A stretch of DNA of 64,000 nt from Ruminococcus sp. (lineage in GTDB: Bacteria; Bacillota; Clostridia; Oscillospirales; Ruminococcaceae). Below are positions 1 to 64,000 of the stretch, one piece after another. Every line of letters starts with the position of its first letter. The first letter of the stretch is position 1. The position numbers were made by a program, and so were the translations under genes. The stretch covers positions 1 to 64,000 of the forward strand of contig JAFXXU010000042.1 in NCBI GenBank assembly GCA_017542125.1, given 5' to 3'. Under the pieces are notes generated by a model. It did no database searches. It was given only the letters and a program-made list of their open reading frames with translations, and was not told the origin of the DNA.

Positions 1-1
1 C

Positions 2-52
2 AAGGAGAATTTGGGTAATATGACGGATAAGCCGGTCGTCAAGCAGGCTTGA
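2..52 (+). CDS. Possible 3' end of a gene entering from the left
   Basis: A frame open from the window edge ends at a TGA at 50-52 and would give 16 C-terminal residues ending in KPVVKQA. An internal ATG at 20 has a purine-rich stretch (AAGGAG) upstream, so a tiny separate ORF is also possible. Too little is visible to assign a function. Confidence 0.25.
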   Translation, partial: KENLGNMTDKPVVKQA

Positions 53-138
53 CACGGCAGATGGCGTGCAGAGGCGTCAGCCGCGGGTCGTGCGGTGTTG
101 CCCTAGAATAATAAAAATCCCGAAAGGAGAAATGCTAT

Positions 139-429
139 ATGATAATCAACAAGGAAATCAACGGCACTTCAGCCGTACTGAAGCCGGAGGGCTGGCTCGA
201 CACCCCCAATTCCGCCGAGTTCAAGGAGGCTATCGACAGCCTTCCCGATGAGATCACCGAGCTCACCGTGGATATGGAGAAACTGGAGTATATCTCCTCG
301 GCAGGGCTGAGACTTATCGTTGCGGCTCACAAGAAAATGAACGGCGCTCTCACCGTCACCAACGCTTCGGTAGAGATACTGGATGTGTTCAGGATGACGG
401 GCTTTGACAAGCGCCTCAACCTCAAATGA
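139..429 (+). CDS. STAS-domain anti-sigma factor antagonist
   Basis: A 96-residue single-domain protein of the SpoIIAA/RsbV type, the usual length for the family. The stretch LEYISSAGLRLI (about residues 49-60) holds the Ser that a cognate kinase phosphorylates and a phosphatase restores. In partner switching the unphosphorylated form binds the anti-sigma ATPase and frees a sigma factor or other target. The start has an AAAGGAG site about 10 bases upstream. The stop overlaps the ATG of the phosphatase gene by 4 bases (ATGA), so the two are translationally coupled and should act on each other. No sigma factor is visible nearby, so the output of the switch is unknown. Confidence 0.85.
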   Translation: MIINKEINGTSAVLKPEGWLDTPNSAEFKEAIDSLPDEITELTVDMEKLEYISSAGLRLIVAAHKKMNGALTVTNASVEILDVFRMTGFDKRLNLK

Positions 430-2489
430 AGCGGGGGCTGTTCGGCAAGAACTTCGCCCAGAGAAGGATCGCCCTGATCTCCATCGTGCTGATAATCGCC
501 ACGGCTCTGCTGCTGACGCTTATCTCCAGCATCTTCTACAGCCGGCTCACCGCCAGCAGCTACACCTCGGATGCCGAGCGGTTGCAGAAGGCACTCACGG
601 AGCTGCTGACAGACACGGATATTTCGGATTTCGATGTAGATCCCGATATCAGTTACGATGAGGAAGGATCCGAAGAGAGCGAAGGACCCGAAAAGGAGCA
701 GCAGGACTCCGGCGGAGGTCTCCTTCTCAGTTCGAGCAGCGATAACATCGATCCCCAGGTGCTCTATGAATACCTCCGTGAGTATATGAGGGGTCTTTGC
801 GAGCTGACAGGTGCCAAGTATACCTATCTCTTCAATATAGTGGACGAGAGGTCGATGAAGTATATCATCACCATCGCCGCCGATGAAGAGACCGACAAGA
901 TCGTCGGGAAGGAGCGCGGGTTCGGTGTCACGGTGGAGATACCCGACTACGACCTCAACAATATCCGTCAGGCGGAAAAGGGCGAGCTGGTGGGTCCCTG
1001 CCATGTGGACAACCACTACGGTAATGTGCTGACCTTCTATTTTCCCGTTTATCAGAACGGAGAGATAGTCTGCCTGGCGGGCATCGACTTCGATGTTTCC
1101 ACCATCAGCAAAGAAGCTATCAGCTATGTTGTCAGAACGGTACTGATAGTAACTGCCGTGCTGACCCTGGTGCTGGCTCTGCTGATGCTGGTAATGCGCA
1201 AGAAGATCTTCACACCCTTAAAGCGGCTTTCGATGCAGATGAATGCCTTCGACCCGGAGCACGAGCACGCCAAGCTCAACCTAAGGTCATACTATGAGAT
1301 CGAGGAGATCAACAGCTCATTTTCCAAGCTCTCGGATGAGATCATCGGGTATATCCGCAACATAAGGGATATGGCCGATGAGCGTGCCAAGACTGCGGCG
1401 GAGCTGAACATCGCCCGAAGCATACAGATCGGCATGGTGCCCGAGCATTTCACTCTTTCGGGTACAGGCTATGAGATCTGCGCGGGAACGGCTCCTGCCA
1501 AGGAGGTAGGCGGCGACTTCTACGGCTGCTTCGAGAAGGACGGCAAGGTGTTCACGGTCATCGCGGACGTTTCCGGAAAGGGTATCGCGGCGGCGCTGTT
1601 CATGGCTATGACCAAGAACCTGCTGAAGGGCAAGCTGATGTCGGGGCTCTCCCCTGCCGATGCGCTGAATTCCGCCAATGACGACCTCTGCGCCGAGAAC
1701 CCCGAGGGAATGTTCGTGACGGTGTTCGCGGCGGTGCTTGACCCGACCACAGGCGAGCTTATCTATGCGAATGCAGGGCATACCCGTCCTCTGCTGACAG
1801 ACAGAAGCGGCAAGCGGTTCATCGTTCCCGACCCGGGGATAGCCCTGGGGCTTTTTGAGGACGCGGGCATTTCCAACGAGTATATGATAATGGAGGACGG
1901 GCAGAGCCTTACCTTCTACACCGACGGCGTGACCGAGGCAGTATCTGCACAGAAGGAGCTGTTCGGAGAGCAGCGGCTGCTGGATGCTGTTTCAGAGGGT
2001 ACTGCCGGTGAGACCGCAGCCTCCGTAACGGATGCTGTCGCCCGGTTCTCCGAGGGCTGCGAGCAGGCGGATGATATCACCTTTACGGTGCTGCGCTTCA
2101 CCGTGGACGGCAAACGTGTGTGCCTGGAGCTCCCGCCTGATATGAGCTCGGTGGAGAAGCTGCGCTCAGAGCTGCTTTCCCTCATCGGCGACAGCGAGAG
2201 GAAGATGAAGATAATCCTGGCCTGCGAGGAGATCCTGGTCAACATCATCGACTATTCGGGCACCGACCGCATAGGCGTGATCCTTAACCGCAGGGGCAGC
2301 AGCCTGACCCTCCGCCTGGAGGACAGCGGCAAGCCCTTTGACCCCCTGACCGAGATGCCTGATGAGAAGGAATTCGAGGATTACGACACAGGAGGCATGG
2401 GCATCCGTATGCTGGTGCAGATCGCCGAGAGAACATCCTATGCCAACATCTCGGGAAAGAACATCCTCACCGCCGGGTTTGAGCTTTAA
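426..2489 (+). CDS. Membrane SpoIIE-type PP2C phosphatase fused to an RsbW-like ATPase domain
   Basis: A 687-residue membrane sensor. A transmembrane helix near residues 14-36 is followed by an extracytoplasmic region of about 190 residues with an acidic low-complexity segment (about 75-95). A second helix near 236-258 leads to a HAMP-like linker. Next comes a PP2C/SpoIIE phosphatase domain (about 340-545) with the metal-binding motifs EVGGDFYG, ADVSGKG and ADDITF. The last 130 residues look like a GHKL serine kinase of the RsbW type (EEILVNIIDYSG as the N box, GGMGIRML as a G box). Phosphatase and anti-sigma-like kinase are thus joined in one chain, with the STAS substrate encoded immediately upstream. 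The extracytoplasmic part probably senses a signal that sets the phosphatase activity. Which activity dominates cannot be read from the sequence. Confidence 0.85.
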   Translation: MKRGLFGKNFAQRRIALISIVLIIATALLLTLISSIFYSRLTASSYTSDAERLQKALTELLTDTDISDFDVDPDISYDEEGSEESEGPEKEQQDSGGGLLLSSSSDNIDPQVLYEYLREYMRGLCELTGAKYTYLFNIVDERSMKYIITIAADEETDKIVGKERGFGVTVEIPDYDLNNIRQAEKGELVGPCHVDNHYGNVLTFYFPVYQNGEIVCLAGIDFDVSTISKEAISYVVRTVLIVTAVLTLVLALLMLVMRKKIFTPLKRLSMQMNAFDPEHEHAKLNLRSYYEIEEINSSFSKLSDEIIGYIRNIRDMADERAKTAAELNIARSIQIGMVPEHFTLSGTGYEICAGTAPAKEVGGDFYGCFEKDGKVFTVIADVSGKGIAAALFMAMTKNLLKGKLMSGLSPADALNSANDDLCAENPEGMFVTVFAAVLDPTTGELIYANAGHTRPLLTDRSGKRFIVPDPGIALGLFEDAGISNEYMIMEDGQSLTFYTDGVTEAVSAQKELFGEQRLLDAVSEGTAGETAASVTDAVARFSEGCEQADDITFTVLRFTVDGKRVCLELPPDMSSVEKLRSELLSLIGDSERKMKIILACEEILVNIIDYSGTDRIGVILNRRGSSLTLRLEDSGKPFDPLTEMPDEKEFEDYDTGGMGIRMLVQIAERTSYANISGKNILTAGFEL

Positions 2490-2508
2490 GAGAAAAGAAT
2501 ACAGGGAA

Positions 2509-2540
2509 AAGGCTGTGCATCGGATGCACAGCCTTTTTTA
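2509..2540 (+). terminator. Intrinsic terminator of the STAS-phosphatase operon
   Basis: A perfect stem AAGGCTGTGCAT/ATGCACAGCCTT with a 3-base loop is followed by a run of T residues, 20 bases after the stop codon. Confidence 0.9.
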
Positions 2541-2655
2541 TCGCAGTTTCTGGTTAGTTATGATAATTAAGACATATATACCCATTATCACACGTTAAAT
2601 TTCCTACTTTTGCCGAAAATTCGCGTATATCTGAGTTTTGTTCACAAAATGTTCA

Positions 2656-2684
2656 TTGACTTTGAGTTTTGCTTGTGCTACATT
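2656..2684 (+). promoter_or_regulatory. Sigma-A promoter for the AraC-type regulator
   Basis: TTGACT, 17 bases, TACATT. Transcription should start near 2691, just before the leader hairpin and about 70 bases upstream of the coding start. Confidence 0.7.
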
Positions 2685-2698
2685 CAAAGTAGGCAATG

Positions 2699-2740
2699 GG
2701 GCTGTTCTTCCGCATAGCGGAAGGATAGCTCTATTTTTTT
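2699..2740 (+). terminator. Leader terminator (attenuator) in front of the AraC-type regulator
   Basis: A 15-bp stem (2699-2713 with 2717-2731, including three G-U pairs) closed by an ATA loop is followed by TATTTTTTT. It lies between the promoter and the start codon, so most transcripts should end after about 50 nt unless read-through is promoted. No alternative antiterminator pairing was identified. Confidence 0.7.
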
Positions 2741-2763
2741 AAAACTGTAAGGAGGTGCGGAGG

Positions 2764-3522
2764 ATGATGTATCGCGTCGCTGTGGTAGACAGTTCAAATT
2801 ACGATCTGCGACATTACAACAGTATGCCCGTATTTGCCGAGTGCGGCTTTGAGATCGTTTCGCACACCTCCGACCCCGAAAAGGCTCTGGCGGCTGCCGC
2901 CGCCCAGGAGTGCGATATGCTGCTCTGCATCAACCGCCCCAGCGCGGTATTCGCAGCGGAGCTGTTAAAGCGCTCCACACGCTCGGGCTGCAATATCCCC
3001 ACCGTAGTAATCAGCAGAGTGAACGCCGCAGGCGATATGCGGGAATGCTTCCTGCTGGGTGCGGTGGATTACCTCACCGAGCCCGCTCTGGAGGAGGACG
3101 TCCGGGCGGCGCTGATGCGTGCGGCGAAGGTTATAGGCAAGAAGCTGATGACCTCGGAATACTCCAAGGCTATGAACGATGCGCTCTCGGCTCTCCCCGT
3201 TTCACAGGGCAGCGAGAGCTTTACCGAAAAGCTGCGGGAGCTGCTGGAAAAGTCCCACGGCTCAGCGCTGACTGTTGAGGCTGCGGCTGACCACTTCGGC
3301 TTCAACCCCGATTATTTCGGGCGCTATTTCAAAGCGAGGACGGGTATATCCTTCTCGGAGTTCTACAAGCGGCTGACTATGGATTATGCCAAGCTGCTGC
3401 TCACCTCCGGGCATTACAAGGTCAACGAGGTAAGCGATATGCTGGGGTTCGCCTCACCCGATTACTTCACCCGTGTTTTCCGCAAGATCACGGGGAAGCT
3501 CCCCTCGCACTATAAAAAGTGA
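2764..3522 (+). CDS. AraC-family regulator with a degenerate receiver domain
   Basis: A 252-residue protein built like YesN-type response regulators: an N-terminal receiver-like fold (about 1-120) and a C-terminal AraC/XylS DNA-binding domain (about 150-252) with two helix-turn-helix units. The second unit has the family signature (VSDMLGFASPDYFTRVFRKITG). The receiver looks inactive: the usual phospho-acceptor Asp at the end of strand 3 is missing (CDMLLCINRPS) and the conserved Lys is replaced (YLTEP rather than YxxKP). It may respond to a ligand or partner rather than to phosphorylation. I chose the ATG at 2764 because AGGAGG lies 8 bases before it; the earlier GTG at 2755 overlaps that site. 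No histidine kinase adjoins it. Its targets are unknown; the next operon (gdhA-pnt) is one candidate. Confidence 0.8.
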   Translation: MMYRVAVVDSSNYDLRHYNSMPVFAECGFEIVSHTSDPEKALAAAAAQECDMLLCINRPSAVFAAELLKRSTRSGCNIPTVVISRVNAAGDMRECFLLGAVDYLTEPALEEDVRAALMRAAKVIGKKLMTSEYSKAMNDALSALPVSQGSESFTEKLRELLEKSHGSALTVEAAADHFGFNPDYFGRYFKARTGISFSEFYKRLTMDYAKLLLTSGHYKVNEVSDMLGFASPDYFTRVFRKITGKLPSHYKK

Positions 3523-3633
3523 CTGTTTTTCGGAGGCTTTGCACCCCGATCCCCATTTCCGCGCTCACACGCCGGATCCGGGCGACCTCTGATTTTTAAC
3601 GGTATAAGTAGGAAATAATACGCCGCCGCAGCA

Positions 3634-3663
3634 TTGACTGTTCCGAGGTTTTCGGGGTATGAT
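3634..3663 (+). promoter_or_regulatory. Probable gdhA promoter
   Basis: TTGACT, 18 bases, TATGAT, ending 43 bases upstream of the gdhA start. Confidence 0.6.
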
Positions 3664-3682
3664 TGATAGTGTGAGCGCGTAA

Positions 3683-5041
<1,359 letters not shown>

Positions 5042-5078
5042 TAAGGACAGCAGCCCCGCACCCAAGGAGGGACACTCT

Positions 5079-5234
5079 ATGGATAACAACAAGAATCCGC
5101 AGACAGGCTTCCTGCCTGTGTGCCCGTTTGAGATCGAGCATCCCGAGATACAGCTTAGGTACACCGAGCGCGACAAACGGCTTGATGCCGTAACGGGGTG
5201 CGACTACACGGAAAACACCGAAACCTACGATTAG
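5079..5234 (+). CDS. Small hypothetical protein downstream of gdhA
   Basis: A 51-residue ORF with a strong AAGGAGG site 8 bases before its ATG, 37 bases after the gdhA stop. The product is hydrophilic and has two cysteines (FLPVCPFEIEHPEIQLRY and VTGCDYTEN), no membrane segment and no motif I recognise. The position suggests co-transcription with gdhA. The good ribosome site makes it a likely real gene of unknown role, perhaps a small partner of GDH. Confidence 0.6.
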   Translation: MDNNKNPQTGFLPVCPFEIEHPEIQLRYTERDKRLDAVTGCDYTENTETYD

Positions 5235-5251
5235 AACCTCCCAAATCGGCC

Positions 5252-5281
5252 GGCAGCACTGCCGCAAAAAGCAGTGCTGCC
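5252..5281 (+). terminator. Strong hairpin between gdhA and pnt genes (weak terminator or processing site)
   Basis: An 11-bp perfect stem GGCAGCACTGC/GCAGTGCTGCC with a CGCAAAAA loop. No T run follows, so it may be an mRNA-stabilising or processing hairpin that sets different levels for gdhA and pnt, rather than a full stop. Confidence 0.5.
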
Positions 5282-5325
5282 TTGTGCTGTGTTTATAGGT
5301 AAAAAAATCCGAAAGGAGCAAAGGT

Positions 5326-6456
5326 ATGAAAAAGATCCTGGTCTGCAAGGAAACAGACCCGCGTGAAACACGCACACCGCTCATCCCCGATGATGTGAAA
5401 AAGCTCACAGCCCTGGGCTTTGAGATAACCGTAGTCAGCGGGACGGGCAAGAAGAGCGGCTTTGATGACGAAGCCTATGTAAAGGCAGGCGCCTCGGTAG
5501 TCCCCTCCAACGAGGCGGGGTACAAGGGCAGCGAGATAGTGCTGCGCATTATGAAGCCTCAGAGCGCTGAGGGCCTTGACAAGGACACCCTGCATCTGAG
5601 CTACCTCGACCCCTTCAACGAGAAGGAGCTGCTCAACGACTTTGCCAAGAGAGGTATCCAGGCGGTATCCCTGGAGATGATCCCCCGTACCACCCTGGCT
5701 CAGAAGATGGACGTTCAGTCCTCACAGACCTCGCTGGCAGGCTATGTTGCGGTGCTCAACGCTGCGGCAAGGCTGCCCAAGATCCTCCCGATGATGGTAA
5801 CTCCCTCGGGTACTATCAACCCGGCAAGAGTGTTCATAATCGGCGTTGGCGTTGCGGGTCTTCAGGCCATAGCCACCGCAAAGCGTCTCGGCGCGAGAGT
5901 TGATGCCTTCGACACCCGTCCGGTAGTCGAGGAGCAGGTAAAGTCTCTCGGAGCCAGCTTCGTCAAGATAGACCTGGGCGAGATGGGTCAGACAGATCAG
6001 GGCTATGCCAAGGAGCTCACCCCCGAGCAGATCGCCAAGCAGCAGGAGGCTCAGGCCAAGGTCTGCGAGCGTTCCAACATCGTTATCACCACGGCTAAGG
6101 TCTTCGGGCGCAAAGCTCCGGTGCTTATCAAAAAGGACGTTCTCGACCGTATGATGCCCGGAAGCATCGTTGTTGATATGGCGGTATCCACCGGCGGCAA
6201 CGTTGAGGGCTCAAAGCTCTTTGAGGATGTAGTCACCGAAAACGGTGTAACTATCATGTCCGGCGACCTGCTGGAGAGACAGGTGCCCTACGATGCATCC
6301 AAGATGCTCTCGGGCAACTTCACTGCCTTCCTCACCCACTTCTACAACAAAGAGTCCAAAGAATTGGACATCAGGCTTGAAGATGAGATCATGCGCGGCT
6401 GCCTGCTCACACGCGGCGGCGAGATAATACACGAGAGATTTAAGGAGAGTAAATAA
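5326..6456 (+). CDS. pntAA: NAD(P) transhydrogenase subunit alpha, NAD-binding part
   Basis: A 376-residue soluble domain-I subunit of the three-subunit proton-translocating transhydrogenase, close in length to the Rhodospirillum-type PntAA. It binds NAD(H) and passes hydride to NADP(H) on PntB, driven by proton flow. It starts with the family motif ETDPRETRTPLIPDDVKKL. Near residues 165-195 it has the NAD-binding fold VFIIGVGVAGLQAIATAKRL, followed by the loop DTRP. The start has an AAAGGAG site. The stop shares one base with the pntAB start (TAATG). Unlike the E. coli fusion, the membrane part is encoded separately in the next gene. Confidence 0.95.
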   Translation: MKKILVCKETDPRETRTPLIPDDVKKLTALGFEITVVSGTGKKSGFDDEAYVKAGASVVPSNEAGYKGSEIVLRIMKPQSAEGLDKDTLHLSYLDPFNEKELLNDFAKRGIQAVSLEMIPRTTLAQKMDVQSSQTSLAGYVAVLNAAARLPKILPMMVTPSGTINPARVFIIGVGVAGLQAIATAKRLGARVDAFDTRPVVEEQVKSLGASFVKIDLGEMGQTDQGYAKELTPEQIAKQQEAQAKVCERSNIVITTAKVFGRKAPVLIKKDVLDRMMPGSIVVDMAVSTGGNVEGSKLFEDVVTENGVTIMSGDLLERQVPYDASKMLSGNFTAFLTHFYNKESKELDIRLEDEIMRGCLLTRGGEIIHERFKESK

Positions 6457-6764
6457 TGGCGATAGGTGAAATATTACTGCTGGTATTCGTATTTGTCATC
6501 GCGGGTTTTCTGGGCGTTGAGCTTATCTCAAAGGTTCCCTCCCAGCTGCACACCCCGCTTATGTCCGGCACCAATGCGATCTCGGGAATAACCATAGTAG
6601 GCGCCATCAGCGCCACAGCCGTAGCCCTGCACACCGACGGCACCGTAAGTGCCATCTGCGGCTTTGCGGCTATCGTCCTGGCTGCTATCAACGTTGTGGG
6701 CGGCTACCTTGTAACCGACAGAATGCTCGGTATGTTCAAAAAAAAGGGGGACGATAAGAAGTGA
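6456..6764 (+). CDS. pntAB: NAD(P) transhydrogenase subunit alpha, membrane part
   Basis: A 102-residue protein with about three to four hydrophobic helices and the conserved segment HTPLMSGTNAISGITIVGA typical of the transhydrogenase membrane domain. It forms part of the proton channel with PntB. It is coupled to both neighbours: 1-base overlap upstream, and its TGA overlaps the GTG start of pntB (GTGA). Confidence 0.95.
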   Translation: MAIGEILLLVFVFVIAGFLGVELISKVPSQLHTPLMSGTNAISGITIVGAISATAVALHTDGTVSAICGFAAIVLAAINVVGGYLVTDRMLGMFKKKGDDKK

Positions 6765-8197
6765 ACTGGTCTGAAATAAGCGTCGTCCTCACGACGGTAC
6801 TTTATATGGTCTCGGCTGTACTGTTCATCCGCGGCATCAAGCTGCTGGGCAAGGCCGACACCGCAAGGCGCGGTAATCTTATGTCCTCGGTGGGTATGCT
6901 CATCGCGGTAGTTACCGTCCTGCTTGAAAAGCACGTTACCGATACCTTTACAAACGCTCCGCTGAAAAACGCCTATCTCTGGGCACTGGCAGCGATCATC
7001 CTTGGCGGCATCATCGGTGCTGTCTGGGCAAAGAAGGTCGAGATGACCGGTATGCCCCAGCTGGTAGCGCTCTTCAATGGCTTCGGAGGTCTTTCCTCCC
7101 TGCTGGTAGCGCTGACCCAGTATATGACCGACGGCAGCATCAACGTGTTCTCCTCTGTGGCTTTGGGCCTGACTATCGCTATCGGTGCGATAGCATTCAC
7201 CGGCTCGGTAGTGGCCTGGGGCAAGCTCTCGGGCAAGATGTTCAAGAAGAACATCACCATCCCTGCCAAGAACGCCATCAATGCCTGCCTTGCCATAGTG
7301 GGTCTTGTGGGCGTGCTGCTCTACGCGCTCAGCATAGCTGATGTTGTGGGCAAGACCGTGGGTGATGTGGGTATCATCATTACCTCGGTTTCTTATCTGC
7401 TGCTGGGCTTTACTATGGTCGTTGCTATCGGCGGCGGCGATATGCCTGTTATCATCTCGCTGCTCAATGCCTTCTCCGGTCTGGCTGCTGCCTTTGCGGG
7501 ACTTGCAATGAGCAACTCCGTTCTGGTGGTTTCCGGATGTCTGGTAGGTACTTCGGGTCTTATCCTGACCCTCATCATGTGCAAGGCTATGAACCGCAAG
7601 CTCACTGCCCTGCTCTTCTCCTCCTTCGGCGCTTCTGCTAAGAAGGGTGCCGCAGGCGAACACAAGGAGCCCAAGTCCATGTCCGTTGAGGATGCTTATC
7701 TCATCCTCGAGGCTGCAAGCTCGGTGGTATTCATCCCCGGCTACGGTATGGCTGTGGCTCAGGCTCAGCACGCTGTCAAGGAGCTCTGCGACAAGCTGGA
7801 GGAAAACGGCGCAGAGGTCAGCTTTGCGATCCACCCCGTTGCTGGCCGTATGCCCGGACATATGAACGTTCTGCTGGCTGAGGCCAATGTTCCCTACGAG
7901 CAGCTCAAGACTGCCGACGAGATGAATCCCCAGATGTCCAACACCGATGTTGCCATCGTTATCGGTGCCAACGACGTTGTAAACCCCTCCGCCATCAACG
8001 ACGAGACCTCGCCCCTCTACGGTATGCCTATCATCAACGCATTCGAGGCGCGGACGGTATTCGTGCTCAAGCGCGGCAAGGGCGCAGGCTTCTCCGGAGT
8101 GGAGAACCCCCTCTTCACCAACGACAACACCGTAATGATCTACGGCGATGCCAAGCAGACCGTTTCCTCACTGGTAAGCGAGTTCGACGAGGGCTGA
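6761..8197 (+). CDS. pntB: NAD(P) transhydrogenase subunit beta
   Basis: A 478-residue subunit. The first 290 residues are mostly membrane helices, including the GDMPVIISLLNAFSGLAAAFAG segment that lines the proton path. The C-terminal NADP-binding domain III has VVFIPGYGMAVAQAQ (GYGMAVAQ nucleotide loop) and the signatures HPVAGRMPGHMNVLLAEA and VIVIGANDVVNP. The start is GTG, set by the overlap with pntAB. The complex sits in the cytoplasmic membrane and makes NADPH from NADH at the expense of the proton gradient. Confidence 0.95.
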   Translation: MNWSEISVVLTTVLYMVSAVLFIRGIKLLGKADTARRGNLMSSVGMLIAVVTVLLEKHVTDTFTNAPLKNAYLWALAAIILGGIIGAVWAKKVEMTGMPQLVALFNGFGGLSSLLVALTQYMTDGSINVFSSVALGLTIAIGAIAFTGSVVAWGKLSGKMFKKNITIPAKNAINACLAIVGLVGVLLYALSIADVVGKTVGDVGIIITSVSYLLLGFTMVVAIGGGDMPVIISLLNAFSGLAAAFAGLAMSNSVLVVSGCLVGTSGLILTLIMCKAMNRKLTALLFSSFGASAKKGAAGEHKEPKSMSVEDAYLILEAASSVVFIPGYGMAVAQAQHAVKELCDKLEENGAEVSFAIHPVAGRMPGHMNVLLAEANVPYEQLKTADEMNPQMSNTDVAIVIGANDVVNPSAINDETSPLYGMPIINAFEARTVFVLKRGKGAGFSGVENPLFTNDNTVMIYGDAKQTVSSLVSEFDEG

Positions 8198-8219
8198 CAG
8201 ACAATACAATACACCAAAC

Positions 8220-8253
8220 AGGCGGGAGCCCCATTTAGGGACACCCGCCTTAT
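8220..8253 (+). terminator. Terminator after pntB
   Basis: Stem AGGCGGG/CCCGCCT with a 17-base interior containing a smaller nested pairing (CCC/GGG), followed by TATTATATT. It ends the gdhA-pnt transcription unit. Confidence 0.65.
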
Positions 8254-8282
8254 TATATTCATAAGCAAGACATAACGAAATA

Positions 8283-8307
8283 CCCCCGCGCCGCAAAGCG
8301 CGAGGGC
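8283..8307 (-). terminator. Terminator of the papain-like protease gene
   Basis: On the minus strand CCCTCGCGC and GCGCGGGGG pair around a TTTGCG loop, about 45 bases after the protease stop codon. The T content downstream is moderate (TATTTCG). Confidence 0.6.
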
Positions 8308-8352
8308 AGTTTCATTGTGTCACAAAACAGTTATCTGAAGTATATGCAAGGA

Positions 8353-10983
8353 TCAATTTCTCTTTCTTGCTTCAGCGACTGCCAGTACAGCGATAGCTGC
8401 AATTGCAAGGGAGCCTGCTGCCATACCCGTATCGGGGTTCCCGGAGGAGGAGCCGTCGTCGGGAGCAGGAGGATCCTCGGGGGTGGGGGTAACTTCTGGT
8501 TCGGGCTCAGGCTCGGGCTCGGGAGTTACGGACTTCTTGCCCACCTCAGCCTTTACCGTGGGAGTGCTGAAATCATCAAAGATATCGACAGGTCTGTCAG
8601 GCAGCTCCGCATCCTTGAGCTTGAGGGAAACTGTGGTCTCGAAATAGCCCTGCTCCGCATCGCTGTCGGTAACGGTATAGGTGTAAGGAACGTCAACAGT
8701 CTTGGCTGGGTCGATAAGCCCGGTATTGCCCACCAGCTGGCCGTTGATATATACGTCATATTCGGCAGCGTAGTTGATAAGGTTCTTTACGGCAACATTG
8801 CAGGCTACCTCGTCACCGGCATAATAGGGCTCTGCGGGGTCGGTAATTGTGTTCTGGACATTGGCCACCTCGGTCTCGGTGAATGCCTGGATGGTGAAAT
8901 TATCTACAGAGAAGTAATTGAATTCCATATTCGGGTAGCTCATAGCCTCGTTAATGATCTCCGCCCAATCGAACCAGAAGCCGCCGACGCACACAAAGCT
9001 TTCTCCCTTATTGATAACGCCGTTGGTGTAAATGATCTCTTCAGGATAGAAGCCCTCATCGGTGCCTTTTTTCTTAATGTATTCCTGCCTCTGCTCCTCT
9101 GCCAACTCTTCGGCATAGACCTTGCTCATACCTGCCTTTACGCAGATAGAATCCTTTCCGTTCTCGCAGATGTTATTTACAACGATGGAATAGCGTGTTC
9201 CCTTAGGGAAGTACAGAGGCTGGTCAAGGTTCACACGGTGATAGCCTGCCAGAGGATAGGTATCGCTGACAGTTGCCACAAGCTCACCGTCTTCGGGAGA
9301 CGTTGCATTCTCGTTGAGCTTGAATATATAGCATTTGACGGTCTCATTGCAGGTAGCATTCATAATGCCGATGCCCTTGAGCCTGAGATCGAGGCGAGCC
9401 TCGAATATATTGGCCATGGCTGCGTCATCGCCCTCTGTGTGCATCAGCATTGGTGCAGGCATACAGTCGTAGAGGTTGGGGAAAAGTGCGGATGCAGGCT
9501 TTTCTTCGGCTTCCTGCACACTTGTGGCATTGAAATCAAAGCTCTCTACGCTTCTGAGGGACTGATCGTAGTAAGAGAGGTAGAAATAACCGTCGCCGTC
9601 ATTGCCCCATTGGATATAACGGTCCTTGGTGCCCCAGCTGTTCTTGACAATAAAGGCGCCGTCATCCTTGATAAAGCCGAAGGGATCGTTGAAGTATTCC
9701 TTGGGTATGGTGTCGTCATAGCCGACGATACAAACCGCGTGATTGGCCTTATTGGTCATGCATTTGTTTACACTTGCGGGATCCTGAGGATCATAGGTCT
9801 TGTCGTAGGTATAATGGCACCAGTATTTTGCATCATATTTTGAATCGGTACGCTGACCGTTCTCGTCGATGTAGTTCATATAGCCGCCTACGGTGGTCCC
9901 CTGCCCTGCAAGAGCCGTATCCGCAAGGAAGGAGATGCTGACGGCTCTGCCGCTCATAAGCTCGTTCTTGATGGCATTGATAGAATACTCATTGAAGATA
10001 TAGGCACCGGTCTCGGGATCGGAAAGGGCAGGGTTTGGAAGGATATTGGAGTTTTCCAGCTCAAAGCCGACAAATCTCAGGGATTCATCCACTGACCAGT
10101 CCATGCCCCACATCTTCTCCTTGTCAAGGGTGTTCATCCAGTATCTGCCGGGGCCCTTGTACCAGCCGTCGTTGCCGGAGTTTGAGATCAGACCCAGGGT
10201 CTCTTCCTTTCCGAGGCAGGAAACGAACTCGGCGTATGTGTTGTATTCATAAACACTTGCGTTGCTGTAATCCACGAAATCGTCCAGAGAGTACTTCTCC
10301 TTCTCGGCGGGATCCTTTACAACATCCACATATTTAACTGTGCCCATCCTGTACTCATTGCTGAGATAGGGGACCATCGTCTCATAAGCGGGACCCTGGA
10401 GGGAGCTGTAAAGTGTAGTGCCGAGAGCACAGTAGCCGCCGCCGAACTTGTCGTTGTTGATCTTAGACAGATCGCCGCCTGTACTCTCCAGATACGCAGC
10501 TCCGTAGTGGATCATTCCCTCGCCGGCCTGTGAAGGGTACAGTCCGTTTTCGGGAAGGGGCGTGGCTGCGAACCAGGCAAGATGGCGCTCAGAAAGGTCG
10601 GGCACTTCTGCGCCCAGCGCCAGAGCTTCGTTGAGGTCGCTGCCGGTCTCATAGAGAAGGCTCGTCTCTGCCGCAGCTGTTGCCGCAAAAGCCCAGCAGG
10701 TGCCGAGCACACCCTGATCCTTTACCGGCGTTACATAGTTTTTGCCGTCAACGTCGCGAAGATCGAATTTTTCCGCTGCGGGCTTCTCGGGAGGATTTTC
10801 GGGATCATTCACGGTGTAGGAGTAAGTCGATGGGCTCATATTGAGCATCATCATAAACAGATCCTCTGCCGCATCATAGATGCCGTACTCCCCCTGCTCG
10901 GCGAACGCCGTAACGCTGCCGGCTGCGGTGCTGCCCATCAGCATCAGAGCTGAAATGCCTGCGATCAGTCTTTTTGATCTCAT
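8353..10983 (-). CDS. Secreted, wall-anchored papain-like (C1) cysteine protease
   Basis: An 876-residue exported protein. Residues 1-28 are a signal peptide. The C1 peptidase domain spans about 72-480, with Q90 and the nucleophile C96 in DQGVLGTCWAFAATAA, the catalytic His414 in NHAVCIVGYDD and Asn447 in VKNSWG. There are large insertions between Cys and His. A beta-rich region (about 490-640) resembles the lectin-like domain often attached to bacterial C1 peptidases, and a CARDB-like segment follows. A Pro/Glu repeat linker leads to NPDTG, a hydrophobic helix and a basic tail, the layout of a sortase-anchored protein. It would act on proteins or peptides at the cell surface. It lies 89 bases downstream of the LytTR regulator on the same strand with no clear promoter between, so it may share that transcript. 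Confidence 0.88.
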   Translation of the reverse strand: MRSKRLIAGISALMLMGSTAAGSVTAFAEQGEYGIYDAAEDLFMMMLNMSPSTYSYTVNDPENPPEKPAAEKFDLRDVDGKNYVTPVKDQGVLGTCWAFAATAAAETSLLYETGSDLNEALALGAEVPDLSERHLAWFAATPLPENGLYPSQAGEGMIHYGAAYLESTGGDLSKINNDKFGGGYCALGTTLYSSLQGPAYETMVPYLSNEYRMGTVKYVDVVKDPAEKEKYSLDDFVDYSNASVYEYNTYAEFVSCLGKEETLGLISNSGNDGWYKGPGRYWMNTLDKEKMWGMDWSVDESLRFVGFELENSNILPNPALSDPETGAYIFNEYSINAIKNELMSGRAVSISFLADTALAGQGTTVGGYMNYIDENGQRTDSKYDAKYWCHYTYDKTYDPQDPASVNKCMTNKANHAVCIVGYDDTIPKEYFNDPFGFIKDDGAFIVKNSWGTKDRYIQWGNDGDGYFYLSYYDQSLRSVESFDFNATSVQEAEEKPASALFPNLYDCMPAPMLMHTEGDDAAMANIFEARLDLRLKGIGIMNATCNETVKCYIFKLNENATSPEDGELVATVSDTYPLAGYHRVNLDQPLYFPKGTRYSIVVNNICENGKDSICVKAGMSKVYAEELAEEQRQEYIKKKGTDEGFYPEEIIYTNGVINKGESFVCVGGFWFDWAEIINEAMSYPNMEFNYFSVDNFTIQAFTETEVANVQNTITDPAEPYYAGDEVACNVAVKNLINYAAEYDVYINGQLVGNTGLIDPAKTVDVPYTYTVTDSDAEQGYFETTVSLKLKDAELPDRPVDIFDDFSTPTVKAEVGKKSVTPEPEPEPEPEVTPTPEDPPAPDDGSSSGNPDTGMAAGSLAIAAIAVLAVAEARKRN

Positions 10984-11072
10984 ATTCTCTACCTCTCTTT
11001 CTTATTATGCCGTTACTGCTCTTCCGCGGCAGCCGGCTTATCGACCTGATTTTTGTTTCCGCCGGAACAGGA

Positions 11073-11780
11073 CTACGGAGCCGCCCGGTTTGTGATGTAT
11101 TCCGTGTACTGCGCCACGACGCTGTCCTTTTTTGCTTTGGGGAGTATATATGTGCTGCCGTCGGAGAGGATCACTGTGGCGCCGCTGATCCTTTCTATAT
11201 AATCCGGATTGACCAGCAGCCCCCGGCGTATCTCAATGAATTTCCCGCCGAAGAGCTCCGCCGCCTCGGAAAAGTTTATGAGCACCCGGTCGGTCTTCTT
11301 GTTCCGGGAGCAGATCACGGTATAGTGGCGGTCGCTTTCCAGCTTGATGACCATTTCGGGGTAGAACACCCGGATATCCTTGCCTGCATTTATCACCACG
11401 GAGGAGGATGCCTGCTTGTTCAGCCGCATAGTCACACGGGTAAATGCTTTTACCACATCAGCCTCGGTGCAGGGCTTTACGAGGTAATCCACCGCCTGTA
11501 CCTTGAAAGCATCTATGGCGTGGTCAAGGCTTGTGGTAACGAAAATGATCTGGGTATCGGGTGAAAGCTCCTTGACCTCCTTGGCTATATCCATACCCAG
11601 CTCCTTTTCAAGATATATGTCCTGAAAGATAAGTGAGTAAAAGCTTCCGTTTCTGATACTGTTGATAAGCTCGGTGCCGGTGCTGAACCAGACCGTTTCA
11701 AGCTCATCGGTTATATCCATAAGCGAGAACCTTATCATCTCTGCATCGGTCTTGCTGTCGTCACAGATCGCTACAAGCAT
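11073..11780 (-). CDS. LytTR-family response regulator (AgrA/VirR type)
   Basis: A 235-residue regulator: receiver domain with acidic residues D7/D8, phospho-acceptor D54 (FQDIYL) and the conserved Lys in DYLVKP, then a LytTR DNA-binding domain (KLESDRHYTVICS to YILPKAKKDS). The ATG at 11780 is preceded by AAAGGAG at a proper distance; the frame extends 21 codons further upstream but without a ribosome site. It is divergent from the kinase gene at 11965. Paired 10-bp direct repeats, 21 bp apart, lie just upstream of its promoter, and the same repeats precede the ABC transporter. This points to autoregulation and control of the transporter. Confidence 0.92.
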   Translation of the reverse strand: MLVAICDDSKTDAEMIRFSLMDITDELETVWFSTGTELINSIRNGSFYSLIFQDIYLEKELGMDIAKEVKELSPDTQIIFVTTSLDHAIDAFKVQAVDYLVKPCTEADVVKAFTRVTMRLNKQASSSVVINAGKDIRVFYPEMVIKLESDRHYTVICSRNKKTDRVLINFSEAAELFGGKFIEIRRGLLVNPDYIERISGATVILSDGSTYILPKAKKDSVVAQYTEYITNRAAP

Positions 11781-11814
11781 AACGAGAAACTCCTTTCGTG
11801 TTTCTTTCAATGAT

Positions 11815-11843
11815 ATTATAACACATATTTCAATTCTTGGCAA
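11815..11843 (-). promoter_or_regulatory. Promoter of the LytTR regulator gene
   Basis: On the minus strand TTGCCA (11843-11838), 17 bases, TATAAT (11820-11815). The proximal LytTR-type repeat ends 5 bases upstream of the -35 box. Confidence 0.75.
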
Positions 11844-11848
11844 TATTA

Positions 11849-11879
11849 TGCACCAATTGCCTGCTTTTTTGCACGAATT
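11849..11879. promoter_or_regulatory. Paired direct repeats, likely LytTR binding site 1
   Basis: TGCACCAATT at 11849-11858 and TGCACGAATT at 11870-11879 differ by one base and start exactly 21 bp apart (two helical turns), the geometry known for LytTR dimers such as AgrA and VirR. The site lies between the divergent regulator and kinase promoters. Confidence 0.7.
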
Positions 11880-11897
11880 CTTTCTGATCTGTTCTTC

Positions 11898-11929
11898 TTG
11901 ACTTGAAGGAGATAATATGATACTATAAT
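11898..11929 (+). promoter_or_regulatory. Possible promoter of the histidine kinase gene
   Basis: TATAAT at 11924-11929 with either TTGACT (11898, 20-base spacer) or TTGAAG (11903, 15-base spacer) as a -35 box. Neither spacing is ideal, which fits a regulated promoter. Confidence 0.5.
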
Positions 11930-11964
11930 AAAGTAAAAGATTTCCAAAGAAAGGACATAAGACT

Positions 11965-13368
11965 ATGACGACCGATCTCAGTGCTTCTTATGTGTTGGGA
12001 AGGCTCCTCTACACCTTTCTCTGTTCATTGCCATATATGGTGCTGATACTCTATTCTTTCCGGGGGCATTGGCGCTTTAAAAGGTCTGTTACGTTCCTGC
12101 TGGCATTCACGGCCCTCACCTTCCAGATGGTGACATTGCCCATCAGGCTTTATCTGTCGGAATACATCCCCTACCAGGTATTTGATATACTAACCAACAT
12201 CGTATATATCGCTTTCATATTCGCCACCATAAAGGATCATATCGGCAAGCTGATCTTCACCGTTCTGGCCCTGACCAATCTGGGAGATTTTGTGGTGGTG
12301 AGCGCCAAATGCCTTGAGGGTATCTACTTCTACGATAACGCCCTGCAGAAATACTATTTTACCTACCATCTGTTCATTGTCATCGTGCTGGCCGCGGCGC
12401 TGCCCCTTATGTATTTCCTGCTGTTCAAGGATATGGGCGGCCATACATCAAAGACCGTCATCGAGAACGGGAAAGCGGTCAAGCACCCCTGGCGGTATCT
12501 GTGGCTGGTGCCGGCGGTGTTCAATCTGATATCTCTCCATCATTTCTATGCAAACGGCACCTGGGATGTGGAGACCTCGATGGACCCTATGAGCACCCTC
12601 TATCTGTTTGCCATATCCGCAGGCTCGGTACTGATCTACCGCATCATCGTGAGATCGGCAAGACTGTATGAAAAGAACCTTTCGCTGATGGCCGAGAACC
12701 ACACTCTTTCGATCCAGAGACTGCAATACGACAGCCTTAACGACCGCCTGGAGAATATGCGGAAAACCAGGCACGATCTGCGCCACCATACCGCCCTCCT
12801 CAAACAGATAAGGCTGAGCGGAGACCTCTCCGCCCTGGATGAGCTTATAAACACCTACACAGAGCAGAACGCTCTCGATCAGCCGCTGATGTTCTGCGAG
12901 AACAAGACGGTGAACATAGTGCTTGCCTTCTATTCCGAGACGGCCTACAAGAACAGCATCTCCTTCTCGGTGAAAGCCGATATCCCCGAGGATATATTTG
13001 CCGACAGCAAGGACATCGCCGTTGTTTTCGGAAATGTTCTGGAGAATGCGTCGGATGCCTGCAGAGAGGTGGAGGGCGAGCGCTTTATCGACATTACTGC
13101 GGCATATAAGAGCTCGGCCAACGGGGATCATATCCTCACCCTTGTTGTTAAAAACAGCTTCGCCACGGCCCCCACCGTAAACGAAAACGGAGTTTTCAAT
13201 TCCACCAAGCACCCGGGGGAGGGCATCGGAATAAGCTCGGTAAAGAGCATCGCTGAAAAATACGGCGGCACCTGCTCCTTCACCCACGAGGACGGGGTCT
13301 TCAGCGTCTCGGTGATACTCTACGAACCGCTGGGCAGCTCGCCGGTGCAGGGATCTGATACATTATAA
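11965..13368 (+). CDS. AgrC-like membrane sensor histidine kinase
   Basis: A 467-residue kinase. About six hydrophobic helices fill residues 1-235. A coiled region follows, with the HPK10-type phospho-acceptor stretch RKTRHDLRHHTALLKQ (about residues 265-280), then a GHKL ATPase domain with the N box FGNVLENASDAC and the glycine motif GEGIGISSVKSIAEKYGG. Kinases of this class usually sense peptides or antimicrobial stress. The gene is divergent from its LytTR partner. An AAAGGA site lies upstream of the ATG. A terminator follows, so the transporter genes downstream use their own promoter. Confidence 0.9.
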   Translation: MTTDLSASYVLGRLLYTFLCSLPYMVLILYSFRGHWRFKRSVTFLLAFTALTFQMVTLPIRLYLSEYIPYQVFDILTNIVYIAFIFATIKDHIGKLIFTVLALTNLGDFVVVSAKCLEGIYFYDNALQKYYFTYHLFIVIVLAAALPLMYFLLFKDMGGHTSKTVIENGKAVKHPWRYLWLVPAVFNLISLHHFYANGTWDVETSMDPMSTLYLFAISAGSVLIYRIIVRSARLYEKNLSLMAENHTLSIQRLQYDSLNDRLENMRKTRHDLRHHTALLKQIRLSGDLSALDELINTYTEQNALDQPLMFCENKTVNIVLAFYSETAYKNSISFSVKADIPEDIFADSKDIAVVFGNVLENASDACREVEGERFIDITAAYKSSANGDHILTLVVKNSFATAPTVNENGVFNSTKHPGEGIGISSVKSIAEKYGGTCSFTHEDGVFSVSVILYEPLGSSPVQGSDTL

Positions 13369-13376
13369 CTAAAGGA

Positions 13377-13406
13377 CCGCACCTTTCAAAGATGTGTGCG
13401 GTTTTT
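13377..13406 (+). terminator. Terminator after the histidine kinase
   Basis: Stem CCGCAC/GTGCGG (13377-13382 with 13396-13401) followed by TTTTT. Confidence 0.75.
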
Positions 13407-13433
13407 CGTGCATAGAATCAGACAATTCGTGCA
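13405..13433 (+). promoter_or_regulatory. Paired direct repeats, likely LytTR binding site 2
   Basis: TTCGTGCA occurs at 13405-13412 and again at 13426-13433, again exactly 21 bp apart. It is the reverse complement of TGCACGAA in the regulator promoter. The distance from the proximal repeat to the -10 box (29 bases) nearly matches that in the regulator promoter (28 bases). Confidence 0.7.
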
Positions 13434-13438
13434 GGAAA

Positions 13439-13468
13439 TGGTAAATGACTTCCAGAATGTTCTATAAT
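13439..13468 (+). promoter_or_regulatory. Promoter of the ABC transporter operon, weak -35
   Basis: A perfect TATAAT at 13463-13468 with only a poor -35 candidate (TGGTAA at 13439). Together with the repeats just upstream this suggests activation by the LytTR regulator. Confidence 0.6.
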
Positions 13469-13506
13469 GATATCCGAAGACAGGTATAATGAAAGGATTG
13501 ATATCT

Positions 13507-15972
13507 ATGTCTATCATCGGAAGAATGACCAGGCGCAACATCACAGGCAAGCCGATGCGCTCCTTTGCTATCATCATAGCTCTTGCGGCTTCGGCATTTG
13601 CGCTGCTGCTGTGTATAGGCGGGCGCGATGCCCCCGAATACCAGCTGCGAAGCCTTATGCTCAATATCTACGGAGGCGCTGAGATCGAGTTCATCGATAC
13701 GAACCGAAATCTCGAGATCAACGAGAAGGATCTTCCCGCCGGCTCAAAGATGCTGATCTCAGCAATGTGGAACGCCAATGCCAGGACCTCCAAGGGAGAT
13801 TATTCCGTAAAGACCACATATTTCGATGCCGATAAGGCAGCTGAATTCGGGCTCTTTGACACCAAGCCCGATCCCGGAGACGGTGTGGTCATTTCCGAGG
13901 AGTTCGCAAAAAAAGCCGGGCTGAATGTGGGCGACAAAGTAATGCTCTCAAGAACGGCGGATCCCGTTGAAGGCAAGGAGGGCGGACCCCCGGACGTGAA
14001 GGTGCTTTCCTTGAAGGTAAACGAGATCAGCACAGACAAGTATTTCCGCCGCAGCACATCCACGATCTATCTGAGCGAGGAAAACCTCAATAAGCTGGGC
14101 AATGAGGGAGTAAACGGCAGAGCCATTGCTTATGTGGATATCCCCAACGACCTCGATGCGAAGGAGACCTCGCAGGCGCTGCAGAAGAAGTACCCCAACT
14201 ACACAGTCGGCGCACTTCTGACCGATCAGGTGCTGGAGGACATCAACAATCAGACCAATGTATTTGTTCTGATATTCGCAGTAATACTAATGATGACCCT
14301 GTTTCTCACCTTCTCGATGTCCAAGCATATCGCCAACGAGAGGATGTCCGCCATCGGAACTCTCCGAAGTCTGGGAGGCAGCATCCCCAAGACCTCAGCC
14401 GTGCTGCTGATCGAGAGCGGCATCTACGGACTTATCGGAGGCATACTGGGAGCCCTGCTGTTCCTGGTAGGCGGAAGGTTTGCCATAGAAACTCTTTTCG
14501 GCACCATTCCCGATGACTGGTCCATCGGCGTGTATATGTACCCCATCGCTGTGGTATTTGCCATAGTGATACAGATACTTTGTCAGGTGGGAGCGCTGGT
14601 CAAGGCAGTAAAGACCCCCGTCCGGGATATAATCTTCTCCTCGAGAGACACAGCCTACCATATGAGCGCCAAGAAGCTCATCATCGGCGCAGTGATACTG
14701 GCAGCAGGAATAGTTATCGGTCTGCTGGCCAGCAGCATAGTGCTCAGCATAGCGGCTATCGCCTGCATCAGCATCGGCTCGGTAATGATACTGCCTCTGC
14801 TGATCAAGGGTGTTTCAAAGGTGCTGGTAAAGCTGTTCTCGGCGCTGGGTATGCCCTGCGCAAAGCTTGCAGCCAATGAGTGCGCACATAAGAAGAGCAC
14901 CGTGGCTTGCACACAGCTCACCTTTGTTTCCCTGGCCATAACTATGGCGATATTCATTACCTCAATGTCCATATCCCAGATCTATAACCCCGACATCTAC
15001 AATATGGATGCTGTCATCGAGGTGGGCTACACCACCGAAAAGGTGGATAAGCTCATCAAGAATTCGGAAGAGATAAAGGGTTACCAGTACCTCTATCAGA
15101 CCTACCCCAGCGTGGAAGTAAACGGCCATAAGAAAGAAGACGTTTTGTTCGTGGCTTACAGCGAAAAGACGCTCTACACAGGCATCAGCGGTACAGGTGA
15201 AGCTCCCGCAGAGAATGAGGCCTATATCGGTGAAGGCTATGCCAATCAGCTGGGTGTCAAGGCGGGCGATACGGTAAAGATAAAGGATCTCAGCAGCGTC
15301 ACTGTGAACAAGGACGGAGCCGAGGAATACGACACCTACGAATTCAAGGTAAAGGGGCTTTGCAGCACTCTGTACCATTACAGCAAGAGCATAGTCGTGA
15401 ACGAGAAATGGTTCCGGGACAATCTCGGCGATTACGTTGACAGAGTATATTTAAACCTCAGGTCAGCTGATGATCTGGATAAAGTCACCGCCGATGCGGA
15501 GAGGCTGTTCCGTGACGCTACGATAGAGACCAAAGCACAGGTGATCACCAGGCAGGAAGAGGACAGCAAAAGCATTATGACCGTCCTTTACAGTATGATA
15601 GGCGTAGGCTGCGTGCTTGCCCTGCTGGGCGCCGTATCGAACGCGATCATCGGCTTTGAGCAGTCAAGAAAGAAATACGCGGTGCTCCATTCGGTAGCCG
15701 CAAGCAAGAAGAAGCTTTCAAAGCTGATAGTTCTTGAAACCCTGATCTCCTCAGTAACGGCAGGAGTTCTGGCGCTGTTTATGGGAGTGCTGCTCACTTC
15801 CCTCATAGAGACTGCACTTGCAGGTCTTAATATCGGTGTTGAGATAGTCTTTGATCTGCCGCTGATAACAGTATTCATCATAGGTCTGACAGCGGCGCTG
15901 CTGCTTGCATCTATAAAGCCCATATCCTCGCTGAAAAAGATGAACACAGCAGCAGAACTGAAATACGAATAA
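13507..15972 (+). CDS. FtsX/MacB-type ABC transporter permease
   Basis: An 821-residue permease with one N-terminal helix, a large extracytoplasmic region (about 45-255), then a first three-helix FtsX domain (about 260-365), further helices near 395-440, a second extracytoplasmic region and a C-terminal FtsX domain (about 695-815). Proteins of this class move lipids, lipoproteins or antimicrobial peptides, or act as detoxification or sensing transporters. The ATG at 13507 follows AAAGGA by 9 bases; an upstream ATG in frame at 13489 lacks such a site. It is 13 bases upstream of its ATPase gene and under a promoter with LytTR-type repeats. Confidence 0.88.
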   Translation: MSIIGRMTRRNITGKPMRSFAIIIALAASAFALLLCIGGRDAPEYQLRSLMLNIYGGAEIEFIDTNRNLEINEKDLPAGSKMLISAMWNANARTSKGDYSVKTTYFDADKAAEFGLFDTKPDPGDGVVISEEFAKKAGLNVGDKVMLSRTADPVEGKEGGPPDVKVLSLKVNEISTDKYFRRSTSTIYLSEENLNKLGNEGVNGRAIAYVDIPNDLDAKETSQALQKKYPNYTVGALLTDQVLEDINNQTNVFVLIFAVILMMTLFLTFSMSKHIANERMSAIGTLRSLGGSIPKTSAVLLIESGIYGLIGGILGALLFLVGGRFAIETLFGTIPDDWSIGVYMYPIAVVFAIVIQILCQVGALVKAVKTPVRDIIFSSRDTAYHMSAKKLIIGAVILAAGIVIGLLASSIVLSIAAIACISIGSVMILPLLIKGVSKVLVKLFSALGMPCAKLAANECAHKKSTVACTQLTFVSLAITMAIFITSMSISQIYNPDIYNMDAVIEVGYTTEKVDKLIKNSEEIKGYQYLYQTYPSVEVNGHKKEDVLFVAYSEKTLYTGISGTGEAPAENEAYIGEGYANQLGVKAGDTVKIKDLSSVTVNKDGAEEYDTYEFKVKGLCSTLYHYSKSIVVNEKWFRDNLGDYVDRVYLNLRSADDLDKVTADAERLFRDATIETKAQVITRQEEDSKSIMTVLYSMIGVGCVLALLGAVSNAIIGFEQSRKKYAVLHSVAASKKKLSKLIVLETLISSVTAGVLALFMGVLLTSLIETALAGLNIGVEIVFDLPLITVFIIGLTAALLLASIKPISSLKKMNTAAELKYE

Positions 15973-15985
15973 CGGAGGTACTGTT

Positions 15986-16663
15986 ATGAAAAATGTAATA
16001 GAGATAACCGATCTCAGAAAGCATTTCGGATCCGGCGAAAACGAGGCTCTGATCTTCGACGGCGCAGATCTGACAATAGAGAAAGGCAGCTTCGTCTCGC
16101 TGACAGGAGCTTCCGGCAGCGGAAAATCCACCCTGCTGTATCTGATAGGCGGCCTTGACCGCAACTTTACCGGCAGCATCCGCATCGACGGCAAGAACAT
16201 CACCGGCATGGACGACAAGGAGCTTTCGGATATCCGTTCCTTCAAGCTGAGCTATGTGTTCCAGTTCTATAATCTGGTGGCTAACCTGACCATCGAGGAA
16301 AACATCCTTCTGCCGGTTGAGCTCTCGGGCAGAAAGCCCAAGGATTACGCCAAAAGGCTCGAAGAGCTGCTGGAGCTCACCGGGCTCACCGCCAAGAGGC
16401 ATTACTATCCTTCGCAGCTTTCCGGCGGTCAGCAGCAGAGAGCTTCCATAGCCAGAGCAGTCCTCACCGAGCCGGAGATACTCCTCGCCGACGAAGCCAC
16501 CGGTAACCTGGACAAGGCCTCCGGCGGTGAGATAATGGCTCTCTTCAAGCGCCTCAACGAAGAAAAGGGCATAACCATCCTTCAAGTGACCCACTCGGCA
16601 GAATGCGCCGCCTACGGCAACAGGATAGTCAAGCTCGTTGACCGCAAGCTGGTGGAAGCGTAA
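15986..16663 (+). CDS. ABC transporter ATP-binding protein (LolD/MacB type)
   Basis: A 225-residue ATPase with Walker A GASGSGKST, Q loop VFQFYNLV, signature LSGGQQQR, Walker B ILLADEAT and the switch His in VTHSAE. The full domain is present. It pairs with the permease just upstream. The ATG has a GGAGG site. A strong terminator follows. Confidence 0.95.
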   Translation: MKNVIEITDLRKHFGSGENEALIFDGADLTIEKGSFVSLTGASGSGKSTLLYLIGGLDRNFTGSIRIDGKNITGMDDKELSDIRSFKLSYVFQFYNLVANLTIEENILLPVELSGRKPKDYAKRLEELLELTGLTAKRHYYPSQLSGGQQQRASIARAVLTEPEILLADEATGNLDKASGGEIMALFKRLNEEKGITILQVTHSAECAAYGNRIVKLVDRKLVEA

Positions 16664-16697
16664 GTAAGTCGCTTCCCATAATACCGTATGATACGAA

Positions 16698-16740
16698 AAG
16701 CTCTCCCCCGCTGCTGCGGGAGAGAGCTTCATTGTTTTTC
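16698..16740 (+). terminator. Terminator after the ABC transporter operon
   Basis: Stem AAGCTCTC/AGAGAGCTT with an inner CCCCGC/GCGGG pairing, followed by CATTGTTTTTC. Confidence 0.8.
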
Positions 16741-16766
16741 TGTTGGATGCTTCGAGGATCCCGGAG

Positions 16767-16905
16767 TTACCATACCTGAACAGGCCAGCTGTTACAGTAT
16801 TTCCGGAGGATGATAAGGTCGTGCATGGTGACCTCGCCGTCGTCGTCGATATCACAGGGGATATGGCCTACTGTAAACAAAACCTGAATTTGGGTATGTT
16901 CCAAA
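16767..16905 (-). pseudogene. Dockerin-like C-terminal remnant
   Basis: On the minus strand a short open stretch ending at a TAA (16769-16767) encodes CDIDDDGEVTMHDLIILRKY. This matches one calcium-binding dockerin/EF-hand repeat (DxDxDGxVTxxDLxxLxxY). Only one repeat and no catalytic module remain, and upstream it runs into a terminator hairpin. I read it as the tail of a lost cellulosome-type enzyme or anchoring protein. Confidence 0.5.
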
Positions 16906-16918
16906 ATACAGACAGAAA

Positions 16919-16949
16919 AGCGAGCCGCGGGCAACCCGCAGCTCGCTGC
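16919..16949 (-). terminator. Terminator of the propeller pseudogene
   Basis: On the minus strand AGCGAGC and GCTCGCT enclose CGGG/CCCG pairing and are followed by TTTTCTGT, 24 bases after the pseudogene stop. Confidence 0.65.
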
Positions 16950-16972
16950 TGTTACTGTACGTTTGATGCCGG

Positions 16973-17410
16973 TCAGTTCCCTATCCCCTCAAGCTCAAAG
17001 CTGACCTTGATATCCTGGGGACCCACTGCCTTTGCCCAGCTTTCGGCAAGCCGGGATGCAGCCTTTTCCGTCCTCAATGAGCTTTTCCTCCGAGACTATG
17101 AACAGTCCCGCGCTGGAGGTTATATAGCAGTTTTTATTCTCGGAGATTATGATATCGTAACAGTTTGAATAAGGGAAATTCCTGAGCCTTCTGACCTTTC
17201 CCCGTCCGCTGTCAAAGAACATCCCGTTGCTGGTCACATAAAGGTAACCGCCAGTGCAGGTCACCACCCTGAGTATAACAGCGGTCTCAAGGCCTTCCTC
17301 AACGCCGATATGCCCCGCGACCTTATCGTTCTTGATGATGTAGATACCGTCTCCGTCCGAGGCTGCTGTATGCCACGGTCTCGTAATCGGCGTCGAAGCC
17401 GGCAGCCCCC
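16973..17410 (-). pseudogene. Broken beta-propeller protein, 3' end only
   Basis: Minus-strand fragments in different frames join into one plausible protein. GFDADYETVAYS (about 17400-17365) is followed, after a frame change, by GIYIIKNDKVAGHIG... GGYLYVTSNGMFFDSG... NCYITSSAGLFIVSEEKL. A second frame change near 17055 leads to KAASRLAESWAKAVGPQDIK and an end at EGIGN. The repeated YIT/YVTSxGLFxxS units resemble regulator-type beta-propeller blades. There is no start, and the TetR promoter overlaps its 5' limit, so this is a truncated, at least twice frameshifted remnant. Confidence 0.55.
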
Positions 17411-17418
17411 GAAACATA

Positions 17419-17447
17419 TTGACATTTCGTGGGGACCATGCTACAAT
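17419..17447 (+). promoter_or_regulatory. Promoter of the TetR-family gene
   Basis: TTGACA, 17 bases, TACAAT, an almost ideal sigma-A promoter. Confidence 0.85.
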
Positions 17448-17464
17448 AGCTAATGTGATTAGCT
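17448..17464. promoter_or_regulatory. Palindromic operator at the TetR start site
   Basis: AGCTAATGTGATTAGCT is a perfect 7-3-7 inverted repeat directly after the -10 box, covering the expected start of transcription. This is the usual place for autorepression by a TetR dimer. Confidence 0.75.
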
Positions 17465-17484
17465 TTTTCGGAAGGAGCTTCCGT

Positions 17485-18051
17485 ATGAGAACAGGATTGA
17501 GCAGAGAAGATATCATCAAGATCGCGGCTGAAATGGCAGACGAAAAGAGTGCTGCGGGGGTGACATTCAAGGCACTTGCCGTCAGGCTCGGGATAAAGTC
17601 CCCCTCGCTGTATAAGCATTTCAGCGGAGGCCTTGACGAGCTGAACAGGGAAATAATGCTCTATGGCTGGCGGCTCATGGACGGCGAGATAACCCAAGCC
17701 GTTATCGGCAAGGAAAAGGACGACGCCTTTATTGACCTCTGCTATGCTTACCGCAAATTCGTATCACGGCACCAGGGACTTTACGAGGCTATGCAGTGGT
17801 ACAATATGTATGACTCGGAGGAACACCTCCGGGCCTCCGAGGGCGCAGTCGGGGTGATCTGCCGTGCCCTCAGCTCCTATGGACTGACAGAGGAACAGAA
17901 GGTGCATACCGTGCGGATGATAAGAGCGTTTTTGCAGGGCTTCTCCACAATAGAAGTCAATATCGGCAAGGATCATCCGGTGACCCTTGACGACTCTTTC
18001 GATTTTGCGCTGAAAACCATGCTCGGCGGTATCGCCGATATACAGAGATAA
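17485..18051 (+). CDS. TetR/AcrR-family transcriptional regulator
   Basis: A 188-residue regulator. The N-terminal helix-turn-helix has TFKALAVRLGIKSPSLYKHF (about residues 29-48). The all-helical C-terminal part (MQWYNMYDSEEHLRASEGAV) resembles the WHG-type ligand domain. The ATG at 17485 has GGAAGGAG 8 bases upstream; an earlier in-frame ATG at 17419 overlaps the promoter. It shares a transcript with the membrane protein gene 13 bases downstream, which is its probable target. Confidence 0.9.
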   Translation: MRTGLSREDIIKIAAEMADEKSAAGVTFKALAVRLGIKSPSLYKHFSGGLDELNREIMLYGWRLMDGEITQAVIGKEKDDAFIDLCYAYRKFVSRHQGLYEAMQWYNMYDSEEHLRASEGAVGVICRALSSYGLTEEQKVHTVRMIRAFLQGFSTIEVNIGKDHPVTLDDSFDFALKTMLGGIADIQR

Positions 18052-18064
18052 AAGGAGACAGCTA

Positions 18065-19270
18065 ATGGAAGAAGAAAACACCGTCCTGGACGATATTTCC
18101 GAAAAGGCTCACAAAAAGATACATATAGTCAGCTTTACGTTTTTGGCGCTCATTATCGGAGTTGTGCTGTTTTTTGTCAGTCAAGCGGTTTTCAAAGTTT
18201 TTGTTGTTGACGACGAGGAAAGAGCCGAAATGCTCGGAGAGGACAGCTCCTCTGCGGAGGTGACGGAGGAAAAGGTTCTCGGTCACGATTACTGCGGCAC
18301 CTTCTATATCTGGCTCTCGGTGAAGAACTGTTACGGCTCGGTCGAGAACTATAAAGCTGCCGATAAAGTCACGGACGAGATTTCCCCCATGGGCATAGTG
18401 GGCAATATCATCTCGACGGCATCACCTATCCTGCTTTTCGTTTGTGTTTTCTTAGCATTCCGAAAGGCCGACAAGAAACGCTTCTTCGTGCAGAACGGCT
18501 GGAGGCTGCTTATGACCGCAGGCATCGCCGTGCTGATCGAAGGCATCTGGAAGGTGATAAGGCAGATATACCTGATGAACGCAGAGCAGCCCTATGTCAC
18601 CGGGATATTTGAGAACAGGTCATACTACTGTCAGATATATCAGCTTTTCGGCATACCCGCCCTTGTCATTATGACGGCGCTCATCACAAGACAGCACTCG
18701 CTGAACGTACAGCAGAAGGATGCGGCAGCAAATTCAAAAGCGCTGAAAGCATTTGCCGTTCTTATGGGTGCCGTGACTTCGGCTTTCATGCTGAAACGCC
18801 TTGTCACAAGAATATATGAAATAGCAAGCTATAAGACTCACGACGCAAGGCTGCCTTTCTACTCCGATCTGCTGACCTTCCCCCGTGACCTTGCCGACTC
18901 CCCCGAGACCTACAGGGATCTACTGATATACAGGCTCGTGAAAGATCTGCCGGTATTCATATCCTGCACCGTAACGGTGTATCTGCTTATCATGGTAATG
19001 CTCTCGACGGCGCGGAATGAGATAAACACACACAAGAATATGAAACGTTTCAATATCTGTATGCCGGTGCTGCTCATATCCTCGGTGCTTTTTAATGTGC
19101 TCGGCCTTCACGAGGTGGATGTGCTCAACGGGCATTTCAGCGGGATATACGGGAACGTGGTCTACACCATCGGCATCCGCGCACTCACCGACCCCGCGCT
19201 CTATGCGGTGATACTGTGGTTCTGCAAGACCTTTGTCAGCATAGCGGGGAAGAGAGAAATGACAGAGTGA
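18065..19270 (+). CDS. Polytopic membrane protein of unknown function, TetR-linked
   Basis: A 401-residue protein with a hydrophilic N-terminus and roughly six to seven hydrophobic helices (near 25-47, 117-137, 150-172, 197-217, 233-255, 305-325, 340-360 and 370-390). One extracytoplasmic loop after the first helix is acidic and carries the two residues of a CG pair (HDYCGTFYIW). No transporter motif is recognisable. It has a ribosome site AAAGGAGA, lies 13 bases after the TetR gene and ends at a strong terminator. It may be an efflux or stress membrane protein controlled by that repressor, but this rests only on context. Confidence 0.75.
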   Translation: MEEENTVLDDISEKAHKKIHIVSFTFLALIIGVVLFFVSQAVFKVFVVDDEERAEMLGEDSSSAEVTEEKVLGHDYCGTFYIWLSVKNCYGSVENYKAADKVTDEISPMGIVGNIISTASPILLFVCVFLAFRKADKKRFFVQNGWRLLMTAGIAVLIEGIWKVIRQIYLMNAEQPYVTGIFENRSYYCQIYQLFGIPALVIMTALITRQHSLNVQQKDAAANSKALKAFAVLMGAVTSAFMLKRLVTRIYEIASYKTHDARLPFYSDLLTFPRDLADSPETYRDLLIYRLVKDLPVFISCTVTVYLLIMVMLSTARNEINTHKNMKRFNICMPVLLISSVLFNVLGLHEVDVLNGHFSGIYGNVVYTIGIRALTDPALYAVILWFCKTFVSIAGKREMTE

Positions 19271-19276
19271 TTAGAT

Positions 19277-19319
19277 AAAACACCGCCGGAGGTTGGTTCA
19301 GATCTCCGGTGGTGTTTTA
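19277..19319. terminator. Bidirectional terminator
   Basis: A 15-bp stem AAAACACCGCCGGAG/CTCCGGTGGTGTTTT (with one G-U type pair) has A and T tracts on both sides. It can serve the membrane protein gene on the plus strand; the converging lipoprotein gene ends 82 bases away. Confidence 0.8.
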
Positions 19320-19400
19320 TTTCATATATCAAAAAACAAAGCAGTATAAATCTCGCAATACGAAAGCACGTTTTGATTTTCAAGTTCAAGAATCGTTGCC

Positions 19401-20429
19401 TTAATAATCATCAAAGATGCCGCGCTGTACGACGGTGTTGGGGTCGTATTCGAGATCGGGATCCATTTTCTCCCCCATGACAAAGGGGTAATCCACATCA
19501 AATATCGGGTCGGGATACTGACCGATCAGGCAGCCGTCCCAGGTGCTGAACTGAACGAACAGGAGCTTTTTGTTCTCAGTATCAAACTTGACGAATATGA
19601 CCGGGTGGTCGGGTCTGTATATCTTCTGACCCGAAGGGTCGAGCTCATCTACATATTCGGCGACATCTTCCTCAGCCTTGGTCAGCAGCTCTCTGTAGAC
19701 AGGATTGGAGGGCTTGAAGTTAGGTGAGGACGATAACTTGTTGTCTTCCGCCAAGGCTTCAATCACGCCCGACTGCACATAGCTTTTTATCTTGCTGTCG
19801 AGATATTCATAAAGCACCTTGGCTTCCTCATTGTCGATAGTAAGATCTTCCTCGCGGGTGAGCTCCCGCATTTTATCCGACTGCTCTGCTCCACGGAGAT
19901 AATCGGCATAGGAGATATACTCCGGCTCGGTGAGCTCTGCCTTGAGCTCCTCGACTTTCTCCTCCGGCAGAGGATAGGGTGTCGGGTCGGGAGCCGTGCC
20001 GGCGGAATTGCCGTCGCGGGACTCAAATCTGACCGAGACGGGGCTGCGGGTCTCCTCACTTATCACCCACGAGACCTTTCCGTCATCAATATTATTGAAG
20101 ATAAGTATCTCTTTGACGGCTTGCTGCAATTCATCGCCCTCGAGCTTTGATACAACAGTCTGCGGAAGCTCCCCGACGGGTATCTCCCCTTCCTTGCCGT
20201 CAACCACCATATTTGCGCAAGCAAATCTGAGGGTGTTGTAGATGAGCTCCGCCTGAGCATTGGCGGTCATCTGGTTCTGGATACTTCCCAGCTTTGTTAT
20301 GCGGTCAACTATCGCAGATTCGTCTGCGGTCTCGTAGAACCCCGGACTATCGGACGAGGGATCGGCGTCGGCGCAGGATGCCAACAAAAGCACCGCAGCT
20401 GCTAATGTGACAATGATCGGTCTTTTCAT
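19401..20429 (-). CDS. Putative lipoprotein of unknown function
   Basis: A 342-residue exported lipoprotein. The first 20 residues form a signal peptide ending in the lipobox LLASC. The mature part is acidic and mostly hydrophilic. Its first 120 residues (NAQAELIYNTLRFACANMVVDGKE... AVKEILIFNNIDDGKVSWVI) recall the C-terminal half of ruminococcal pilin-like proteins, but the pilin N-terminal helix is absent. The ATG at 20429 follows GGAGG by 8 bases; the frame opens 24 codons further up without a ribosome site. It is a single gene with a TATAAT-like box near 20469-20474. Confidence 0.75.
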   Translation of the reverse strand: MKRPIIVTLAAAVLLLASCADADPSSDSPGFYETADESAIVDRITKLGSIQNQMTANAQAELIYNTLRFACANMVVDGKEGEIPVGELPQTVVSKLEGDELQQAVKEILIFNNIDDGKVSWVISEETRSPVSVRFESRDGNSAGTAPDPTPYPLPEEKVEELKAELTEPEYISYADYLRGAEQSDKMRELTREEDLTIDNEEAKVLYEYLDSKIKSYVQSGVIEALAEDNKLSSSPNFKPSNPVYRELLTKAEEDVAEYVDELDPSGQKIYRPDHPVIFVKFDTENKKLLFVQFSTWDGCLIGQYPDPIFDVDYPFVMGEKMDPDLEYDPNTVVQRGIFDDY

Positions 20430-20710
20430 AGTGATACCTCCGTTTTGGAGCAGGTCTGCCCGTTTATCATTATATACGACAAAAAAGAGGGTTTCCCTCA
20501 CTATTTCTGAAATTTTCTCAGCTTTCTTTGAAATTTGTAGCCTTGCACAACCTGAGAGGGAGGGATCTGTTCAGAATGCACATGTGCAGTCTGATCGATG
20601 CAGGAGCGGGTATCGTCCTGCGCAGAGGCAAGAGCCGGAGCGTGACGGATATCGGCGGACGGACAGATGAGGGTGAGGCTAAGGACTGCGGATGTAACAA
20701 CAATAACAGC
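20430..20710. other. Intergenic stretch without a supported gene
   Basis: It contains the lipoprotein ribosome site and a -10 box (TATAAT on the minus strand, 20474-20469) with no good -35. Short ORFs on both strands (for example plus 20528-20731) lack ribosome sites and similarity. Possibly a decayed coding fragment. Confidence 0.4.
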
Positions 20711-20741
20711 AAAACGAGCCTCGGTCTGTGACCGGGGCTCG
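20711..20741 (-). terminator. Terminator of the NERD-domain gene
   Basis: A 12-bp stem (20715-20726 with 20730-20741, one mismatch) is followed on the minus strand by TTTTGCTG, 8 bases after the stop codon. Confidence 0.75.
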
Positions 20742-20748
20742 GTGTTGT

Positions 20749-21711
20749 TCACTTCAACTCTTCTGTATATTTGCACTTCGGATAATTGATGCACCCGTAA
20801 AACTGCTTTCCAACATTTGCTCCGCGCTTGGCAGTCCTCAATGCAAGCGGAGAACCGCACCTCGGACATTTTTTTATCACTTTTGAAAGAGGAGTTTCTG
20901 CACTTCTTTCAGATTTCGTCATAGCCGAAATGTACTTAGACACTGGTTTTGGCACCGACATTTCCTGCTTTGGCTCGCTCACGGAGATAACATCGTCCGT
21001 ATCGCTCTTATTAAGCTGTTCGTTGATCGCTCGGATGTGCGCAATTCTCACATCATCGCCGACTTGAGAATAACCGTATAAAAGCGTATAGATCTCATCG
21101 CATAATGCGTCGGGAGTCATCTCCGGAGTTGCATGATTTATCATATCAACGACTGCGCTGACCTGATTCCTGTATATTACGGAAATGTCCTTATAGCCGC
21201 TGTGTGTTTTGACATCCTTCAATGTGCAGCGGTCGGAGAAAACTATTATCGAATGTACCTCAGGACAGCCGTCTTTAAGTATCTCCTTGAGACACCGAAT
21301 GTGGAGCTTGTTCTGCATTATCGGATTAAAGAATTTTGCTTTCATTGCGGAACGTCCTTTGCCTCTCGGAAGACACTGCGTCCACACCTTTCTGTCCTCG
21401 CGTCCGAATATCCAGCCGCTGTAATTCTTACTTTCAAAGACATATATTCCGCTATGCCAGATCATCATTACATCGATCTCTGTGGTAGTGCCGTCGCCTC
21501 GGGGAAGATAGCTGTTGAACACGAATCTTGCGCCCTGTTTTTCGTAGGACCGCAAATTCATATACGTCAGGTATTCGCCGTAAAGCCCCTTATCAAATAT
21601 TATTTTGAAATAGGCGCGGTGCGTGCTTTTGAAATATGCAGTCTGCCGATAGATAAGCTCTTTAACAATAAACGGTATAGCAAGCATCAGCAGACAGAAA
21701 AGAATAAACAT
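20749..21711 (-). CDS. NERD-domain membrane protein with a C-terminal zinc finger
   Basis: A 320-residue protein: one N-terminal membrane helix (about 3-22), a nuclease-related (NERD) domain (about 40-165) and a C-terminal four-cysteine finger of the topoisomerase I type (CPRCGSPLALR...FYGCINYPKC). The NERD domain has the restriction-like catalytic residues in GDGTTTEIDVMMIWHSGIYVFESKNYSG (E/D and the E-x-K motif). The family may cut or bind DNA; its biological role is not established. The start at 21711 follows AAAGGAG by 7 bases; the upstream frame extension has no ribosome site. Confidence 0.85.
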   Translation of the reverse strand: MFILFCLLMLAIPFIVKELIYRQTAYFKSTHRAYFKIIFDKGLYGEYLTYMNLRSYEKQGARFVFNSYLPRGDGTTTEIDVMMIWHSGIYVFESKNYSGWIFGREDRKVWTQCLPRGKGRSAMKAKFFNPIMQNKLHIRCLKEILKDGCPEVHSIIVFSDRCTLKDVKTHSGYKDISVIYRNQVSAVVDMINHATPEMTPDALCDEIYTLLYGYSQVGDDVRIAHIRAINEQLNKSDTDDVISVSEPKQEMSVPKPVSKYISAMTKSERSAETPLSKVIKKCPRCGSPLALRTAKRGANVGKQFYGCINYPKCKYTEELK

Positions 21712-21759
21712 AGAAAAACTCCTTTGAATGATTTGTTGCAATAAATAAGCATTGGTTAT

Positions 21760-21788
21760 ATTATATCATATAGCATTCAAAAAATCAA
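21760..21788 (-). promoter_or_regulatory. Promoter of the NERD-domain gene
   Basis: On the minus strand TTGATT (21788-21783), 17 bases, TATAAT (21765-21760). Confidence 0.7.
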
Positions 21789-21951
21789 CAAACCCAATTT
21801 GCCTTTTATTTATATATATAGTGACCTATCGCTTTTTCAAGCAGTTTTTTGCAAAATTTCTAAAAGTATATGAAACCCGCACCCTCCGCACCTGCGTGAC
21901 ACCCGAAATAAAAATAGTGTCCTAATATTGCCCTGAAATCGAATTTTGACG

Positions 21952-21987
21952 CAAAAAATCCCGTTGTTGACAAACATCAACAACGGG
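21952..21987 (-). terminator. Original tRNA-Arg terminator, now next to the tRNA fragment
   Basis: A perfect 11-bp stem CCCGTTGTTGA/TCAACAACGGG followed on the minus strand by ATTTTTTGCG. It lies 27 bases past the 3' end of the tRNA fragment, where a tRNA terminator would be expected. Confidence 0.85.
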
Positions 21988-22013
21988 ATCTGCCCGCATT
22001 TACGCGGTTTACG

Positions 22014-22059
22014 CTGGCGCGCTGCAAGGGACTCGAACCCCTGACCTACTGGTTCGTAG
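22014..22059 (-). repeat. Left attachment site: 3' half of tRNA-Arg, 46-bp direct repeat
   Basis: These 46 bases are identical to 62817-62862. They cover the tRNA from the anticodon loop through the T arm, acceptor 3' strand and encoded CCA. The sequence then diverges completely (TTATAAAATC), so no 5' half is present. A direct repeat of a tRNA 3' end at both edges of a DNA segment is the hallmark of tyrosine-recombinase integration. Confidence 0.92.
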
Positions 22060-22747
22060 TTATAAAATCATTGTTTACGGATATTTGACGAGGTCAATTA
22101 AAGTGCGATTTTGCGTTATTTCGTGAGTTTGATGTTCAATGAAGTTTATTCACATCCAGGCAAGTTTAATGTAGTTTTGGAGGGTGATCCCGGTCTGGTC
22201 CGGGATTTTCCGGATCGGTGCGGGTTCAGTTTCGGATAGTTTCGCTGGCGGTGGAAGGGGTCGTGTTTTGTGAAGCAGGCATTGTTCGACGTGTGGATAG
22301 ACTGACATTTTTCTGCCTGAATACAGGTTCATTGAGACAGTGCCTTGTGTTGTCTGGATGACTTTTGCATGCGCTGTGATATGATTATATTAAACCGAGA
22401 TGTGATGATTGGGGTGTATTTTTCTCAAGTCATATGCAACTCCAGTTCAGTATATTGGAGATTGGTTTGATGGAGTGGGGAGTCATCCGGCGGATACGGT
22501 CGACCGTAATATGCACCTTGCTTTGCGTATTCATATTATGTTCCTGCCCTCCTGTTAACAAAAATGCCGATTTCGGAATTTTCCTCGATCAAGAGATGAA
22601 TGATCCGAAAACGACATTTATTGCTATGATAAAATGGACTTTGGTCTTTTGGGGCTAGAAGAAATTGATGATCACGTTTTTCCGGGACGATCTTGTGACT
22701 TTTGTGTGGTAGGGATGATTTTGATCTGTATGTGGGATGCCCTTTGG
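22060..22747. other. Left end of the island, no convincing gene
   Basis: About 690 bases between the left attachment site and the last gene of the polysaccharide operon. It has a hairpin (TCCCGGTCTGGTCCGGGA near 22187-22204). A weak plus-strand ORF (ATG 22470 to 22658, 62 residues, one hydrophobic helix with CSC) has only a poor ribosome site. No terminator of the polysaccharide operon is obvious here. Confidence 0.5.
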
Positions 22748-23857
22748 CTATTGTTTTATAAGAGTCTTCAGTTCATAAGAAATCTTACCTCGTTTTTGAA
22801 CAAGAACAACCGCGAGTCTGTAAACAGGCAGGAACGGCAAGATCATCCTGTGTTTATAAAACATCGGATACCTCTTTTTAATTACATACATCGGAGGTAT
22901 GAGCCGATCTATAATATATCTTGCTTTGCTTCCGCCGTTTTTCTTAAGGGCATTTGAAATGTTGTTTTTGGTATTTCCGTATGTCCCGGAGAAGATGAAA
23001 TAATCAAGATATTTCTTTTCACTGTCAGTCAGCTTTACACCGTCAAACAGTTTCAGAGCAAGCTTTCTGCTGTCGCTTTCATAATCTGTCATACCAAGCT
23101 TAGACAGTTCTGCTTTAATATAATCCCAATCAAGACCGTTTTTGAATTCATTGAGCAGCACATAGATGTCAACGAGATTTCTGAGGCCTGTTCCGCCTTC
23201 GTTATAGTGTCTGTATTCATGCGCTTTGATATAAAGGTAGTAATCCTCTTTTGTAAAGCTGCGGCCATACTTGCTTGTGCCGTCTGATAAAAGCCGTTTG
23301 TCTATATTTTTATAATAGGTATAAAGCGCATCATTGTCGTCCTCCTCAAACAGCGAAACGTGCATCTGGAAATTGCAGACCGGTTCCTTGAAATAGACAT
23401 CGTGCTTGCTCTTGTCATACGACTTCACATAGAATCCGCAGGAGAGCATTATCCTCTTTATATCCTCCTGACGGCTCCTGTCGATCAAAATATCGTTATC
23501 GGCCATCTGACGCATACCGAAAGCGGGATAATAGTCTTTCAGGATTATGCCTTTCAGCGGCATATACCATATCCCTGCTTTATCAAACTCTGAAAACACA
23601 CGCTCACGCTCGGTATCGAGTATTATCGTCTTGCGGATCGCTCTTGCTTTCTCTTCCTCAAAATCCTTATCATATATCCCCGCTGACTCCAGTGCATACG
23701 CTGCAATAGCTGTAAGTGAATGAGCCTGAGCTACGGCAAAAACGCCTGACAAATCCATCTTTCCGAGCTTTTCTTTTGAGGGGATCTTTTTGTTCAAAAC
23801 ACATCTGATAAGGTAGATCAGATAATATGCGTTTTGCTTGTAATCGTGTTTGTTCAT
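22748..23857 (-). CDS. Nucleotidyltransferase-like protein, polysaccharide cluster
   Basis: A 369-residue cytoplasmic protein of the uncharacterised nucleotidyltransferase family common in exopolysaccharide loci. The core is WYMPLKGIILKDYYP and FGMRQMADNDILID (about residues 97-128), with the GxxMRxxxDxDxL pattern of these enzymes. The substrate is unknown. It is the last gene of the long minus-strand operon, 12 bases downstream of the acyltransferase-like gene, with a TTGGAG ribosome site. Confidence 0.75.
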   Translation of the reverse strand: MNKHDYKQNAYYLIYLIRCVLNKKIPSKEKLGKMDLSGVFAVAQAHSLTAIAAYALESAGIYDKDFEEEKARAIRKTIILDTERERVFSEFDKAGIWYMPLKGIILKDYYPAFGMRQMADNDILIDRSRQEDIKRIMLSCGFYVKSYDKSKHDVYFKEPVCNFQMHVSLFEEDDNDALYTYYKNIDKRLLSDGTSKYGRSFTKEDYYLYIKAHEYRHYNEGGTGLRNLVDIYVLLNEFKNGLDWDYIKAELSKLGMTDYESDSRKLALKLFDGVKLTDSEKKYLDYFIFSGTYGNTKNNISNALKKNGGSKARYIIDRLIPPMYVIKKRYPMFYKHRMILPFLPVYRLAVVLVQKRGKISYELKTLIKQ

Positions 23858-23869
23858 ACGAACTCCAAT

Positions 23870-24916
23870 CTATTTTGCATTGTTAAACGGGAGAAATTGT
23901 TCCTCTGTCTGACTTTTCGATGTTGTCAGAGATAAGAGTTTGCAGATGAGGTGATATATCATCTTCATTATAAAAGCCATTGGGATCGTAAGCGCAAAAC
24001 TCAGTATAAAATATATCAGATTCACCGTTGTCACATTTCTCAGAAGTATCATCGGGATCCTTTGTATTAGATAGATCTCAAGTGAATAGCTGTTCAGAAA
24101 TCTCAGCACTTTATTATCCACCTGAAACTTGATGCTGAACAACAGCAAAAACACGCAAAAGGCGATAATGCAGAGTTCATATACAGGCAGAAGCCTCTTG
24201 AAAAATCCGCCCAAGGCCATTGATCCGCATACTCCTGTCAGAAGCGGATAGAACATCTTGTTCTGAGAAATACAGGCAATTACTCTGTCGTTGTATGAAG
24301 CGCATACCATTCCCAGCAGATAAGCTGCAACTGTGTTGTAGTAGATATCCCCCATAAAGTGCATCATAACGACAAAATATACCGTTGTAAGTGCAGTCAT
24401 CAGAATGAGCGGCGGGATCATTTTCTGCTTAAATGACACATACGAAAATGCCCACATAAACAGTATTGCGACCACATACCATGTAGAGTTGCCCACCGAG
24501 CGGATACCGACAAACGAAAGCAGAACCGTTTTTATACCGTAGCTTCTGCCGGATGCTATCCCTACTGTCATAAACAGTATCACCGTTATGACGAACATCA
24601 GATACAGAGCAACGATCTTTTTTGGGACCTTACTCAGATACTTTTCCGATATGTTATACTGTCTGACAAAGGCAAATCCGCTGAAAAACATAAAAGAGAC
24701 CACAATGAGCTGCCCTGTGGAGCTGTTTATATGCCCGAGGATCCTGTCATATTTTGACTGTGTGATATACTGATAGAAGTGACGGATAAATATGATAACC
24801 ACGAAGAAGCCATTGACAGCCTGCGTCTGCCGTATGTTCAGGCAATCATCAAGGCTCTTGGTCCTCTTTATTCCTATCAGTCCCAAGCCCGCAAGAAAGG
24901 GTAGGATAAGATCCAT
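23870..24916 (-). CDS. Acyltransferase-3-like membrane protein
   Basis: A 348-residue protein with about ten hydrophobic helices. It resembles the acyltransferase-3 family that O-acetylates surface sugars, with an early helix carrying FVVIIFIRHFYQYI where family members have a catalytic His. The family R/H motif is less clear than in the two other copies of this operon, so the call is by overall layout. It starts 2 bases from the VanZ-like stop and has AGGAGA upstream. Confidence 0.65.
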   Translation of the reverse strand: MDLILPFLAGLGLIGIKRTKSLDDCLNIRQTQAVNGFFVVIIFIRHFYQYITQSKYDRILGHINSSTGQLIVVSFMFFSGFAFVRQYNISEKYLSKVPKKIVALYLMFVITVILFMTVGIASGRSYGIKTVLLSFVGIRSVGNSTWYVVAILFMWAFSYVSFKQKMIPPLILMTALTTVYFVVMMHFMGDIYYNTVAAYLLGMVCASYNDRVIACISQNKMFYPLLTGVCGSMALGGFFKRLLPVYELCIIAFCVFLLLFSIKFQVDNKVLRFLNSYSLEIYLIQRIPMILLRNVTTVNLIYFILSFALTIPMAFIMKMIYHLICKLLSLTTSKSQTEEQFLPFNNAK

Positions 24917-24918
24917 AA

Positions 24919-25520
24919 TTAATCTCCTGAATCAAATGCTGTTTTTTCATCCTCTGAGTCTGCGGATGGATCAATTACTTGTCGTATACGGTCATGCCTT
25001 TTCCGAAGCTTCACTGCAGCTGCATACGACAACGTCCCTATCGCCGCACCGAAAGAATTCATAATGACATCGTCTGTTTCAAAATACCCGAGCTTGAATA
25101 TCAGCTGAGACAGTTCGATGCACAGCGAAAAAACAGCTGCAGCAATGACCGTTATCAGTATTCTGCGTTTGAGCATGATCTTTTCGGGAAGTATATACGG
25201 CAGGCTCAGCCCGAACGGAAAGAAAAGAAACGCATTCAGCCATATTGTTTTATAGGCCGGGTGCTTGGCTGTGAACAGTCTTTTGAAAGGTATAAGTCTG
25301 ACATATCTGTTTGTTTTTTCGGTACGGTTGGAGATCGTATAGAAGACTATTGTTACGGCAATTCCGAGAAAGATAATAACATTAAGCGCCCTGCTCAGTT
25401 TCTTAGGCGCATAGACGTTTACCAACGTATAGACCACAAGTACTGAGCAGGTGCAGATAATTTCTTTTTCAGAGACTAGCTGTATATTTCTTTTAAGATG
25501 TCTTTGAAAAAGTCAGACAT
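24919..25520 (-). pseudogene. VanZ-like membrane protein with a one-base frameshift
   Basis: The main frame (25437-24919) encodes a VanZ-type protein (about four helices; FKRLFTAKHPAYKTIWLNAFLFFPFGLSLP and LSQLIFKLGYFETDDVIMNSFGAAIG are typical), but its own 5' end lacks a ribosome site. An ATG at 25520, placed directly after the upstream gene with AGGAGA before it, encodes MSDFFKDILKEIYS and then stops. Inserting one base near 25477 joins it to LVSEKEIICTCSVLVVYTLVNV and restores a complete first helix. The gene is therefore probably broken by a single deletion (or a sequencing error). Confidence 0.65.
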
Positions 25521-25525
25521 GAATA

Positions 25526-26749
25526 TCAGTCTCTCCTGAACAGATCGCGGGTATAAACCTTATCCTCAACATCACCCAGCACATCAGCATCGAACCTGTT
25601 GGCAAGGATAACATCGCTTTCGGCCTTGAATCTTGCCAGGTCGTTGACTACCTTGTTGCCGAAGAATTCGCTGCCGTCCTCGAGGGTGGGCTCGTAGATG
25701 ATTATGGGGATACCGTTTGATCTGATATGCTTCATTACATCTTGAATAGCAGATGCTCTGAAATTATCGCTATTGGACTTCATTGTGAGACGGTAAACGC
25801 CAACGACCTTAGGGTTCTTCGCCATGATCTGATCGGCGATGAATTCCTTTCTTACAACGTTGGACTCAACGACCGCCTTGATCATAGTCTGCGGGACGTC
25901 CTTGTAGTTGGCGAGCAGCTGTTTGGTGTCCTTGGGCAGACAGTATCCGCCGTATCCAAAGCTCGGGTTATTGTAATGTCCGCCGATACGGGGATCCATG
26001 CAGACACCGTCGATGATCATCTGAGTGTCAAGACCCTTGGTCTGAGCATAAGTATCCAGCTCGTTGAAGTAGGAAACTCTTACTGCGAGATAGGTATTTG
26101 CAAACAGCTTGATAGCCTCAGCCTCGGTCAGATGCGCAATCAGAACGGGGATATTCTGCGGGGCGGTACCTGCTCTCTCTTCCTCAGCTCTTGCACCTTC
26201 GAGAAGCAGATTGGCAAACTGCTGTGCAGCCTCTTTCTGTGTATCGTCGCAACCCACGACGATTCTGCTCGGGTGGAGATTGTCGTACAGAGCCTTGGAT
26301 TCACGGAGAAACTCAGGGCTGAAAATGATATTGCTGACGCCATACTTCTCCCTGACGCTGGCAGTGTAGCCAACAGGGATTGTGGACTTGATGACCATCA
26401 TAACATTCGGATTGACCTTGAGCGTCCACTCGATAGCGTCCTCAACGGCGCTGGTATCGAAGAAATGATGCTCGTCATCATAGTTTGTGGGAGTGGCGAT
26501 GATAACAAGCTCCGCGGACTTGTATGCGGCTTCCTTGTCGGTGGTGGTGTGGAGGTTCAAAGTGCGCTTACCCTCACGAGTTTCCTTGAAGAAGCGCTCG
26601 ATCTCATCATCCTGAATGGGGCTGATGAACTGATTGAGCCTCTCGGCTTTTTTTTCCGTAGTTGTGATAGCTGTTACTTCGTGCTTCTGTGCGAGCAGAA
26701 CTGCGAGTGAGAGTCCAACGTAACCTACGCCTGCTACTGTGATTTTCAT
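25526..26749 (-). CDS. ugd: UDP-glucose 6-dehydrogenase paralogue A
   Basis: A 407-residue nucleotide-sugar dehydrogenase making a UDP-uronic acid (most likely UDP-glucuronate) by two NAD(P)-dependent oxidations. It has the Rossmann motif [10 protein letters not shown], the central dimer region, the catalytic Cys in [14 protein letters not shown] and a C-terminal UDP-binding domain. The residue after the second strand, usually Asp, is Thr ([10 protein letters not shown]), which may change cofactor preference. The ATG at 26749 has AAAGGA 9 bases upstream; a TTG three codons earlier is less likely. A second copy lies 18 bases upstream. Confidence 0.9.
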
Positions 26750-26767
26750 GTGTTTCAATCCTTTCTA

Positions 26768-28000
26768 TTAATCTCTTCTGAAAAGGTCACGGGTGTAAAC
26801 CTTATCCTGCACATCATCAAGAACGCTGTCATAGCGATTAGCAATTATTGCATCTGCCGATGCTTTGAATTTCTCAATATCGTTGACAACAAGACTTCCG
26901 AAGAAGGTCTCGCCGTCTTTAAGAGTCGGCTCATAAATGATTACCGTAGCACCTTTAGCTTTAATGCGTTTCATAACGCCTTGAATCGAGGACTGACGGA
27001 AATTGTCACTATTTGACTTCATCGTCAGACGGTAAACGCCCACGATCAGCGGCCTTTCTTTTTCGGAATTCCACATAGAATTCGCAGTGTAGTAGCCCGC
27101 CTTTTCAAGCACGCGATCAGCTATGAAATCCTTTCGTGTACGGTTGCTTTCAACTATCGCGGTCATCATATTTTGAGGAACATCAGCATAGTTTGCAAGC
27201 AACTGCTTAGTGTCCTTTGGTAAACAATAGCCACCGTAACCAAATGACGGATTATTATAGTGGCTGCCGATACGAGGATCAAGACAAACACCGTTGATTA
27301 TTGCCTGAGTATCAAGTTCCTTCATTTCAGCATAAGTATCAAGCTCATTAAAATAGCTTACACGCAGCGCAAGATATGTATTTGCAAACAACTTAACGGC
27401 CTCAGCCTCAGTGAATCCCATAAAGAGTGTTTCGATGTTCTCTTTAATTGCACCTTGCTGCAAAAGCTCGGCGAATGTGTGAGCTGCCTTTACAAGTTTC
27501 TCATCATTCAAATCTGTGCCAACAATGATACGGCTTGGATAAAGATTGTCATACAGAGCCTTGCTCTCGCGGAGAAACTCGGGGCTGAAAATGATGTTTT
27601 TTGTATTATACTTTTCTCTTACAGACTTCGTATATCCAACGGGAATCGTCGATTTGATAACCATTACAGCGTTGGGATTGACCTTGAGGACAAGCTCGAT
27701 AACAGCCTCAACTGCCGAGCAATCAAAAAAGTTTTTCTTCGGATCATAGTTTGTAGGCGCAGCGATGACTACGAAATCAGCGTCCTTGTATGCGCTCTCA
27801 CCGTCGAGGGTCGCTGTCAGATCAAGCTCCTTCTCGGCAAGATACTTCTCGATGTATTCGTCCTGAATAGGCGATTTTTTGCTGTTGATGAGCTCAACCT
27901 TTTCAGGGATGATGTCAACGGCTGTGACCTTGTTGTGCTGTGCTAAAAGTGTTGCTATTGAAAGGCCAACGTATCCTGTTCCTGCTACTGCAATTTTCAT
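26768..28000 (-). CDS. ugd: UDP-glucose 6-dehydrogenase paralogue B
   Basis: A 410-residue paralogue of the neighbouring gene with the same motifs ([51 protein letters not shown]). It keeps the usual acidic residue after strand 2 ([10 protein letters not shown]). Its ATG overlaps the stop of the UDP-glucuronate epimerase gene by 4 bases, so product and next enzyme of the pathway are made together. The codon choice looks more A/T-rich than in paralogue A, so the two may have separate origins rather than being a recent duplication. Confidence 0.92.
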
Positions 28001-29064
28001 TTGTTACTCTCTCCCATATAGAAATCTTTATACCACTCTGCGAAGTGTCTCAAACCTGTCCGCAGATCAATAGTCGGCTTGAATCCGAAGTCCCGCTCCA
28101 GAGCGGAAGCATCAGCATAAGTCACAGGGACATCTCCCGGCTGCATAGGAACAAGTTCCTTATGTGCCTCAAAATCGTAATCCGATGGCAGCACACCTGC
28201 ACGGACGAGCTCCTCGCTGAGGATCTGCACGAAATCAAGAAGGTTCTCCGGCTGTCCTCCGCCGATATTATAGACCGCATAAGGCGGCAGTGGAAGACCA
28301 TCCTCACCGTTTTTCTTCTCCGGCGGTTTCTTCATAACACGGACAACGCCCTCGACGATATCATCAACATAAGTAAAGTCGCGCCTGCAATTACCATAGT
28401 TGAAAATCTTTATGGTCTCACCCTTGACGAGCTTGTTTGTGAAACCGAAGTATGCCATATCCGGACGTCCGGCAGGACCGTAAACTGTAAAGAAACGCAG
28501 TCCCGTCGAGGGAATGTTATACAGCTTAGAATAAGCGTGAGCAAGAAGCTCATTGCTCTTTTTAGTAGCTGCATAAAGGCTCACAGGGTTGTCCACCATA
28601 TCGTCAACGCTGAATGGCACCTTCTTATTGCCGCCGTAAACACTGGAACTGCTTGCATATACGAGATGTTCCACAGGATAATGACGGCTGGCTTCGAGAA
28701 TGTTGTAGAAACCGATGATATTGGAATCAATATAAGCCTGTGGGTTTTCAATTGAATATCTGACACCTGCCTGGGCAGCAAGATTTACTACAATATCAGG
28801 TTTGTACTCTTCAAAAATCTGATTAATCGTTCCTTTATCAGCCAAATCGGCTTTAAAGAATTTATATGTGCAAGAACTGTTCTTTTGAGCTTCTTCTATT
28901 TCAGCGAGCCGATATTTTTTTAATGCTACGTCGTAGTAGTCATTCATATTGTCAAGGCCGATAACAACTGCGCCGTCATAGTCTTTGAATATGCGCTTTA
29001 CGACGTTGGCTCCAATGAAACCGGAGGAGCCGGTGACGAGAATTGTTATATTTTTCAAACTCAT
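27997..29064 (-). CDS. UDP-glucuronate 4-epimerase-like (UDP-galacturonate forming)
   Basis: A 355-residue extended short-chain dehydrogenase. It has the NAD motif [11 protein letters not shown], the signature [13 protein letters not shown] characteristic of UDP-glucuronate epimerases, the catalytic SSSVYGG and YAATKKSNE (YxxxK). It should convert UDP-GlcA from the adjacent dehydrogenases to UDP-GalA. I chose the ATG at 29064 because AAAGGAAG is too close to the ATG at 29070. The 29070 ATG overlaps the upstream stop. Confidence 0.88.
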
Positions 29065-29066
29065 AT

Positions 29067-30119
29067 TCATACTTCCTTTGTTTTATTAGCAGCTATATGA
29101 TGCTGTCGAATCAACGTATCTTCTACTTTTTTCCAAACAATTCCGATCAAGCAGGATGCAGCCGCAATAAGAATCAAAGCCAAGATTCTTTTTGAAAGTG
29201 ACAACATATGCATCTGATCGAATTTATAATACAACGGAATGTAGATAATCATCTGTGAATACATTATATGATAGGATGATCTTCCTATCAGGGAAATAAT
29301 GTTTCCAATCATCCCTTTACAATCCTTACTCCAGCACAGTTTCAGTATCCAATATAAAAACGGCAGTATCCAAAATGCGGTAATCATTGATGTTCTTCCC
29401 CACACTGGGTAGGAAAAGAAACGGTAACTGTAACCAAATGACGGAAGGCACAAATAAACCGCTCCTACCAACATTGACAGTATTGACATAATGAAATCAA
29501 GCTTACCGACACAATCGTTTTGTTTCTTTCGATGGTTATCAATGATCAAAAAGATAATCATTCCTCCACCGATGTGGAACATATATCTAAAAACAAGTAT
29601 CCTATAAACACCTACACCAAGATTAACGGAATGACAGATAAACTCATATCCCGCAGTCGCAAGACCGATACACAGCAACCCCAAGAACATATACTTTTTA
29701 ACAATCACCAAAAGAATCGGCATAATAAAAATCAAGCCGACCAAAAGATAGAAATAATAACTGCCCTGTCCGTAATCCGCAAGCAAAAGCTTCTTCATCA
29801 ACGGTCCCAGCTTGAGATGTTTGATGATTATTTCGAACAGGACCCATAGTATTAGCGTTAACATCATCGGAAAGAAATACCGAAGAAACTGTTTTCTTAT
29901 TCTCGGAAACGCATACATTTCCTTTAATGATTTCCGACTGCATGAGGCCGCAAAAACATATCCGCTTAATGCCATAAAAATAGGTACTGCAGGATTAATA
30001 AAAAGCAAAAAGAAAGGATTGTCTTTATCAAAGACGTTGGAATGATTAACTATAACAAATATGATCATTACCGCTTTAATACAGTCAATTATCCATACTC
30101 TCTTTCGTTCGGCACTCAT
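29067..30119 (-). CDS. Acyltransferase-3 family sugar O-acyltransferase
   Basis: A 350-residue, roughly ten-helix membrane protein. The opening RVWIIDCIKAVMIIFVIVNHSNVF carries the conserved His of the family, and PAVPIFMALSGYVFA is the second signature. It likely adds an acetyl group to a sugar of the repeat unit at the membrane. The ATG at 30119 follows GGAG by 8 bases. The stop overlaps the epimerase gene. Confidence 0.85.
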   Translation of the reverse strand: MSAERKRVWIIDCIKAVMIIFVIVNHSNVFDKDNPFFLLFINPAVPIFMALSGYVFAASCSRKSLKEMYAFPRIRKQFLRYFFPMMLTLILWVLFEIIIKHLKLGPLMKKLLLADYGQGSYYFYLLVGLIFIMPILLVIVKKYMFLGLLCIGLATAGYEFICHSVNLGVGVYRILVFRYMFHIGGGMIIFLIIDNHRKKQNDCVGKLDFIMSILSMLVGAVYLCLPSFGYSYRFFSYPVWGRTSMITAFWILPFLYWILKLCWSKDCKGMIGNIISLIGRSSYHIMYSQMIIYIPLYYKFDQMHMLSLSKRILALILIAAASCLIGIVWKKVEDTLIRQHHIAANKTKEV

Positions 30120-30163
30120 TATAATCACTCCGAATAATTATTGATATGAATTATGTACAATTT

Positions 30164-31234
30164 CTATCCGCGCTTAATACGCCGATATAAGATATAGACC
30201 AATTTATCTCTTGCTGACCCAAATGCTTTTAAAGGGGTTTTCTCTTTGGCAAGTCTGTCATAATAGCCGAAAAGCCGTGCATGGATACGCCCAAAGGTCT
30301 GCTTTCCTTTAACAAACTCACGGACACATTTAGTCAAACCTTCTTCAGCACCGGTAAATTCCATTTCACCGATAATGGAAAACAACTTGGAATTATCAAA
30401 CACCCTGCTTATGGATCTCGCATATTTGTACTGATATATATTTCCGGCAACAGCGGAAACTGTTTTGGAATCATCGAAATACTTGACTTTCGGATGGATG
30501 TTTTCCTTTTCAAGCGCCTTTAAATAGATATCATACACTTCCCCCCAAGTTACTGGGGCAGCTCCGGCGATATGAACGATTTCTCCCATGGCTTTCGGAT
30601 TATCCACCAATTTTGATATTGCTGCAGAAACATCATCTCCGAATGTCATGGTCGTCATAACATCGGAGAGATCAGAGGGAAAAAAAACTGTCAGTCCGTG
30701 AAGTGCTCTGTAAAGCCAACCTTCCTTTTCATCAAGAGGGGACTGCAATCTTTCAGTGTTATATGTTAAACTCGGTCTGATGATCGTCCAATTCTTATTA
30801 GACGATCCTAGCAGTATGTTTTCTTCCTTGGCTTTTCTTATTGCATATTCATTTGTAGCAAGATATTCTTTATCACTACATGTTTCAAGGAGCCTCGGAC
30901 TTTCTTCCGTAAGCAATCCTTCCGAAAAAGCATATACTCTTGCAGAACTGATAAAAATATACTGCTTTGTTGCTTTCAGAAGCATCTCTGCTCGTTCCTC
31001 AAATTCCGGCAAAGAATAGATCATTAGATCAACAATAACATCATATACTGCTTCTTTAAGCAGTTTACTCATAAATTCAAGATCATGGGCATTCCCTTGA
31101 ATATATTTGATTCTATCTTCCGATGTATGTTGCTTCCTTGAAGTAACATGAACGATGAACCCTTTTTCCGCAAGTTGCCTTACAAGTGGAACTCCTATCG
31201 CTCCCGTACCGCCCAATACAAGTACTTTTTTCAT
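30164..31234 (-). CDS. NAD-dependent epimerase/reductase (extended SDR)
   Basis: A 356-residue SDR protein with VLGGTGAIGVPLVRQL at the N-terminus and a weak active-site region (SSARVYAF, then YAIRKAKEEN giving YxxxK). The C-terminal half (TMTFGDDVSAAISKLVDNPKAMGEIVHIAGA) is like atypical SDRs that act on nucleotide sugars. The exact reaction cannot be told; a sugar reductase or epimerase for the repeat unit is likely. It lies between flippase and acyltransferase genes. Confidence 0.75.
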   Translation of the reverse strand: MKKVLVLGGTGAIGVPLVRQLAEKGFIVHVTSRKQHTSEDRIKYIQGNAHDLEFMSKLLKEAVYDVIVDLMIYSLPEFEERAEMLLKATKQYIFISSARVYAFSEGLLTEESPRLLETCSDKEYLATNEYAIRKAKEENILLGSSNKNWTIIRPSLTYNTERLQSPLDEKEGWLYRALHGLTVFFPSDLSDVMTTMTFGDDVSAAISKLVDNPKAMGEIVHIAGAAPVTWGEVYDIYLKALEKENIHPKVKYFDDSKTVSAVAGNIYQYKYARSISRVFDNSKLFSIIGEMEFTGAEEGLTKCVREFVKGKQTFGRIHARLFGYYDRLAKEKTPLKAFGSARDKLVYILYRRIKRG

Positions 31235-31236
31235 GA

Positions 31237-32805
31237 TTATTTAACTCCCGATTTTCTTCTGAACACTTTGGTTATAAGCCTGAAGATATACTTTCCCTCC
31301 TGCCGTCTTGCATTAACGGCAAGAAGTGCCGCAGGCACAGTAATACCGCAGATGCAGCCATGTACTATAACAGACAGCCAGCCGTGTCCACCCCAAAAGT
31401 TACTGCAAATGATGATATCGAACGCTCCTACGATAACGACAGTAGCAAAGTTAAGTATAAACTTAATAAAATACTTTTTCACGGGGAACTCGTTATTGAA
31501 CCCATGTTTATGGACAATTATCGGATCAAACCAAAGCAGCGTTGACCAATCTGCCACAATTGTGCCGAGCAACACGCCACAGATGCCCCAAAACTGTACA
31601 AGGATTATCGAAAGCATCAAATTAATAATCATACCCGCCACTGGTCGGAATTTAGCCTGCTGAAAAAGGCCCATTGTCGATCTGTATTTGCTCAAGGCAG
31701 ATTTGTATGGCATAGAGAACAATTCAACACCCATAAGTATCGCAAACGGTGATGCTATCATCCATTCATCTCCGATCCACGCCTGTATCAGTTCATCACT
31801 GACTGCTGCAATACATACACCCATCGTTCCACCCAGAACAGCACAAATAAGCATGACAGACTCAAAAACACTGTACTCGCGTTTTGTATCCTTAGTAGTG
31901 TGCAGGTTTCCAAGGCTGTGAGCAACCGCATTGAAGATTTTATATATAAACGTATTAATAGTCGTGTATAGAATATAGTAGTTTGAATAACTTGCAACCG
32001 CACCCAAGCCGATGCAGGCTGAAATTACAATATTATCTGTCGCTTTCAAAACGACCGTATTCAGCTTGTAAAGAAACAGTGCTCCGCAGTCCTTTAACGT
32101 CGATTTTAACTCCTCTTTACCGACCTTTTCTTCAACGGGATCGGAAATATAAGGATACATCTTTTGAGCTATCCTCGCGCAGACGAAATTCTGACCGATA
32201 ACCGCAACTATCGCAATGGTTACATACACCTCAAACCGACCTATAAATAGCAGAGTGACAATTCTGACAATGGCGGAACATACTGTAAACAGATAACCCA
32301 CAAAAGTAATAATATATTCCTTCTGATTTGCTGAGATGATAGCATTTTTATAGGCAAAGAACCAATAAGACGAAACAGTCTGCATCAAATACAGTGTAAA
32401 TACCAGAATCACATTAATACCAAGATTTGCCAGATCGTCATATCCGTTTATTAGCAGCGGTAGAAATGGTATCAACAAAAGACCTATCGCAAGTACAATG
32501 CAGCCGATAATGCGATACATTGTTTTGTAAAAATTCATCAGCTGAGTTATTCGTTGATGATTGCCTTGGGCAATTGGTTCATAAAGCTTAAAAATGATTG
32601 CACTTCCGACACCAAATTCTGCCAAAGACAGCATTTGAAGGATATTGGCAAACAGCCCGTCGATTCCCAGATAATCCTTACCCAAGGTCTTGATAAAAAC
32701 CGTTCTGACTACAAAATTTACAGCAACGCTTATCAGCTGTCCGCCAATAGAACTTGCAAAATTTATAATTGTATTGGTAGTTCTTGATCTGGTCTTAACA
32801 GCCAT
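31237..32805 (-). CDS. wzx: Polysaccharide flippase (Wzx/PST type)
   Basis: A 522-residue membrane protein with 12-14 hydrophobic helices in the MATE-like pattern of O-antigen flippases. It starts with NTIINFASSIGGQLISVAVNFVVRTVFI and LGIDGLFANILQMLSLAEFGVG, both typical. It would flip the undecaprenyl-linked repeat unit to the outer face. The start has AAGGAAG upstream; the stop is 2 bases from the next gene. Confidence 0.88.
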   Translation of the reverse strand: MAVKTRSRTTNTIINFASSIGGQLISVAVNFVVRTVFIKTLGKDYLGIDGLFANILQMLSLAEFGVGSAIIFKLYEPIAQGNHQRITQLMNFYKTMYRIIGCIVLAIGLLLIPFLPLLINGYDDLANLGINVILVFTLYLMQTVSSYWFFAYKNAIISANQKEYIITFVGYLFTVCSAIVRIVTLLFIGRFEVYVTIAIVAVIGQNFVCARIAQKMYPYISDPVEEKVGKEELKSTLKDCGALFLYKLNTVVLKATDNIVISACIGLGAVASYSNYYILYTTINTFIYKIFNAVAHSLGNLHTTKDTKREYSVFESVMLICAVLGGTMGVCIAAVSDELIQAWIGDEWMIASPFAILMGVELFSMPYKSALSKYRSTMGLFQQAKFRPVAGMIINLMLSIILVQFWGICGVLLGTIVADWSTLLWFDPIIVHKHGFNNEFPVKKYFIKFILNFATVVIVGAFDIIICSNFWGGHGWLSVIVHGCICGITVPAALLAVNARRQEGKYIFRLITKVFRRKSGVK

Positions 32806-32856
32806 AGATATTGCTCTTCCTTCTATTAAATAAACTTCAACATATGATGATTGTTC

Positions 32857-34626
32857 TTATCGCATAAGCTTCTTGACTTTTTTGATAGCCTTCGGAGAAA
32901 GAAATCTTTTGGCAAGATTCTTCATTCGGCTTTTAGCCTTGCTTGACGCATCAGTCTTGATTTGAGACAGCATGGAATAAGCTCTTCTTTCATCATCATC
33001 GCTTGTAAAGACTTCAAGAAGCATTGGCTTCTCAGTAAGCACCACCGAAAGAAATCTTTCTGCGGCAAATTCAAGTTCCTCTTTATTCGAAGCGGTGAGA
33101 TATTCGAAACCGAGATCCTCAGCATAGTGTTTGACGAGCACCGCTGATTTGTTACCGAAGTGACCCGCTGCCGAAAGATATTTTTCTGTGTTTTCGTCAC
33201 CCAGTTTCATATAACAAGGGTGAACATAATGCTTGAATATACTTCCGTTTCCATTATTGATCAGTATTATTCTGATATTGTTTCCTACAAACCTGTTTCC
33301 GAGGCTGTTCATATCGTAGAAGAATGTCAGATCACCGACCACACAGAAATATATGATTTCTCTGTTGACAAACGATGCTCCTAATGACGATGATACACAG
33401 CCGTCAATGCCTCTGCAACCGCAATTTGAGAACACCTTGACGGTGTTTTTTTCTTCAAATAGAGTCCAGGCTCTGATTGTATTGCTGGCACCGATGTGAA
33501 GAACCGAATTTCCTGGCAGTCTTGGAAAAAACCTTGATGCAACATAAAAGTTCGAGAAAGGAAGCTCAGGCATATCCGCCCAAAGCTCAGAACGATCTTT
33601 CTCATACATTTTCAAATATTTAGACTCGGATTTTTCAGAGCCAGCTTTCTGGGCATATTTCTCAAAAAAGAACTTTTCATCCATTTCAAAAACGGCGCTC
33701 AGCTTTCTGAAAGTGTCTCTCAAGCATCCGTCTTCGGATACTCTCCAAACCCTTTTAACACTTTTAAGCCTGTTCATTGTAAATGTATCCGCAGTCTCTT
33801 CTCCGATATGTATCAAAGTTTCAATACCGCTGAAAAGCTCATAAGCCTTTTTTTGATATGAAAGCAAAGCAGAATACACGGCATATTTGCCGTCATAATC
33901 TCCCGTTTTGTCACAAAAAACAACAGCATCATTAGAAGCGCAGAATCTGTCTATTGCCTCCGTTTCGGCTTTGGTCCACTTTTTATGTACACCCAGAAAT
34001 ACCGCTGTTCTGCCTTCAGGCAGTGCAGGCAATACATCTTTATAACTGTATCGGCGAATAATCCTGGTTTCGGGCAGCTTTCTTACATCGAGATTATAAT
34101 GCGGGCTGCTCGGAAGATTGATATGCACAGGTCCGCAAGTTCTGTGCGTCAACTCAAGTATGGCTTCGTTCAGCTGTAAATTTGTTCGCCAAGCGTCTTC
34201 CTTGTCATTGATAAGAGAAACATCACATCTGAATTTAACAGCATCGCTTGGAGCAACGGATCTGTCAATGACCTGCGGCCAAAGATTTCCTATTAAAGCA
34301 TAACCGTGAAGACAAGTAACCGCAAGAATAGGCAGTTTTCTGTGATATGCCTCAGTTAACCCGGGAAGATAGTTTCTCGATGCGGTTGCCTCTGTACAGG
34401 TTATCACAACGGGTTCATTTGTATCAGCCGCTATCCCGCAAGCCATATAGGCAGCACTTCTTTCGTCCACACAGGAATAGAGTTCAAAAAACGAATCCTG
34501 CTGCATACTCGCTACAAATTCGACGTCCTGTGTTCCTGGAGAAACAACTGCTCGTTTGATCCCATTGGCTTTCAGCAGTGCAACCAAAATCTGAATGTGT
34601 TCACCGGTCGTATAGTTAAAATTCAC
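32857..34626 (-). CDS. MenD-like thiamine-diphosphate enzyme in a polysaccharide operon
   Basis: A 589-residue three-domain TPP enzyme. The N-terminal domain has VVSPGTQDVEF (in MenD: PGSRSTPL) and the catalytic-Glu segment VDERSAAYMACGIA. The C-terminal domain has the TPP/Mg motif GDLTFFYDMNSLG...ILINNGNGSIF, closest in pattern to MenD. No other menaquinone gene is present, and the substrate loop after SPG differs from MenD. A role in making an unusual sugar or acyl substituent is therefore more likely than menaquinone synthesis. I chose GTG at 34626 because AAAGAGG lies 7 bases upstream; the frame extends 21 more codons without such a site. Confidence 0.8.
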   Translation of the reverse strand: MNFNYTTGEHIQILVALLKANGIKRAVVSPGTQDVEFVASMQQDSFFELYSCVDERSAAYMACGIAADTNEPVVITCTEATASRNYLPGLTEAYHRKLPILAVTCLHGYALIGNLWPQVIDRSVAPSDAVKFRCDVSLINDKEDAWRTNLQLNEAILELTHRTCGPVHINLPSSPHYNLDVRKLPETRIIRRYSYKDVLPALPEGRTAVFLGVHKKWTKAETEAIDRFCASNDAVVFCDKTGDYDGKYAVYSALLSYQKKAYELFSGIETLIHIGEETADTFTMNRLKSVKRVWRVSEDGCLRDTFRKLSAVFEMDEKFFFEKYAQKAGSEKSESKYLKMYEKDRSELWADMPELPFSNFYVASRFFPRLPGNSVLHIGASNTIRAWTLFEEKNTVKVFSNCGCRGIDGCVSSSLGASFVNREIIYFCVVGDLTFFYDMNSLGNRFVGNNIRIILINNGNGSIFKHYVHPCYMKLGDENTEKYLSAAGHFGNKSAVLVKHYAEDLGFEYLTASNKEELEFAAERFLSVVLTEKPMLLEVFTSDDDERRAYSMLSQIKTDASSKAKSRMKNLAKRFLSPKAIKKVKKLMR

Positions 34627-34725
34627 TCGTTTTACCTCTTTATCTTTTATATTTTTTCTGCAACCGAATCGTGTAATATATCTTCTCATTAACGTAATGA
34701 CATTAATCTTGTATTTGTATTACGT

Positions 34726-35844
34726 CTAATCCACGCTTTTTTTGGTCAGTACTCTACCAAGTTCTGCCAGGTATTTCTCGGCATTTTTTCTTTCTTCAGA
34801 AAGATATCCCTCTGTTTTGGAATAAATCATTTCAACTTCACTGCTTTTAATTTGTTCAGGCTTTGTAATACGATTCAGATACATATTGTCTATAAGTTCA
34901 GATAATCTTTCGGATCCCTTGGGAGGCAACTTTACATAAGCCTTTCTCTTGTAATGAATAGAAAAGACCAAGCAGTGGAAAGAGTTTGTCACTACATATT
35001 CTGCGTTTTTTATAAAACTTACGAACTCCATAGGTGTCAGTATCTTATCACCGTTTACACAGTTAGGTATTGAATAATTAGCACTGGAATGGCAGTCAAT
35101 AATATCCCAATCATTCTTTTTTGCCAAATCAATAGCATAATCAACAAGCGCATTTGAGTTCTGTGCGAGATAGATAAACACATACGGTTTCTTGGTTTCA
35201 ATTGGAATTACAAACTTATCCCAATCGCTGCTTTGAAGAAGAAGCGTCGGATCTTTATGAACATTAATAGCCTTGTTTGTTAAATTGCTAATTATATCTA
35301 CGGATTTTTTCTCTCTGACAGAAATTCGGTCAAATCTCTCAAGGTGCGTTTTGAAAAGCTTCTGAGATTTTGCCGATAAATTTGACACACCGAGACTTGC
35401 CGCATAAGAACACAGAACAGCTTTATCTGCAGGAGCAAAATCCAACAAGCGCGACAGTAACCCCTGCTCAGACATATTCGGATTCCACACCTGATCGCTT
35501 CCGACAATAAAAACATCTGCATCCGGTACATTCTTTTTCAGCTTTTTATATGAATTATAGCTCTTGGTTTGTTTTATAAGCTGTTCGGCACTTTTTTCCA
35601 TCAGCATCTCACGCTTTTTGGAAACCCCGTGTCTCAGTAGTTTATACACTATTTCTTTCATAAAGTGTATAGGTTTTTTTATGCCTCCGATATACACTCC
35701 CATTACAGTTCGGTCTTTAAAATAGTTATAATTCAAAACTTCGGCATTGTATCCCAGCTTGTTCAAATACTTCTGTAGTGCATATGCCTGTAGAAAAGCA
35801 CCATAATTACGTTTGTAGAAAGTTACAACACAGACTTTATACAT
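34726..35844 (-). CDS. Polysaccharide pyruvyl transferase family protein
   Basis: A 372-residue cytoplasmic enzyme. The opening VVTFYKRNYGAFLQAYALQKYL, the middle FIVGSDQVWNPN and the later YVVTNSFHCLVFSIHYKRKAYVKL are the hallmarks of the family, which transfers pyruvyl from PEP as a ketal onto sugars, making the polymer acidic. It sits 5 bases upstream of nothing on this strand but follows the ATP-grasp-like gene by 5 bases. The ribosome site is GGAAG. Confidence 0.88.
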   Translation of the reverse strand: MYKVCVVTFYKRNYGAFLQAYALQKYLNKLGYNAEVLNYNYFKDRTVMGVYIGGIKKPIHFMKEIVYKLLRHGVSKKREMLMEKSAEQLIKQTKSYNSYKKLKKNVPDADVFIVGSDQVWNPNMSEQGLLSRLLDFAPADKAVLCSYAASLGVSNLSAKSQKLFKTHLERFDRISVREKKSVDIISNLTNKAINVHKDPTLLLQSSDWDKFVIPIETKKPYVFIYLAQNSNALVDYAIDLAKKNDWDIIDCHSSANYSIPNCVNGDKILTPMEFVSFIKNAEYVVTNSFHCLVFSIHYKRKAYVKLPPKGSERLSELIDNMYLNRITKPEQIKSSEVEMIYSKTEGYLSEERKNAEKYLAELGRVLTKKSVD

Positions 35845-35849
35845 AATAA

Positions 35850-36803
35850 TTACTTCCTTGTTTTTTTGTCTGTTGGCAGCGGGATAAGATTGCCCAAAAC
35901 ATATTCATATTCAACAGGGAAAATACCTTCATTTCCCGAACCATTTGTAAAAGTCATTTCACCAAAGTAGATCTTACCATCAACATTGTACAGATCCACA
36001 CGAACATGTCGGAATCCCTTACATAACTTTTCCGCGATATCCCACATATCCGAATAGTTCGCGGGACAATGAACAGCTCCTGTATAATTTCCGTAATTTC
36101 GTTGATTCCAAGGCTGAAGATTCCACTCTTTATCGTAAACATTTCTTTTATGATTAGTGTCTCTATCAAAATCAACCCAGCAATACTTTACTTCCCCGTC
36201 AAAACACAGAAATTTATAATCATTAAGCTTGCCTTTTGAATCAACAACATAATTCTCTATGATTATCTTCGGTTTGATTGGTGAATAATGAATTTCAAAA
36301 GCATTCCAAAAAGCATAATCCAGCTTCATCCATTTATCGATTTGCTTTTTTGTCTTCTTGATGTTCAGTTTCTTTTTATTCGATACTATTATGTTCCAAC
36401 CCGAACCATGGTTAAGCTTGATTACAAATTTTTGCGGCAGGCTGTTCCAATCAATCTCATCTGAAGATTGATACACACCTATAACAGGAATCAAATACTC
36501 TTCACCAATTGTATTCTTAATCCATTCACGAACCGCCACTTTATCAGAAAGCTCAGTTCTTATCGGATTATCATCATATAACTTCAGCCACTGTATCTTC
36601 TCAGAATATCTTTGTGGATGCTTTAAACTGAGTTTAGCACCGTGCATTTTTTTGTATTGAATCCTAAGCTGTTTGGGATAATCCTCTTTAGGAGTATTCT
36701 TTCTTTTATTATACATCAAATACTGATACTGCTCTTTAATAAAACTATATACGCCAGGCATTGTGGAAACCATAAAAGATTTAATGTTTTTGTTAACTCT
36801 CAT
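35850..36803 (-). CDS. TupA-like ATP-grasp protein
   Basis: A 317-residue protein resembling the TupA-like ATP-grasp family found in teichuronopeptide and capsule clusters. Visible features are YSEKIQWLKLYDDNP near the N-terminus, FVIKLNHGSGWNIIV (nucleotide loop), IIIENYV, DYKFLCFDGEVKY and the metal-binding HVRVDLYNVDGKIYFGEMTFTNGSG. It may attach an amino acid to a uronic acid of the polymer, which fits the uronate genes here. The start at 36803 has GGAAGG 7 bases before the ATG. Confidence 0.82.
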   Translation of the reverse strand: MRVNKNIKSFMVSTMPGVYSFIKEQYQYLMYNKRKNTPKEDYPKQLRIQYKKMHGAKLSLKHPQRYSEKIQWLKLYDDNPIRTELSDKVAVREWIKNTIGEEYLIPVIGVYQSSDEIDWNSLPQKFVIKLNHGSGWNIIVSNKKKLNIKKTKKQIDKWMKLDYAFWNAFEIHYSPIKPKIIIENYVVDSKGKLNDYKFLCFDGEVKYCWVDFDRDTNHKRNVYDKEWNLQPWNQRNYGNYTGAVHCPANYSDMWDIAEKLCKGFRHVRVDLYNVDGKIYFGEMTFTNGSGNEGIFPVEYEYVLGNLIPLPTDKKTRK

Positions 36804-36859
36804 AATTACACCTTCCAATTTTCTATTTCATATTTCCAATCAAATTATCATTCATATAT

Positions 36860-38107
36860 TTATGCAGTAGAAATGATATCCGTATACTCCGTTGTTTCTA
36901 ACACTTGTTTGGGTTTTATACAATTCATCCTGCTTTGAGATAGAATAAATGAGAAAAAATAACATATCATCATTGGTCTTCCCATACCAGTAAAATACAG
37001 CATAACTGTATAAATCAATATAAACCGCTTTATTTCACTGGAGCCATTAATGAAATAGTAAATTAGCAAAAATGCCCAGATAGCAATAGACAAATACCCG
37101 CATTCAATTAGATGAACATACAGCGTATTAACATATGCATCTTCTGTAGACGGAATAACGCTTTGAGACAAACCAAAACCAACCCCCCATCTTTTCTCAA
37201 CATCAGAGAGAAGCATATAATACTTGTTTGTGTATGTTCTGCCCTGTAATGCAGATCCGCCAATAAAATCATGACTGCTTGAAGGCATTATTCTTTCCAA
37301 AGCAAATTTAAAATACGGTATCTGCAAGGCAACTACTCCCACGACAATCATTACTCCAAGAAAAATGAGAATGTTTCGTAATTTTCTTGAATTTAACTTC
37401 TTGCTATATTCAAACAAAAATAACACTACTACCAATGCAAGATATAAATATCCTTGCCCAGAACCAGACATAATAATACCACTCATTATGAGTATTATTT
37501 TTCTGACATTAATTATTGGTTCTTTAGCAAAAAGTTTGAATGACAAGTATAAGGTCGCAGATTGCGAATATTGAGCTGGTTCCATATACAAACCTGTTGC
37601 TCTGCGGATATTGATGTACCCATCTACTGTTAGCAAAGCACTGATCTTTCCTGATATAAGATTTCCAGTAATATAATATAATCCCAACTGAATAATCATA
37701 AACAATGCTGAAGCTATAAGTAGTATTTCCAGTATTTGTATGGCAAATTTAACATCAAACCAATACTGACCAAGATACAATAGTGAAACAAACAACAACA
37801 TCATTCTCAAATATGCACCGTCATAAACCATATTGAATGGATGATTATATAGGAACGAAGTATACAACACGTTAAATGTTATATATACAACATATATACT
37901 TATTGGCAGCAGATTTCGAAATACAGAAATTTTTCCTTTTCGAGCAATCAAAAAAGCAGGAAAAAAAACAACAGCAAGAAATGTGGCCATATTAAACGTA
38001 GAAACTGGGCTTTTGTAGAATTGTAATATGGGTAGTAAAACAACATAGATTGAAAAAATTTTGGATAATCTTGAAAAAGTTTTATCCTCGTAATTATTTA
38101 TTCTCAC
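36860..38107 (-). CDS. wzy: O-antigen/capsule polymerase-like membrane protein
   Basis: A 415-residue, very A/T-rich gene for a protein with about ten to twelve helices and one larger loop near residues 270-320, the usual Wzy layout. The segment RATGLYMEPAQYSQSATLYLSF resembles the Wzy/ligase motif. It would polymerise repeat units outside the membrane. The start is GTG behind AGGAAGAG. Wzy proteins share little sequence, so the call rests on topology and context. Confidence 0.78.
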   Translation of the reverse strand: MRINNYEDKTFSRLSKIFSIYVVLLPILQFYKSPVSTFNMATFLAVVFFPAFLIARKGKISVFRNLLPISIYVVYITFNVLYTSFLYNHPFNMVYDGAYLRMMLLFVSLLYLGQYWFDVKFAIQILEILLIASALFMIIQLGLYYITGNLISGKISALLTVDGYINIRRATGLYMEPAQYSQSATLYLSFKLFAKEPIINVRKIILIMSGIIMSGSGQGYLYLALVVVLFLFEYSKKLNSRKLRNILIFLGVMIVVGVVALQIPYFKFALERIMPSSSHDFIGGSALQGRTYTNKYYMLLSDVEKRWGVGFGLSQSVIPSTEDAYVNTLYVHLIECGYLSIAIWAFLLIYYFINGSSEIKRFILIYTVMLYFTGMGRPMMICYFFSFILSQSRMNCIKPKQVLETTEYTDIISTA

Positions 38108-38167
38108 TTACTCTTCCTCTTTTTCAAATAACTAACGTTAAAGCAAGCTCCTGTTTCAAACAAAGAT

Positions 38168-40387
38168 TTATTTTTTCATATATTTGATTTTGCGTATCTT
38201 GGATTTTACAAGGTTTACTGTATCAGGTGAAAACCACGTTGCGCACCAGCAAGTCACTGTTTCCTTTGTCATGCCATATTTCTGTGATTTCCGAACGTAT
38301 TTTCTGGCACCCTTAGGATCTCCATTCCTAATACATTTTTTAGCTAAAAGCAGTTGCATCCAAATATAACGTTCCTTTTTGTCACTGTTTGATAGTTCTT
38401 TTACCGATTTTCTGTACTTAGCTGTAATTCGTTTCACAGCCTTTTCGTATTTATCCGTAAATTGAGATACCTGGTTACTTGATTTGTAGTTGTAGTATTC
38501 AACACAGGGTTCTTTGACAACGCCGACATGGGTGTATTTGCAAATTCTGATCCACAGATCATAATCCTGAAGAGCTCCCAACTCCTCATCAAAAAGACCG
38601 CTTTTGTTAAAAATATCCTTCTGAACCATAACTGTTGTAGTAGAACCAATGCAGTTCTTTTTTAGAATAAGTTTTGATGAATCATATTCTGCCGGTGGGA
38701 TATACTCTGTTACATAATCAACTCCCTCGGTAATGGAATTGATGCCGCAACATACAAGCCCAATAGAAGAATCTGCAGCAACAATATCTATCTGTTTCTG
38801 AATTTTATCTGGATGCCATTCGTCATCGTCATCCAAGAAAGCGACATAATCTCCCTTTGCAGCTTTAATTCCAGTGTTTCTTGCATAGTTTCCACCCTTA
38901 CCCGGATAATAGGAAATATATCTCACGCGGCTTTCTTCTGAAACAATTTTTTTCATTATACTGTCAGTATTATCCGTGGAACCATCAGACACAACAATAA
39001 TCTCAATATTACTGTAAGTTTGGTTAAGTGCAGAGCGTATTGCTCTCGGTAAAAGATTATCCCTGTCATGAGTTGGAATAACAACACTTACCAATGGCTC
39101 AAAAGGATATTCAGTGCTCTTTGTTATTTGCGATGTCATATTAGTTACACTCCTGCAATCTACTGTACATACCGATCTCTTCCCACCGAAGGAAGCATCA
39201 AAGCAGATTTGCTTTCCGTCTCTGCTCCACCGAGGATGAAGATCGCATCTTGTATCTCCGCCATACTTGAAAGGTGAAAAAACACGGGCAATCCTTGTTA
39301 CACGTTTGCCATCCATAACATAGAGAGACTGTATCCTCTTTCTGTCGGGATAAGTGTCTGTAACAACAAACCTGCCATCATACGAATATGTGGGATGACC
39401 GTCCATAGCCAGCTGATTCCAGCATCTTTCATACTCCTGTGTTTTGTCCTTCATCAGATAATAGCCCTTACCGCCGTCATTTTTGTTTAGATAAGAAAGA
39501 ATTTCATTATCATTTTTCCAACAGCAGTGAGAAACAAAATCGTCGTCAGAAAGATTGTACATATCTGTGCCGTCTGTATTACATGTGACAAGTCTTGTAT
39601 ACTTTTTTCCATCCTTGAACCAACGGTGAAGCACCATAAATCGCTTTCCGTTCGGGCTTAACATCAGATGATTGACTTTATGCTCAGCACCCTGCATATT
39701 ATCTTTCGGCTCAAACGACGCAAAATCCGTATATTTCAAAATCGGCTCGACTCGGCCAGATACAAGATCTATTTTCCATATGCAAGGCGAATTTGGGCAT
39801 TTATGGTTTTTGGTCTTTTCTTCAGTATTGGAATATCCGTATCCAGGACGCAGTCTATGAAGTCTTGTGAAATCCAGCGTAAGGGCGGTCTTTCCGTCCT
39901 GCGAAACGGAATAAACAGGCATTCCTATGATTCTCTCGGACTTGGTTATTATGTTCAGGATAACCGAGCAATATCTCCCGTTTCTGAAATCATTGTACAG
40001 TATTTCGCTGTCAGACAGCCATTGAGCCATACAGCCCTGCTGAACGTTCCAGCAATGTGTCTCGGCGATTTTTATAATCTTACCGCTGTTTTTCAAATCT
40101 ATCAGTACCAATGCTGCAGTTTCAGAAGAATCTGCAGTTTTAACGGCGCTCTTCACTCGCAGTGACAAAACGAAACGATTGTTCGGGCTCCAAGGGCATT
40201 TATCGTAATAGCCAAACAGATATTCATAATCGTCATCGGGAGTGATTTTCGTTATCGGGCCTTCGGCCTCAATCTTTGACGAAGCAAGATACAGCGCCCT
40301 TTGATACGCACCATACGCAGCGTGTCTGATTTTATCGTTTTTAAGAAGGTGATCGTGTACCCAAATTTCAAATTTATCTATATTCAT
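38168..40387 (-). CDS. Beta-propeller domain fused to a GT2 glycosyltransferase
   Basis: A 739-residue two-domain protein. Residues 1 to about 425 look like a TolB/WD-type propeller: repeated blades with Asp/Ser-Pro-Asn/Asp-Gly turns (CPWSPNNRFVLS, LMLSPNGKRFMVLHRW, HPTYSYDGRFVVTD, HPRWSRDGKQICFDAS). From about 432 a family-2 glycosyltransferase follows, with VSVVIPTHDRDNLLPRAIRS, VVSDGSTDNT, the DxD-type FLDDDDEWHP and a C-terminal FDEELGALQDYDLWIR. The C-terminal 80 residues are basic and helical. Both parts are usually separate genes; the propeller may hold an acceptor or a partner protein. The ATG has AAAGGAAAT upstream. Confidence 0.85.
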   Translation of the reverse strand: MNIDKFEIWVHDHLLKNDKIRHAAYGAYQRALYLASSKIEAEGPITKITPDDDYEYLFGYYDKCPWSPNNRFVLSLRVKSAVKTADSSETAALVLIDLKNSGKIIKIAETHCWNVQQGCMAQWLSDSEILYNDFRNGRYCSVILNIITKSERIIGMPVYSVSQDGKTALTLDFTRLHRLRPGYGYSNTEEKTKNHKCPNSPCIWKIDLVSGRVEPILKYTDFASFEPKDNMQGAEHKVNHLMLSPNGKRFMVLHRWFKDGKKYTRLVTCNTDGTDMYNLSDDDFVSHCCWKNDNEILSYLNKNDGGKGYYLMKDKTQEYERCWNQLAMDGHPTYSYDGRFVVTDTYPDRKRIQSLYVMDGKRVTRIARVFSPFKYGGDTRCDLHPRWSRDGKQICFDASFGGKRSVCTVDCRSVTNMTSQITKSTEYPFEPLVSVVIPTHDRDNLLPRAIRSALNQTYSNIEIIVVSDGSTDNTDSIMKKIVSEESRVRYISYYPGKGGNYARNTGIKAAKGDYVAFLDDDDEWHPDKIQKQIDIVAADSSIGLVCCGINSITEGVDYVTEYIPPAEYDSSKLILKKNCIGSTTTVMVQKDIFNKSGLFDEELGALQDYDLWIRICKYTHVGVVKEPCVEYYNYKSSNQVSQFTDKYEKAVKRITAKYRKSVKELSNSDKKERYIWMQLLLAKKCIRNGDPKGARKYVRKSQKYGMTKETVTCWCATWFSPDTVNLVKSKIRKIKYMKK

Positions 40388-40390
40388 ATT

Positions 40391-40936
40391 TTATTTCCTT
40401 TTATTGTTAAAATCTTCCCATAAACTGTCTGCTCTCTCTGTTTTCAATGCGGAGACGCCTATATCGCTCTTTCTCTTCTCAAAAAGGTCATCAAATGATC
40501 CTATGACCTTTGCGGGATTTCCGCCAACAATCGTTCCCTCAGGAACATCTTTTGTTACTACGGCTCCCGCTGCCACTATTGCATTAGGTCCTATCCTCAC
40601 ATCTGGTAATATTATAGAATGTGATCCGATAAAACAGTTATCCATAATCTCCACGCATCCCATATGGATCCTATATGTTCCGTTCCCTTTTGAATATCCA
40701 TTCATTACTATATTTATTATATCATGTGGGATAATGTACACATCCGCTGCAATGGCCACGTTGTTATGTATCTTAACAAGATAAGGTTCAACTGGGATCC
40801 TTCTTGACTGATAGAAAACATTCTCTCCGAGATGAGCGAACACTTTGTGTTTCTTCAAATACTTTATTCTCTTTCTGCTACTTGATAGCATATAAAAGCG
40901 CAGTCTTTGAAAAGCAGTTCTTTTAAACAATTCCAA
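40391..40936 (-). CDS. Hexapeptide-repeat O-acetyltransferase
   Basis: A 181-residue left-handed beta-helix acetyltransferase. Hexapeptide repeats run from about residue 55 to 150 (VEIMDNCFIGSHSIILPDVRIGPNAIVAAGAVVTKDVPEGTIVGGNPAKVIG), the end typical of WcaF/CysE-like sugar acetyltransferases. The start codon is TTG behind GGAGG at the right distance. It is 3 bases upstream of the propeller-GT2 gene, so the two are co-translated. Confidence 0.87.
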   Translation of the reverse strand: MELFKRTAFQRLRFYMLSSSRKRIKYLKKHKVFAHLGENVFYQSRRIPVEPYLVKIHNNVAIAADVYIIPHDIINIVMNGYSKGNGTYRIHMGCVEIMDNCFIGSHSIILPDVRIGPNAIVAAGAVVTKDVPEGTIVGGNPAKVIGSFDDLFEKRKSDIGVSALKTERADSLWEDFNNKRK

Positions 40937-40953
40937 TTATACCTCCTTCGATG

Positions 40954-42015
40954 TCAAGTATCTTGCTTTGATCTGATACTAATATACTTTGTCGGATAAA
41001 TACAAAAATCGAAGGGCTTTATACGCCCTAAAAGCAAATAACCACCTAAAGGAATTGCTGTACCTAAAACTATGCAGACGATCATCGGTATGCTCCCACC
41101 CAAAAGAGGTATATGCAGTTTTACTAAACAAATTCTAACAGCAGATATCACAAAGCCATGAAACAAATATATTGGCATAGTGTATTTACCGACAAATACA
41201 AACAATCGATTAGAGTCAATGAATATCGAGAAAGATATAACGATCACTGAACCACCAAAAGACATTACAATACTAATAGCCAAATAATCAATTTGATAAT
41301 ACTGAAGAAAACCGACAATGATACCATATAAAATAGTCACAATAATAACAGCAGGAAGAAACATCTTTTTTGCAGTAATAATTTTTATTTGCCATATCAT
41401 TAACGGTAAAACATACTGACCAATCACAAACCATATATAATACTTGCATGCATCCATCAATCCAAGATTTTTTATATCAACCGCTGTTATTTGCGTCGGT
41501 AAATATTCGGTTGCCACTTTTACAACAAGCCCACACACTAAAACTAAAGTTATAATTATCTTTTGATTATGTCTGCGTTCAAATCTCCCGATTATTATCT
41601 GAACGACTGAGATTATCAACAAAGCATATAAAAACCAAAAAAACGTTAACGGGTAAAGCACTATTCCGACCAGGTCTTTCCAGCTAAAAGAACTGTTTAC
41701 GATACTGGAAAACACAGATTTACTCACAACAATTAAAACAGAGAATACAACATATGGGATTCCATATGATATCACTCTCTTCTTTATAGCTTGACCGGTA
41801 TTCCTAACATTTGACATGTTGAAAAGCAAGCCACTAATCATAAAAAACAGAGGCATATGAAAAGAATAAATCAGATTTCCGAAATAATTAAAAGCCACAG
41901 CATCTTTTAGAAGACTAGAATTGTGAAATGACGTAACCACATGACCCATCACTACAAAAATAATAGCTAATCCTTTGCAGGTATCAATCCAATATTCCCT
42001 TCTTCTATCTGCCAT
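40954..42015 (-). CDS. Acyltransferase-3 family sugar O-acyltransferase
   Basis: A 353-residue membrane protein of about ten helices with the family signatures YWIDTCKGLAIIFVVMGHV (active-site His) and FHMPLFFMISGLLF. It is one of three such proteins in the operon, so the polymer is probably acylated at several positions. The start has GAGGGA upstream. Confidence 0.87.
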   Translation of the reverse strand: MADRRREYWIDTCKGLAIIFVVMGHVVTSFHNSSLLKDAVAFNYFGNLIYSFHMPLFFMISGLLFNMSNVRNTGQAIKKRVISYGIPYVVFSVLIVVSKSVFSSIVNSSFSWKDLVGIVLYPLTFFWFLYALLIISVVQIIIGRFERRHNQKIIITLVLVCGLVVKVATEYLPTQITAVDIKNLGLMDACKYYIWFVIGQYVLPLMIWQIKIITAKKMFLPAVIIVTILYGIIVGFLQYYQIDYLAISIVMSFGGSVIVISFSIFIDSNRLFVFVGKYTMPIYLFHGFVISAVRICLVKLHIPLLGGSIPMIVCIVLGTAIPLGGYLLLGRIKPFDFCIYPTKYISIRSKQDT

Positions 42016-42035
42016 CGGTTATTCCCTCACATACA

Positions 42036-42896
42036 TTAATCCAAAGCCTTCAGTTCTTCAAATTCACCTCCGGTTTTCTGATACTCGGTGATTTTGGAGT
42101 CTACCAAAAATCTGTACCAGTAGCATTCAAGAAACAGGAAAATTAGACCTTCCTTGCCGTCCAAAATACCAAGCCGGAAAAAATAATTATAGATAAACCA
42201 CATCCAGGCTCTTACATACTTGGGCATCTTGTAATACAGGCCGTATTTCTTCTTGCGCTGTTTCTGAATAGCCGCATCCGTTTTGATCTCTGTGGAATGC
42301 CCCTGTGTGTATTCGATATAGTCCTGCATTTCTCTCGTAGCATACCAGTTATACTTTTTAATATAGCTGTCGAGATCCTTGAAATCGTAATGAACAAATC
42401 TGTTTTTACAGCTTTCGGAATAACCCTTAGAGATAATGCTATGGGCATCCCGTCTTCTGTCCTCAATACGTCCGCAGAATCTTTTGAACAGCATCATCTT
42501 TCGTTTGTTTTTCACACCGTGTTTCATACATTTGCCAAGAAAGATAAAATCTGCCTCAATTGTAATACCATTCATATTATCGTTTTTGTGATCTTTTATC
42601 AAGCTCTCAATCTCGGCTCTCAGTTTTTTGGGAAAGCGTTCGTCCGCATCAAGACGAATAATCCACTCAGTCTGGATATTACAATTATCAATTCCCCAGT
42701 TGAACTGTTTGGCATAATATTCAAACTCATGGAACACCACATCGGCACCCAGTTTCTTAGCAATCGCAACTGTTTTATCCGTGCTGCCGCAGTCGATGAC
42801 CACGCATCTTTTAGCAAAGCCTTTCATGGACCTGAGACAGTCGCCAATATTTTTTTCCTCATTTTTTGTCATTATAATTGCTGTTGCGTCTATCAT
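42036..42896 (-). CDS. Family 2 glycosyltransferase (WaaE/KdtX-like)
   Basis: A 286-residue GT2 enzyme with ATAIIMTKNEEKNIGDCLRS, VIDCGSTDKT and the DxD motif in WIIRLDADERFP. The C-terminal part has an amphipathic, basic-aromatic segment (AWMWFIYNYFFRLGILDGKEGLIFLFLECYWYRF) typical of the WaaE-like subgroup that adds sugars to lipid-linked intermediates. It starts 2 bases after the epimerase stop. Confidence 0.87.
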   Translation of the reverse strand: MIDATAIIMTKNEEKNIGDCLRSMKGFAKRCVVIDCGSTDKTVAIAKKLGADVVFHEFEYYAKQFNWGIDNCNIQTEWIIRLDADERFPKKLRAEIESLIKDHKNDNMNGITIEADFIFLGKCMKHGVKNKRKMMLFKRFCGRIEDRRRDAHSIISKGYSESCKNRFVHYDFKDLDSYIKKYNWYATREMQDYIEYTQGHSTEIKTDAAIQKQRKKKYGLYYKMPKYVRAWMWFIYNYFFRLGILDGKEGLIFLFLECYWYRFLVDSKITEYQKTGGEFEELKALD

Positions 42897-42898
42897 AA

Positions 42899-43777
42899 TT
42901 ATTGCTCTCTTTCTGTCGAATTGATTGACTGAGGCAAAGAATAAATCCTGTATTCTTCTTTGTAACAGCTCAAACTCTTATCATAATAAAGATTCCCAAA
43001 CGCCTTATCCACAACTCCCGTAAACAGTCCCAGCAGTTTCAGCGACCACTCAAAGCCGCGGATCAGATGCACATTCTTCCCGTGTGCCGCGCCGATCATC
43101 TTGACCATTTCGGAGGTGTTGCTGTACTCCTTGTTCTGCGGCCAGAAGGTGCCGTGTTCGTTGTTCACGATCATCAATCTGATGAACTCACAGAGATTTT
43201 CAATGTACAGCATCGAGCGCCTGTTCTTGACGTAGGGGAAGATCGGCAGCTTCTGTGCCATTTTGGACATCAGCGGATAATTGCCCTTGCTGCCCTTGCC
43301 GTAGATCATCGGGGGACGCAAAATAACGACCCTGAAGCTGTTGTCTTCGAGCTTCCGCAGGCCGTTTTCTGCCTGTACCTTGCTGTCACCGTAGCAGTTG
43401 GCAGGGCGCACAGGCGTGTCTTTAGTTATTCTTTTGCCTTTGCCGATAGGGCCGCTGTTGCCGTAGACGATAGCACTGCTCATAAAAATGAACTGCTTGA
43501 CACCGTCGGCTTTAGCCTTCTTTGCTGTCTCGACAGTCAGATCGGTATTTACGGCATAGTACAGCTTTTCCTTTTCCTTGCTGATCTTGCCGTTATCGGA
43601 GTGCGCAATTCCTGCAACATGAAACACGCAATCATAGCCGGAAAAGTCCTTGCTCTTCCAGCCATCACCGATCATATCAACAGTATCAACGGTGTACTCG
43701 TCACCGAACTGCGCCATATATGTTTCAAACGAGGTGCCTATGTAACTGTTCGCACCTGTTATCAATATCTTCTTCAT
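42899..43777 (-). CDS. NAD-dependent sugar epimerase/reductase
   Basis: A 292-residue extended SDR with ILITGANSYIGTSF, the active-site Ser in FMSSAIVYG and CYGDSKVQAE (YxxxK), and LRPPMIYGKGSKGN. It resembles epimerases that act on UDP-HexNAc or on C4-keto sugars and often stands next to the priming sugar transferase, as here. Its ATG directly follows the stop of that gene. The precise substrate is not readable. Confidence 0.83.
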   Translation of the reverse strand: MKKILITGANSYIGTSFETYMAQFGDEYTVDTVDMIGDGWKSKDFSGYDCVFHVAGIAHSDNGKISKEKEKLYYAVNTDLTVETAKKAKADGVKQFIFMSSAIVYGNSGPIGKGKRITKDTPVRPANCYGDSKVQAENGLRKLEDNSFRVVILRPPMIYGKGSKGNYPLMSKMAQKLPIFPYVKNRRSMLYIENLCEFIRLMIVNNEHGTFWPQNKEYSNTSEMVKMIGAAHGKNVHLIRGFEWSLKLLGLFTGVVDKAFGNLYYDKSLSCYKEEYRIYSLPQSINSTEREQ

Positions 43778-44680
43778 TTACTCCGACACCTTTTCAGCTT
43801 TTTCTTCTTGCTTATGTATCTCGCCGGTCCCGCCCTCGACAACACCGTCATGCTTGAGCACAGCCTTGACCGAATCAACGAACACCTTTATATCCATTTT
43901 TAAGCCCGACCAGCTGCTCTTTTTCAGAGCCTGGGCATACTCGCCGTCCAGCTTTGCCTTGTCGGGGATCTCCAGTTCATCACGTCCGTGAGCCTGGGCA
44001 AGTCCTGTAAGTCCCGGCTTCACATCGTTGGCACCGTACTTGTCACGCTCCGCAGTCAGGAAGTCCTGATTCCAAAGCGCAGGACGCGGCCCGATAACGC
44101 TCATATTACCCACAAAGATATTCCACAGCTGCGGCAGCTCGTCAATGGACAGCTTCCTTATCAGCTTGCCGCTTTTCAGCAGGTACTGATCCGGATTGTC
44201 GAGCATGTGAGTCGGCACGTTCTTGGGTGTATCGAGCTTCATTGATCTGAACTTGGAGAGCTGGAAATAGCTCTTGTTCTTGCCGACCCGCTTCTGGTGG
44301 AAGATCACCGGACCCGGGTCATCGAGCTTGATCGCAACGGCAGTAACCGCATAAACGGGCGACAGTACGACCATTCCTCCGAAGGAGAGGATCTTGTCCA
44401 TTCCGCGCTTTATGTATTTGGCATAGAATGTGGGCTTGTAGCTGCTCTCGCCTACTGCTTCGAGGTGTCCCTGCTTGCCGTCTGCGTTCACGGGATCATT
44501 CTCACTCTCAACGAAAACGACCTTTTTACCAGCCATCGGATTCTGCTCCTCGGGCTCGTTCTTATAGACGGTACGCGGCCTCTGCTTTTTAGCCACATAG
44601 CTCATCACAGTATATGCAGCCCCCAGCGTAACGCCGGAAAGTATCGCTGCTTTCTTAAGTTTGGCTTTGAAACTTGACAT
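43778..44680 (-). CDS. Undecaprenyl-phosphate sugar phosphotransferase (priming enzyme)
   Basis: A 300-residue bacterial sugar transferase with a short N-terminal hydrophobic stretch, a linker, then the catalytic domain (about 85-290). A re-entrant helix (MDKILSFGGMVVLSPVYAV) is followed by DPGPVIFHQKRVGKN, KFRSMKLD, LRK-type LIRKLSIDELPQLWNIFVGNMSVIGPRP and KPGLTGLAQ. It puts the first sugar phosphate on the lipid carrier and so commits the operon product to a lipid-linked repeat unit. Confidence 0.93.
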   Translation of the reverse strand: MSSFKAKLKKAAILSGVTLGAAYTVMSYVAKKQRPRTVYKNEPEEQNPMAGKKVVFVESENDPVNADGKQGHLEAVGESSYKPTFYAKYIKRGMDKILSFGGMVVLSPVYAVTAVAIKLDDPGPVIFHQKRVGKNKSYFQLSKFRSMKLDTPKNVPTHMLDNPDQYLLKSGKLIRKLSIDELPQLWNIFVGNMSVIGPRPALWNQDFLTAERDKYGANDVKPGLTGLAQAHGRDELEIPDKAKLDGEYAQALKKSSWSGLKMDIKVFVDSVKAVLKHDGVVEGGTGEIHKQEEKAEKVSE

Positions 44681-44705
44681 TTCTATTCCTCACTATCATT
44701 CATTT

Positions 44706-45194
44706 TTAGAAGATCTCGCCGTAATCCACCTTAGTTCTCGGCGGGACTGAACTGTTCGACTTCACTGTAGCGTTGCAGTTTATGTGACAGCCTTCACCAA
44801 CAGTCGAGTTGTGGTTTACCACCGCGCCGCTTGAAACAATAGAACATCTGCCAATATGGACCGCAGTACCAACTACCGACATCGGCTCTATAACGCATCC
44901 TTCGGCGATCTTGGCGGAAGGGCTAACATAAGCTCTCGGGCTGATAAAAGTAACTATCTCGTATCCTGCGGCTTTCAGTTTGTCTGTCCAATCAAGTCTG
45001 ATATCTGCACACCCGATAGCAACGATCGCACACTTATACTTGTCTCTGAATTGCTCGTAGCTTTCGAGCTTGCCGATGGCCTCATCGCTGTTGTCATCAA
45101 GGAAATCGATCTTGTCATAAAGATTCAGCGCTCGGGCTGATTCTTTTAGCATAGCGCCGTACTGTCCGGCACCGATTATTAGCAAATTATTCAT
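44706..45194 (-). CDS. PglD/NeuD-like sugar N- or O-acetyltransferase
   Basis: A 162-residue protein with an N-terminal nucleotide-sugar binding Rossmann part (NLLIIGAGQYGAMLKESA) and a C-terminal beta-helix (IAEGCVIEPMSVVGTAVHIGRCSIVSSGAVVNHNSTVGEGCHINCNATVKSN), the PglD layout including the catalytic His in VNHNSTVGE. The short C-terminus lacks the last repeat of larger members. The start ATG shares one base with the stop of the small upstream gene (TGATG), with AGGAAGG before it. Confidence 0.85.
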   Translation of the reverse strand: MNNLLIIGAGQYGAMLKESARALNLYDKIDFLDDNSDEAIGKLESYEQFRDKYKCAIVAIGCADIRLDWTDKLKAAGYEIVTFISPRAYVSPSAKIAEGCVIEPMSVVGTAVHIGRCSIVSSGAVVNHNSTVGEGCHINCNATVKSNSSVPPRTKVDYGEIF

Positions 45195-45445
45195 CACAAG
45201 AAACCTTCCTGTATCTCACCGACCCAGTTGGTGTCATTGATATTATCATTCTCAGCAAGCGTGATAATGATGTTCTGCCCATTGGTGCAAATATCCGTAA
45301 CAATATATCTCCGGTCGAAGCTGTAATCAGCAAGCTCCGAGCCGTTCTTAAAATGCTTCTCTTCAGTGTTGGTCTTAACAATAACAGGCGACGAGATCTT
45401 TCTGACAAATTGTTCGATTCTGTAAGTCATCTCATCACCGTTCAT
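45194..45445 (-). CDS. Small hypothetical protein, first gene of the polysaccharide operon
   Basis: An 83-residue soluble, slightly acidic protein with no recognised motif (RIEQFVRKISSPVIVKTN at the front, IICTNGQ-like beta strands behind). It overlaps the acetyltransferase gene by one base and so is translationally coupled to it. I chose the ATG at 45445 because GGAG stands 6 bases before it. It has no clear promoter of its own; the operon may be read from the helicase promoter through a weak hairpin at 45514-45532. Confidence 0.65.
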   Translation of the reverse strand: MNGDEMTYRIEQFVRKISSPVIVKTNTEEKHFKNGSELADYSFDRRYIVTDICTNGQNIIITLAENDNINDTNWVGEIQEGFL

Positions 45446-45539
45446 TCGTTTCTCCAACCGCCCTGTGCCGCCTTGCTAACGGCACAGAACAGCAGAGGTA
45501 AGATTTATATAGCAGCTGCCGCGATGGCAGCTTACGCCC

Positions 45540-47873
45540 TTAAATATGATCCACCCAAGCCACATCACTGCAAATATTCCTCAGCTGCTCCACCTGCTCT
45601 GCTGTCAGTTTTCCGAGCTGCTTGTATTTGAGCTGACGGCTTCTCCACTTTCGCAATTCAAGGTTTTTGTAACGCTCGGTGCTGTTCGGGTGATGCCCGT
45701 AGCGGGTGAGGTATTCCATATAGCTGTCGTAATACTTTGCCCAGGTGCCGTTTTTACGGGCGCTGCGAGGACTTGTAAGCGGGACGTTTGCGCTATTGAA
45801 TCGGTCAAGACGAGCAGACTGCAACAAACCCTTTTGATAGAGCTGAAACTGTGCCCTGTACCAAACTCCGATGTGAACACCGTCAACCGTGACACTCGTT
45901 TCCGGCAGCGAACCGTGATCTGCATAATACTTTTTCAGCAGTTCAAAAGTCTTGTTCCACTGCTCGTCACGTTTGTCCCAGGGGAAATTGATCTTGTCAA
46001 GGAGCGCCTTTCGGTCTGCCTCCATAGTCCCGCGGAACATCTTTGTGCGCTGAGAATTCATCCAGGTGTAAAGCACCATGATCTCCGTATCGTTAAGCGC
46101 ATCGGAGTTATCGGGAAAACGGTGATGCTCGGCAATAAAATCACATAACTGTTGGTATCTCTGCTCCCAAGCGGACGACCAAAGTAGTCCCATATCACAG
46201 CCGAGTTGTATAAGCATCTCAGCCCTTTCGGGTTCCAAAACGCCCTTACGATACTTGTCCTTCTGCATACAAACCCAGCGGTACAGGCTGATGTCCTCCT
46301 GCGGATAATCCGCTTTTTTGGGGAAACATCCGAGCTTTTCAACAAGCCTCGATAGTTTTGAAAACATCGCTTGCCAGTTCTCCTCATAAACATTCCAAGG
46401 AAAACCGATGTCATTCAGCTTATCGACCTGCGCTTTCGGCAGCTTCCCACGATTGTTGAGGACCCGCTGATAAACGCACCATTTGCCAAGCGACACGCCT
46501 TCGTAGGACTCGTTTTTACAAGGGAATTCATCATATTTATCGACGTATTCTTTCAGCAGCTCGAAGTTGAAATCCCAGCTGTTGGAAAAGGTATCGTTGA
46601 GCTCGTTGAGTATCTCCCGGATGTCCCGGACGTAGTCGTAAAGCTCAAACTCGATCTCGTCATCGTAGATCTCGCCGCCGCGGGCGATCTCCATGATCCC
46701 GGCGTACTGCTGCGCGGTATCGCCCGACTCAAAGTTGTTCACGATGTCGAAGATCACGGGATGTTTATTGCTCTCGGAACAGGCCAGAGCCCGTCCGAGC
46801 TGTTGGTAAAATACATTAGCGCTCTGCGTTGCACGAAGCATTATCACTCCGTCGATGTCATCGAAATGCACGCCCTCGTTCAGCATATCAATGCAGAACA
46901 GGAGCTTTAACGCCGAAGCGTCTTTATCATTTCGGAACTCCTCAAACTGCTTGTCAGATGAGCTGTTCTGCGCATAGACTGTATATTTATGGATATCGCG
47001 GTTGACCTTGGTGAACCATGCATCACACTCGCTGACCATTCTTTGAAGCGACTCCACATTCGGGCAGAAGACTATGAACTTGCCTGCCTTATCGGGGATA
47101 TGCTTCTCGAATACTTTTTCAATGCCCACATCGAGCTCGGCGATCATAGACTTAGCCTTGCGGATCTTCCCCAGCAGGGCGTTTTTTAATCTCGGATTGC
47201 CTGATTGTTCGGCCTTGATCTCAAGCTGTTCTATGTCACCCCGGAACGAATACCAAGAGGTTACATAGACAGGCAACGGCAAAATTTTCCTGCGGATAGC
47301 CTCGGCAAGAGACATATTGACCGCATAGACCCCGTCAAACAGCTCATCAGCCATATTTCGTCCGCTGTCAAGGTAACGTATAGGAGTAGCAGACGTACCG
47401 AAGACCTTGGCATCGGGATTGGCTTCCAGCAGCTCCTGAACACCACGTCCCCATTCGTCCGCACCGCAGCGGTGAAACTCGTCAAGCACAATGTAATCAA
47501 ACTCGGTGATAAGCTCCGTCTGCGCCAGCTTGGTGTAGGTGACAAACTCGGTGTTTTCAATGGAGATATTATACTCATCAGCGAGGGACTTCATCTGTCC
47601 GAAGATGTAAGTCGAAGGCGAGCAGACTGCAAATTGCCTGTTGGGATTGTCAGCAATAAGCTGCAAAATGAGATAGCTCTTGCCCGTACCGGTGGGCTGT
47701 ACCGCCGCTACCCGCTGATTTGACGCAAAAAGGCTCACCATGTTTGCATAGGTTTCACGGTTGTGTTTATGCAGCAGCATAGGCCTCACCTTCTCGAAGC
47801 ATCCGGAGATTTTTTGATATTTTTTCTCTAAATAAGGAATTTTGCGAAATGATGATATATAATTGATATACAT
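45540..47873 (-). CDS. Superfamily 2 helicase with helicase-associated (HA) repeats
   Basis: A 777-residue protein. The first 430 residues are a DEAD/DEAH-type ATPase: Walker A QPTGTGKSYLI, Walker B as VLDEFHR, motif III GTSATPIR, motif V/VI region DDIDGVIMLRATQSANVFYQQLGRAL. From about 440 on, several 70-residue tryptophan-rich helicase-associated repeats follow (WDFNFELLKEYVDKYDEFPC...LGKWCVYQR, and four or so similar units). Such proteins occur in mobile islands, often with unknown or defence-type roles. An alternative start at 47780 has a good site (AAGGTGAGG); I kept 47873 because the extra residues look protein-like. A perfect promoter lies upstream. Confidence 0.85.
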   Translation of the reverse strand: MYINYISSFRKIPYLEKKYQKISGCFEKVRPMLLHKHNRETYANMVSLFASNQRVAAVQPTGTGKSYLILQLIADNPNRQFAVCSPSTYIFGQMKSLADEYNISIENTEFVTYTKLAQTELITEFDYIVLDEFHRCGADEWGRGVQELLEANPDAKVFGTSATPIRYLDSGRNMADELFDGVYAVNMSLAEAIRRKILPLPVYVTSWYSFRGDIEQLEIKAEQSGNPRLKNALLGKIRKAKSMIAELDVGIEKVFEKHIPDKAGKFIVFCPNVESLQRMVSECDAWFTKVNRDIHKYTVYAQNSSSDKQFEEFRNDKDASALKLLFCIDMLNEGVHFDDIDGVIMLRATQSANVFYQQLGRALACSESNKHPVIFDIVNNFESGDTAQQYAGIMEIARGGEIYDDEIEFELYDYVRDIREILNELNDTFSNSWDFNFELLKEYVDKYDEFPCKNESYEGVSLGKWCVYQRVLNNRGKLPKAQVDKLNDIGFPWNVYEENWQAMFSKLSRLVEKLGCFPKKADYPQEDISLYRWVCMQKDKYRKGVLEPERAEMLIQLGCDMGLLWSSAWEQRYQQLCDFIAEHHRFPDNSDALNDTEIMVLYTWMNSQRTKMFRGTMEADRKALLDKINFPWDKRDEQWNKTFELLKKYYADHGSLPETSVTVDGVHIGVWYRAQFQLYQKGLLQSARLDRFNSANVPLTSPRSARKNGTWAKYYDSYMEYLTRYGHHPNSTERYKNLELRKWRSRQLKYKQLGKLTAEQVEQLRNICSDVAWVDHI

Positions 47874-47902
47874 TAATTATGCAGACACTTTCATACCTAA
47901 TA

Positions 47903-47931
47903 ATTTTATCACATTAATAAATCATTGTCAA
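47903..47931 (-). promoter_or_regulatory. Promoter of the helicase gene
   Basis: On the minus strand TTGACA (47931-47926), 17 bases, TAAAAT (47908-47903). This is the only strong promoter seen for the whole minus-strand block down to 22748. Confidence 0.8.
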
Positions 47932-48039
47932 GTTAAAGGAACTGTGAAAAACTAACAACTGACTTATTTTGGAGATTTGGTGCAATTATGTGTGTTATGC
48001 GTGAAAAATTTGACTATTTTGTAAAGGAGAAAATCAAAA

Positions 48040-49149
48040 ATGAGCAGAGGAAGTATTTACCAGCGTAAGGACGGCAGATGGGAGGCAAGGCTATCGCTCG
48101 GATTCAAAAACGGAAAAAGGCAGTCAAGATCGTTCTACGGCAGAACAAGATCAGAGGCTGAAAACAAGCTGTTTGAGTACAGTCACAACTCTTTGGAGCC
48201 CGTGATATCAGATATGTTCGTGTCCGAGCTGTGTGCTGAATGGCTTGGTATCTGCAAGAGCCGGGTCAAGTTATCGACGTATGTTAACTACCGTCTGAAG
48301 GTAGAAAAGCACATAATACCGCATTTTGGCGATACTATGTGCTGCGCAGTCGGGACAAAGGAGGCTTACGGCTTCATTCAGAAAAAGCTGGACAGCGGGC
48401 TGTCGGCGCGGTATGTTGCCGATATTATCGTTCTGCTGAAATCGCTGTTTAAGTACGCAAGAAAGGAGTACGGAATCTGCGATCCCTTTGAGGATGTGTC
48501 GCTGCCAAAGGGTGTAAAACCGGAGATCAGGCTGCTGACCAATGCCGAGCAGGAACGTCTGAAAGCCTATCTGGATAAGCATCGGGATAACCGCACTCTC
48601 GGCATCACCCTCGCTCTTGCTATGGGATTGCGTGTCGGAGAGGTTTGCGGGCTTATGTGGCAGGACATCGACTTTGAAAAACGTATACTGACCGTCAGAA
48701 GGACGGTGCAGCGCGTCGGTCTACATACAGGAAACAACAAGACACAAGTTATCATAACCTCGCCCAAAAGTGCGACATCTGCCCGCGAGATACCTATCCC
48801 TGCGGGTGTTTTTGCGTTGTTGGAAGATCTCCGCAGCGCTCCCGAACGCTTTATTTTGAGCGATACCATACGTCCCGCCGAGCCGAGAATTATGCAGTAT
48901 CACTTTGCAAAGATACTGAAAAACGCAGGGTTGCCGTCAGTTCGGTTCCATTCATTAAGGCATCGCTTCGCCTGTTCGGCTGTCGCGGCGGGCTTTGATG
49001 TAAAGACACTTTCGGAGATACTCGGACACAGCCGCGTTGAGCTGACAATGAACCTTTATATTCATTCCGACCTTGAGCGGAAGCGCGCCTGCATGGACTT
49101 GCTGAATTGGTCAGATAACGTCAGTTGTCAGTCGGTATGCGGTTTGTGA
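48040..49149 (+). CDS. Tyrosine recombinase / integrase 1
   Basis: A 369-residue phage-type integrase. The N-terminal arm-binding part (GSIYQRKDGRWEARLSLGF) leads to a SAM-like core-binding domain (about 60-155) and a catalytic domain with Arg in MGLRVGEVCGL, HSLRHRFAC (HxxR), LGHSRVELTMNLYIH (second His and the nucleophile Tyr). It is apparently complete. It has AAAGGAG upstream and its own terminator. One of three recombinases in the island, and a candidate for tRNA-Arg integration. Confidence 0.93.
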   Translation: MSRGSIYQRKDGRWEARLSLGFKNGKRQSRSFYGRTRSEAENKLFEYSHNSLEPVISDMFVSELCAEWLGICKSRVKLSTYVNYRLKVEKHIIPHFGDTMCCAVGTKEAYGFIQKKLDSGLSARYVADIIVLLKSLFKYARKEYGICDPFEDVSLPKGVKPEIRLLTNAEQERLKAYLDKHRDNRTLGITLALAMGLRVGEVCGLMWQDIDFEKRILTVRRTVQRVGLHTGNNKTQVIITSPKSATSAREIPIPAGVFALLEDLRSAPERFILSDTIRPAEPRIMQYHFAKILKNAGLPSVRFHSLRHRFACSAVAAGFDVKTLSEILGHSRVELTMNLYIHSDLERKRACMDLLNWSDNVSCQSVCGL

Positions 49150-49217
49150 TGTCTGTAAAATCGCGATTTATTGGTGCTTTTCGGGGGAGCGTTTTAAAAT
49201 TCCTTATTTTACGAAAA

Positions 49218-49262
49218 AACCGAGAAGCTAAGAGGATCACTCCGGGCGTTCTCGGCTTTTTT
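49218..49262 (+). terminator. Terminator after integrase 1
   Basis: Stem AACCGAGAA/TTCTCGG with a long interior, followed by CTTTTTTATTTT. Confidence 0.7.
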
Positions 49263-49370
49263 ATTTTCAAGGCACTCCCCACACCCGTATAATTCTATAT
49301 TCTACTCAATTTCTGCGTAAAAGTCAATACTCACTTTCTGAATAATATATAATATTCGGGGGTGATGTCA

Positions 49371-49598
49371 ATGACTTTACAATTAAGGCTCCGCGACCTG
49401 CGGGAGGACAGCGATATGTCGCAGGCGCAAATGGCGGCGCTGCTCAATTGCTCGCAGCAGACCTATTCCCGCTACGAATCCCATACCACCGAGATACCGC
49501 TGGAATCACTGATCTTCCTTGCGGAGCATTACAAAACCAGTGTAGACTATTTGCTCGGACTGACCGATACCAGGAAGCCTTATCAGAGGAAGAAATAA
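49371..49598 (+). CDS. Small XRE-type helix-turn-helix regulator
   Basis: A 75-residue single-domain Cro/C1-type repressor (LRDLREDSDMSQAQMAALLNCSQQTYSRYE...LAEHYKTSVDYLLGLTDTR). I chose the ATG at 49371, about 8 bases after GGGGG; GTG and ATG codons at 49362 and 49365 are alternatives. It stands alone with its own terminator, between integrase 1 and the toxin-like pair, and may control element functions. Confidence 0.88.
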   Translation: MTLQLRLRDLREDSDMSQAQMAALLNCSQQTYSRYESHTTEIPLESLIFLAEHYKTSVDYLLGLTDTRKPYQRKK

Positions 49599-49630
49599 AA
49601 AACGCGACACCGTGCTTGGTGCCGCGTTTT
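49599..49630 (+). terminator. Terminator after the XRE regulator
   Basis: Stem AAAACGCG/CGCGTTTT with an inner CACC/GGTG pairing, starting right at the stop codon. Confidence 0.8.
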
Positions 49631-49759
49631 GGCTAAATAGTATTGAATTATAACTGATTTATTTCCAACAGCTGGTCAACCACGATGTAGCCGTTGCTTC
49701 TATTCAGTTTAATATTGTTTAATATTGTGTTTAGAACGCAGGGAATAATAACAGTTCTG

Positions 49760-50476
49760 TCATTCCTGTTCTTTCCTTTTTCTGAGTGCAGCAAGAACAT
49801 CACTCAAATTATCATTGCTAACTACCCCTGGCTTTTCTTCCTGATACTCAATAAGATTTTCCTTGTTTTCTATTTCCATTTGTCTTACCCGGGCGTATAA
49901 TTCAGCATAGTTCCCATTCTTTACTGCCTGCTCGACAAACTGTTTCACATCATCAGCAATAACATCATATGAATCATAGAGATCAATGACCGCCTGTTTT
50001 ATCCTTTCAAGCGTCAGCGGTTTACCGCGTTTTTTCTGATCCCAAAGCACGCCGATAATATCGGATCTGTCATACTTGTACTCTCTGCCGGATCTCATTT
50101 TCATCGCTACAAGATATTCAGCGGTCACAGTTCTGAAAGTGACAACGTTTGAAAAAGTGCGATAGTATGTTGAAAACCGTGCTATTCTGTCAGTATATGA
50201 TGATGTATTCTTAAAATCGTCGTTGATCCAACCGTTCGGGAGGCCGAATTTGTCACCGACATAATTGATAGCTTCTTTCATGGAAGAACTCGCGTTTATA
50301 ACAGCGTCCATGTCATAGGTCATTTCCCGAAAGCCGTAATTAATGACAACAGCTGCGCCGCCAATGAGAATGACCTCTGCCGGAGTGTTTTTTCCATTTC
50401 GCTTTCTGAATTCTTTTGCCAGCTCTTTCAAATACAAGTCAAGCGTATCTTTTGTAAAAGCCTTATCAGACAACAT
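49760..50476 (-). CDS. Nucleotidyltransferase-like protein, putative toxin of a TA pair
   Basis: A 238-residue protein of the uncharacterised nucleotidyltransferase type related to AbiEii/MNT-like enzymes. The active-site pattern is EVILIGGAAVVINYGFREMTYDMDAVI (GG followed by DxD), then a helical region with LVAMKMRSGREYKYDRSDI, where family members carry a further Asp/Lys. The C-terminus is acidic-basic coiled. Its ATG at 50476 lies inside the end of the HTH gene (11-base overlap), the usual coupling of antitoxin and toxin genes. Confidence 0.75.
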   Translation of the reverse strand: MLSDKAFTKDTLDLYLKELAKEFRKRNGKNTPAEVILIGGAAVVINYGFREMTYDMDAVINASSSMKEAINYVGDKFGLPNGWINDDFKNTSSYTDRIARFSTYYRTFSNVVTFRTVTAEYLVAMKMRSGREYKYDRSDIIGVLWDQKKRGKPLTLERIKQAVIDLYDSYDVIADDVKQFVEQAVKNGNYAELYARVRQMEIENKENLIEYQEEKPGVVSNDNLSDVLAALRKRKEQE

Positions 50477-51038
50477 TCCTAACCTCGCTTTCAATAATAT
50501 TGAACCTGCGGAATTCTGGTATGCATTCCTGTTCAGCCCGTTTCAAAGGCTCATCGGAATCCATCACCTCGCTCGTAAGACGTACGCCGATGGGATATAT
50601 CGGATTGCTGAGTTTCTTTGTCCGAAGGCCGTCATATCTTGTGCAAAGCGGGATGTCATTGACTCTGGATAGATAATCAAGCATCGCAAGAAGATACAAT
50701 GCTTCTGGATACCAGCGCTTATTGTACAGCGACTGTATCTCATCTGATGCAAGCACGCCGAGCATAAACTCCACATCGCCCATATCCTTGATACGGTGAC
50801 ATATATTGCTCTTGAATGTTTCAAAGGATGCCCTGTGATCCGATTTTGCGGATTCAAGTATCTCCTCGACAGACACTCCAAGGACTTTGGCTATCCTGTA
50901 TAAAGTCCCGGCAGTGCATCTCTCCATATCAGCCTTGCCGCTGCAAATATCGTTGACGGTAGCCTGCGGAACACCGCTTTCCTTGCTGAGCCGGTATTTC
51001 GTCATTCTACGTTTTTCAAGCAGTTCATTTATTAGCAT
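50466..51038 (-). CDS. HTH protein, putative antitoxin and autoregulator
   Basis: A 190-residue protein with an N-terminal XRE-type domain (TKYRLSKESGVPQATVNDICSGKADMERCTAGTLYRIAKVLGVSVEEIL) and a C-terminal helical domain seen in partners of the adjacent nucleotidyltransferase type. It overlaps that gene by 11 bases. The promoter upstream contains a perfect 12-bp palindrome between -35 and -10, so autorepression is likely. The pair would stabilise the island or act in phage defence; this follows from family and layout, not from data here. Confidence 0.8.
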   Translation of the reverse strand: MLINELLEKRRMTKYRLSKESGVPQATVNDICSGKADMERCTAGTLYRIAKVLGVSVEEILESAKSDHRASFETFKSNICHRIKDMGDVEFMLGVLASDEIQSLYNKRWYPEALYLLAMLDYLSRVNDIPLCTRYDGLRTKKLSNPIYPIGVRLTSEVMDSDEPLKRAEQECIPEFRRFNIIESEVRNVV

Positions 51039-51072
51039 AGATCCCGCCTCCTCTGCCTTACCTTCTATCTAT

Positions 51073-51102
51073 ATTATAACGGTTGACCGTAGTATTTGTC
51101 AA
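51073..51102 (-). promoter_or_regulatory. Promoter with embedded operator for the toxin-antitoxin-like pair
   Basis: On the minus strand TTGACA (51102-51097), 18 bases, TATAAT (51078-51073). ACGGTTGACCGT at 51079-51090 is a perfect palindrome abutting the -10 box inside the spacer, suited to repression by the HTH protein. Confidence 0.8.
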
Positions 51103-51667
51103 GTGGTTTGCAAATCTTTTTCCGGATATATTATGCCCGAATAAAAGCATCCGCATTCTGCCATAAATGATGATATACCTTCGTTTGAGAAAAGCGCCGA
51201 AAAAACCATTTCTGTCAAGACATGGAAGCATCCTGATATCATACTTGAACATATGCAGCCCGGATAATGGTATAAAAGCATTGATTTTGCAGATATATTG
51301 GACGTAAAGGATACAAGAACTGTTCCGAATATTTATAGCAAACGGCGATATAGAGAATGACAAAACCACCAAAGGCAAGAGATACCGCAAAACGGATAAA
51401 AAAGGGTAATGTCCGTTACTGTGCCTCACTTTAAGGTGTTCAACGAGCAGACGGCAACGGGGCCGGGGCAGCTGTATCAAGAAGATCATCAAAGAATATC
51501 AGGCTCAATATAAATTTCTGACGTTATTCATACCCGAGTTGGTTTCTGAACACGACAGTATAATTTTACCGCTGAAAGACACCAATTATCGCTTTTCTGA
51601 AAAAAGGAGATAAAAAAGCCGATAAGAACGCGATGAAATCGCTGCAAGAATACAACACAACGCCAAA
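51103..51667. other. Decayed region without an intact gene
   Basis: About 560 bases with many stops in all frames. Plus-strand fragments such as ADILDVKDTRTVPNIYSKRRYRE (near 51300-51360) and a 140-codon minus-strand frame without ribosome site look like remains of coding sequence, but I do not recognise the parent gene. Confidence 0.45.
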
Positions 51668-51695
51668 GCGGCTGCACCGTCCCCGATGCAGCCGC
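51668..51695 (-). terminator. Terminator-like hairpin after the 91-residue protein gene
   Basis: A perfect 9-bp stem GCGGCTGCA/TGCAGCCGC just after the stop codon, with only a short T run (TTT) on the minus strand. Confidence 0.6.
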
Positions 51696-51700
51696 CGTTC

Positions 51701-51976
51701 TTATTCCTTGAGCAATTCACTCATCATCCTCGCGCCGGCCTTGAACCCCAGCGCGAACTCATAATGCCCCACCACCGACATCAGCCGGAGCTGCTCCATC
51801 AGATATTCACGGAGCTTCGGTGTCTTGTCGCAGAAGTTGAATATCAGGTGACTTTCCAGCTTCCTGACCTGGTCGGCAATGTCAAGATAGACCTTTTCCA
51901 GTTCGTCAAGATCTGCCTTCGGGAATAATCCTTCTACCTGTTCCTTTTCCTTGTTGTGATACTTCTTTTCGATCAT
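51701..51976 (-). CDS. Small hypothetical protein (91 residues)
   Basis: A helical, soluble protein. Its C-terminal part HYEFALGFKAGARMMSELLKE is a pattern I associate with a small family of uncharacterised clostridial proteins that often accompany a larger unknown protein on mobile elements. Here it overlaps such a gene by 4 bases (ATGA), with AAGGAGGAC upstream. No function can be given. Confidence 0.7.
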   Translation of the reverse strand: MIEKKYHNKEKEQVEGLFPKADLDELEKVYLDIADQVRKLESHLIFNFCDKTPKLREYLMEQLRLMSVVGHYEFALGFKAGARMMSELLKE

Positions 51977-53507
51977 ATATTGTCCTCCTTCAAAAGTCTC
52001 AAAACATAGTCGTACAGCTTCGGGTTCATCAGCACAGCCTTGACTATAGGGGATACCCAGAAGTCAAAGACATTTGTCCCGATAAGCCCGAAATACAGCG
52101 TCGAGTCCTCCTCGCCTGCGCGGTCGATCATACACTCGGCCACATCCACCGGCAGAGCGATACGGTTGATAAGGTGCGTCTTGATGTATTCCTCTCTGTC
52201 TGCGCAGCCGCTGAACCGGTGCCTTTCGATGATCTGTTTGCCTTCAAGCAGAACAAGCCGCAGCACCTCTTTCATCTCCTCGATGACGTACTCGTCTATG
52301 GTAGTGCTTTCGCCCTCCCACATATAGAGCTTTTCAGGGTCAATGATGTCCGCATTGCGCTCATCCATTTTAAGAGCATCCTCACCGATGACCGAATACA
52401 TCAGCTCAATGAAACGCTGCTTCTTGAAACGGCGACCCTTACCCGCCAGAGCATCGCTGAAAAGCTTGTCGGTCATCCCGTCAGGGAAGTGCTCTTTAAT
52501 GACAGCTTTCATATCCTCCAAAGGGATATAAGCGTTGATGATACGCCGCCTGAAATCCATATCGCCTGCGGTTTTTCTCGCATTTGCCATTGCCGAGGTG
52601 TCCGCTGTTGCTTCTGACGGTATCGTGAAGTCGTAAAGCTCCAGCTCGGATTTTTCCTTAACGTGGACTTTTCCGAGGATGAGACAGTCCACAAGCTGCT
52701 TCACATCATAGCCTTCCCAAAGCTTTTTATAAGCCCTGCAAAGTCCCTCCGGCGAAAGACCCAGCTCCAGCCACCCCTTGACAAGCCCGAACACATCCGT
52801 GTTGTGGCGCTTGAAATATTCGGTAAACTCGTCCTCGAAAAAAGTGTCTCTCTGCAGCTCACAAACGTTTTCCGTCCTGGCACCTTTATATGTCGTCAGG
52901 AACCTGTCCAGCAGCTCGATGCCGGTATGGCCCCTGTCACGGAACGCATCAAACAGGCGAATATAGTCATACTGTATCGGCATTTTCGCATCTCTGCCCG
53001 TGACCTCTTTTATCAGACGGCAAGCCTCCTGACACTGCCCCTGAGTTATGTCGCCGTACACGACAGCCGCCTCCGGGAACTCGCTTGCTATCAGCACCGC
53101 CATTGCCAGCAGACAGATATGCGGACGCGAACCAAAGGTCTCGGTGTCGAAATAAGGCACAAAGTATTTCTCATACTCACTTGTGCCGTTATAAAGGCAC
53201 ATATACAGATGCTCCGATACCGGGATCCCAGCAGCGGTTTTACGCCCTTCAGGATATACTTTGTCACGTCACGTTCCAGTTCACAGTCCTGAATGCACCT
53301 GCCCTGAACCAGATCTCCAACGATGTGCAGCTTGCCGTCCTTCTCCCGTACCGGCACAAGACATTCCAGTTCTTCCTCGCGGACGGTCACACTTTCGATG
53401 TCCGCCAGCTGTCCTGCCTCAGCTATTATCTTGCAGTCCTCAAAGACTTCCTCCCACTTTTTCCTGTCGATCTTCGCAGCATTCACCTGTGCATAAATTC
53501 CGATCAT
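51973..53507 (-). pseudogene. Unknown large protein, broken by a one-base frameshift
   Basis: Two overlapping frames make one protein of about 510 residues. The 5' part runs from the ATG at 53507 (AAAGGAG upstream) through IDRKKWEEVFEDCKIIAEAGQL to YILKGVKPLLGSR, near 53230. The 3' part continues in the next frame as SEHLYMCLYNGTSEYEKYFVPYFDTETFGSRPH to the stop at 51973. One missing base around 53225-53232 (a CCGGGAT stretch on the plus strand) explains the break. The protein is helical, acidic and not recognised. It is coupled to the 91-residue protein. A sequencing error cannot be excluded, since the downstream frame has kept its integrity. Confidence 0.65.
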
Positions 53508-53674
53508 TGTTTGCAAAAACTCCTTTCATATTATAATATTTTGAGGGGCTCATAAAGAACCCCTCAATAAAAACTATGTACCGCTGTACGCGGCTTTTCC
53601 TCCGGCACTTTTACGCCGTCTGACTGTGCTGACCCATACGGACACACCACCTCCTATATAATTTTTGGAGCAAA

Positions 53675-53763
53675 ATAAAAATACCGAGCCCCAAATTGGA
53701 ACTCGGTACGTTGACACTTTTACTTTCTGTGTATATTATATCACATTTTGTTATATCTGTCAA
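53675..53763 (-). ncRNA. Short promoter-terminator unit 1 (about 55-nt transcript)
   Basis: On the minus strand a perfect promoter TTGACA (53763-53758), 17 bases, TATAAT (53740-53735) is followed about 26 bases later by the stem TACCGAG/CTCGGTA (53708-53702 with 53688-53682) and a TTTTTATTTT tract. The spacer is filled by a 19-bp dyad (53738-53756). The product is either a small RNA or an attenuated leader for the 53507-51701 genes about 170 bases downstream. Between the terminator and that gene are a second hairpin (GAGGGG/CCCCTC at 53552-53573) and an AGGAGG site without a convincing ORF. Confidence 0.6.
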
Positions 53764-53796
53764 TAGATATTGCAGAGAAATGTTACTCAAATATTT

Positions 53797-53815
53797 ACAT
53801 CACAATTTGTGATAT
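53797..53815. repeat. 19-bp dyad copy 2
   Basis: ACATCACAATTTGTGATAT; its core ATCACAA-T-TTGTGAT is a perfect palindrome. Same family as the sites at 53738, 53919, 55633 and 60482. Confidence 0.7.
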
Positions 53816-53918
53816 TTGACCAATCCGCCCTTAAAACAGCCCTTTTATATCATGTGATTGTAAAAATACCACACCTCTCCGAACCACAGCAGACGGCAAG
53901 GGAATACAATCCTATAGA

Positions 53919-53937
53919 ATATAACATTTTGTGATAT
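53919..53937. repeat. 19-bp dyad copy 3
   Basis: ATATAACATTTTGTGATAT, 24 bases downstream of the integrase 2 stop codon. It is nearly the reverse complement of copy 4. Confidence 0.7.
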
Positions 53938-53960
53938 TGCGTAAATGCTCAGGCACTTCA

Positions 53961-55019
53961 TCACTTTATAAGATAGTGCTGTATAGTCGTGTCGCTCCTG
54001 AAGTGGTGCAGTATCGTCGCACTGACATAGAGGACAGCTACCCGGTCAAACTTAAACTCCCGTCCGCGGCTTTGCTGCATAACCTTGCCTGCCCCGCGAA
54101 GAAAGTAGGGTTTGTCGAGATTCTCTTTCAGCGGCTTATTATGCTTCGCAAAGAAGTCAACTATAAATCGCTTATACTCATCACGCTTCGCGGAGTTACC
54201 CTTTATCTCACCCATAACGCGGTTGTACTCATCTATCGCACACATTGCCCGGGCGTGGTGCAGATCAGCATCGTGCTGCATCTGCTCTTTAGTGAGCAGG
54301 GTTGCCCGCGCATCTGCGATTGCATCGCAATAAAACTTGGTAAGGATCTCCAGCTTCGCAGGATCGGTAATAAAGGTCTCGTTATGCTTGCCACCCTTGC
54401 CGATGCTCCTGATCGTGGCACTCTTTTCGCCGTCCCAGGAAACATCAAAGATCGTCACCCTCCCAAGCTCCGACCTGCGGAGACCTATCGCCCGGTTAAG
54501 CTCCAATGCCTCCGCTGCGCGGTGGGAGTTGAACTTGTCCCGAACGGCAGGATTAACACCCCTCGTCACATCAGCATAGCGTCGCTCGGGGTGGGTATAA
54601 TCAACAACATACTGCCCCGTGGCCTTGCAGACAGCCGAGAGTTTCAGATTGATCGTGTTCGGCGAGTTCCCCTTTATAATAAGGTAGTCGATATAGGGCT
54701 GGATATATTTCACGCTGTCCTCCACAGAGGTGCGCGAGGTACCCGTCTTAGAAGCGACAAAGTCGGCAAAATCCGCCACAAAACGGATATAGGAGCGCAT
54801 CGTGCCGAAGCTGAATATCTTGTCCTTGGCGGCATCGATGTGCAGCAGGGCCTTTTCGATCTCCTCCGGGGTCCTGTGCTGACAGATCAGCTCGTTCTTT
54901 GCTCTACGGCGCAGGTCGTTGGTCTGCTGACGATAGGCATACTTGCTCTCGCCGTAAGCGGTCATCCTCTCCAGATTCTCCCGCAGGGCATAGGTCAGCT
55001 GTTTGTTGCGTGTTTTCAT
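53961..55019 (-). CDS. Divergent tyrosine recombinase 2
   Basis: A 352-residue protein. An N-terminal helical region is followed by a core-binding domain (FSFGTMRSYIRFVADFADFV) and a catalytic domain with Arg in AIGLRRSELGRV, Lys in GKGGKHNE, HHAR (HxxR) in DADLHHARAMCA, and the end LHHFRSDTTIQHYLI, which matches the family pattern LGHxxxxTTxxYL. A segment of about 70 residues separates HxxR from the last motif, longer than usual. The gene is complete and has AAGGAGGAG upstream. Its relatives tend to sit on plasmids and mobile elements; it could resolve or integrate the inner module. Confidence 0.8.
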   Translation of the reverse strand: MKTRNKQLTYALRENLERMTAYGESKYAYRQQTNDLRRRAKNELICQHRTPEEIEKALLHIDAAKDKIFSFGTMRSYIRFVADFADFVASKTGTSRTSVEDSVKYIQPYIDYLIIKGNSPNTINLKLSAVCKATGQYVVDYTHPERRYADVTRGVNPAVRDKFNSHRAAEALELNRAIGLRRSELGRVTIFDVSWDGEKSATIRSIGKGGKHNETFITDPAKLEILTKFYCDAIADARATLLTKEQMQHDADLHHARAMCAIDEYNRVMGEIKGNSAKRDEYKRFIVDFFAKHNKPLKENLDKPYFLRGAGKVMQQSRGREFKFDRVAVLYVSATILHHFRSDTTIQHYLIK

Positions 55020-55045
55020 ACAGATCTCCTCCTTAAAACATCTGT
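55020..55045 (-). promoter_or_regulatory. Hairpin enclosing the integrase 2 ribosome site
   Basis: On the minus strand ACAGAT and ATCTGT pair across a loop that contains AAGGAGGAG, ending next to the ATG. It could modulate translation of the recombinase. Confidence 0.4.
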
Positions 55046-55079
55046 ACAGAATTTCGGACTGTTAAATCGAATGCCGCAT

Positions 55080-55107
55080 ATCATAACACTATTGTTTTAT
55101 CCCGCAA
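55080..55107 (-). promoter_or_regulatory. Probable promoter of integrase 2
   Basis: On the minus strand TTGCGG (55107-55102), 16 bases, TATGAT (55085-55080), 60 bases upstream of the start codon. Confidence 0.55.
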
Positions 55108-55518
55108 ATCGGGATATGGAGTTGGTCCTCTCCGGCGGCTAAAGGTATGTTTTACGTCCACACCAAAGACGCGGGCTTTTATGGTCGGGCCCTGGCAAAC
55201 CGTATAGAAGCCTTTTCAAGTCGTGCTTGTGACCGCTGATGCCAAAAATCTATGATAAAACAGCATCAGCCAAGTTTTATAATGGCGCAACCCTTTTACG
55301 GGATCACTGAGCTTTCGATTTAACAGACGACCGCCAAGCACTTATGGCGTGCCGCTTACCGTCTTAAAACGGTACCCTGAAACGCTGTGCAGATACGTTC
55401 CCAATGCCGCCCCCGAGCACTTACGAAGCGCGGAATTCTCGTCACAAGCCGGTTACACCTCAACTTCGTTGAGTTATAACCGTCTTGTTTCCCCTATACA
55501 GTGAGAAGATCTATGTCA

Positions 55519-55553
55519 AAGAGGGGTGCTGTGGCTGACCCTCTGTTTTTTTA
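55519..55553 (+). terminator. Terminator of the candidate structured RNA
   Basis: AGAGGG (55520-55525) pairs with CCCTCT (55539-55544) and GTTTTTTT follows. There is no plus-strand gene upstream that it could serve other than the candidate RNA. Confidence 0.75.
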
Positions 55554-55566
55554 TACATTTATACGC

Positions 55567-55658
55567 AAAAAAGCCCGGAGCTCCCTTGCTTTGGAACTCC
55601 GGACTAAAAAGTAAATTTGTACTATCTATATCATATCACAAAATGTTATATTTGTCAA
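55567..55658 (-). ncRNA. Short promoter-terminator unit 2 (about 60-nt transcript)
   Basis: On the minus strand TTGACA (55658-55653), 17 bases, TATGAT (55635-55630), then within 25 bases the stem AGTCCGGAG/CTCCGGGCT (one mismatch, 55605-55597 with 55580-55572) and six T. Its spacer is the 19-bp dyad copy 4 (55633-55651). The terminator stem contains GAGTTCCAA, also present in unit 1. No gene lies between, so a small RNA is the simplest reading. Confidence 0.6.
55633..55651. repeat. 19-bp dyad copy 4
   Basis: ATATCACAAAATGTTATAT, lying exactly in the promoter spacer of short unit 2. Confidence 0.7.
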
Positions 55659-55834
55659 GAGGGTTTTGAAAAAAATTTGCTTTGAACGGTTCCTATTTTC
55701 CAAAACCGCAAAAATCCTGATTTCGGGAAACAGACTGAATGTGCCGCCCCTCTGAACTCAACCGCCTGAACACCATATAAACGTCTGCCCCGTGTGCTTA
55801 CAGCGCTTGCCACGGTACTCATAAAGGAACACTG

Positions 55835-56752
55835 TTATTGAGTTGGGGAAGAAGCACCCCGGGCTTTGTTATCCTTACCGAACTCTTCCGCAAAGCCACA
55901 AGCATTCCGCAAGAACATCTCTTTATTGTTATCGAAGCGAGTCTTTTTCCTCCTCATAGCAATACGGAAACTGTGCTTGTTATATTCTTTGTTATAGGAA
56001 GCTTTGACGCGGATCAATTTGAATTCTTTAAAAATATTCTCCCACTCACTGCAGTTCTTTCCCTTTACATACTGGTTATACAACTGTCCAGCTTGTTTAT
56101 CACTGATGCCTTTATCGGATACTTTTGCCTCCGGATTTTCAGTGTTGCGTGATCTGCTCCAGTAAAAGAACCGATTCTTTTCAGTCACAGGCACAAATGT
56201 TCCCTTGTCATCTATTTCCGTTTCCGGTGAGTCCGGCTTGTCTTCCTTACACAAATAGTAAGAGAGCTTTACTGCGCTTTCATAATCTATTTTAGCCTGC
56301 TTTAAGTTGATGTTTCCGTGCTGCCATGCATCCTCTATGATCTCTCTGTTCTGTCTGGAACTCGGTATATTCAGGACAACATGAAAATGGATATTATCAT
56401 CATTTGCGCCGGTCTCAACAACCTTTATGTATTTGAGATCTCCCCATCCCATGCTCTTTGCTCTGGTCTTTAATCTGTTGATAAAATTCTTCCATATACT
56501 ATGGAGCGTCGCATTATCAAGTCCTTCCTGGTCTTTGATGGTCAGTGTCAGAAAGCTTGTGCTGGTGCTGACGAAATTTGCCAGAATAATCCTTAGCAGC
56601 TTCCAGGCCTTTTGGTGATAATTGTATCTCTTCATTTTTTGAGTCGTCGGGTTCTTCTTCTCCCTTTTGGACAGGGAAAACTTCTTCGGCCTTGTACTGA
56701 ATACTTCAGCTAACAAAATATCCTTACATTCGTATGAACGTGTTCTGATCAT
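55835..56752 (-). CDS. HUH-type replication initiator / relaxase-like protein
   Basis: A 305-residue protein resembling rolling-circle replication initiators of the phage G2P/REP ORF2 type. The HUH metal-binding motif is IHFHVVLNI (about residues 122-130). The downstream SAVKLSYYLCKE (about 168-179) carries the candidate nucleophile Tyr pair with a Lys. A central charged stretch and a basic C-terminus follow. The start at 56752 has a strong AGGAGG 6 bases upstream; an earlier TTG is in frame but less likely. It is downstream of integrase 3 on the same strand, so excision and replication functions are probably co-transcribed, as in self-replicating integrative elements. Confidence 0.82.
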   Translation of the reverse strand: MIRTRSYECKDILLAEVFSTRPKKFSLSKREKKNPTTQKMKRYNYHQKAWKLLRIILANFVSTSTSFLTLTIKDQEGLDNATLHSIWKNFINRLKTRAKSMGWGDLKYIKVVETGANDDNIHFHVVLNIPSSRQNREIIEDAWQHGNINLKQAKIDYESAVKLSYYLCKEDKPDSPETEIDDKGTFVPVTEKNRFFYWSRSRNTENPEAKVSDKGISDKQAGQLYNQYVKGKNCSEWENIFKEFKLIRVKASYNKEYNKHSFRIAMRRKKTRFDNNKEMFLRNACGFAEEFGKDNKARGASSPTQ

Positions 56753-56904
56753 ATAAAACCTCCTGTAATTAATCAATAATTTTCAGATCTTCGGGTGACT
56801 GCTCTCCTGAGATCTGCTCCTTCAAAAACCGTCCTAATGTTATGACCCATATCAAGTCCGGCAAGGCCCGGACTCCCGGGCCATTTTCGGACTGTATCAA
56901 TCGA

Positions 56905-58329
56905 TCATTCGGGCGCATCTGTCCCGCTGCCGTTTTGGTTTTCGTCCGCTCCAAGCGCTTTGTTCAGAGCGTTGCCGAACTGCTCCGCTGCATCACGGCT
57001 CTGTTTGGAGAGAGTATGGGTATATATCGCCTGTGTCGTCAGAACGGAACTGTGTCCCAGCATCCTGCTGACCACAAGCGGATCTGTTCCTGCGTCGTTA
57101 GCCAGAGTCGCAAATGTATGGCGGAATTTATGCGGGTTTATGTGCGCAAGCCCATACTTCTTTTCAAACTTCCCGAAATGGTCATTTATAGAATCGGGAT
57201 GCATCGGGAGACCCACGTTCCCGGTTTTCTCCTGAAAGAATATATAACCTGTTTCATTCCACGAATCTCCGTAGGCTGCTTTGCGTTCGATATACCACTT
57301 GCGGTATTCTTTCAGCAGCTCCCTCTCGTAATCCGTGATAGGAAATTCTCTTATGCTTTTATCGCTTTTGGGAGAACCTGCATATAATCCGTCAGAGGGC
57401 TTGTACTGTAAATTGTTGTCCACATGGATCACTGAGTTGTCAAAGTCGATAGCAGACCACTTCAAGCCCGCTATCTCTCCGCGCCTCATTCCCGTCTTGT
57501 AAAACAGGGCGAAAATAGTCTGCCACTTGATGCTTTCCTGTCTGCTTGCGTTGATTATGGCAGTCAGCTCCTCCCAGGTGAATGCTTCGCGCTCTTTCTG
57601 CGGAACTTTGGGAGGATCAGCAGTTTTGACCGGATTCCTCTCGATGAGTTCCTCCTTGTATGCCAGCTCAAATATGACAGACAGGAAGATATGGAACTCC
57701 TTGACCGTCTTATATGCCAGCGGCCTGTTATCCATAGTGATATTGAACAGGCTGCTGCAGTCTGTATCCAGCACCTCTGCGATCAGCCTGGCCATGTCTT
57801 CTCTGATCTTGCGGCCGTTACAGGCGGCCGAGACCGTAGCCGTGGATATTCCTGCTTTCCCTGCTGCCGCGGCTATGGTCATTCCCCGGTCTGCTATCAC
57901 CGCACGGATATCTGTCTTCGGAGCGGCAGAGCCGGGCTTCGCCCTGCATCCCGAGGATAGCAGGTCATCGTAGTATTTGTTGATCATCTTAGTATCTATA
58001 TTGTTAAGCCTCAAGTCTCCGAACCGTTCGTTAACTCTCGGCAGGAAATATCTTCTATATGTAGTCTCTGTCTTCGGCTTCATCTTGCCCCTTGAGACCA
58101 GATGCTTTATGGCATATTCGGCATAATCTGAAAATATGGGATCCTTGATATTTGCTTTCTTCTTGAGTTCCTCTTCACGCCTTTTGGCTTCTTTCCTGTT
58201 CTGCTTCTCTGTCTTGCTTGGGTCATATTTGTAGGTCTCAGTCAGTTCGGGAAGGCCCTTGCCTCTGTAAACGCCTATAACATAGGCTCTGATCTTTCCG
58301 TTTTTGTATTTCCTTGTTCTTATACTCAA
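56905..58329 (-). CDS. Tyrosine integrase 3 with an inserted helix-turn-helix domain
   Basis: A 474-residue Tn916-like integrase. After an N-terminal arm-binding part and a basic linker (TEKQNRKEAKRREEELKKK), the core-binding domain (about 65-235) is interrupted near residues 140-195 by an XRE-like helix-turn-helix (DRGMTIAAAAGKAGISTATVSAACNGRKIREDMARLIAEVLD). The catalytic domain has R282 in TGMRRGEIAGL, HKFRHTFATLA (HxxR) and LGHSSVLTTQAIYTHTL (His and Tyr). The start is TTG, placed 10 bases after AAAGGAG. It lies downstream of two excisionase-like genes and upstream of the rep gene, a typical int-xis-rep layout. Confidence 0.92.
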   Translation of the reverse strand: MSIRTRKYKNGKIRAYVIGVYRGKGLPELTETYKYDPSKTEKQNRKEAKRREEELKKKANIKDPIFSDYAEYAIKHLVSRGKMKPKTETTYRRYFLPRVNERFGDLRLNNIDTKMINKYYDDLLSSGCRAKPGSAAPKTDIRAVIADRGMTIAAAAGKAGISTATVSAACNGRKIREDMARLIAEVLDTDCSSLFNITMDNRPLAYKTVKEFHIFLSVIFELAYKEELIERNPVKTADPPKVPQKEREAFTWEELTAIINASRQESIKWQTIFALFYKTGMRRGEIAGLKWSAIDFDNSVIHVDNNLQYKPSDGLYAGSPKSDKSIREFPITDYERELLKEYRKWYIERKAAYGDSWNETGYIFFQEKTGNVGLPMHPDSINDHFGKFEKKYGLAHINPHKFRHTFATLANDAGTDPLVVSRMLGHSSVLTTQAIYTHTLSKQSRDAAEQFGNALNKALGADENQNGSGTDAPE

Positions 58330-58448
58330 TAAAAATGCACTCCTTTCATAGTTAAGGTTGTGCTGCCCCGTCTGAGGGGGCAGCTGTGTCGTTATCCTTC
58401 TGTTCAGCAGGTCCTTGTTCCTGCTCTTGCTTAGTCAGTATCGGGTGA

Positions 58449-58643
58449 TCAACCTTCCATTTTCAGAAATCTAAGTACGTCATCGAGGTTGAGCAGTGTC
58501 TTCCTTCCTGCCTGGATGCTGGGGATGGCATTGCTCCTGCACCACGCTCTCAGCGTTGACTCATCGACATAAACACCAATACTGCTAAGTGCTCTGACTG
58601 TTTCAGGGATAGTCATTATCCTTATAGCTCTGTTCTCTGTCAT
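58449..58643 (-). CDS. Excisionase-like DNA-binding protein B
   Basis: A 64-residue winged-helix protein (IMTIPETVRALSSIGVYVDESTLRAWCRSNAIPSIQAGRKTLLNLDDVLRFLK) of the MerR/excisionase type, which would bind DNA near the attachment site and direct integrase 3 to excision. It has a strong AAAGGAGGG site. It is a paralogue of the gene 115 bases upstream, 119 bases before the integrase start. A hairpin with CTGCCCC/GGGGCAG lies between it and the integrase gene (about 58364-58384). Confidence 0.8.
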   Translation of the reverse strand: MTENRAIRIMTIPETVRALSSIGVYVDESTLRAWCRSNAIPSIQAGRKTLLNLDDVLRFLKMEG

Positions 58644-58757
58644 AGCGGCGTTTCCCTCCTTTCAGATGTATTGGGGTCGGGGCTGCAGTCCCCCAAAACG
58701 GTGAACTGCAGCGGGCTTTGCTTTGGATATGCTTTGATATGGTTATGCGGCTTTGTG

Positions 58758-58946
58758 TCAGGCTGCCCTGAATAAGCCAAGCACATCATCAAAGTTAATG
58801 AGCATTTTCCTGCCGGCAGGCACATAAGGAAGTGTACCTTCCTTACACCATGTCCTCAGCCTTGCCTCACCGATTTTGATTCCTATGCTGTGAAGTTCCT
58901 TCGCTGCCTCCGGTATTGTCATGACTCTTATCCTTTCCTCTGTCAT
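58758..58946 (-). CDS. Excisionase-like DNA-binding protein A
   Basis: A 62-residue paralogue of the downstream gene (VMTIPEAAKELHSIGIKIGEARLRTWCKEGTLPYVPAGRKMLINFDDVLGLFR), same fold and length. It has an AAAGGAGG site. It is the first gene after the tandem promoter-terminator repeat array, whose promoters all fire towards it. Confidence 0.8.
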   Translation of the reverse strand: MTEERIRVMTIPEAAKELHSIGIKIGEARLRTWCKEGTLPYVPAGRKMLINFDDVLGLFRAA

Positions 58947-59083
58947 ATAGGCATTTCCTCCTTTCGTCGATCTATTTATAACCTGTTTAAAAGTGACGGC
59001 GGCATTTTAAACCGGCGGATAAAAATACCGGATAAAAAGTCACGCGCTCCCGAACAGGGTAAATACCTTTATGGAAATAAAAA

Positions 59084-59165
59084 AGATCGCTGTAAGTGAA
59101 TCACAGCGATCTGTATAAGAAATATTCATTGCATATATTATACCACAACTTAAACGGCTTGTCAA
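59084..59165 (-). ncRNA. Promoter-terminator unit in repeat 1
   Basis: On the minus strand TTGACA (59165-59160), 17 bases, TATAAT (59142-59137), then about 24 bases to the perfect 10-bp stem 59112-59084 followed by TTTTTTATTT. The predicted transcript is about 50-55 nt, directed at the excisionase genes. Confidence 0.65.
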
Positions 59166-59187
59166 ATCGCGACTACACAACTTCGCA

Positions 59188-59217
59188 TTTGCCTTTTTAC
59201 GCCCTTTTACGGTATAA
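59188..59217 (+). promoter_or_regulatory. Plus-strand promoter in repeat 1 (also in repeat 3)
   Basis: TTGCCT, 18 bases, TATAAT, reading away from the short minus-strand unit. Repeat 3 has the same boxes near 59870-59900; repeat 2 has TATAGT instead. A transcript from here would cover the covarying stem of the unit. Confidence 0.5.
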
Positions 59218-59413
59218 TATCTGTTCTGTTCTTATAAAATCTGCTCGCTGGACATCACTTCTGCCTTTATAAAATGTTCCGGGCTGACCTTATAACTGCC
59301 TTTATAGCCATATAAGGTCAGGTGCATTTATAAGGGGTATATAAGTTCCTCGGATAAAAGTGCCCGTATAAAGGAACTTTATATCTGCGGTATATACCTT
59401 ATAGGAATAAAAA

Positions 59414-59495
59414 AGATCGCTGTAAGTAATTCACAGCGATCTGTATAAGAAATATTCATTACATATATTATACCACAAGTTAATCAGCTTGTCAA
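59414..59495 (-). ncRNA. Promoter-terminator unit in repeat 2
   Basis: Same layout as in repeat 1: TTGACA (59495-59490), 17 bases, TATAAT (59472-59467), hairpin 59442-59414 and T tract. Promoter boxes and stem are unchanged while the spacer differs (GTTAATCAGC against CTTAAACGGC region), which suggests selection on these parts. Confidence 0.65.
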
Positions 59496-59764
59496 ATCGC
59501 GACTACACAACTTTGTTTTTTTCTGCACTTTCTGTTTTACGCCGATTTTACGCCTTTTTACGGTATAGTATCTGTTCTGTTCCTTATATCATCTGCTCGC
59601 TGGACATCACTTCTGCCTTTATAAAATGTACCGGCCTAAACTTATAACTACTTTTACGCCGTATAAGTTCAGGTACCTTTATAAGGTATATATAAGTCCC
59701 ACGGATAAAAGTGCCAGTTTAAAAGTGCTCTATATCTGCGGTATATACCTTATAGGAATAAAAA

Positions 59765-59846
59765 AGATCGCTGTAAGTGAATCACAGCGATCTGTATAAG
59801 AAATATTCATTGCATATATTATACCACAAGTTGACTGGCTTGTCAA
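59765..59846 (-). ncRNA. Promoter-terminator unit in repeat 3
   Basis: TTGACA (59846-59841), 17 bases, TATAAT (59823-59818), hairpin 59793-59765 and T tract. The fourth copy further right has CTGACA and TGTGAT boxes and a mismatched stem, so it is probably inactive. Confidence 0.65.
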
Positions 59847-60120
59847 ATCGCGACTACACAACTTCGCATTTGCCTTTTTACGCCCTTTTTTCGGTATAAT
59901 ATCTGCTCTATTCTTATATCATCTGCTCGCTGGACATCACATCTGCCTTTATAAAATGCTTTAGGACTGAACTTATAACTGCCTTTATAGGCGTATAAGG
60001 TCAGGTACCTTTATAAAGTATATAAGTCCCTCGGATAAAAGTACCCTTATAAAGGAACTTTATATCTGCGGTATATATACCTTTATAAAATAAAAAAGAT
60101 CGCTGTAAACGGATCACAGC

Positions 60121-60586
60121 AATCAACAGAAAATATATAGAAAAGACCTATCACATATATCACACCGCGAAAAGGCCGGCCTGTCAGATCAGACCACAAG
60201 GCATTCTGCGGACGTAAACCGTCCTCGTTCCTATATTCAGTTTCTTTTGATTACATGGCATCACTTCAATCTGTTTTATTTTATACGTTGCCCTTGATCC
60301 GAACCTGCGTGTTCTTTACTGCACGGTATCAGATCAAATACCTTATGATACTATTATACCACACCATGATTGGCTTGTCAAATTCGAAAGAACGGTTTTT
60401 GCAAAACCCCTCTTTACCAACACAGAAAGTGCCTTGTGCCTTATATATTTATATAGTATAACTCCTATACGCTTATACGAGATATCACAAATTGTGATAT
60501 TCGCATTGATGCGTGAAATGCGTCCTTATTAACAGTCAGCGATCTGCTTGTTACAGTATAATAAGGATAAACCGATCAACAAACAC
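60121..60586. other. Non-coding flank of the repeat array
   Basis: It holds the decayed fourth promoter unit and the dyad copy 5. Otherwise A/T-rich sequence without a supported ORF; the 68-codon frame at 60255-60461 has no ribosome site. Confidence 0.5.
60482..60500. repeat. 19-bp dyad copy 5, perfect palindrome
   Basis: ATATCACAAATTGTGATAT, a perfect 9-1-9 palindrome, marking the right side of the region that shares this dyad. Confidence 0.75.
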
Positions 60587-60624
60587 AAACCTCCCAAGGT
60601 TCAAAAGCAAGCCCCGGGAGGTTT
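60587..60624 (-). terminator. Terminator of the beta-helix lipoprotein gene
   Basis: Perfect stem AAACCTCCC/GGGAGGTTT with a 20-base interior, 34 bases after the lipoprotein stop codon, then GTGTTTG on the minus strand. Confidence 0.65.
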
Positions 60625-60657
60625 ATTCTAATGCATTTATTTATCTCAAAACTTACA

Positions 60658-62139
60658 TCACTTCGTCCCTGTCAGCGCTGTACCGTTCACATAGAGAGTG
60701 TAGCCGTTGGAAATAACATTCGATGCATCGCCGTTGAATTCGGTGATGTAGCTGTCGCCCGTGAGCGTCCAGGTGCTGGAGCTGTCGAGAGTTACGGAGA
60801 CTGTTCCGACATCCGTGGAAACTGTGTCGCCCTTGGCATTGGTGATGCTGCCGCTCACATAGCCTTTGAGTGTGGAGCCGTCCGAGAGATTCAGCGTCAG
60901 CTTGGAGTTGTCGCCCACAAGTACCGCGCCCTCAAGAGTCTGCTTGGAAACGTTCAGCGTGGCTGTGTTGGAGCCGCCGTTCCAACCGTCATCACAAACC
61001 GAGATCAGAACATTATCGCTGTCCTCGTTGGTGATCTTCACGCCGGTCAGGGTGATCACCGCATTGGTGTTTGTAACGTGGAAAACGTGACCGTTCTTGC
61101 TGGTCAGCGAGCCGCCTGTCATATTGAAGGACGAGGTGCCGCTGTCCGCATCGCCCGACATGGACTGATAGATCATAATGGTATCCATAAAGGTGGCGTT
61201 GCCGTTGCACTTGGTGTTGTTTGCGGTCATATCGCAGTTGTTGAGGGTTATGGAGTTGAGCCCTTCAATGCACACGCCCTCAGAGAGATTTGAAACGAGC
61301 GTGGCGTTCTCAACGGTTATATCCGCCGTGGAGTAGATGGCAGGCGAACCAAGACCGTTGGATGTATATGTGCCGCCGTCAACGGTGACAGTTCCGCCGC
61401 CTCTGTCGGTGCGTATGGGAGCCGAGGACTGTCCGCTTGTAGTGACAGTGAGGTTATTTGCCTTGGTGATACCGCCGCCGGTGGTCATTATGCCGCCCGA
61501 GCCGCTGCCGGTGGTGGTGATAGTCGAGTCCTTGATGATGACTGTGGTGCCGTCACCCGATGCGCCGTTCTTTCCGCCGTTGCCGCCGTAGCTGAACACG
61601 CCGTTGGCGCCCGATGCGTCCGAGGTGATAGTCGCATTCGTGATAGTTGTCGTCGAACCGTCCTTGACCAGCACCGCCGCATTCTGACCGTAGAAATTGC
61701 AGTTGTCGCCGCCGTCGGAATCGCCGGACTTGGTGACCGTGGCATTTGTGACTGTCACATCATCCGAGGTGCTTATCAGCAGAGCGCTCTGATCTGATTC
61801 CGACGATTCGTAGGTCTTGCCGTCCTGTGTTTCAGACGAGGTTATTTCCGTTGCTCCGCCGTAAACAACTTCACTGCGATTCCCACCGGGGCCTCCGCCC
61901 TGTCCGTCAGGAGGAGCGCCGTCAGGCTTGTCGCCGCCGCCTTTGCCGTCAGGCGGATCGCCGGGCTTGTCACTATTGCTCTCTGTATCGTCCTGCTGTT
62001 CCTCACTGGAAGCTGTGCTCTCGCTTACAGAAGAAACCGTATCTGCCGAACCCTTGGACGAGCTGTCCGAGGTGCTGCCGCAGGCTGTCATTGCAGCCGC
62101 AAGGATTATTGCCAGTGTCATAGATAATGCTTTTTTCAT
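60658..62139 (-). CDS. Surface lipoprotein with a right-handed beta-helix-like repeat domain
   Basis: A 493-residue exported lipoprotein: signal peptide with lipobox AAMTAC (about residues 1-20), a Ser/Asp/Gly/Pro-rich linker (about 20-90, with GDPPDGKGGGDKPDG-type repeats) and a long region of short repeated strands rich in T, S, N, V and I (SALLISTSDDVTVTNATVTKSG, GVNSITLNNCDMTANN and similar). These suggest a parallel beta-helix as in carbohydrate-binding or adhesive surface proteins. No catalytic residues are recognisable. The ATG at 62139 follows GGAGG by 8 bases. Its base composition is much more G/C-rich than the polysaccharide operon, so it may have come to the island separately. Confidence 0.8.
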   Translation of the reverse strand: MKKALSMTLAIILAAAMTACGSTSDSSSKGSADTVSSVSESTASSEEQQDDTESNSDKPGDPPDGKGGGDKPDGAPPDGQGGGPGGNRSEVVYGGATEITSSETQDGKTYESSESDQSALLISTSDDVTVTNATVTKSGDSDGGDNCNFYGQNAAVLVKDGSTTTITNATITSDASGANGVFSYGGNGGKNGASGDGTTVIIKDSTITTTGSGSGGIMTTGGGITKANNLTVTTSGQSSAPIRTDRGGGTVTVDGGTYTSNGLGSPAIYSTADITVENATLVSNLSEGVCIEGLNSITLNNCDMTANNTKCNGNATFMDTIMIYQSMSGDADSGTSSFNMTGGSLTSKNGHVFHVTNTNAVITLTGVKITNEDSDNVLISVCDDGWNGGSNTATLNVSKQTLEGAVLVGDNSKLTLNLSDGSTLKGYVSGSITNAKGDTVSTDVGTVSVTLDSSSTWTLTGDSYITEFNGDASNVISNGYTLYVNGTALTGTK

Positions 62140-62271
62140 AGTGATGACCTCCTTTGAACTTCTCTTTGAGCTTATCATACCATTCCTGCCTTAATCTTAC
62201 TTAAAGGCAATATGAAAAGCGGGTGAAAGATCAGAGCGCGGAGGAGAAGGTGGTTGCAGGATCTATCTTTT

Positions 62272-62287
62272 CTGAAAATATTTTCAG
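62272..62287. promoter_or_regulatory. Perfect palindrome upstream of the beta-helix lipoprotein
   Basis: CTGAAAATATTTTCAG, 16 bp, 133 bases before the lipoprotein start. A possible operator; no clear promoter boxes were found beside it. Confidence 0.4.
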
Positions 62288-62391
62288 TGAATAATCATTC
62301 AGAAAGCATTGCCTATTCTGACTGCCGGTAACTATTATTCCACAGCAGCCCAATAAATATTGCTCACATCATTTCAGAACAGAAAAAGCTC

Positions 62392-62643
62392 TCACATCCG
62401 AACTGTGAAAGCCAAATCATTAGCTATTCTGTTGTGATGATACAGAGTCCAATGCGCCTTACCCTCAAAGCGAGAGTATGCAACAATATTATCCCCGATC
62501 TTTCCCCCACCTGAGAGCAAAAACGGCGCCACATATTCACCCTCCTGACCGCAGAGCACACTGCCTGCACTCTCCGAGATATGCTCCCGGAGCTCTCCTG
62601 ATACAGGAGCAAAAACAGCCCGCACCGTCCTGTTGCATGACAC
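62392..62643 (-). CDS. Possible small or truncated protein at the right end of the island
   Basis: An 83-codon frame with protein-like composition (ESAGSVLCGQEGEYVAPFLLSGGGKIGDNIVAYSRFEGKAHWTLYHHN) but no ribosome site at its ATG. A TTGACA box lies just upstream (62669-62664), inside a sequence shared with the tRNA promoter region (TTTGTCAAGCTAAAA at 62657 and 62935). It could be the remnant of a gene cut during insertion. No family is recognised. Confidence 0.3.
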   Translation of the reverse strand: MSCNRTVRAVFAPVSGELREHISESAGSVLCGQEGEYVAPFLLSGGGKIGDNIVAYSRFEGKAHWTLYHHNRIANDLAFTVRM

Positions 62644-62761
62644 ATCAGAAGCCCGCTTTTTGTCAAGCTAAAAACCTTTGCGGGATTTTTTGCGGGACTG
62701 CATTCAAAAAAAGGAGGACTGTCATGCTCAAAACAAGCCCCGTTCCCCGAGCAGTACAAAA

Positions 62762-62792
62762 CAAAAAACCCCCGCGTTTTCGGACGCGAGGG
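62762..62792 (-). terminator. Terminator downstream of the intact tRNA-Arg
   Basis: On the minus strand CCCTCGCGT/ACGCGGGGG followed by TTTTTTGTTTTG, 25 bases after the tRNA 3' end. It belongs to the island side and replaces the original terminator now at 21952-21987. Confidence 0.8.
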
Positions 62793-62816
62793 CATTCGGT
62801 GGTGCACCGCGTGCAC

Positions 62817-62862
62817 CTGGCGCGCTGCAAGGGACTCGAACCCCTGACCTACTGGTTCGTAG
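62817..62862 (-). repeat. Right attachment site within tRNA-Arg
   Basis: The 46 bases identical to 22014-22059. The crossover lies somewhere in this stretch, from the anticodon loop to the base after CCA. The tRNA stays functional because the island brings its own 3' half. Confidence 0.92.
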
Positions 62863-62894
62863 CCAGTCACTCTATCCAGCTGAGCTAGCAGCGC
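62818..62894 (-). tRNA. tRNA-Arg (anticodon ACG), intact, CCA encoded
   Basis: A 77-base cloverleaf on the minus strand: acceptor GCGCTGC/GCAGCGC, D arm AGCTCAGCTGGATAGAGT, anticodon stem ACTGG/CCAGT with loop CTACGAA (anticodon ACG), T arm AGGGG-TTCGAGT-CCCTT, discriminator G and encoded CCA. It has its own promoter and a terminator. Its 3' half is the integration target of the island. Confidence 0.95.
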
Positions 62895-62912
62895 ATTGTA
62901 TTCAGCCATATT

Positions 62913-62941
62913 ATTATAGCACGGTTTGTGCTCTTTGTCAA
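62913..62941 (-). promoter_or_regulatory. Promoter of tRNA-Arg
   Basis: On the minus strand TTGACA (62941-62936), 17 bases, TATAAT (62918-62913), ending 18 bases before the tRNA. Confidence 0.85.
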
Positions 62942-63061
62942 GCTAAAATGCCTGTTTTCATAATTTGTTCAAATATGGCTTCCCGGACGGCGCCAATGTG
63001 CCTGTACGGCTTCCCTGCCCTCCCGCAATGTGTCAGGAAGATGAAAACTCCGCGGTTTTCC

Positions 63062-63090
63062 TTGACAATCCTGCTGATTTGCGGTATAAT
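63062..63090 (+). promoter_or_regulatory. Promoter of the lipoprotein gene at 63142
   Basis: TTGACA, 17 bases, TATAAT: a consensus sigma-A promoter. Confidence 0.88.
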
Positions 63091-63141
63091 AATGCAGTCG
63101 GGAGAGCCCCGACTTGTAAAAGAGAACAGGAGACGATAGAT

Positions 63142-63864
63142 ATGAAAATAAAAACTATGACCCTGCTGCTGGCAGCCGCCGCTGTCCTGAGCCTGGCGGG
63201 CTGTGCCAACAGTGACAGTTCCTCCTCCGCGGAGACGACCACCACCACTACCACCGCAGCCTCTGCTGCACCTGCTCCCGCTCCCACCGACGGCAAGCCG
63301 GGCGGCAAGTACATCTTCTCCCAGGCGTTTGAGGGAGAGAAGGAGACCTTCCTGAGCGTGGATATCGACCCCACAAAGCTGTTTATCTCCTTTGAGGCCG
63401 GCGGCAAGGGCACCTACTCCAGTCCGGCGGGGACGACTCCCCTGACCTGGGATGACAAGAGCTTCACCGTTGAGGGCGGCGGCAAAAACGAGTTCACGCT
63501 GGAGGGCGACAAGCTCACGGTGAAGGATAACAATATGACGCTGATCTACATCCACGAGAGCAGCTATCAGCAGCCCGACGGCGTTCCCGAGGGCAAGTAC
63601 GCCTTCGTCAGCGCCCACAACGACGGCACGCCTCTCGATACCGGTACGGGCGTAACTGCTGAGAATACTTATCTGGAGTTCTACTCCGACGGCACGGGGA
63701 ACGCATCCTCGGCCTCAGGAAAGCAGGGCTTCACCTGGGAAAAGGGTCACATCCTCTACTCTGACGGTACTGATTCCACCTATATCCTCCGCGGAACGAC
63801 TATGACGGTATTTGATCTGCAATCCACCATCACCCTGGAGCTGGTTCCCGGCTCGGATGCATAA
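63142..63864 (+). CDS. Putative lipoprotein of unknown function
   Basis: A 240-residue exported lipoprotein with a signal peptide and the lipobox SLAGC (Cys about residue 20). A Thr/Ala/Pro linker (about 25-55) leads to two similar beta-rich halves, each opening with GKYIFSQAFEGE... or GKYAFVSAHNDG... and carrying YTW/FTWE-type motifs (LTWDDKSFTVEGG and FTWEKGHILYSDG). This points to an internal duplication of a lipocalin- or Cip-like fold. No catalytic motif is seen. The ATG at 63142 has AGGAGA 7 bases upstream and fits the promoter at 63062; the longer frame upstream crosses that promoter. Confidence 0.8.
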   Translation: MKIKTMTLLLAAAAVLSLAGCANSDSSSSAETTTTTTTAASAAPAPAPTDGKPGGKYIFSQAFEGEKETFLSVDIDPTKLFISFEAGGKGTYSSPAGTTPLTWDDKSFTVEGGGKNEFTLEGDKLTVKDNNMTLIYIHESSYQQPDGVPEGKYAFVSAHNDGTPLDTGTGVTAENTYLEFYSDGTGNASSASGKQGFTWEKGHILYSDGTDSTYILRGTTMTVFDLQSTITLELVPGSDA

Positions 63865-63880
63865 CAGAATAAGCAAACTG

Positions 63881-63912
63881 AGCCCCCCGCAGGCGAGATC
63901 CTGCGGGGGGCT
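63881..63912. terminator. Terminator between converging genes
   Basis: A perfect 13-bp stem AGCCCCCCGCAGG/CCTGCGGGGGGCT between the lipoprotein stop and the converging partial gene. The T content behind it is low. Confidence 0.7.
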
Positions 63913-63917
63913 TCTGT

Positions 63918-64000
63918 TCATTTCTCTTCGTAATGGGCGGATATGCTCTCGCCGTCGCATTTGACTATGACCGGCGCCGTCCTGGTCAGATAGGTCTCTG
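63918..64000 (-). CDS. 3' end of a gene running out of the window
   Basis: On the minus strand a frame open to the window edge encodes TYLTRTAPVIVKCDGESISAHYEEK-type residues and ends at TGA (63920-63918). Composition fits a real protein; the function cannot be told from 26 residues. Confidence 0.55.
   Translation of the reverse strand, partial: ETYLTRTAPVIVKCDGESISAHYEEK

What the first reader, a model, noticed from the sequence alone, without database searches (positions are those of the whole stretch)
22014..62862. A genomic island of about 40.8 kb inserted in tRNA-Arg(ACG)
46 identical bases covering the tRNA 3' half lie at both ends in the same orientation. The intact tRNA with promoter is on the right; the displaced fragment on the left is followed by a classic tRNA terminator. 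The island carries the whole surface polysaccharide locus, so the cell surface type may be exchanged by integration and excision.
Basis: partly seen in the sequence, partly recalled or inferred. Interest (0 to 1): 0.8.

Follow-up and report, generated by a model that had tools for sequence, protein, structure and literature searches.

The report
Mosaic polysaccharide island in tRNA-Arg
A 40.8-kilobase block carrying a sugar-coat gene cluster sits, as a patchwork of mobile pieces, at a transfer-RNA gene that related gut bacteria also use as a landing site; a real genomic island of a well-known general kind.

Summary
Two identical 46-bp copies (22014-22059, 62817-62862) bracket 40.8 kb; the right one is the 3' part, up to the anticodon loop, of an intact tRNA-Arg(ACG). 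Island G+C is 0.435, flanks 0.544. The predicted empty-site junction aligns over 277 of 278 bp (91.4%) with contig C116 of a same-genus genome, G014, where the two flanks abut.

C116 is not a virgin site: an integrase lies 270 bp from the core, and the window's left flank (about 21892-22013) looks like the decayed end of such an element, so insertions seem to have accreted in tandem. The island is a mosaic: two full tyrosine integrases, neither at an end, and a 6.1-kb stretch that G014 lacks. A homologous polysaccharide locus with similar ends and a different centre lies elsewhere in G014. It is not "the whole" surface locus: two more sugar-transferase loci exist, one apparently in a cluster.

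Best reading: a composite, cis-mobilizable-like (CIME-like) tRNA island, excisable only if some tRNA-Arg integrase acts on it. A new member of a known kind. Side result: integrases of this family often carry an embedded helix-turn-helix and have a tandem repeat pair, nearly always 11 bp apart, in 41 of 43 integrase-to-core intervals.

The parts
22014..22059 (+). Left 46-bp direct repeat: displaced 3' part of tRNA-Arg(ACG) (far attachment site)
   Evidence: Identical to 62817-62862
62817..62862 (+). Right 46-bp direct repeat inside the intact tRNA gene (tRNA-proximal attachment site)
62818..62894 (-). Intact tRNA-Arg(ACG)
   Evidence: ARAGORN; Rfam RF00005
21892..22013 (.). Probable relic right end of another element: degenerate arm-type pair (AGTGTCCT 21916, ATTGCCCT 21927) and terminator hairpin 21960-21988
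   Evidence: 93% over 119 bp, core excluded, to the stretch between an integrase and the tRNA in G014 C116, where both words read AGTGCCC
62677..62697 (+). Tandem pair TTTGCGGGA x2, period 12: candidate arm-type integrase sites of the island's right end
   Evidence: One of 2 perfect >=9-bp pairs at period 11/12 in 64 kb; pairs lie in 41 of 43 integrase-to-core intervals of relatives, but nearly always with period 11 and nearer the core
62745..62816 (.). Right inner end with terminator-like hairpin 62768-62791
   Evidence: Core excluded: 78% over 74 columns to G014 C46, 92% over 49 bp to G002 C99, both next to a core copy
22748..45457 (-). Polysaccharide biosynthesis locus, 21 ORFs: nucleotidyltransferase, acyltransferases, two UDP-sugar dehydrogenases, epimerases, pyruvyl transferase, TupA-like, glycosyltransferases, initiating sugar transferase, PglD-like; no Pfam hit for the 522-aa and 415-aa ORFs, which may be flippase and polymerase (inferred)
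   Evidence: ORFs; Pfam
45445..45552 (-). Conserved leader upstream of the polysaccharide operon
   Evidence: 92% over 108 bp to the same place in G014 C195
45553..51664 (.). 6.1-kb stretch in place of 0.34 kb in G014: HA-domain helicase 45540-47873 (-), Int1 tyrosine integrase 48040-49149 (+), HTH 49362-49598, DUF6036 nucleotidyltransferase 49760-50494, HTH 50466-51038
51665..55678 (-). Block conserved with G014 next to its polysaccharide locus: 91-aa ORF, 409-aa ORF (512 aa in G014), 352-aa ORF with weak tyrosine-recombinase hits
   Evidence: 84-87% DNA; hits below cut-off
55835..56776 (-). Replication initiator (PF23343 REP_ORF2-G2P, phrog_3584); rolling-circle type by family name
56905..58329 (-). 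Int2: tyrosine integrase with an embedded Cro/C1-type HTH; R, H-x-x-R, H and Y motif residues present (motif recalled)
58449..58643 (-). HTH_17 protein, excisionase-like, upstream of Int2
   Evidence: 25.4 bits, below Pfam cut-off 27; tblastn hits in 18 of the 80 integrase loci
58970..60383 (-). About four copies of a ~330-bp repeat, three of them fuller, upstream of the xis-int2-rep genes
   Evidence: sequence
60658..62178 (-). Lipoprotein-like cargo gene with a weak beta-helix hit
   Evidence: Pfam hit below cut-off; DNA homologues in G007, G063, G075

Best explanation
A composite genomic island sits site-specifically in the 3' part of tRNA-Arg(ACG), next to the probable relic of an earlier element at the same gene. 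Shown: the 46-bp repeat, the junction without the island in a relative, other elements at this tRNA in relatives, the composition difference, the mosaic structure. Inferred: a tyrosine integrase of the HTH-containing, tRNA-targeting family integrated a circle by exchange within the 46-bp core, between the tRNA and an older element. The element then lost the integrase that normally sits at its tRNA-proximal end, or had it displaced, and its content was reshuffled, with the Int1 and rep-Int2 segments as later or moved pieces. It now resembles a cis-mobilizable element (CIME): two usable-looking att cores, no integrase at an end, no transfer genes recognised. It would excise through the two cores if Int2 or another tRNA-Arg integrase acts on it, taking the polysaccharide locus with it.
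For: 46-bp repeat and tRNA. Predicted empty-site sequence aligns to G014 C116 in one piece, 277 of 278 bp, 91.4%, 4 gap openings. Island G+C 0.435, host 0.544; the 20 4-kb pieces starting 20001-58001 have tetranucleotide distances of 0.281-0.678, against a maximum of 0.216 in 18 host pieces. Accretion at this tRNA: core copies on three G014 contigs (C116, C138, C46), two with an adjacent integrase; a 36-kb stretch between two copies in G009 with an integrase inside. Int2's three nearest genus homologues (41-44%) lie beside a tRNA-Arg core. Of 80 Int2 relatives (best 80 of 201 found), 19 have tRNA-Arg(ACG) 3' of the integrase within 1.5 kb, 20 tRNA-Met(CAT), 3 tRNA-Arg(CCG), in all 42 with the tRNA 3' end facing the integrase. 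Mosaic. Definition of CIME and accretion: passages of PMC5704250 and PMC3146451.
Against: No circular form, read data or second strain was available. Int2 is reversed relative to those 42 relatives and 4.5 kb from the tRNA, so it may serve another site. The candidate arm pair has period 12 and begins 140 bp from the core; the pairs in relatives have nearly always period 11 and mostly begin 65-122 bp away, and no matching pair was found at the left end. The left-flank gene order is not shared with G014 in the contigs seen, so the empty site is shown only near the junction. The composition border is not sharp: the left-flank piece 18001-22000 (0.298) and the 2-kb piece 62001-64000 (0.260) also exceed the host maximum. 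The left-end sequence (22060-22791) gave no genus hit at E<=1e-10 and does not align with the left end in G014 C138.
Confidence: 0.62

Rival explanations
1. A complete integrative and mobilizable element: Int2 with its xis-like protein excises the whole 40.8 kb at the 46-bp cores, and the Rep acts as replication initiator and non-canonical relaxase.
For: Int2 is full-length with catalytic motif residues (motif recalled) and belongs to a family in which 19 of 80 loci lie at tRNA-Arg(ACG). Rep matches PF23343 and phrog_3584. Rolling-circle initiators as putative relaxases are described for Firmicutes IMEs (PMC5704250, passages).
Against: In 42 of 42 relatives with a tRNA seen 3' of the integrase, the integrase's 3' end faces the tRNA; here it points away and the gene is 4.5 kb off. 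The one tandem pair found on Int2's 3' side is 911 bp away and unlike the right end's. Int2 sits on a long branch (1.89) in the family tree.
Confidence: 0.2
2. Two or more tandem elements, for example a polysaccharide element (22060-about 55680) and a rep-Int2 element (about 55680-62816), whose internal core copy was lost.
For: Homology to G014 C195 stops at 55678, just before the rep-Int2 segment; core copies followed by element-like ends are seen in G014 and G002.
Against: No third core copy with up to 3 mismatches in 21 bases in the window, none near-identical in the genome held; no direct repeat longer than 11 bp between 55400-57000 and 58330-62900.
Confidence: 0.13
3. The polysaccharide genes are ancestral at this place and the left 46-bp copy is an unrelated relic.
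For: Element ends are common here, so an isolated core relic is conceivable.
Against: In G014 C116 the two flanks abut; composition differs from the host; the homologous locus lies elsewhere in G014. DNA matches to 22060-42059 occur in 5 of 15 other genus genomes, none on a contig where the tRNA-Arg core was seen, though several of those contigs are short.
Confidence: 0.04

Closest known systems
CIMEs and tandem accretion at tRNA/tmRNA genes (ICESt1-related elements; Dehalococcoides ssrA islands)
   Same: att cores kept at both ends, no integrase at the end, neighbours in tandem sharing the core (PMC5704250 and PMC3146451, passages)
   Different: Host group, tRNA-Arg target, polysaccharide cargo; an internal integrase is still present; accretion here is inferred from relics
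SPI-7 of Salmonella Typhi (Vi capsule island in pheU)
   Same: Capsule locus on a mosaic island bounded by direct repeats, between a full and a partial tRNA gene (PMC4100779, passages)
   Different: 133.5 kb, other phylum, excision reported there and untested here
Integrative and mobilizable elements of Firmicutes with rolling-circle-type relaxases
   Same: Tyrosine integrase family at tRNA 3' ends, replication-initiator gene (PMC5704250, passages)
   Different: Int2 position and orientation are not those of its relatives; relaxase activity and oriT not tested
Polysaccharide loci with shared ends and a variable centre (pneumococcal cps type; recalled)
   Same: Ends shared with G014 C195 at 76-92% DNA, centre without DNA match
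   Different: The two loci sit at different chromosomal places

Membership tests
tRNA-integrated genomic island | Direct repeat of a tRNA 3' part at both ends, intact tRNA at one | tested here: met
tRNA-integrated genomic island | Relatives without the insert have the flanks joined | tested here: met
   Junction-level only: 277 of 278 bp in G014 C116, with another element's integrase 270 bp from the core
tRNA-integrated genomic island | Foreign composition | tested here: met
   the nearest flank pieces also deviate somewhat
tRNA-integrated genomic island | Integrase gene next to an end | tested here: not met
   Nearest integrase is 4.5 kb from the tRNA and reversed; in the printed part of a tblastn with the integrase family no hit under E=0.2 in 58330-62816 and none in 22060-22760
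CIME | att cores retained at both ends | tested here: met
CIME | Integration and transfer genes lost | tested here: inconclusive
   Int2, Int1 and Rep are inside; no Pfam relaxase or secretion-system hit among the ORFs scanned, some short ORFs not scanned
CIME | Mobilised by a neighbouring element | not testable with these tools
   Needs cells or reads
IME (autonomous integration) | Cognate integrase recombines the two ends | not testable with these tools
   Needs an assay
IME (autonomous integration) | Integrase in the family's usual place | tested here: not met

The most novel reading that the evidence does not exclude
tRNA-Arg(ACG) in these rumen/gut Clostridia is a shared dock where the polysaccharide locus has become an integrase-orphan island. 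Any resident HTH-bearing integrase could move it through the common 46-bp core. Element identity would be set by 11-bp-spaced arm pairs that evolve separately from the tRNA target, since the same arm word (AGTGCCC) occurs beside tRNA-Arg and tRNA-Met. Surface type would then change in two ways: whole-island exchange at the tRNA, and centre swapping between shared ends.
Probability: 0.15. Interest if true: 0.6.

Novelty: new member of a known kind. Interest (0 to 1): 0.35.

Why it matters
Surface polysaccharides of gut and rumen bacteria bear on phage sensitivity and host contact (recalled). A case where such a locus is bracketed by attachment cores at a busy tRNA dock makes surface change by site-specific recombination testable with simple PCR. 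The regular repeat pairs in 41 of 43 integrase-to-core intervals give a handle for finding ends of such elements in draft genomes.

Tried and rejected
(1) Reading G014 C116 as a clean empty site: dropped when an Int2-type integrase was found 270 bp from the core. (2) Reading the 20-bp inverted repeats 53918-53937 / 55633-55652 as an invertible promoter switch: similar words recur at about 53.69-53.82 kb and in G014 between promoter-like hexamers, so they look like operators (by eye); not pursued. (3) Finding Int2's own ends by direct repeats: longest match 11 bp to the right side, 14 bp to the left side. (4) Finding integrase remnants at the island ends by tblastn: in the printed part of the output no hit under E=0.2 there; the best hit (E=1e-4) was an HTH gene at about 50.9-51.0 kb. 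(5) Finding arms at the left end: two words with 2 mismatches, one unlike 7-bp pair of period 10. (6) Finding the predicted attP junction in viral contigs: 0 exact matches. (7) Left-flank synteny: the 401-aa neighbour gene occurs in 2 of 16 genus genomes, the window's own included; the other copy is on a contig without the core. (8) A phage origin of Int2: 1878 phage records match, all under 60% identity, 2 covering 80% of the query; not informative. (9) Defence-gene search of eight proteins: only weak or partial matches.
Full report
OBSERVATION. The 46-bp direct repeat is exact (22014-22059, 62817-62862). A 21-base piece with up to 3 mismatches has 2 matches in the window and 0.00 expected. 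The right copy belongs to the only tRNA in the window, tRNA-Arg(ACG), minus strand. The repeat covers the 3' 45 nt of the tRNA plus one base, ending in the anticodon loop. A promoter lies to the right of the tRNA and a terminator hairpin follows the displaced fragment on the left (by eye).

INSERTION. The window belongs to a 133.6-kb contig (C44) of a 2.9-Mb draft genome. I joined 21892-22059 to 62863-62972 in a script. The result aligns in one piece to G014 contig C116, 1799-2075: 277 of 278 bases, 91.4%, 4 gap openings. The right-flank lipoprotein-like gene follows there too (57.8% over 187 aa). So the two flanks abut in a relative. On the other side, window 4473-5037 and 7556-8185 match G002 C99 at 89% and 85% in the same order, 4.5 kb from a core copy (2 mismatches) there; in the window they lie about 14-18 kb from the left core. 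This suggests that the left flank is a usual neighbourhood of this tRNA. The G002 contig seems to lack about 2.5 kb between those two matches.

NOT A VIRGIN SITE. In G014 C116 an Int2-type integrase (489-aa ORF ending at 1651) lies 270 bp from the core at 1921. The stretch left of the core matches the window's left flank at 93% over 119 bp, core excluded, including two AGTGCCC words 11 bp apart; in the window these read AGTGTCC and ATTGCCC. I read the window's left flank as a decayed element end. G014 has further core copies on C138 (integrase adjacent) and C46, and G002 one on C99. All three are followed by one kind of left-end sequence (C46 against C138: 85% over 140 bp), which does not align with the window's left end. 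The window's right inner end matches the stretch beside the core in G014 C46 (78% over 74 columns) and G002 C99 (92% over 49 bp), core excluded. G009 has 36 kb between a 63-bp and a full copy of the same tRNA, with an integrase inside. The tRNA is therefore a dock, and tandem accretion is likely.

WHAT IS INSIDE. A 21-ORF polysaccharide locus (22748-45457) shows nucleotide-sugar enzymes, glycosyltransferases, acyltransferases and an initiating sugar transferase. To its right come an HA-domain helicase, integrase Int1, HTH and DUF6036 genes, a block shared with G014, a replication initiator, integrase Int2, an excisionase-like HTH protein, an array of about 330-bp repeats and a lipoprotein-like gene. 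Among the ORFs scanned no relaxase or secretion-system family was reported; some short ORFs were not scanned. G+C is 0.435 in the island and 0.544 in the host sequence used (window 1-19000 plus contig 63501-83000). Tetranucleotide distances of the 20 4-kb pieces starting at 20001-58001 are 0.281-0.678; the largest of 18 host pieces is 0.216. Against a sharp border, 18001-22000 gives 0.298 and the 2-kb piece 62001-64000 gives 0.260.

MOSAIC. G014 C195 (81 kb, no core copy; no tRNA in its slices) holds a homologous locus. Shared are the nucleotidyltransferase (76%), a UDP-sugar dehydrogenase (77%), the leader 45445-45552 (92%) and the block 51665-55678 (84-87%); between them the centre has no DNA match. 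In G014 the leader and the block are 0.34 kb apart; in the window 6.1 kb, holding the helicase-Int1 segment. Which state is older is not shown. The G014 locus lies about 4 kb from a phosphoglucomutase-like gene (name from my reading). In the window's genome that gene, on C40, has other neighbours. So the locus, or its shared ends, occurs at two different chromosomal places in two species. The genus search covered 22060-42059 only and found matches in 6 of 16 genomes, the window's own included.

NOT THE ONLY SUGAR LOCUS. PF02397 matches three places in the genome: the window, C49 and C87. On C87 four neighbouring ORFs match the window's glycosyltransferase (36-42%) and a flippase-like ORF is near (names partly my reading, no domain search run on them).

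INTEGRASES. Int2 has an embedded HTH (residues 141-190) between its SAM-like and catalytic parts. Of 76 family members scanned, 76 match Phage_integrase and 53 HTH_3. Of 80 genome loci (the best 80 of 201 relatives found), 42 have a tRNA 3' of the integrase within 1.5 kb: 19 Arg(ACG), 20 Met(CAT), 3 Arg(CCG). None has one 5' of it within that distance, 64 of 80 loci holding that much upstream sequence. L195 has the 46-bp core without a tRNA. Of the 58 loci with at least 1.5 kb downstream, 36 have the tRNA and 22 do not. Int2 itself has a long branch, and its nearest neighbours mix Arg and Met targets. It is reversed relative to these 42 and 4.5 kb from the tRNA, so it is a candidate, not an established island integrase.

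ARM PAIRS. Between integrase and core, 19 of 20 Arg(ACG) loci have a tandem word of 7 bp or more with period 11-12; same-length random pieces of those loci have one in 102 of 1000 draws. For the tRNA-Met and Arg(CCG) loci it is 22 of 23, periods 10-12 allowed, with no null of its own and two long intervals (945 and 1117 bp). In 40 of these 41 the pair has period 11. The island's right end has TTTGCGGGA twice, period 12, starting 140 bp from the core, one of only two such perfect pairs of 9 bp or more in the window. Its period and distance differ from the usual pattern, and no clear partner was found at the left end. The pair supports an element end but does not name the integrase.

MECHANISM. 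Integration by exchange in the 46-bp core is inferred from anatomy. Loss or displacement of the end integrase and reshuffling are inferred from comparison with relatives. Excision in present cells is untested. The nearest described concept is the cis-mobilizable element with accretion (passages of PMC5704250 and PMC3146451). A capsule locus on a tRNA island that excises is known from SPI-7 (passages of PMC4100779). Five literature searches showed no title or abstract opening in their listings about this tRNA-Arg dock in these bacteria; I saw passages of the three papers named and nothing more of them, and listings only of the rest.

LIMITS. One genome per species is held, so no strain comparison was possible. 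Genomes are drafts. The DNA searches of relatives scored few candidates per genome (3-4), so misses are possible.

CHECK. 

Noticed in passing
56905-58329 and L194-L273: Tyrosine integrases of this family often carry an embedded Cro/C1-type HTH domain (HTH_3 in 53 of 76 scanned), perhaps an integrase that regulates itself.
   Followed up: partly
L194-L272, between integrase and core: 41 of 43 integrase-to-core intervals hold a tandem word pair, 40 of them 11 bp apart, mostly starting about 65-122 bp from the core. The same word (AGTGCCC) occurs beside tRNA-Arg and tRNA-Met, so arm word and target look separable.
   Followed up: partly
58970-60400: About 330-bp repeats upstream of the xis-int2-rep genes; three copies have a TTGACA/TATAAT promoter closely followed by a terminator-like hairpin with T run, minus strand (by eye). 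Possibly amplified leader or small RNA units.
   Followed up: partly
45445-45552: Leader of the polysaccharide operon with hairpin-like inverted repeats (by eye), 92% conserved in G014 although the genes that follow differ; a candidate regulatory RNA. No Rfam hit at gathering score.
   Followed up: no
53690-53820, 53918-53937, 55633-55652: Recurrent operator-like word (like ATATAACATTTTGTGATAT) between promoter-like hexamers, also in G014.
   Followed up: partly
51973-53202: The 409-aa ORF corresponds to a 512-aa ORF in G014 (89% over 409 aa); the window copy looks shortened at its start.
   Followed up: no
57-102: A dispersed ~46-bp sequence recurs near contig ends in relatives (G014 C116, C46, C50; G002 C99) and also inside other fetched stretches; it may break assemblies.
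   Followed up: partly
42968-44198: Epimerase and sugar transferase genes match the 420-kb plasmid record NC_014824 of Ruminococcus albus 7 at 81.5% DNA.
   Followed up: no
L077-L079 (G009 C4 95857-132359): A different element, with ParA-like and apparently conjugation-type genes (my reading, no domain search), occupies the same tRNA-Arg in G009.
   Followed up: partly
L068 1-4288 (G010 C24): G010 shows window-left-flank pieces (20606-20749, 21813-21927) beside its intact tRNA-Arg with other genes between them and a serine-recombinase-like ORF (my reading) at the contig end.
   Followed up: partly
G002 C99 (L067) 119-1507: Two stretches 2.5 kb apart in the window (5037 and 7556) are adjacent in G002, as if part of the transhydrogenase genes were missing there.
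   Followed up: no
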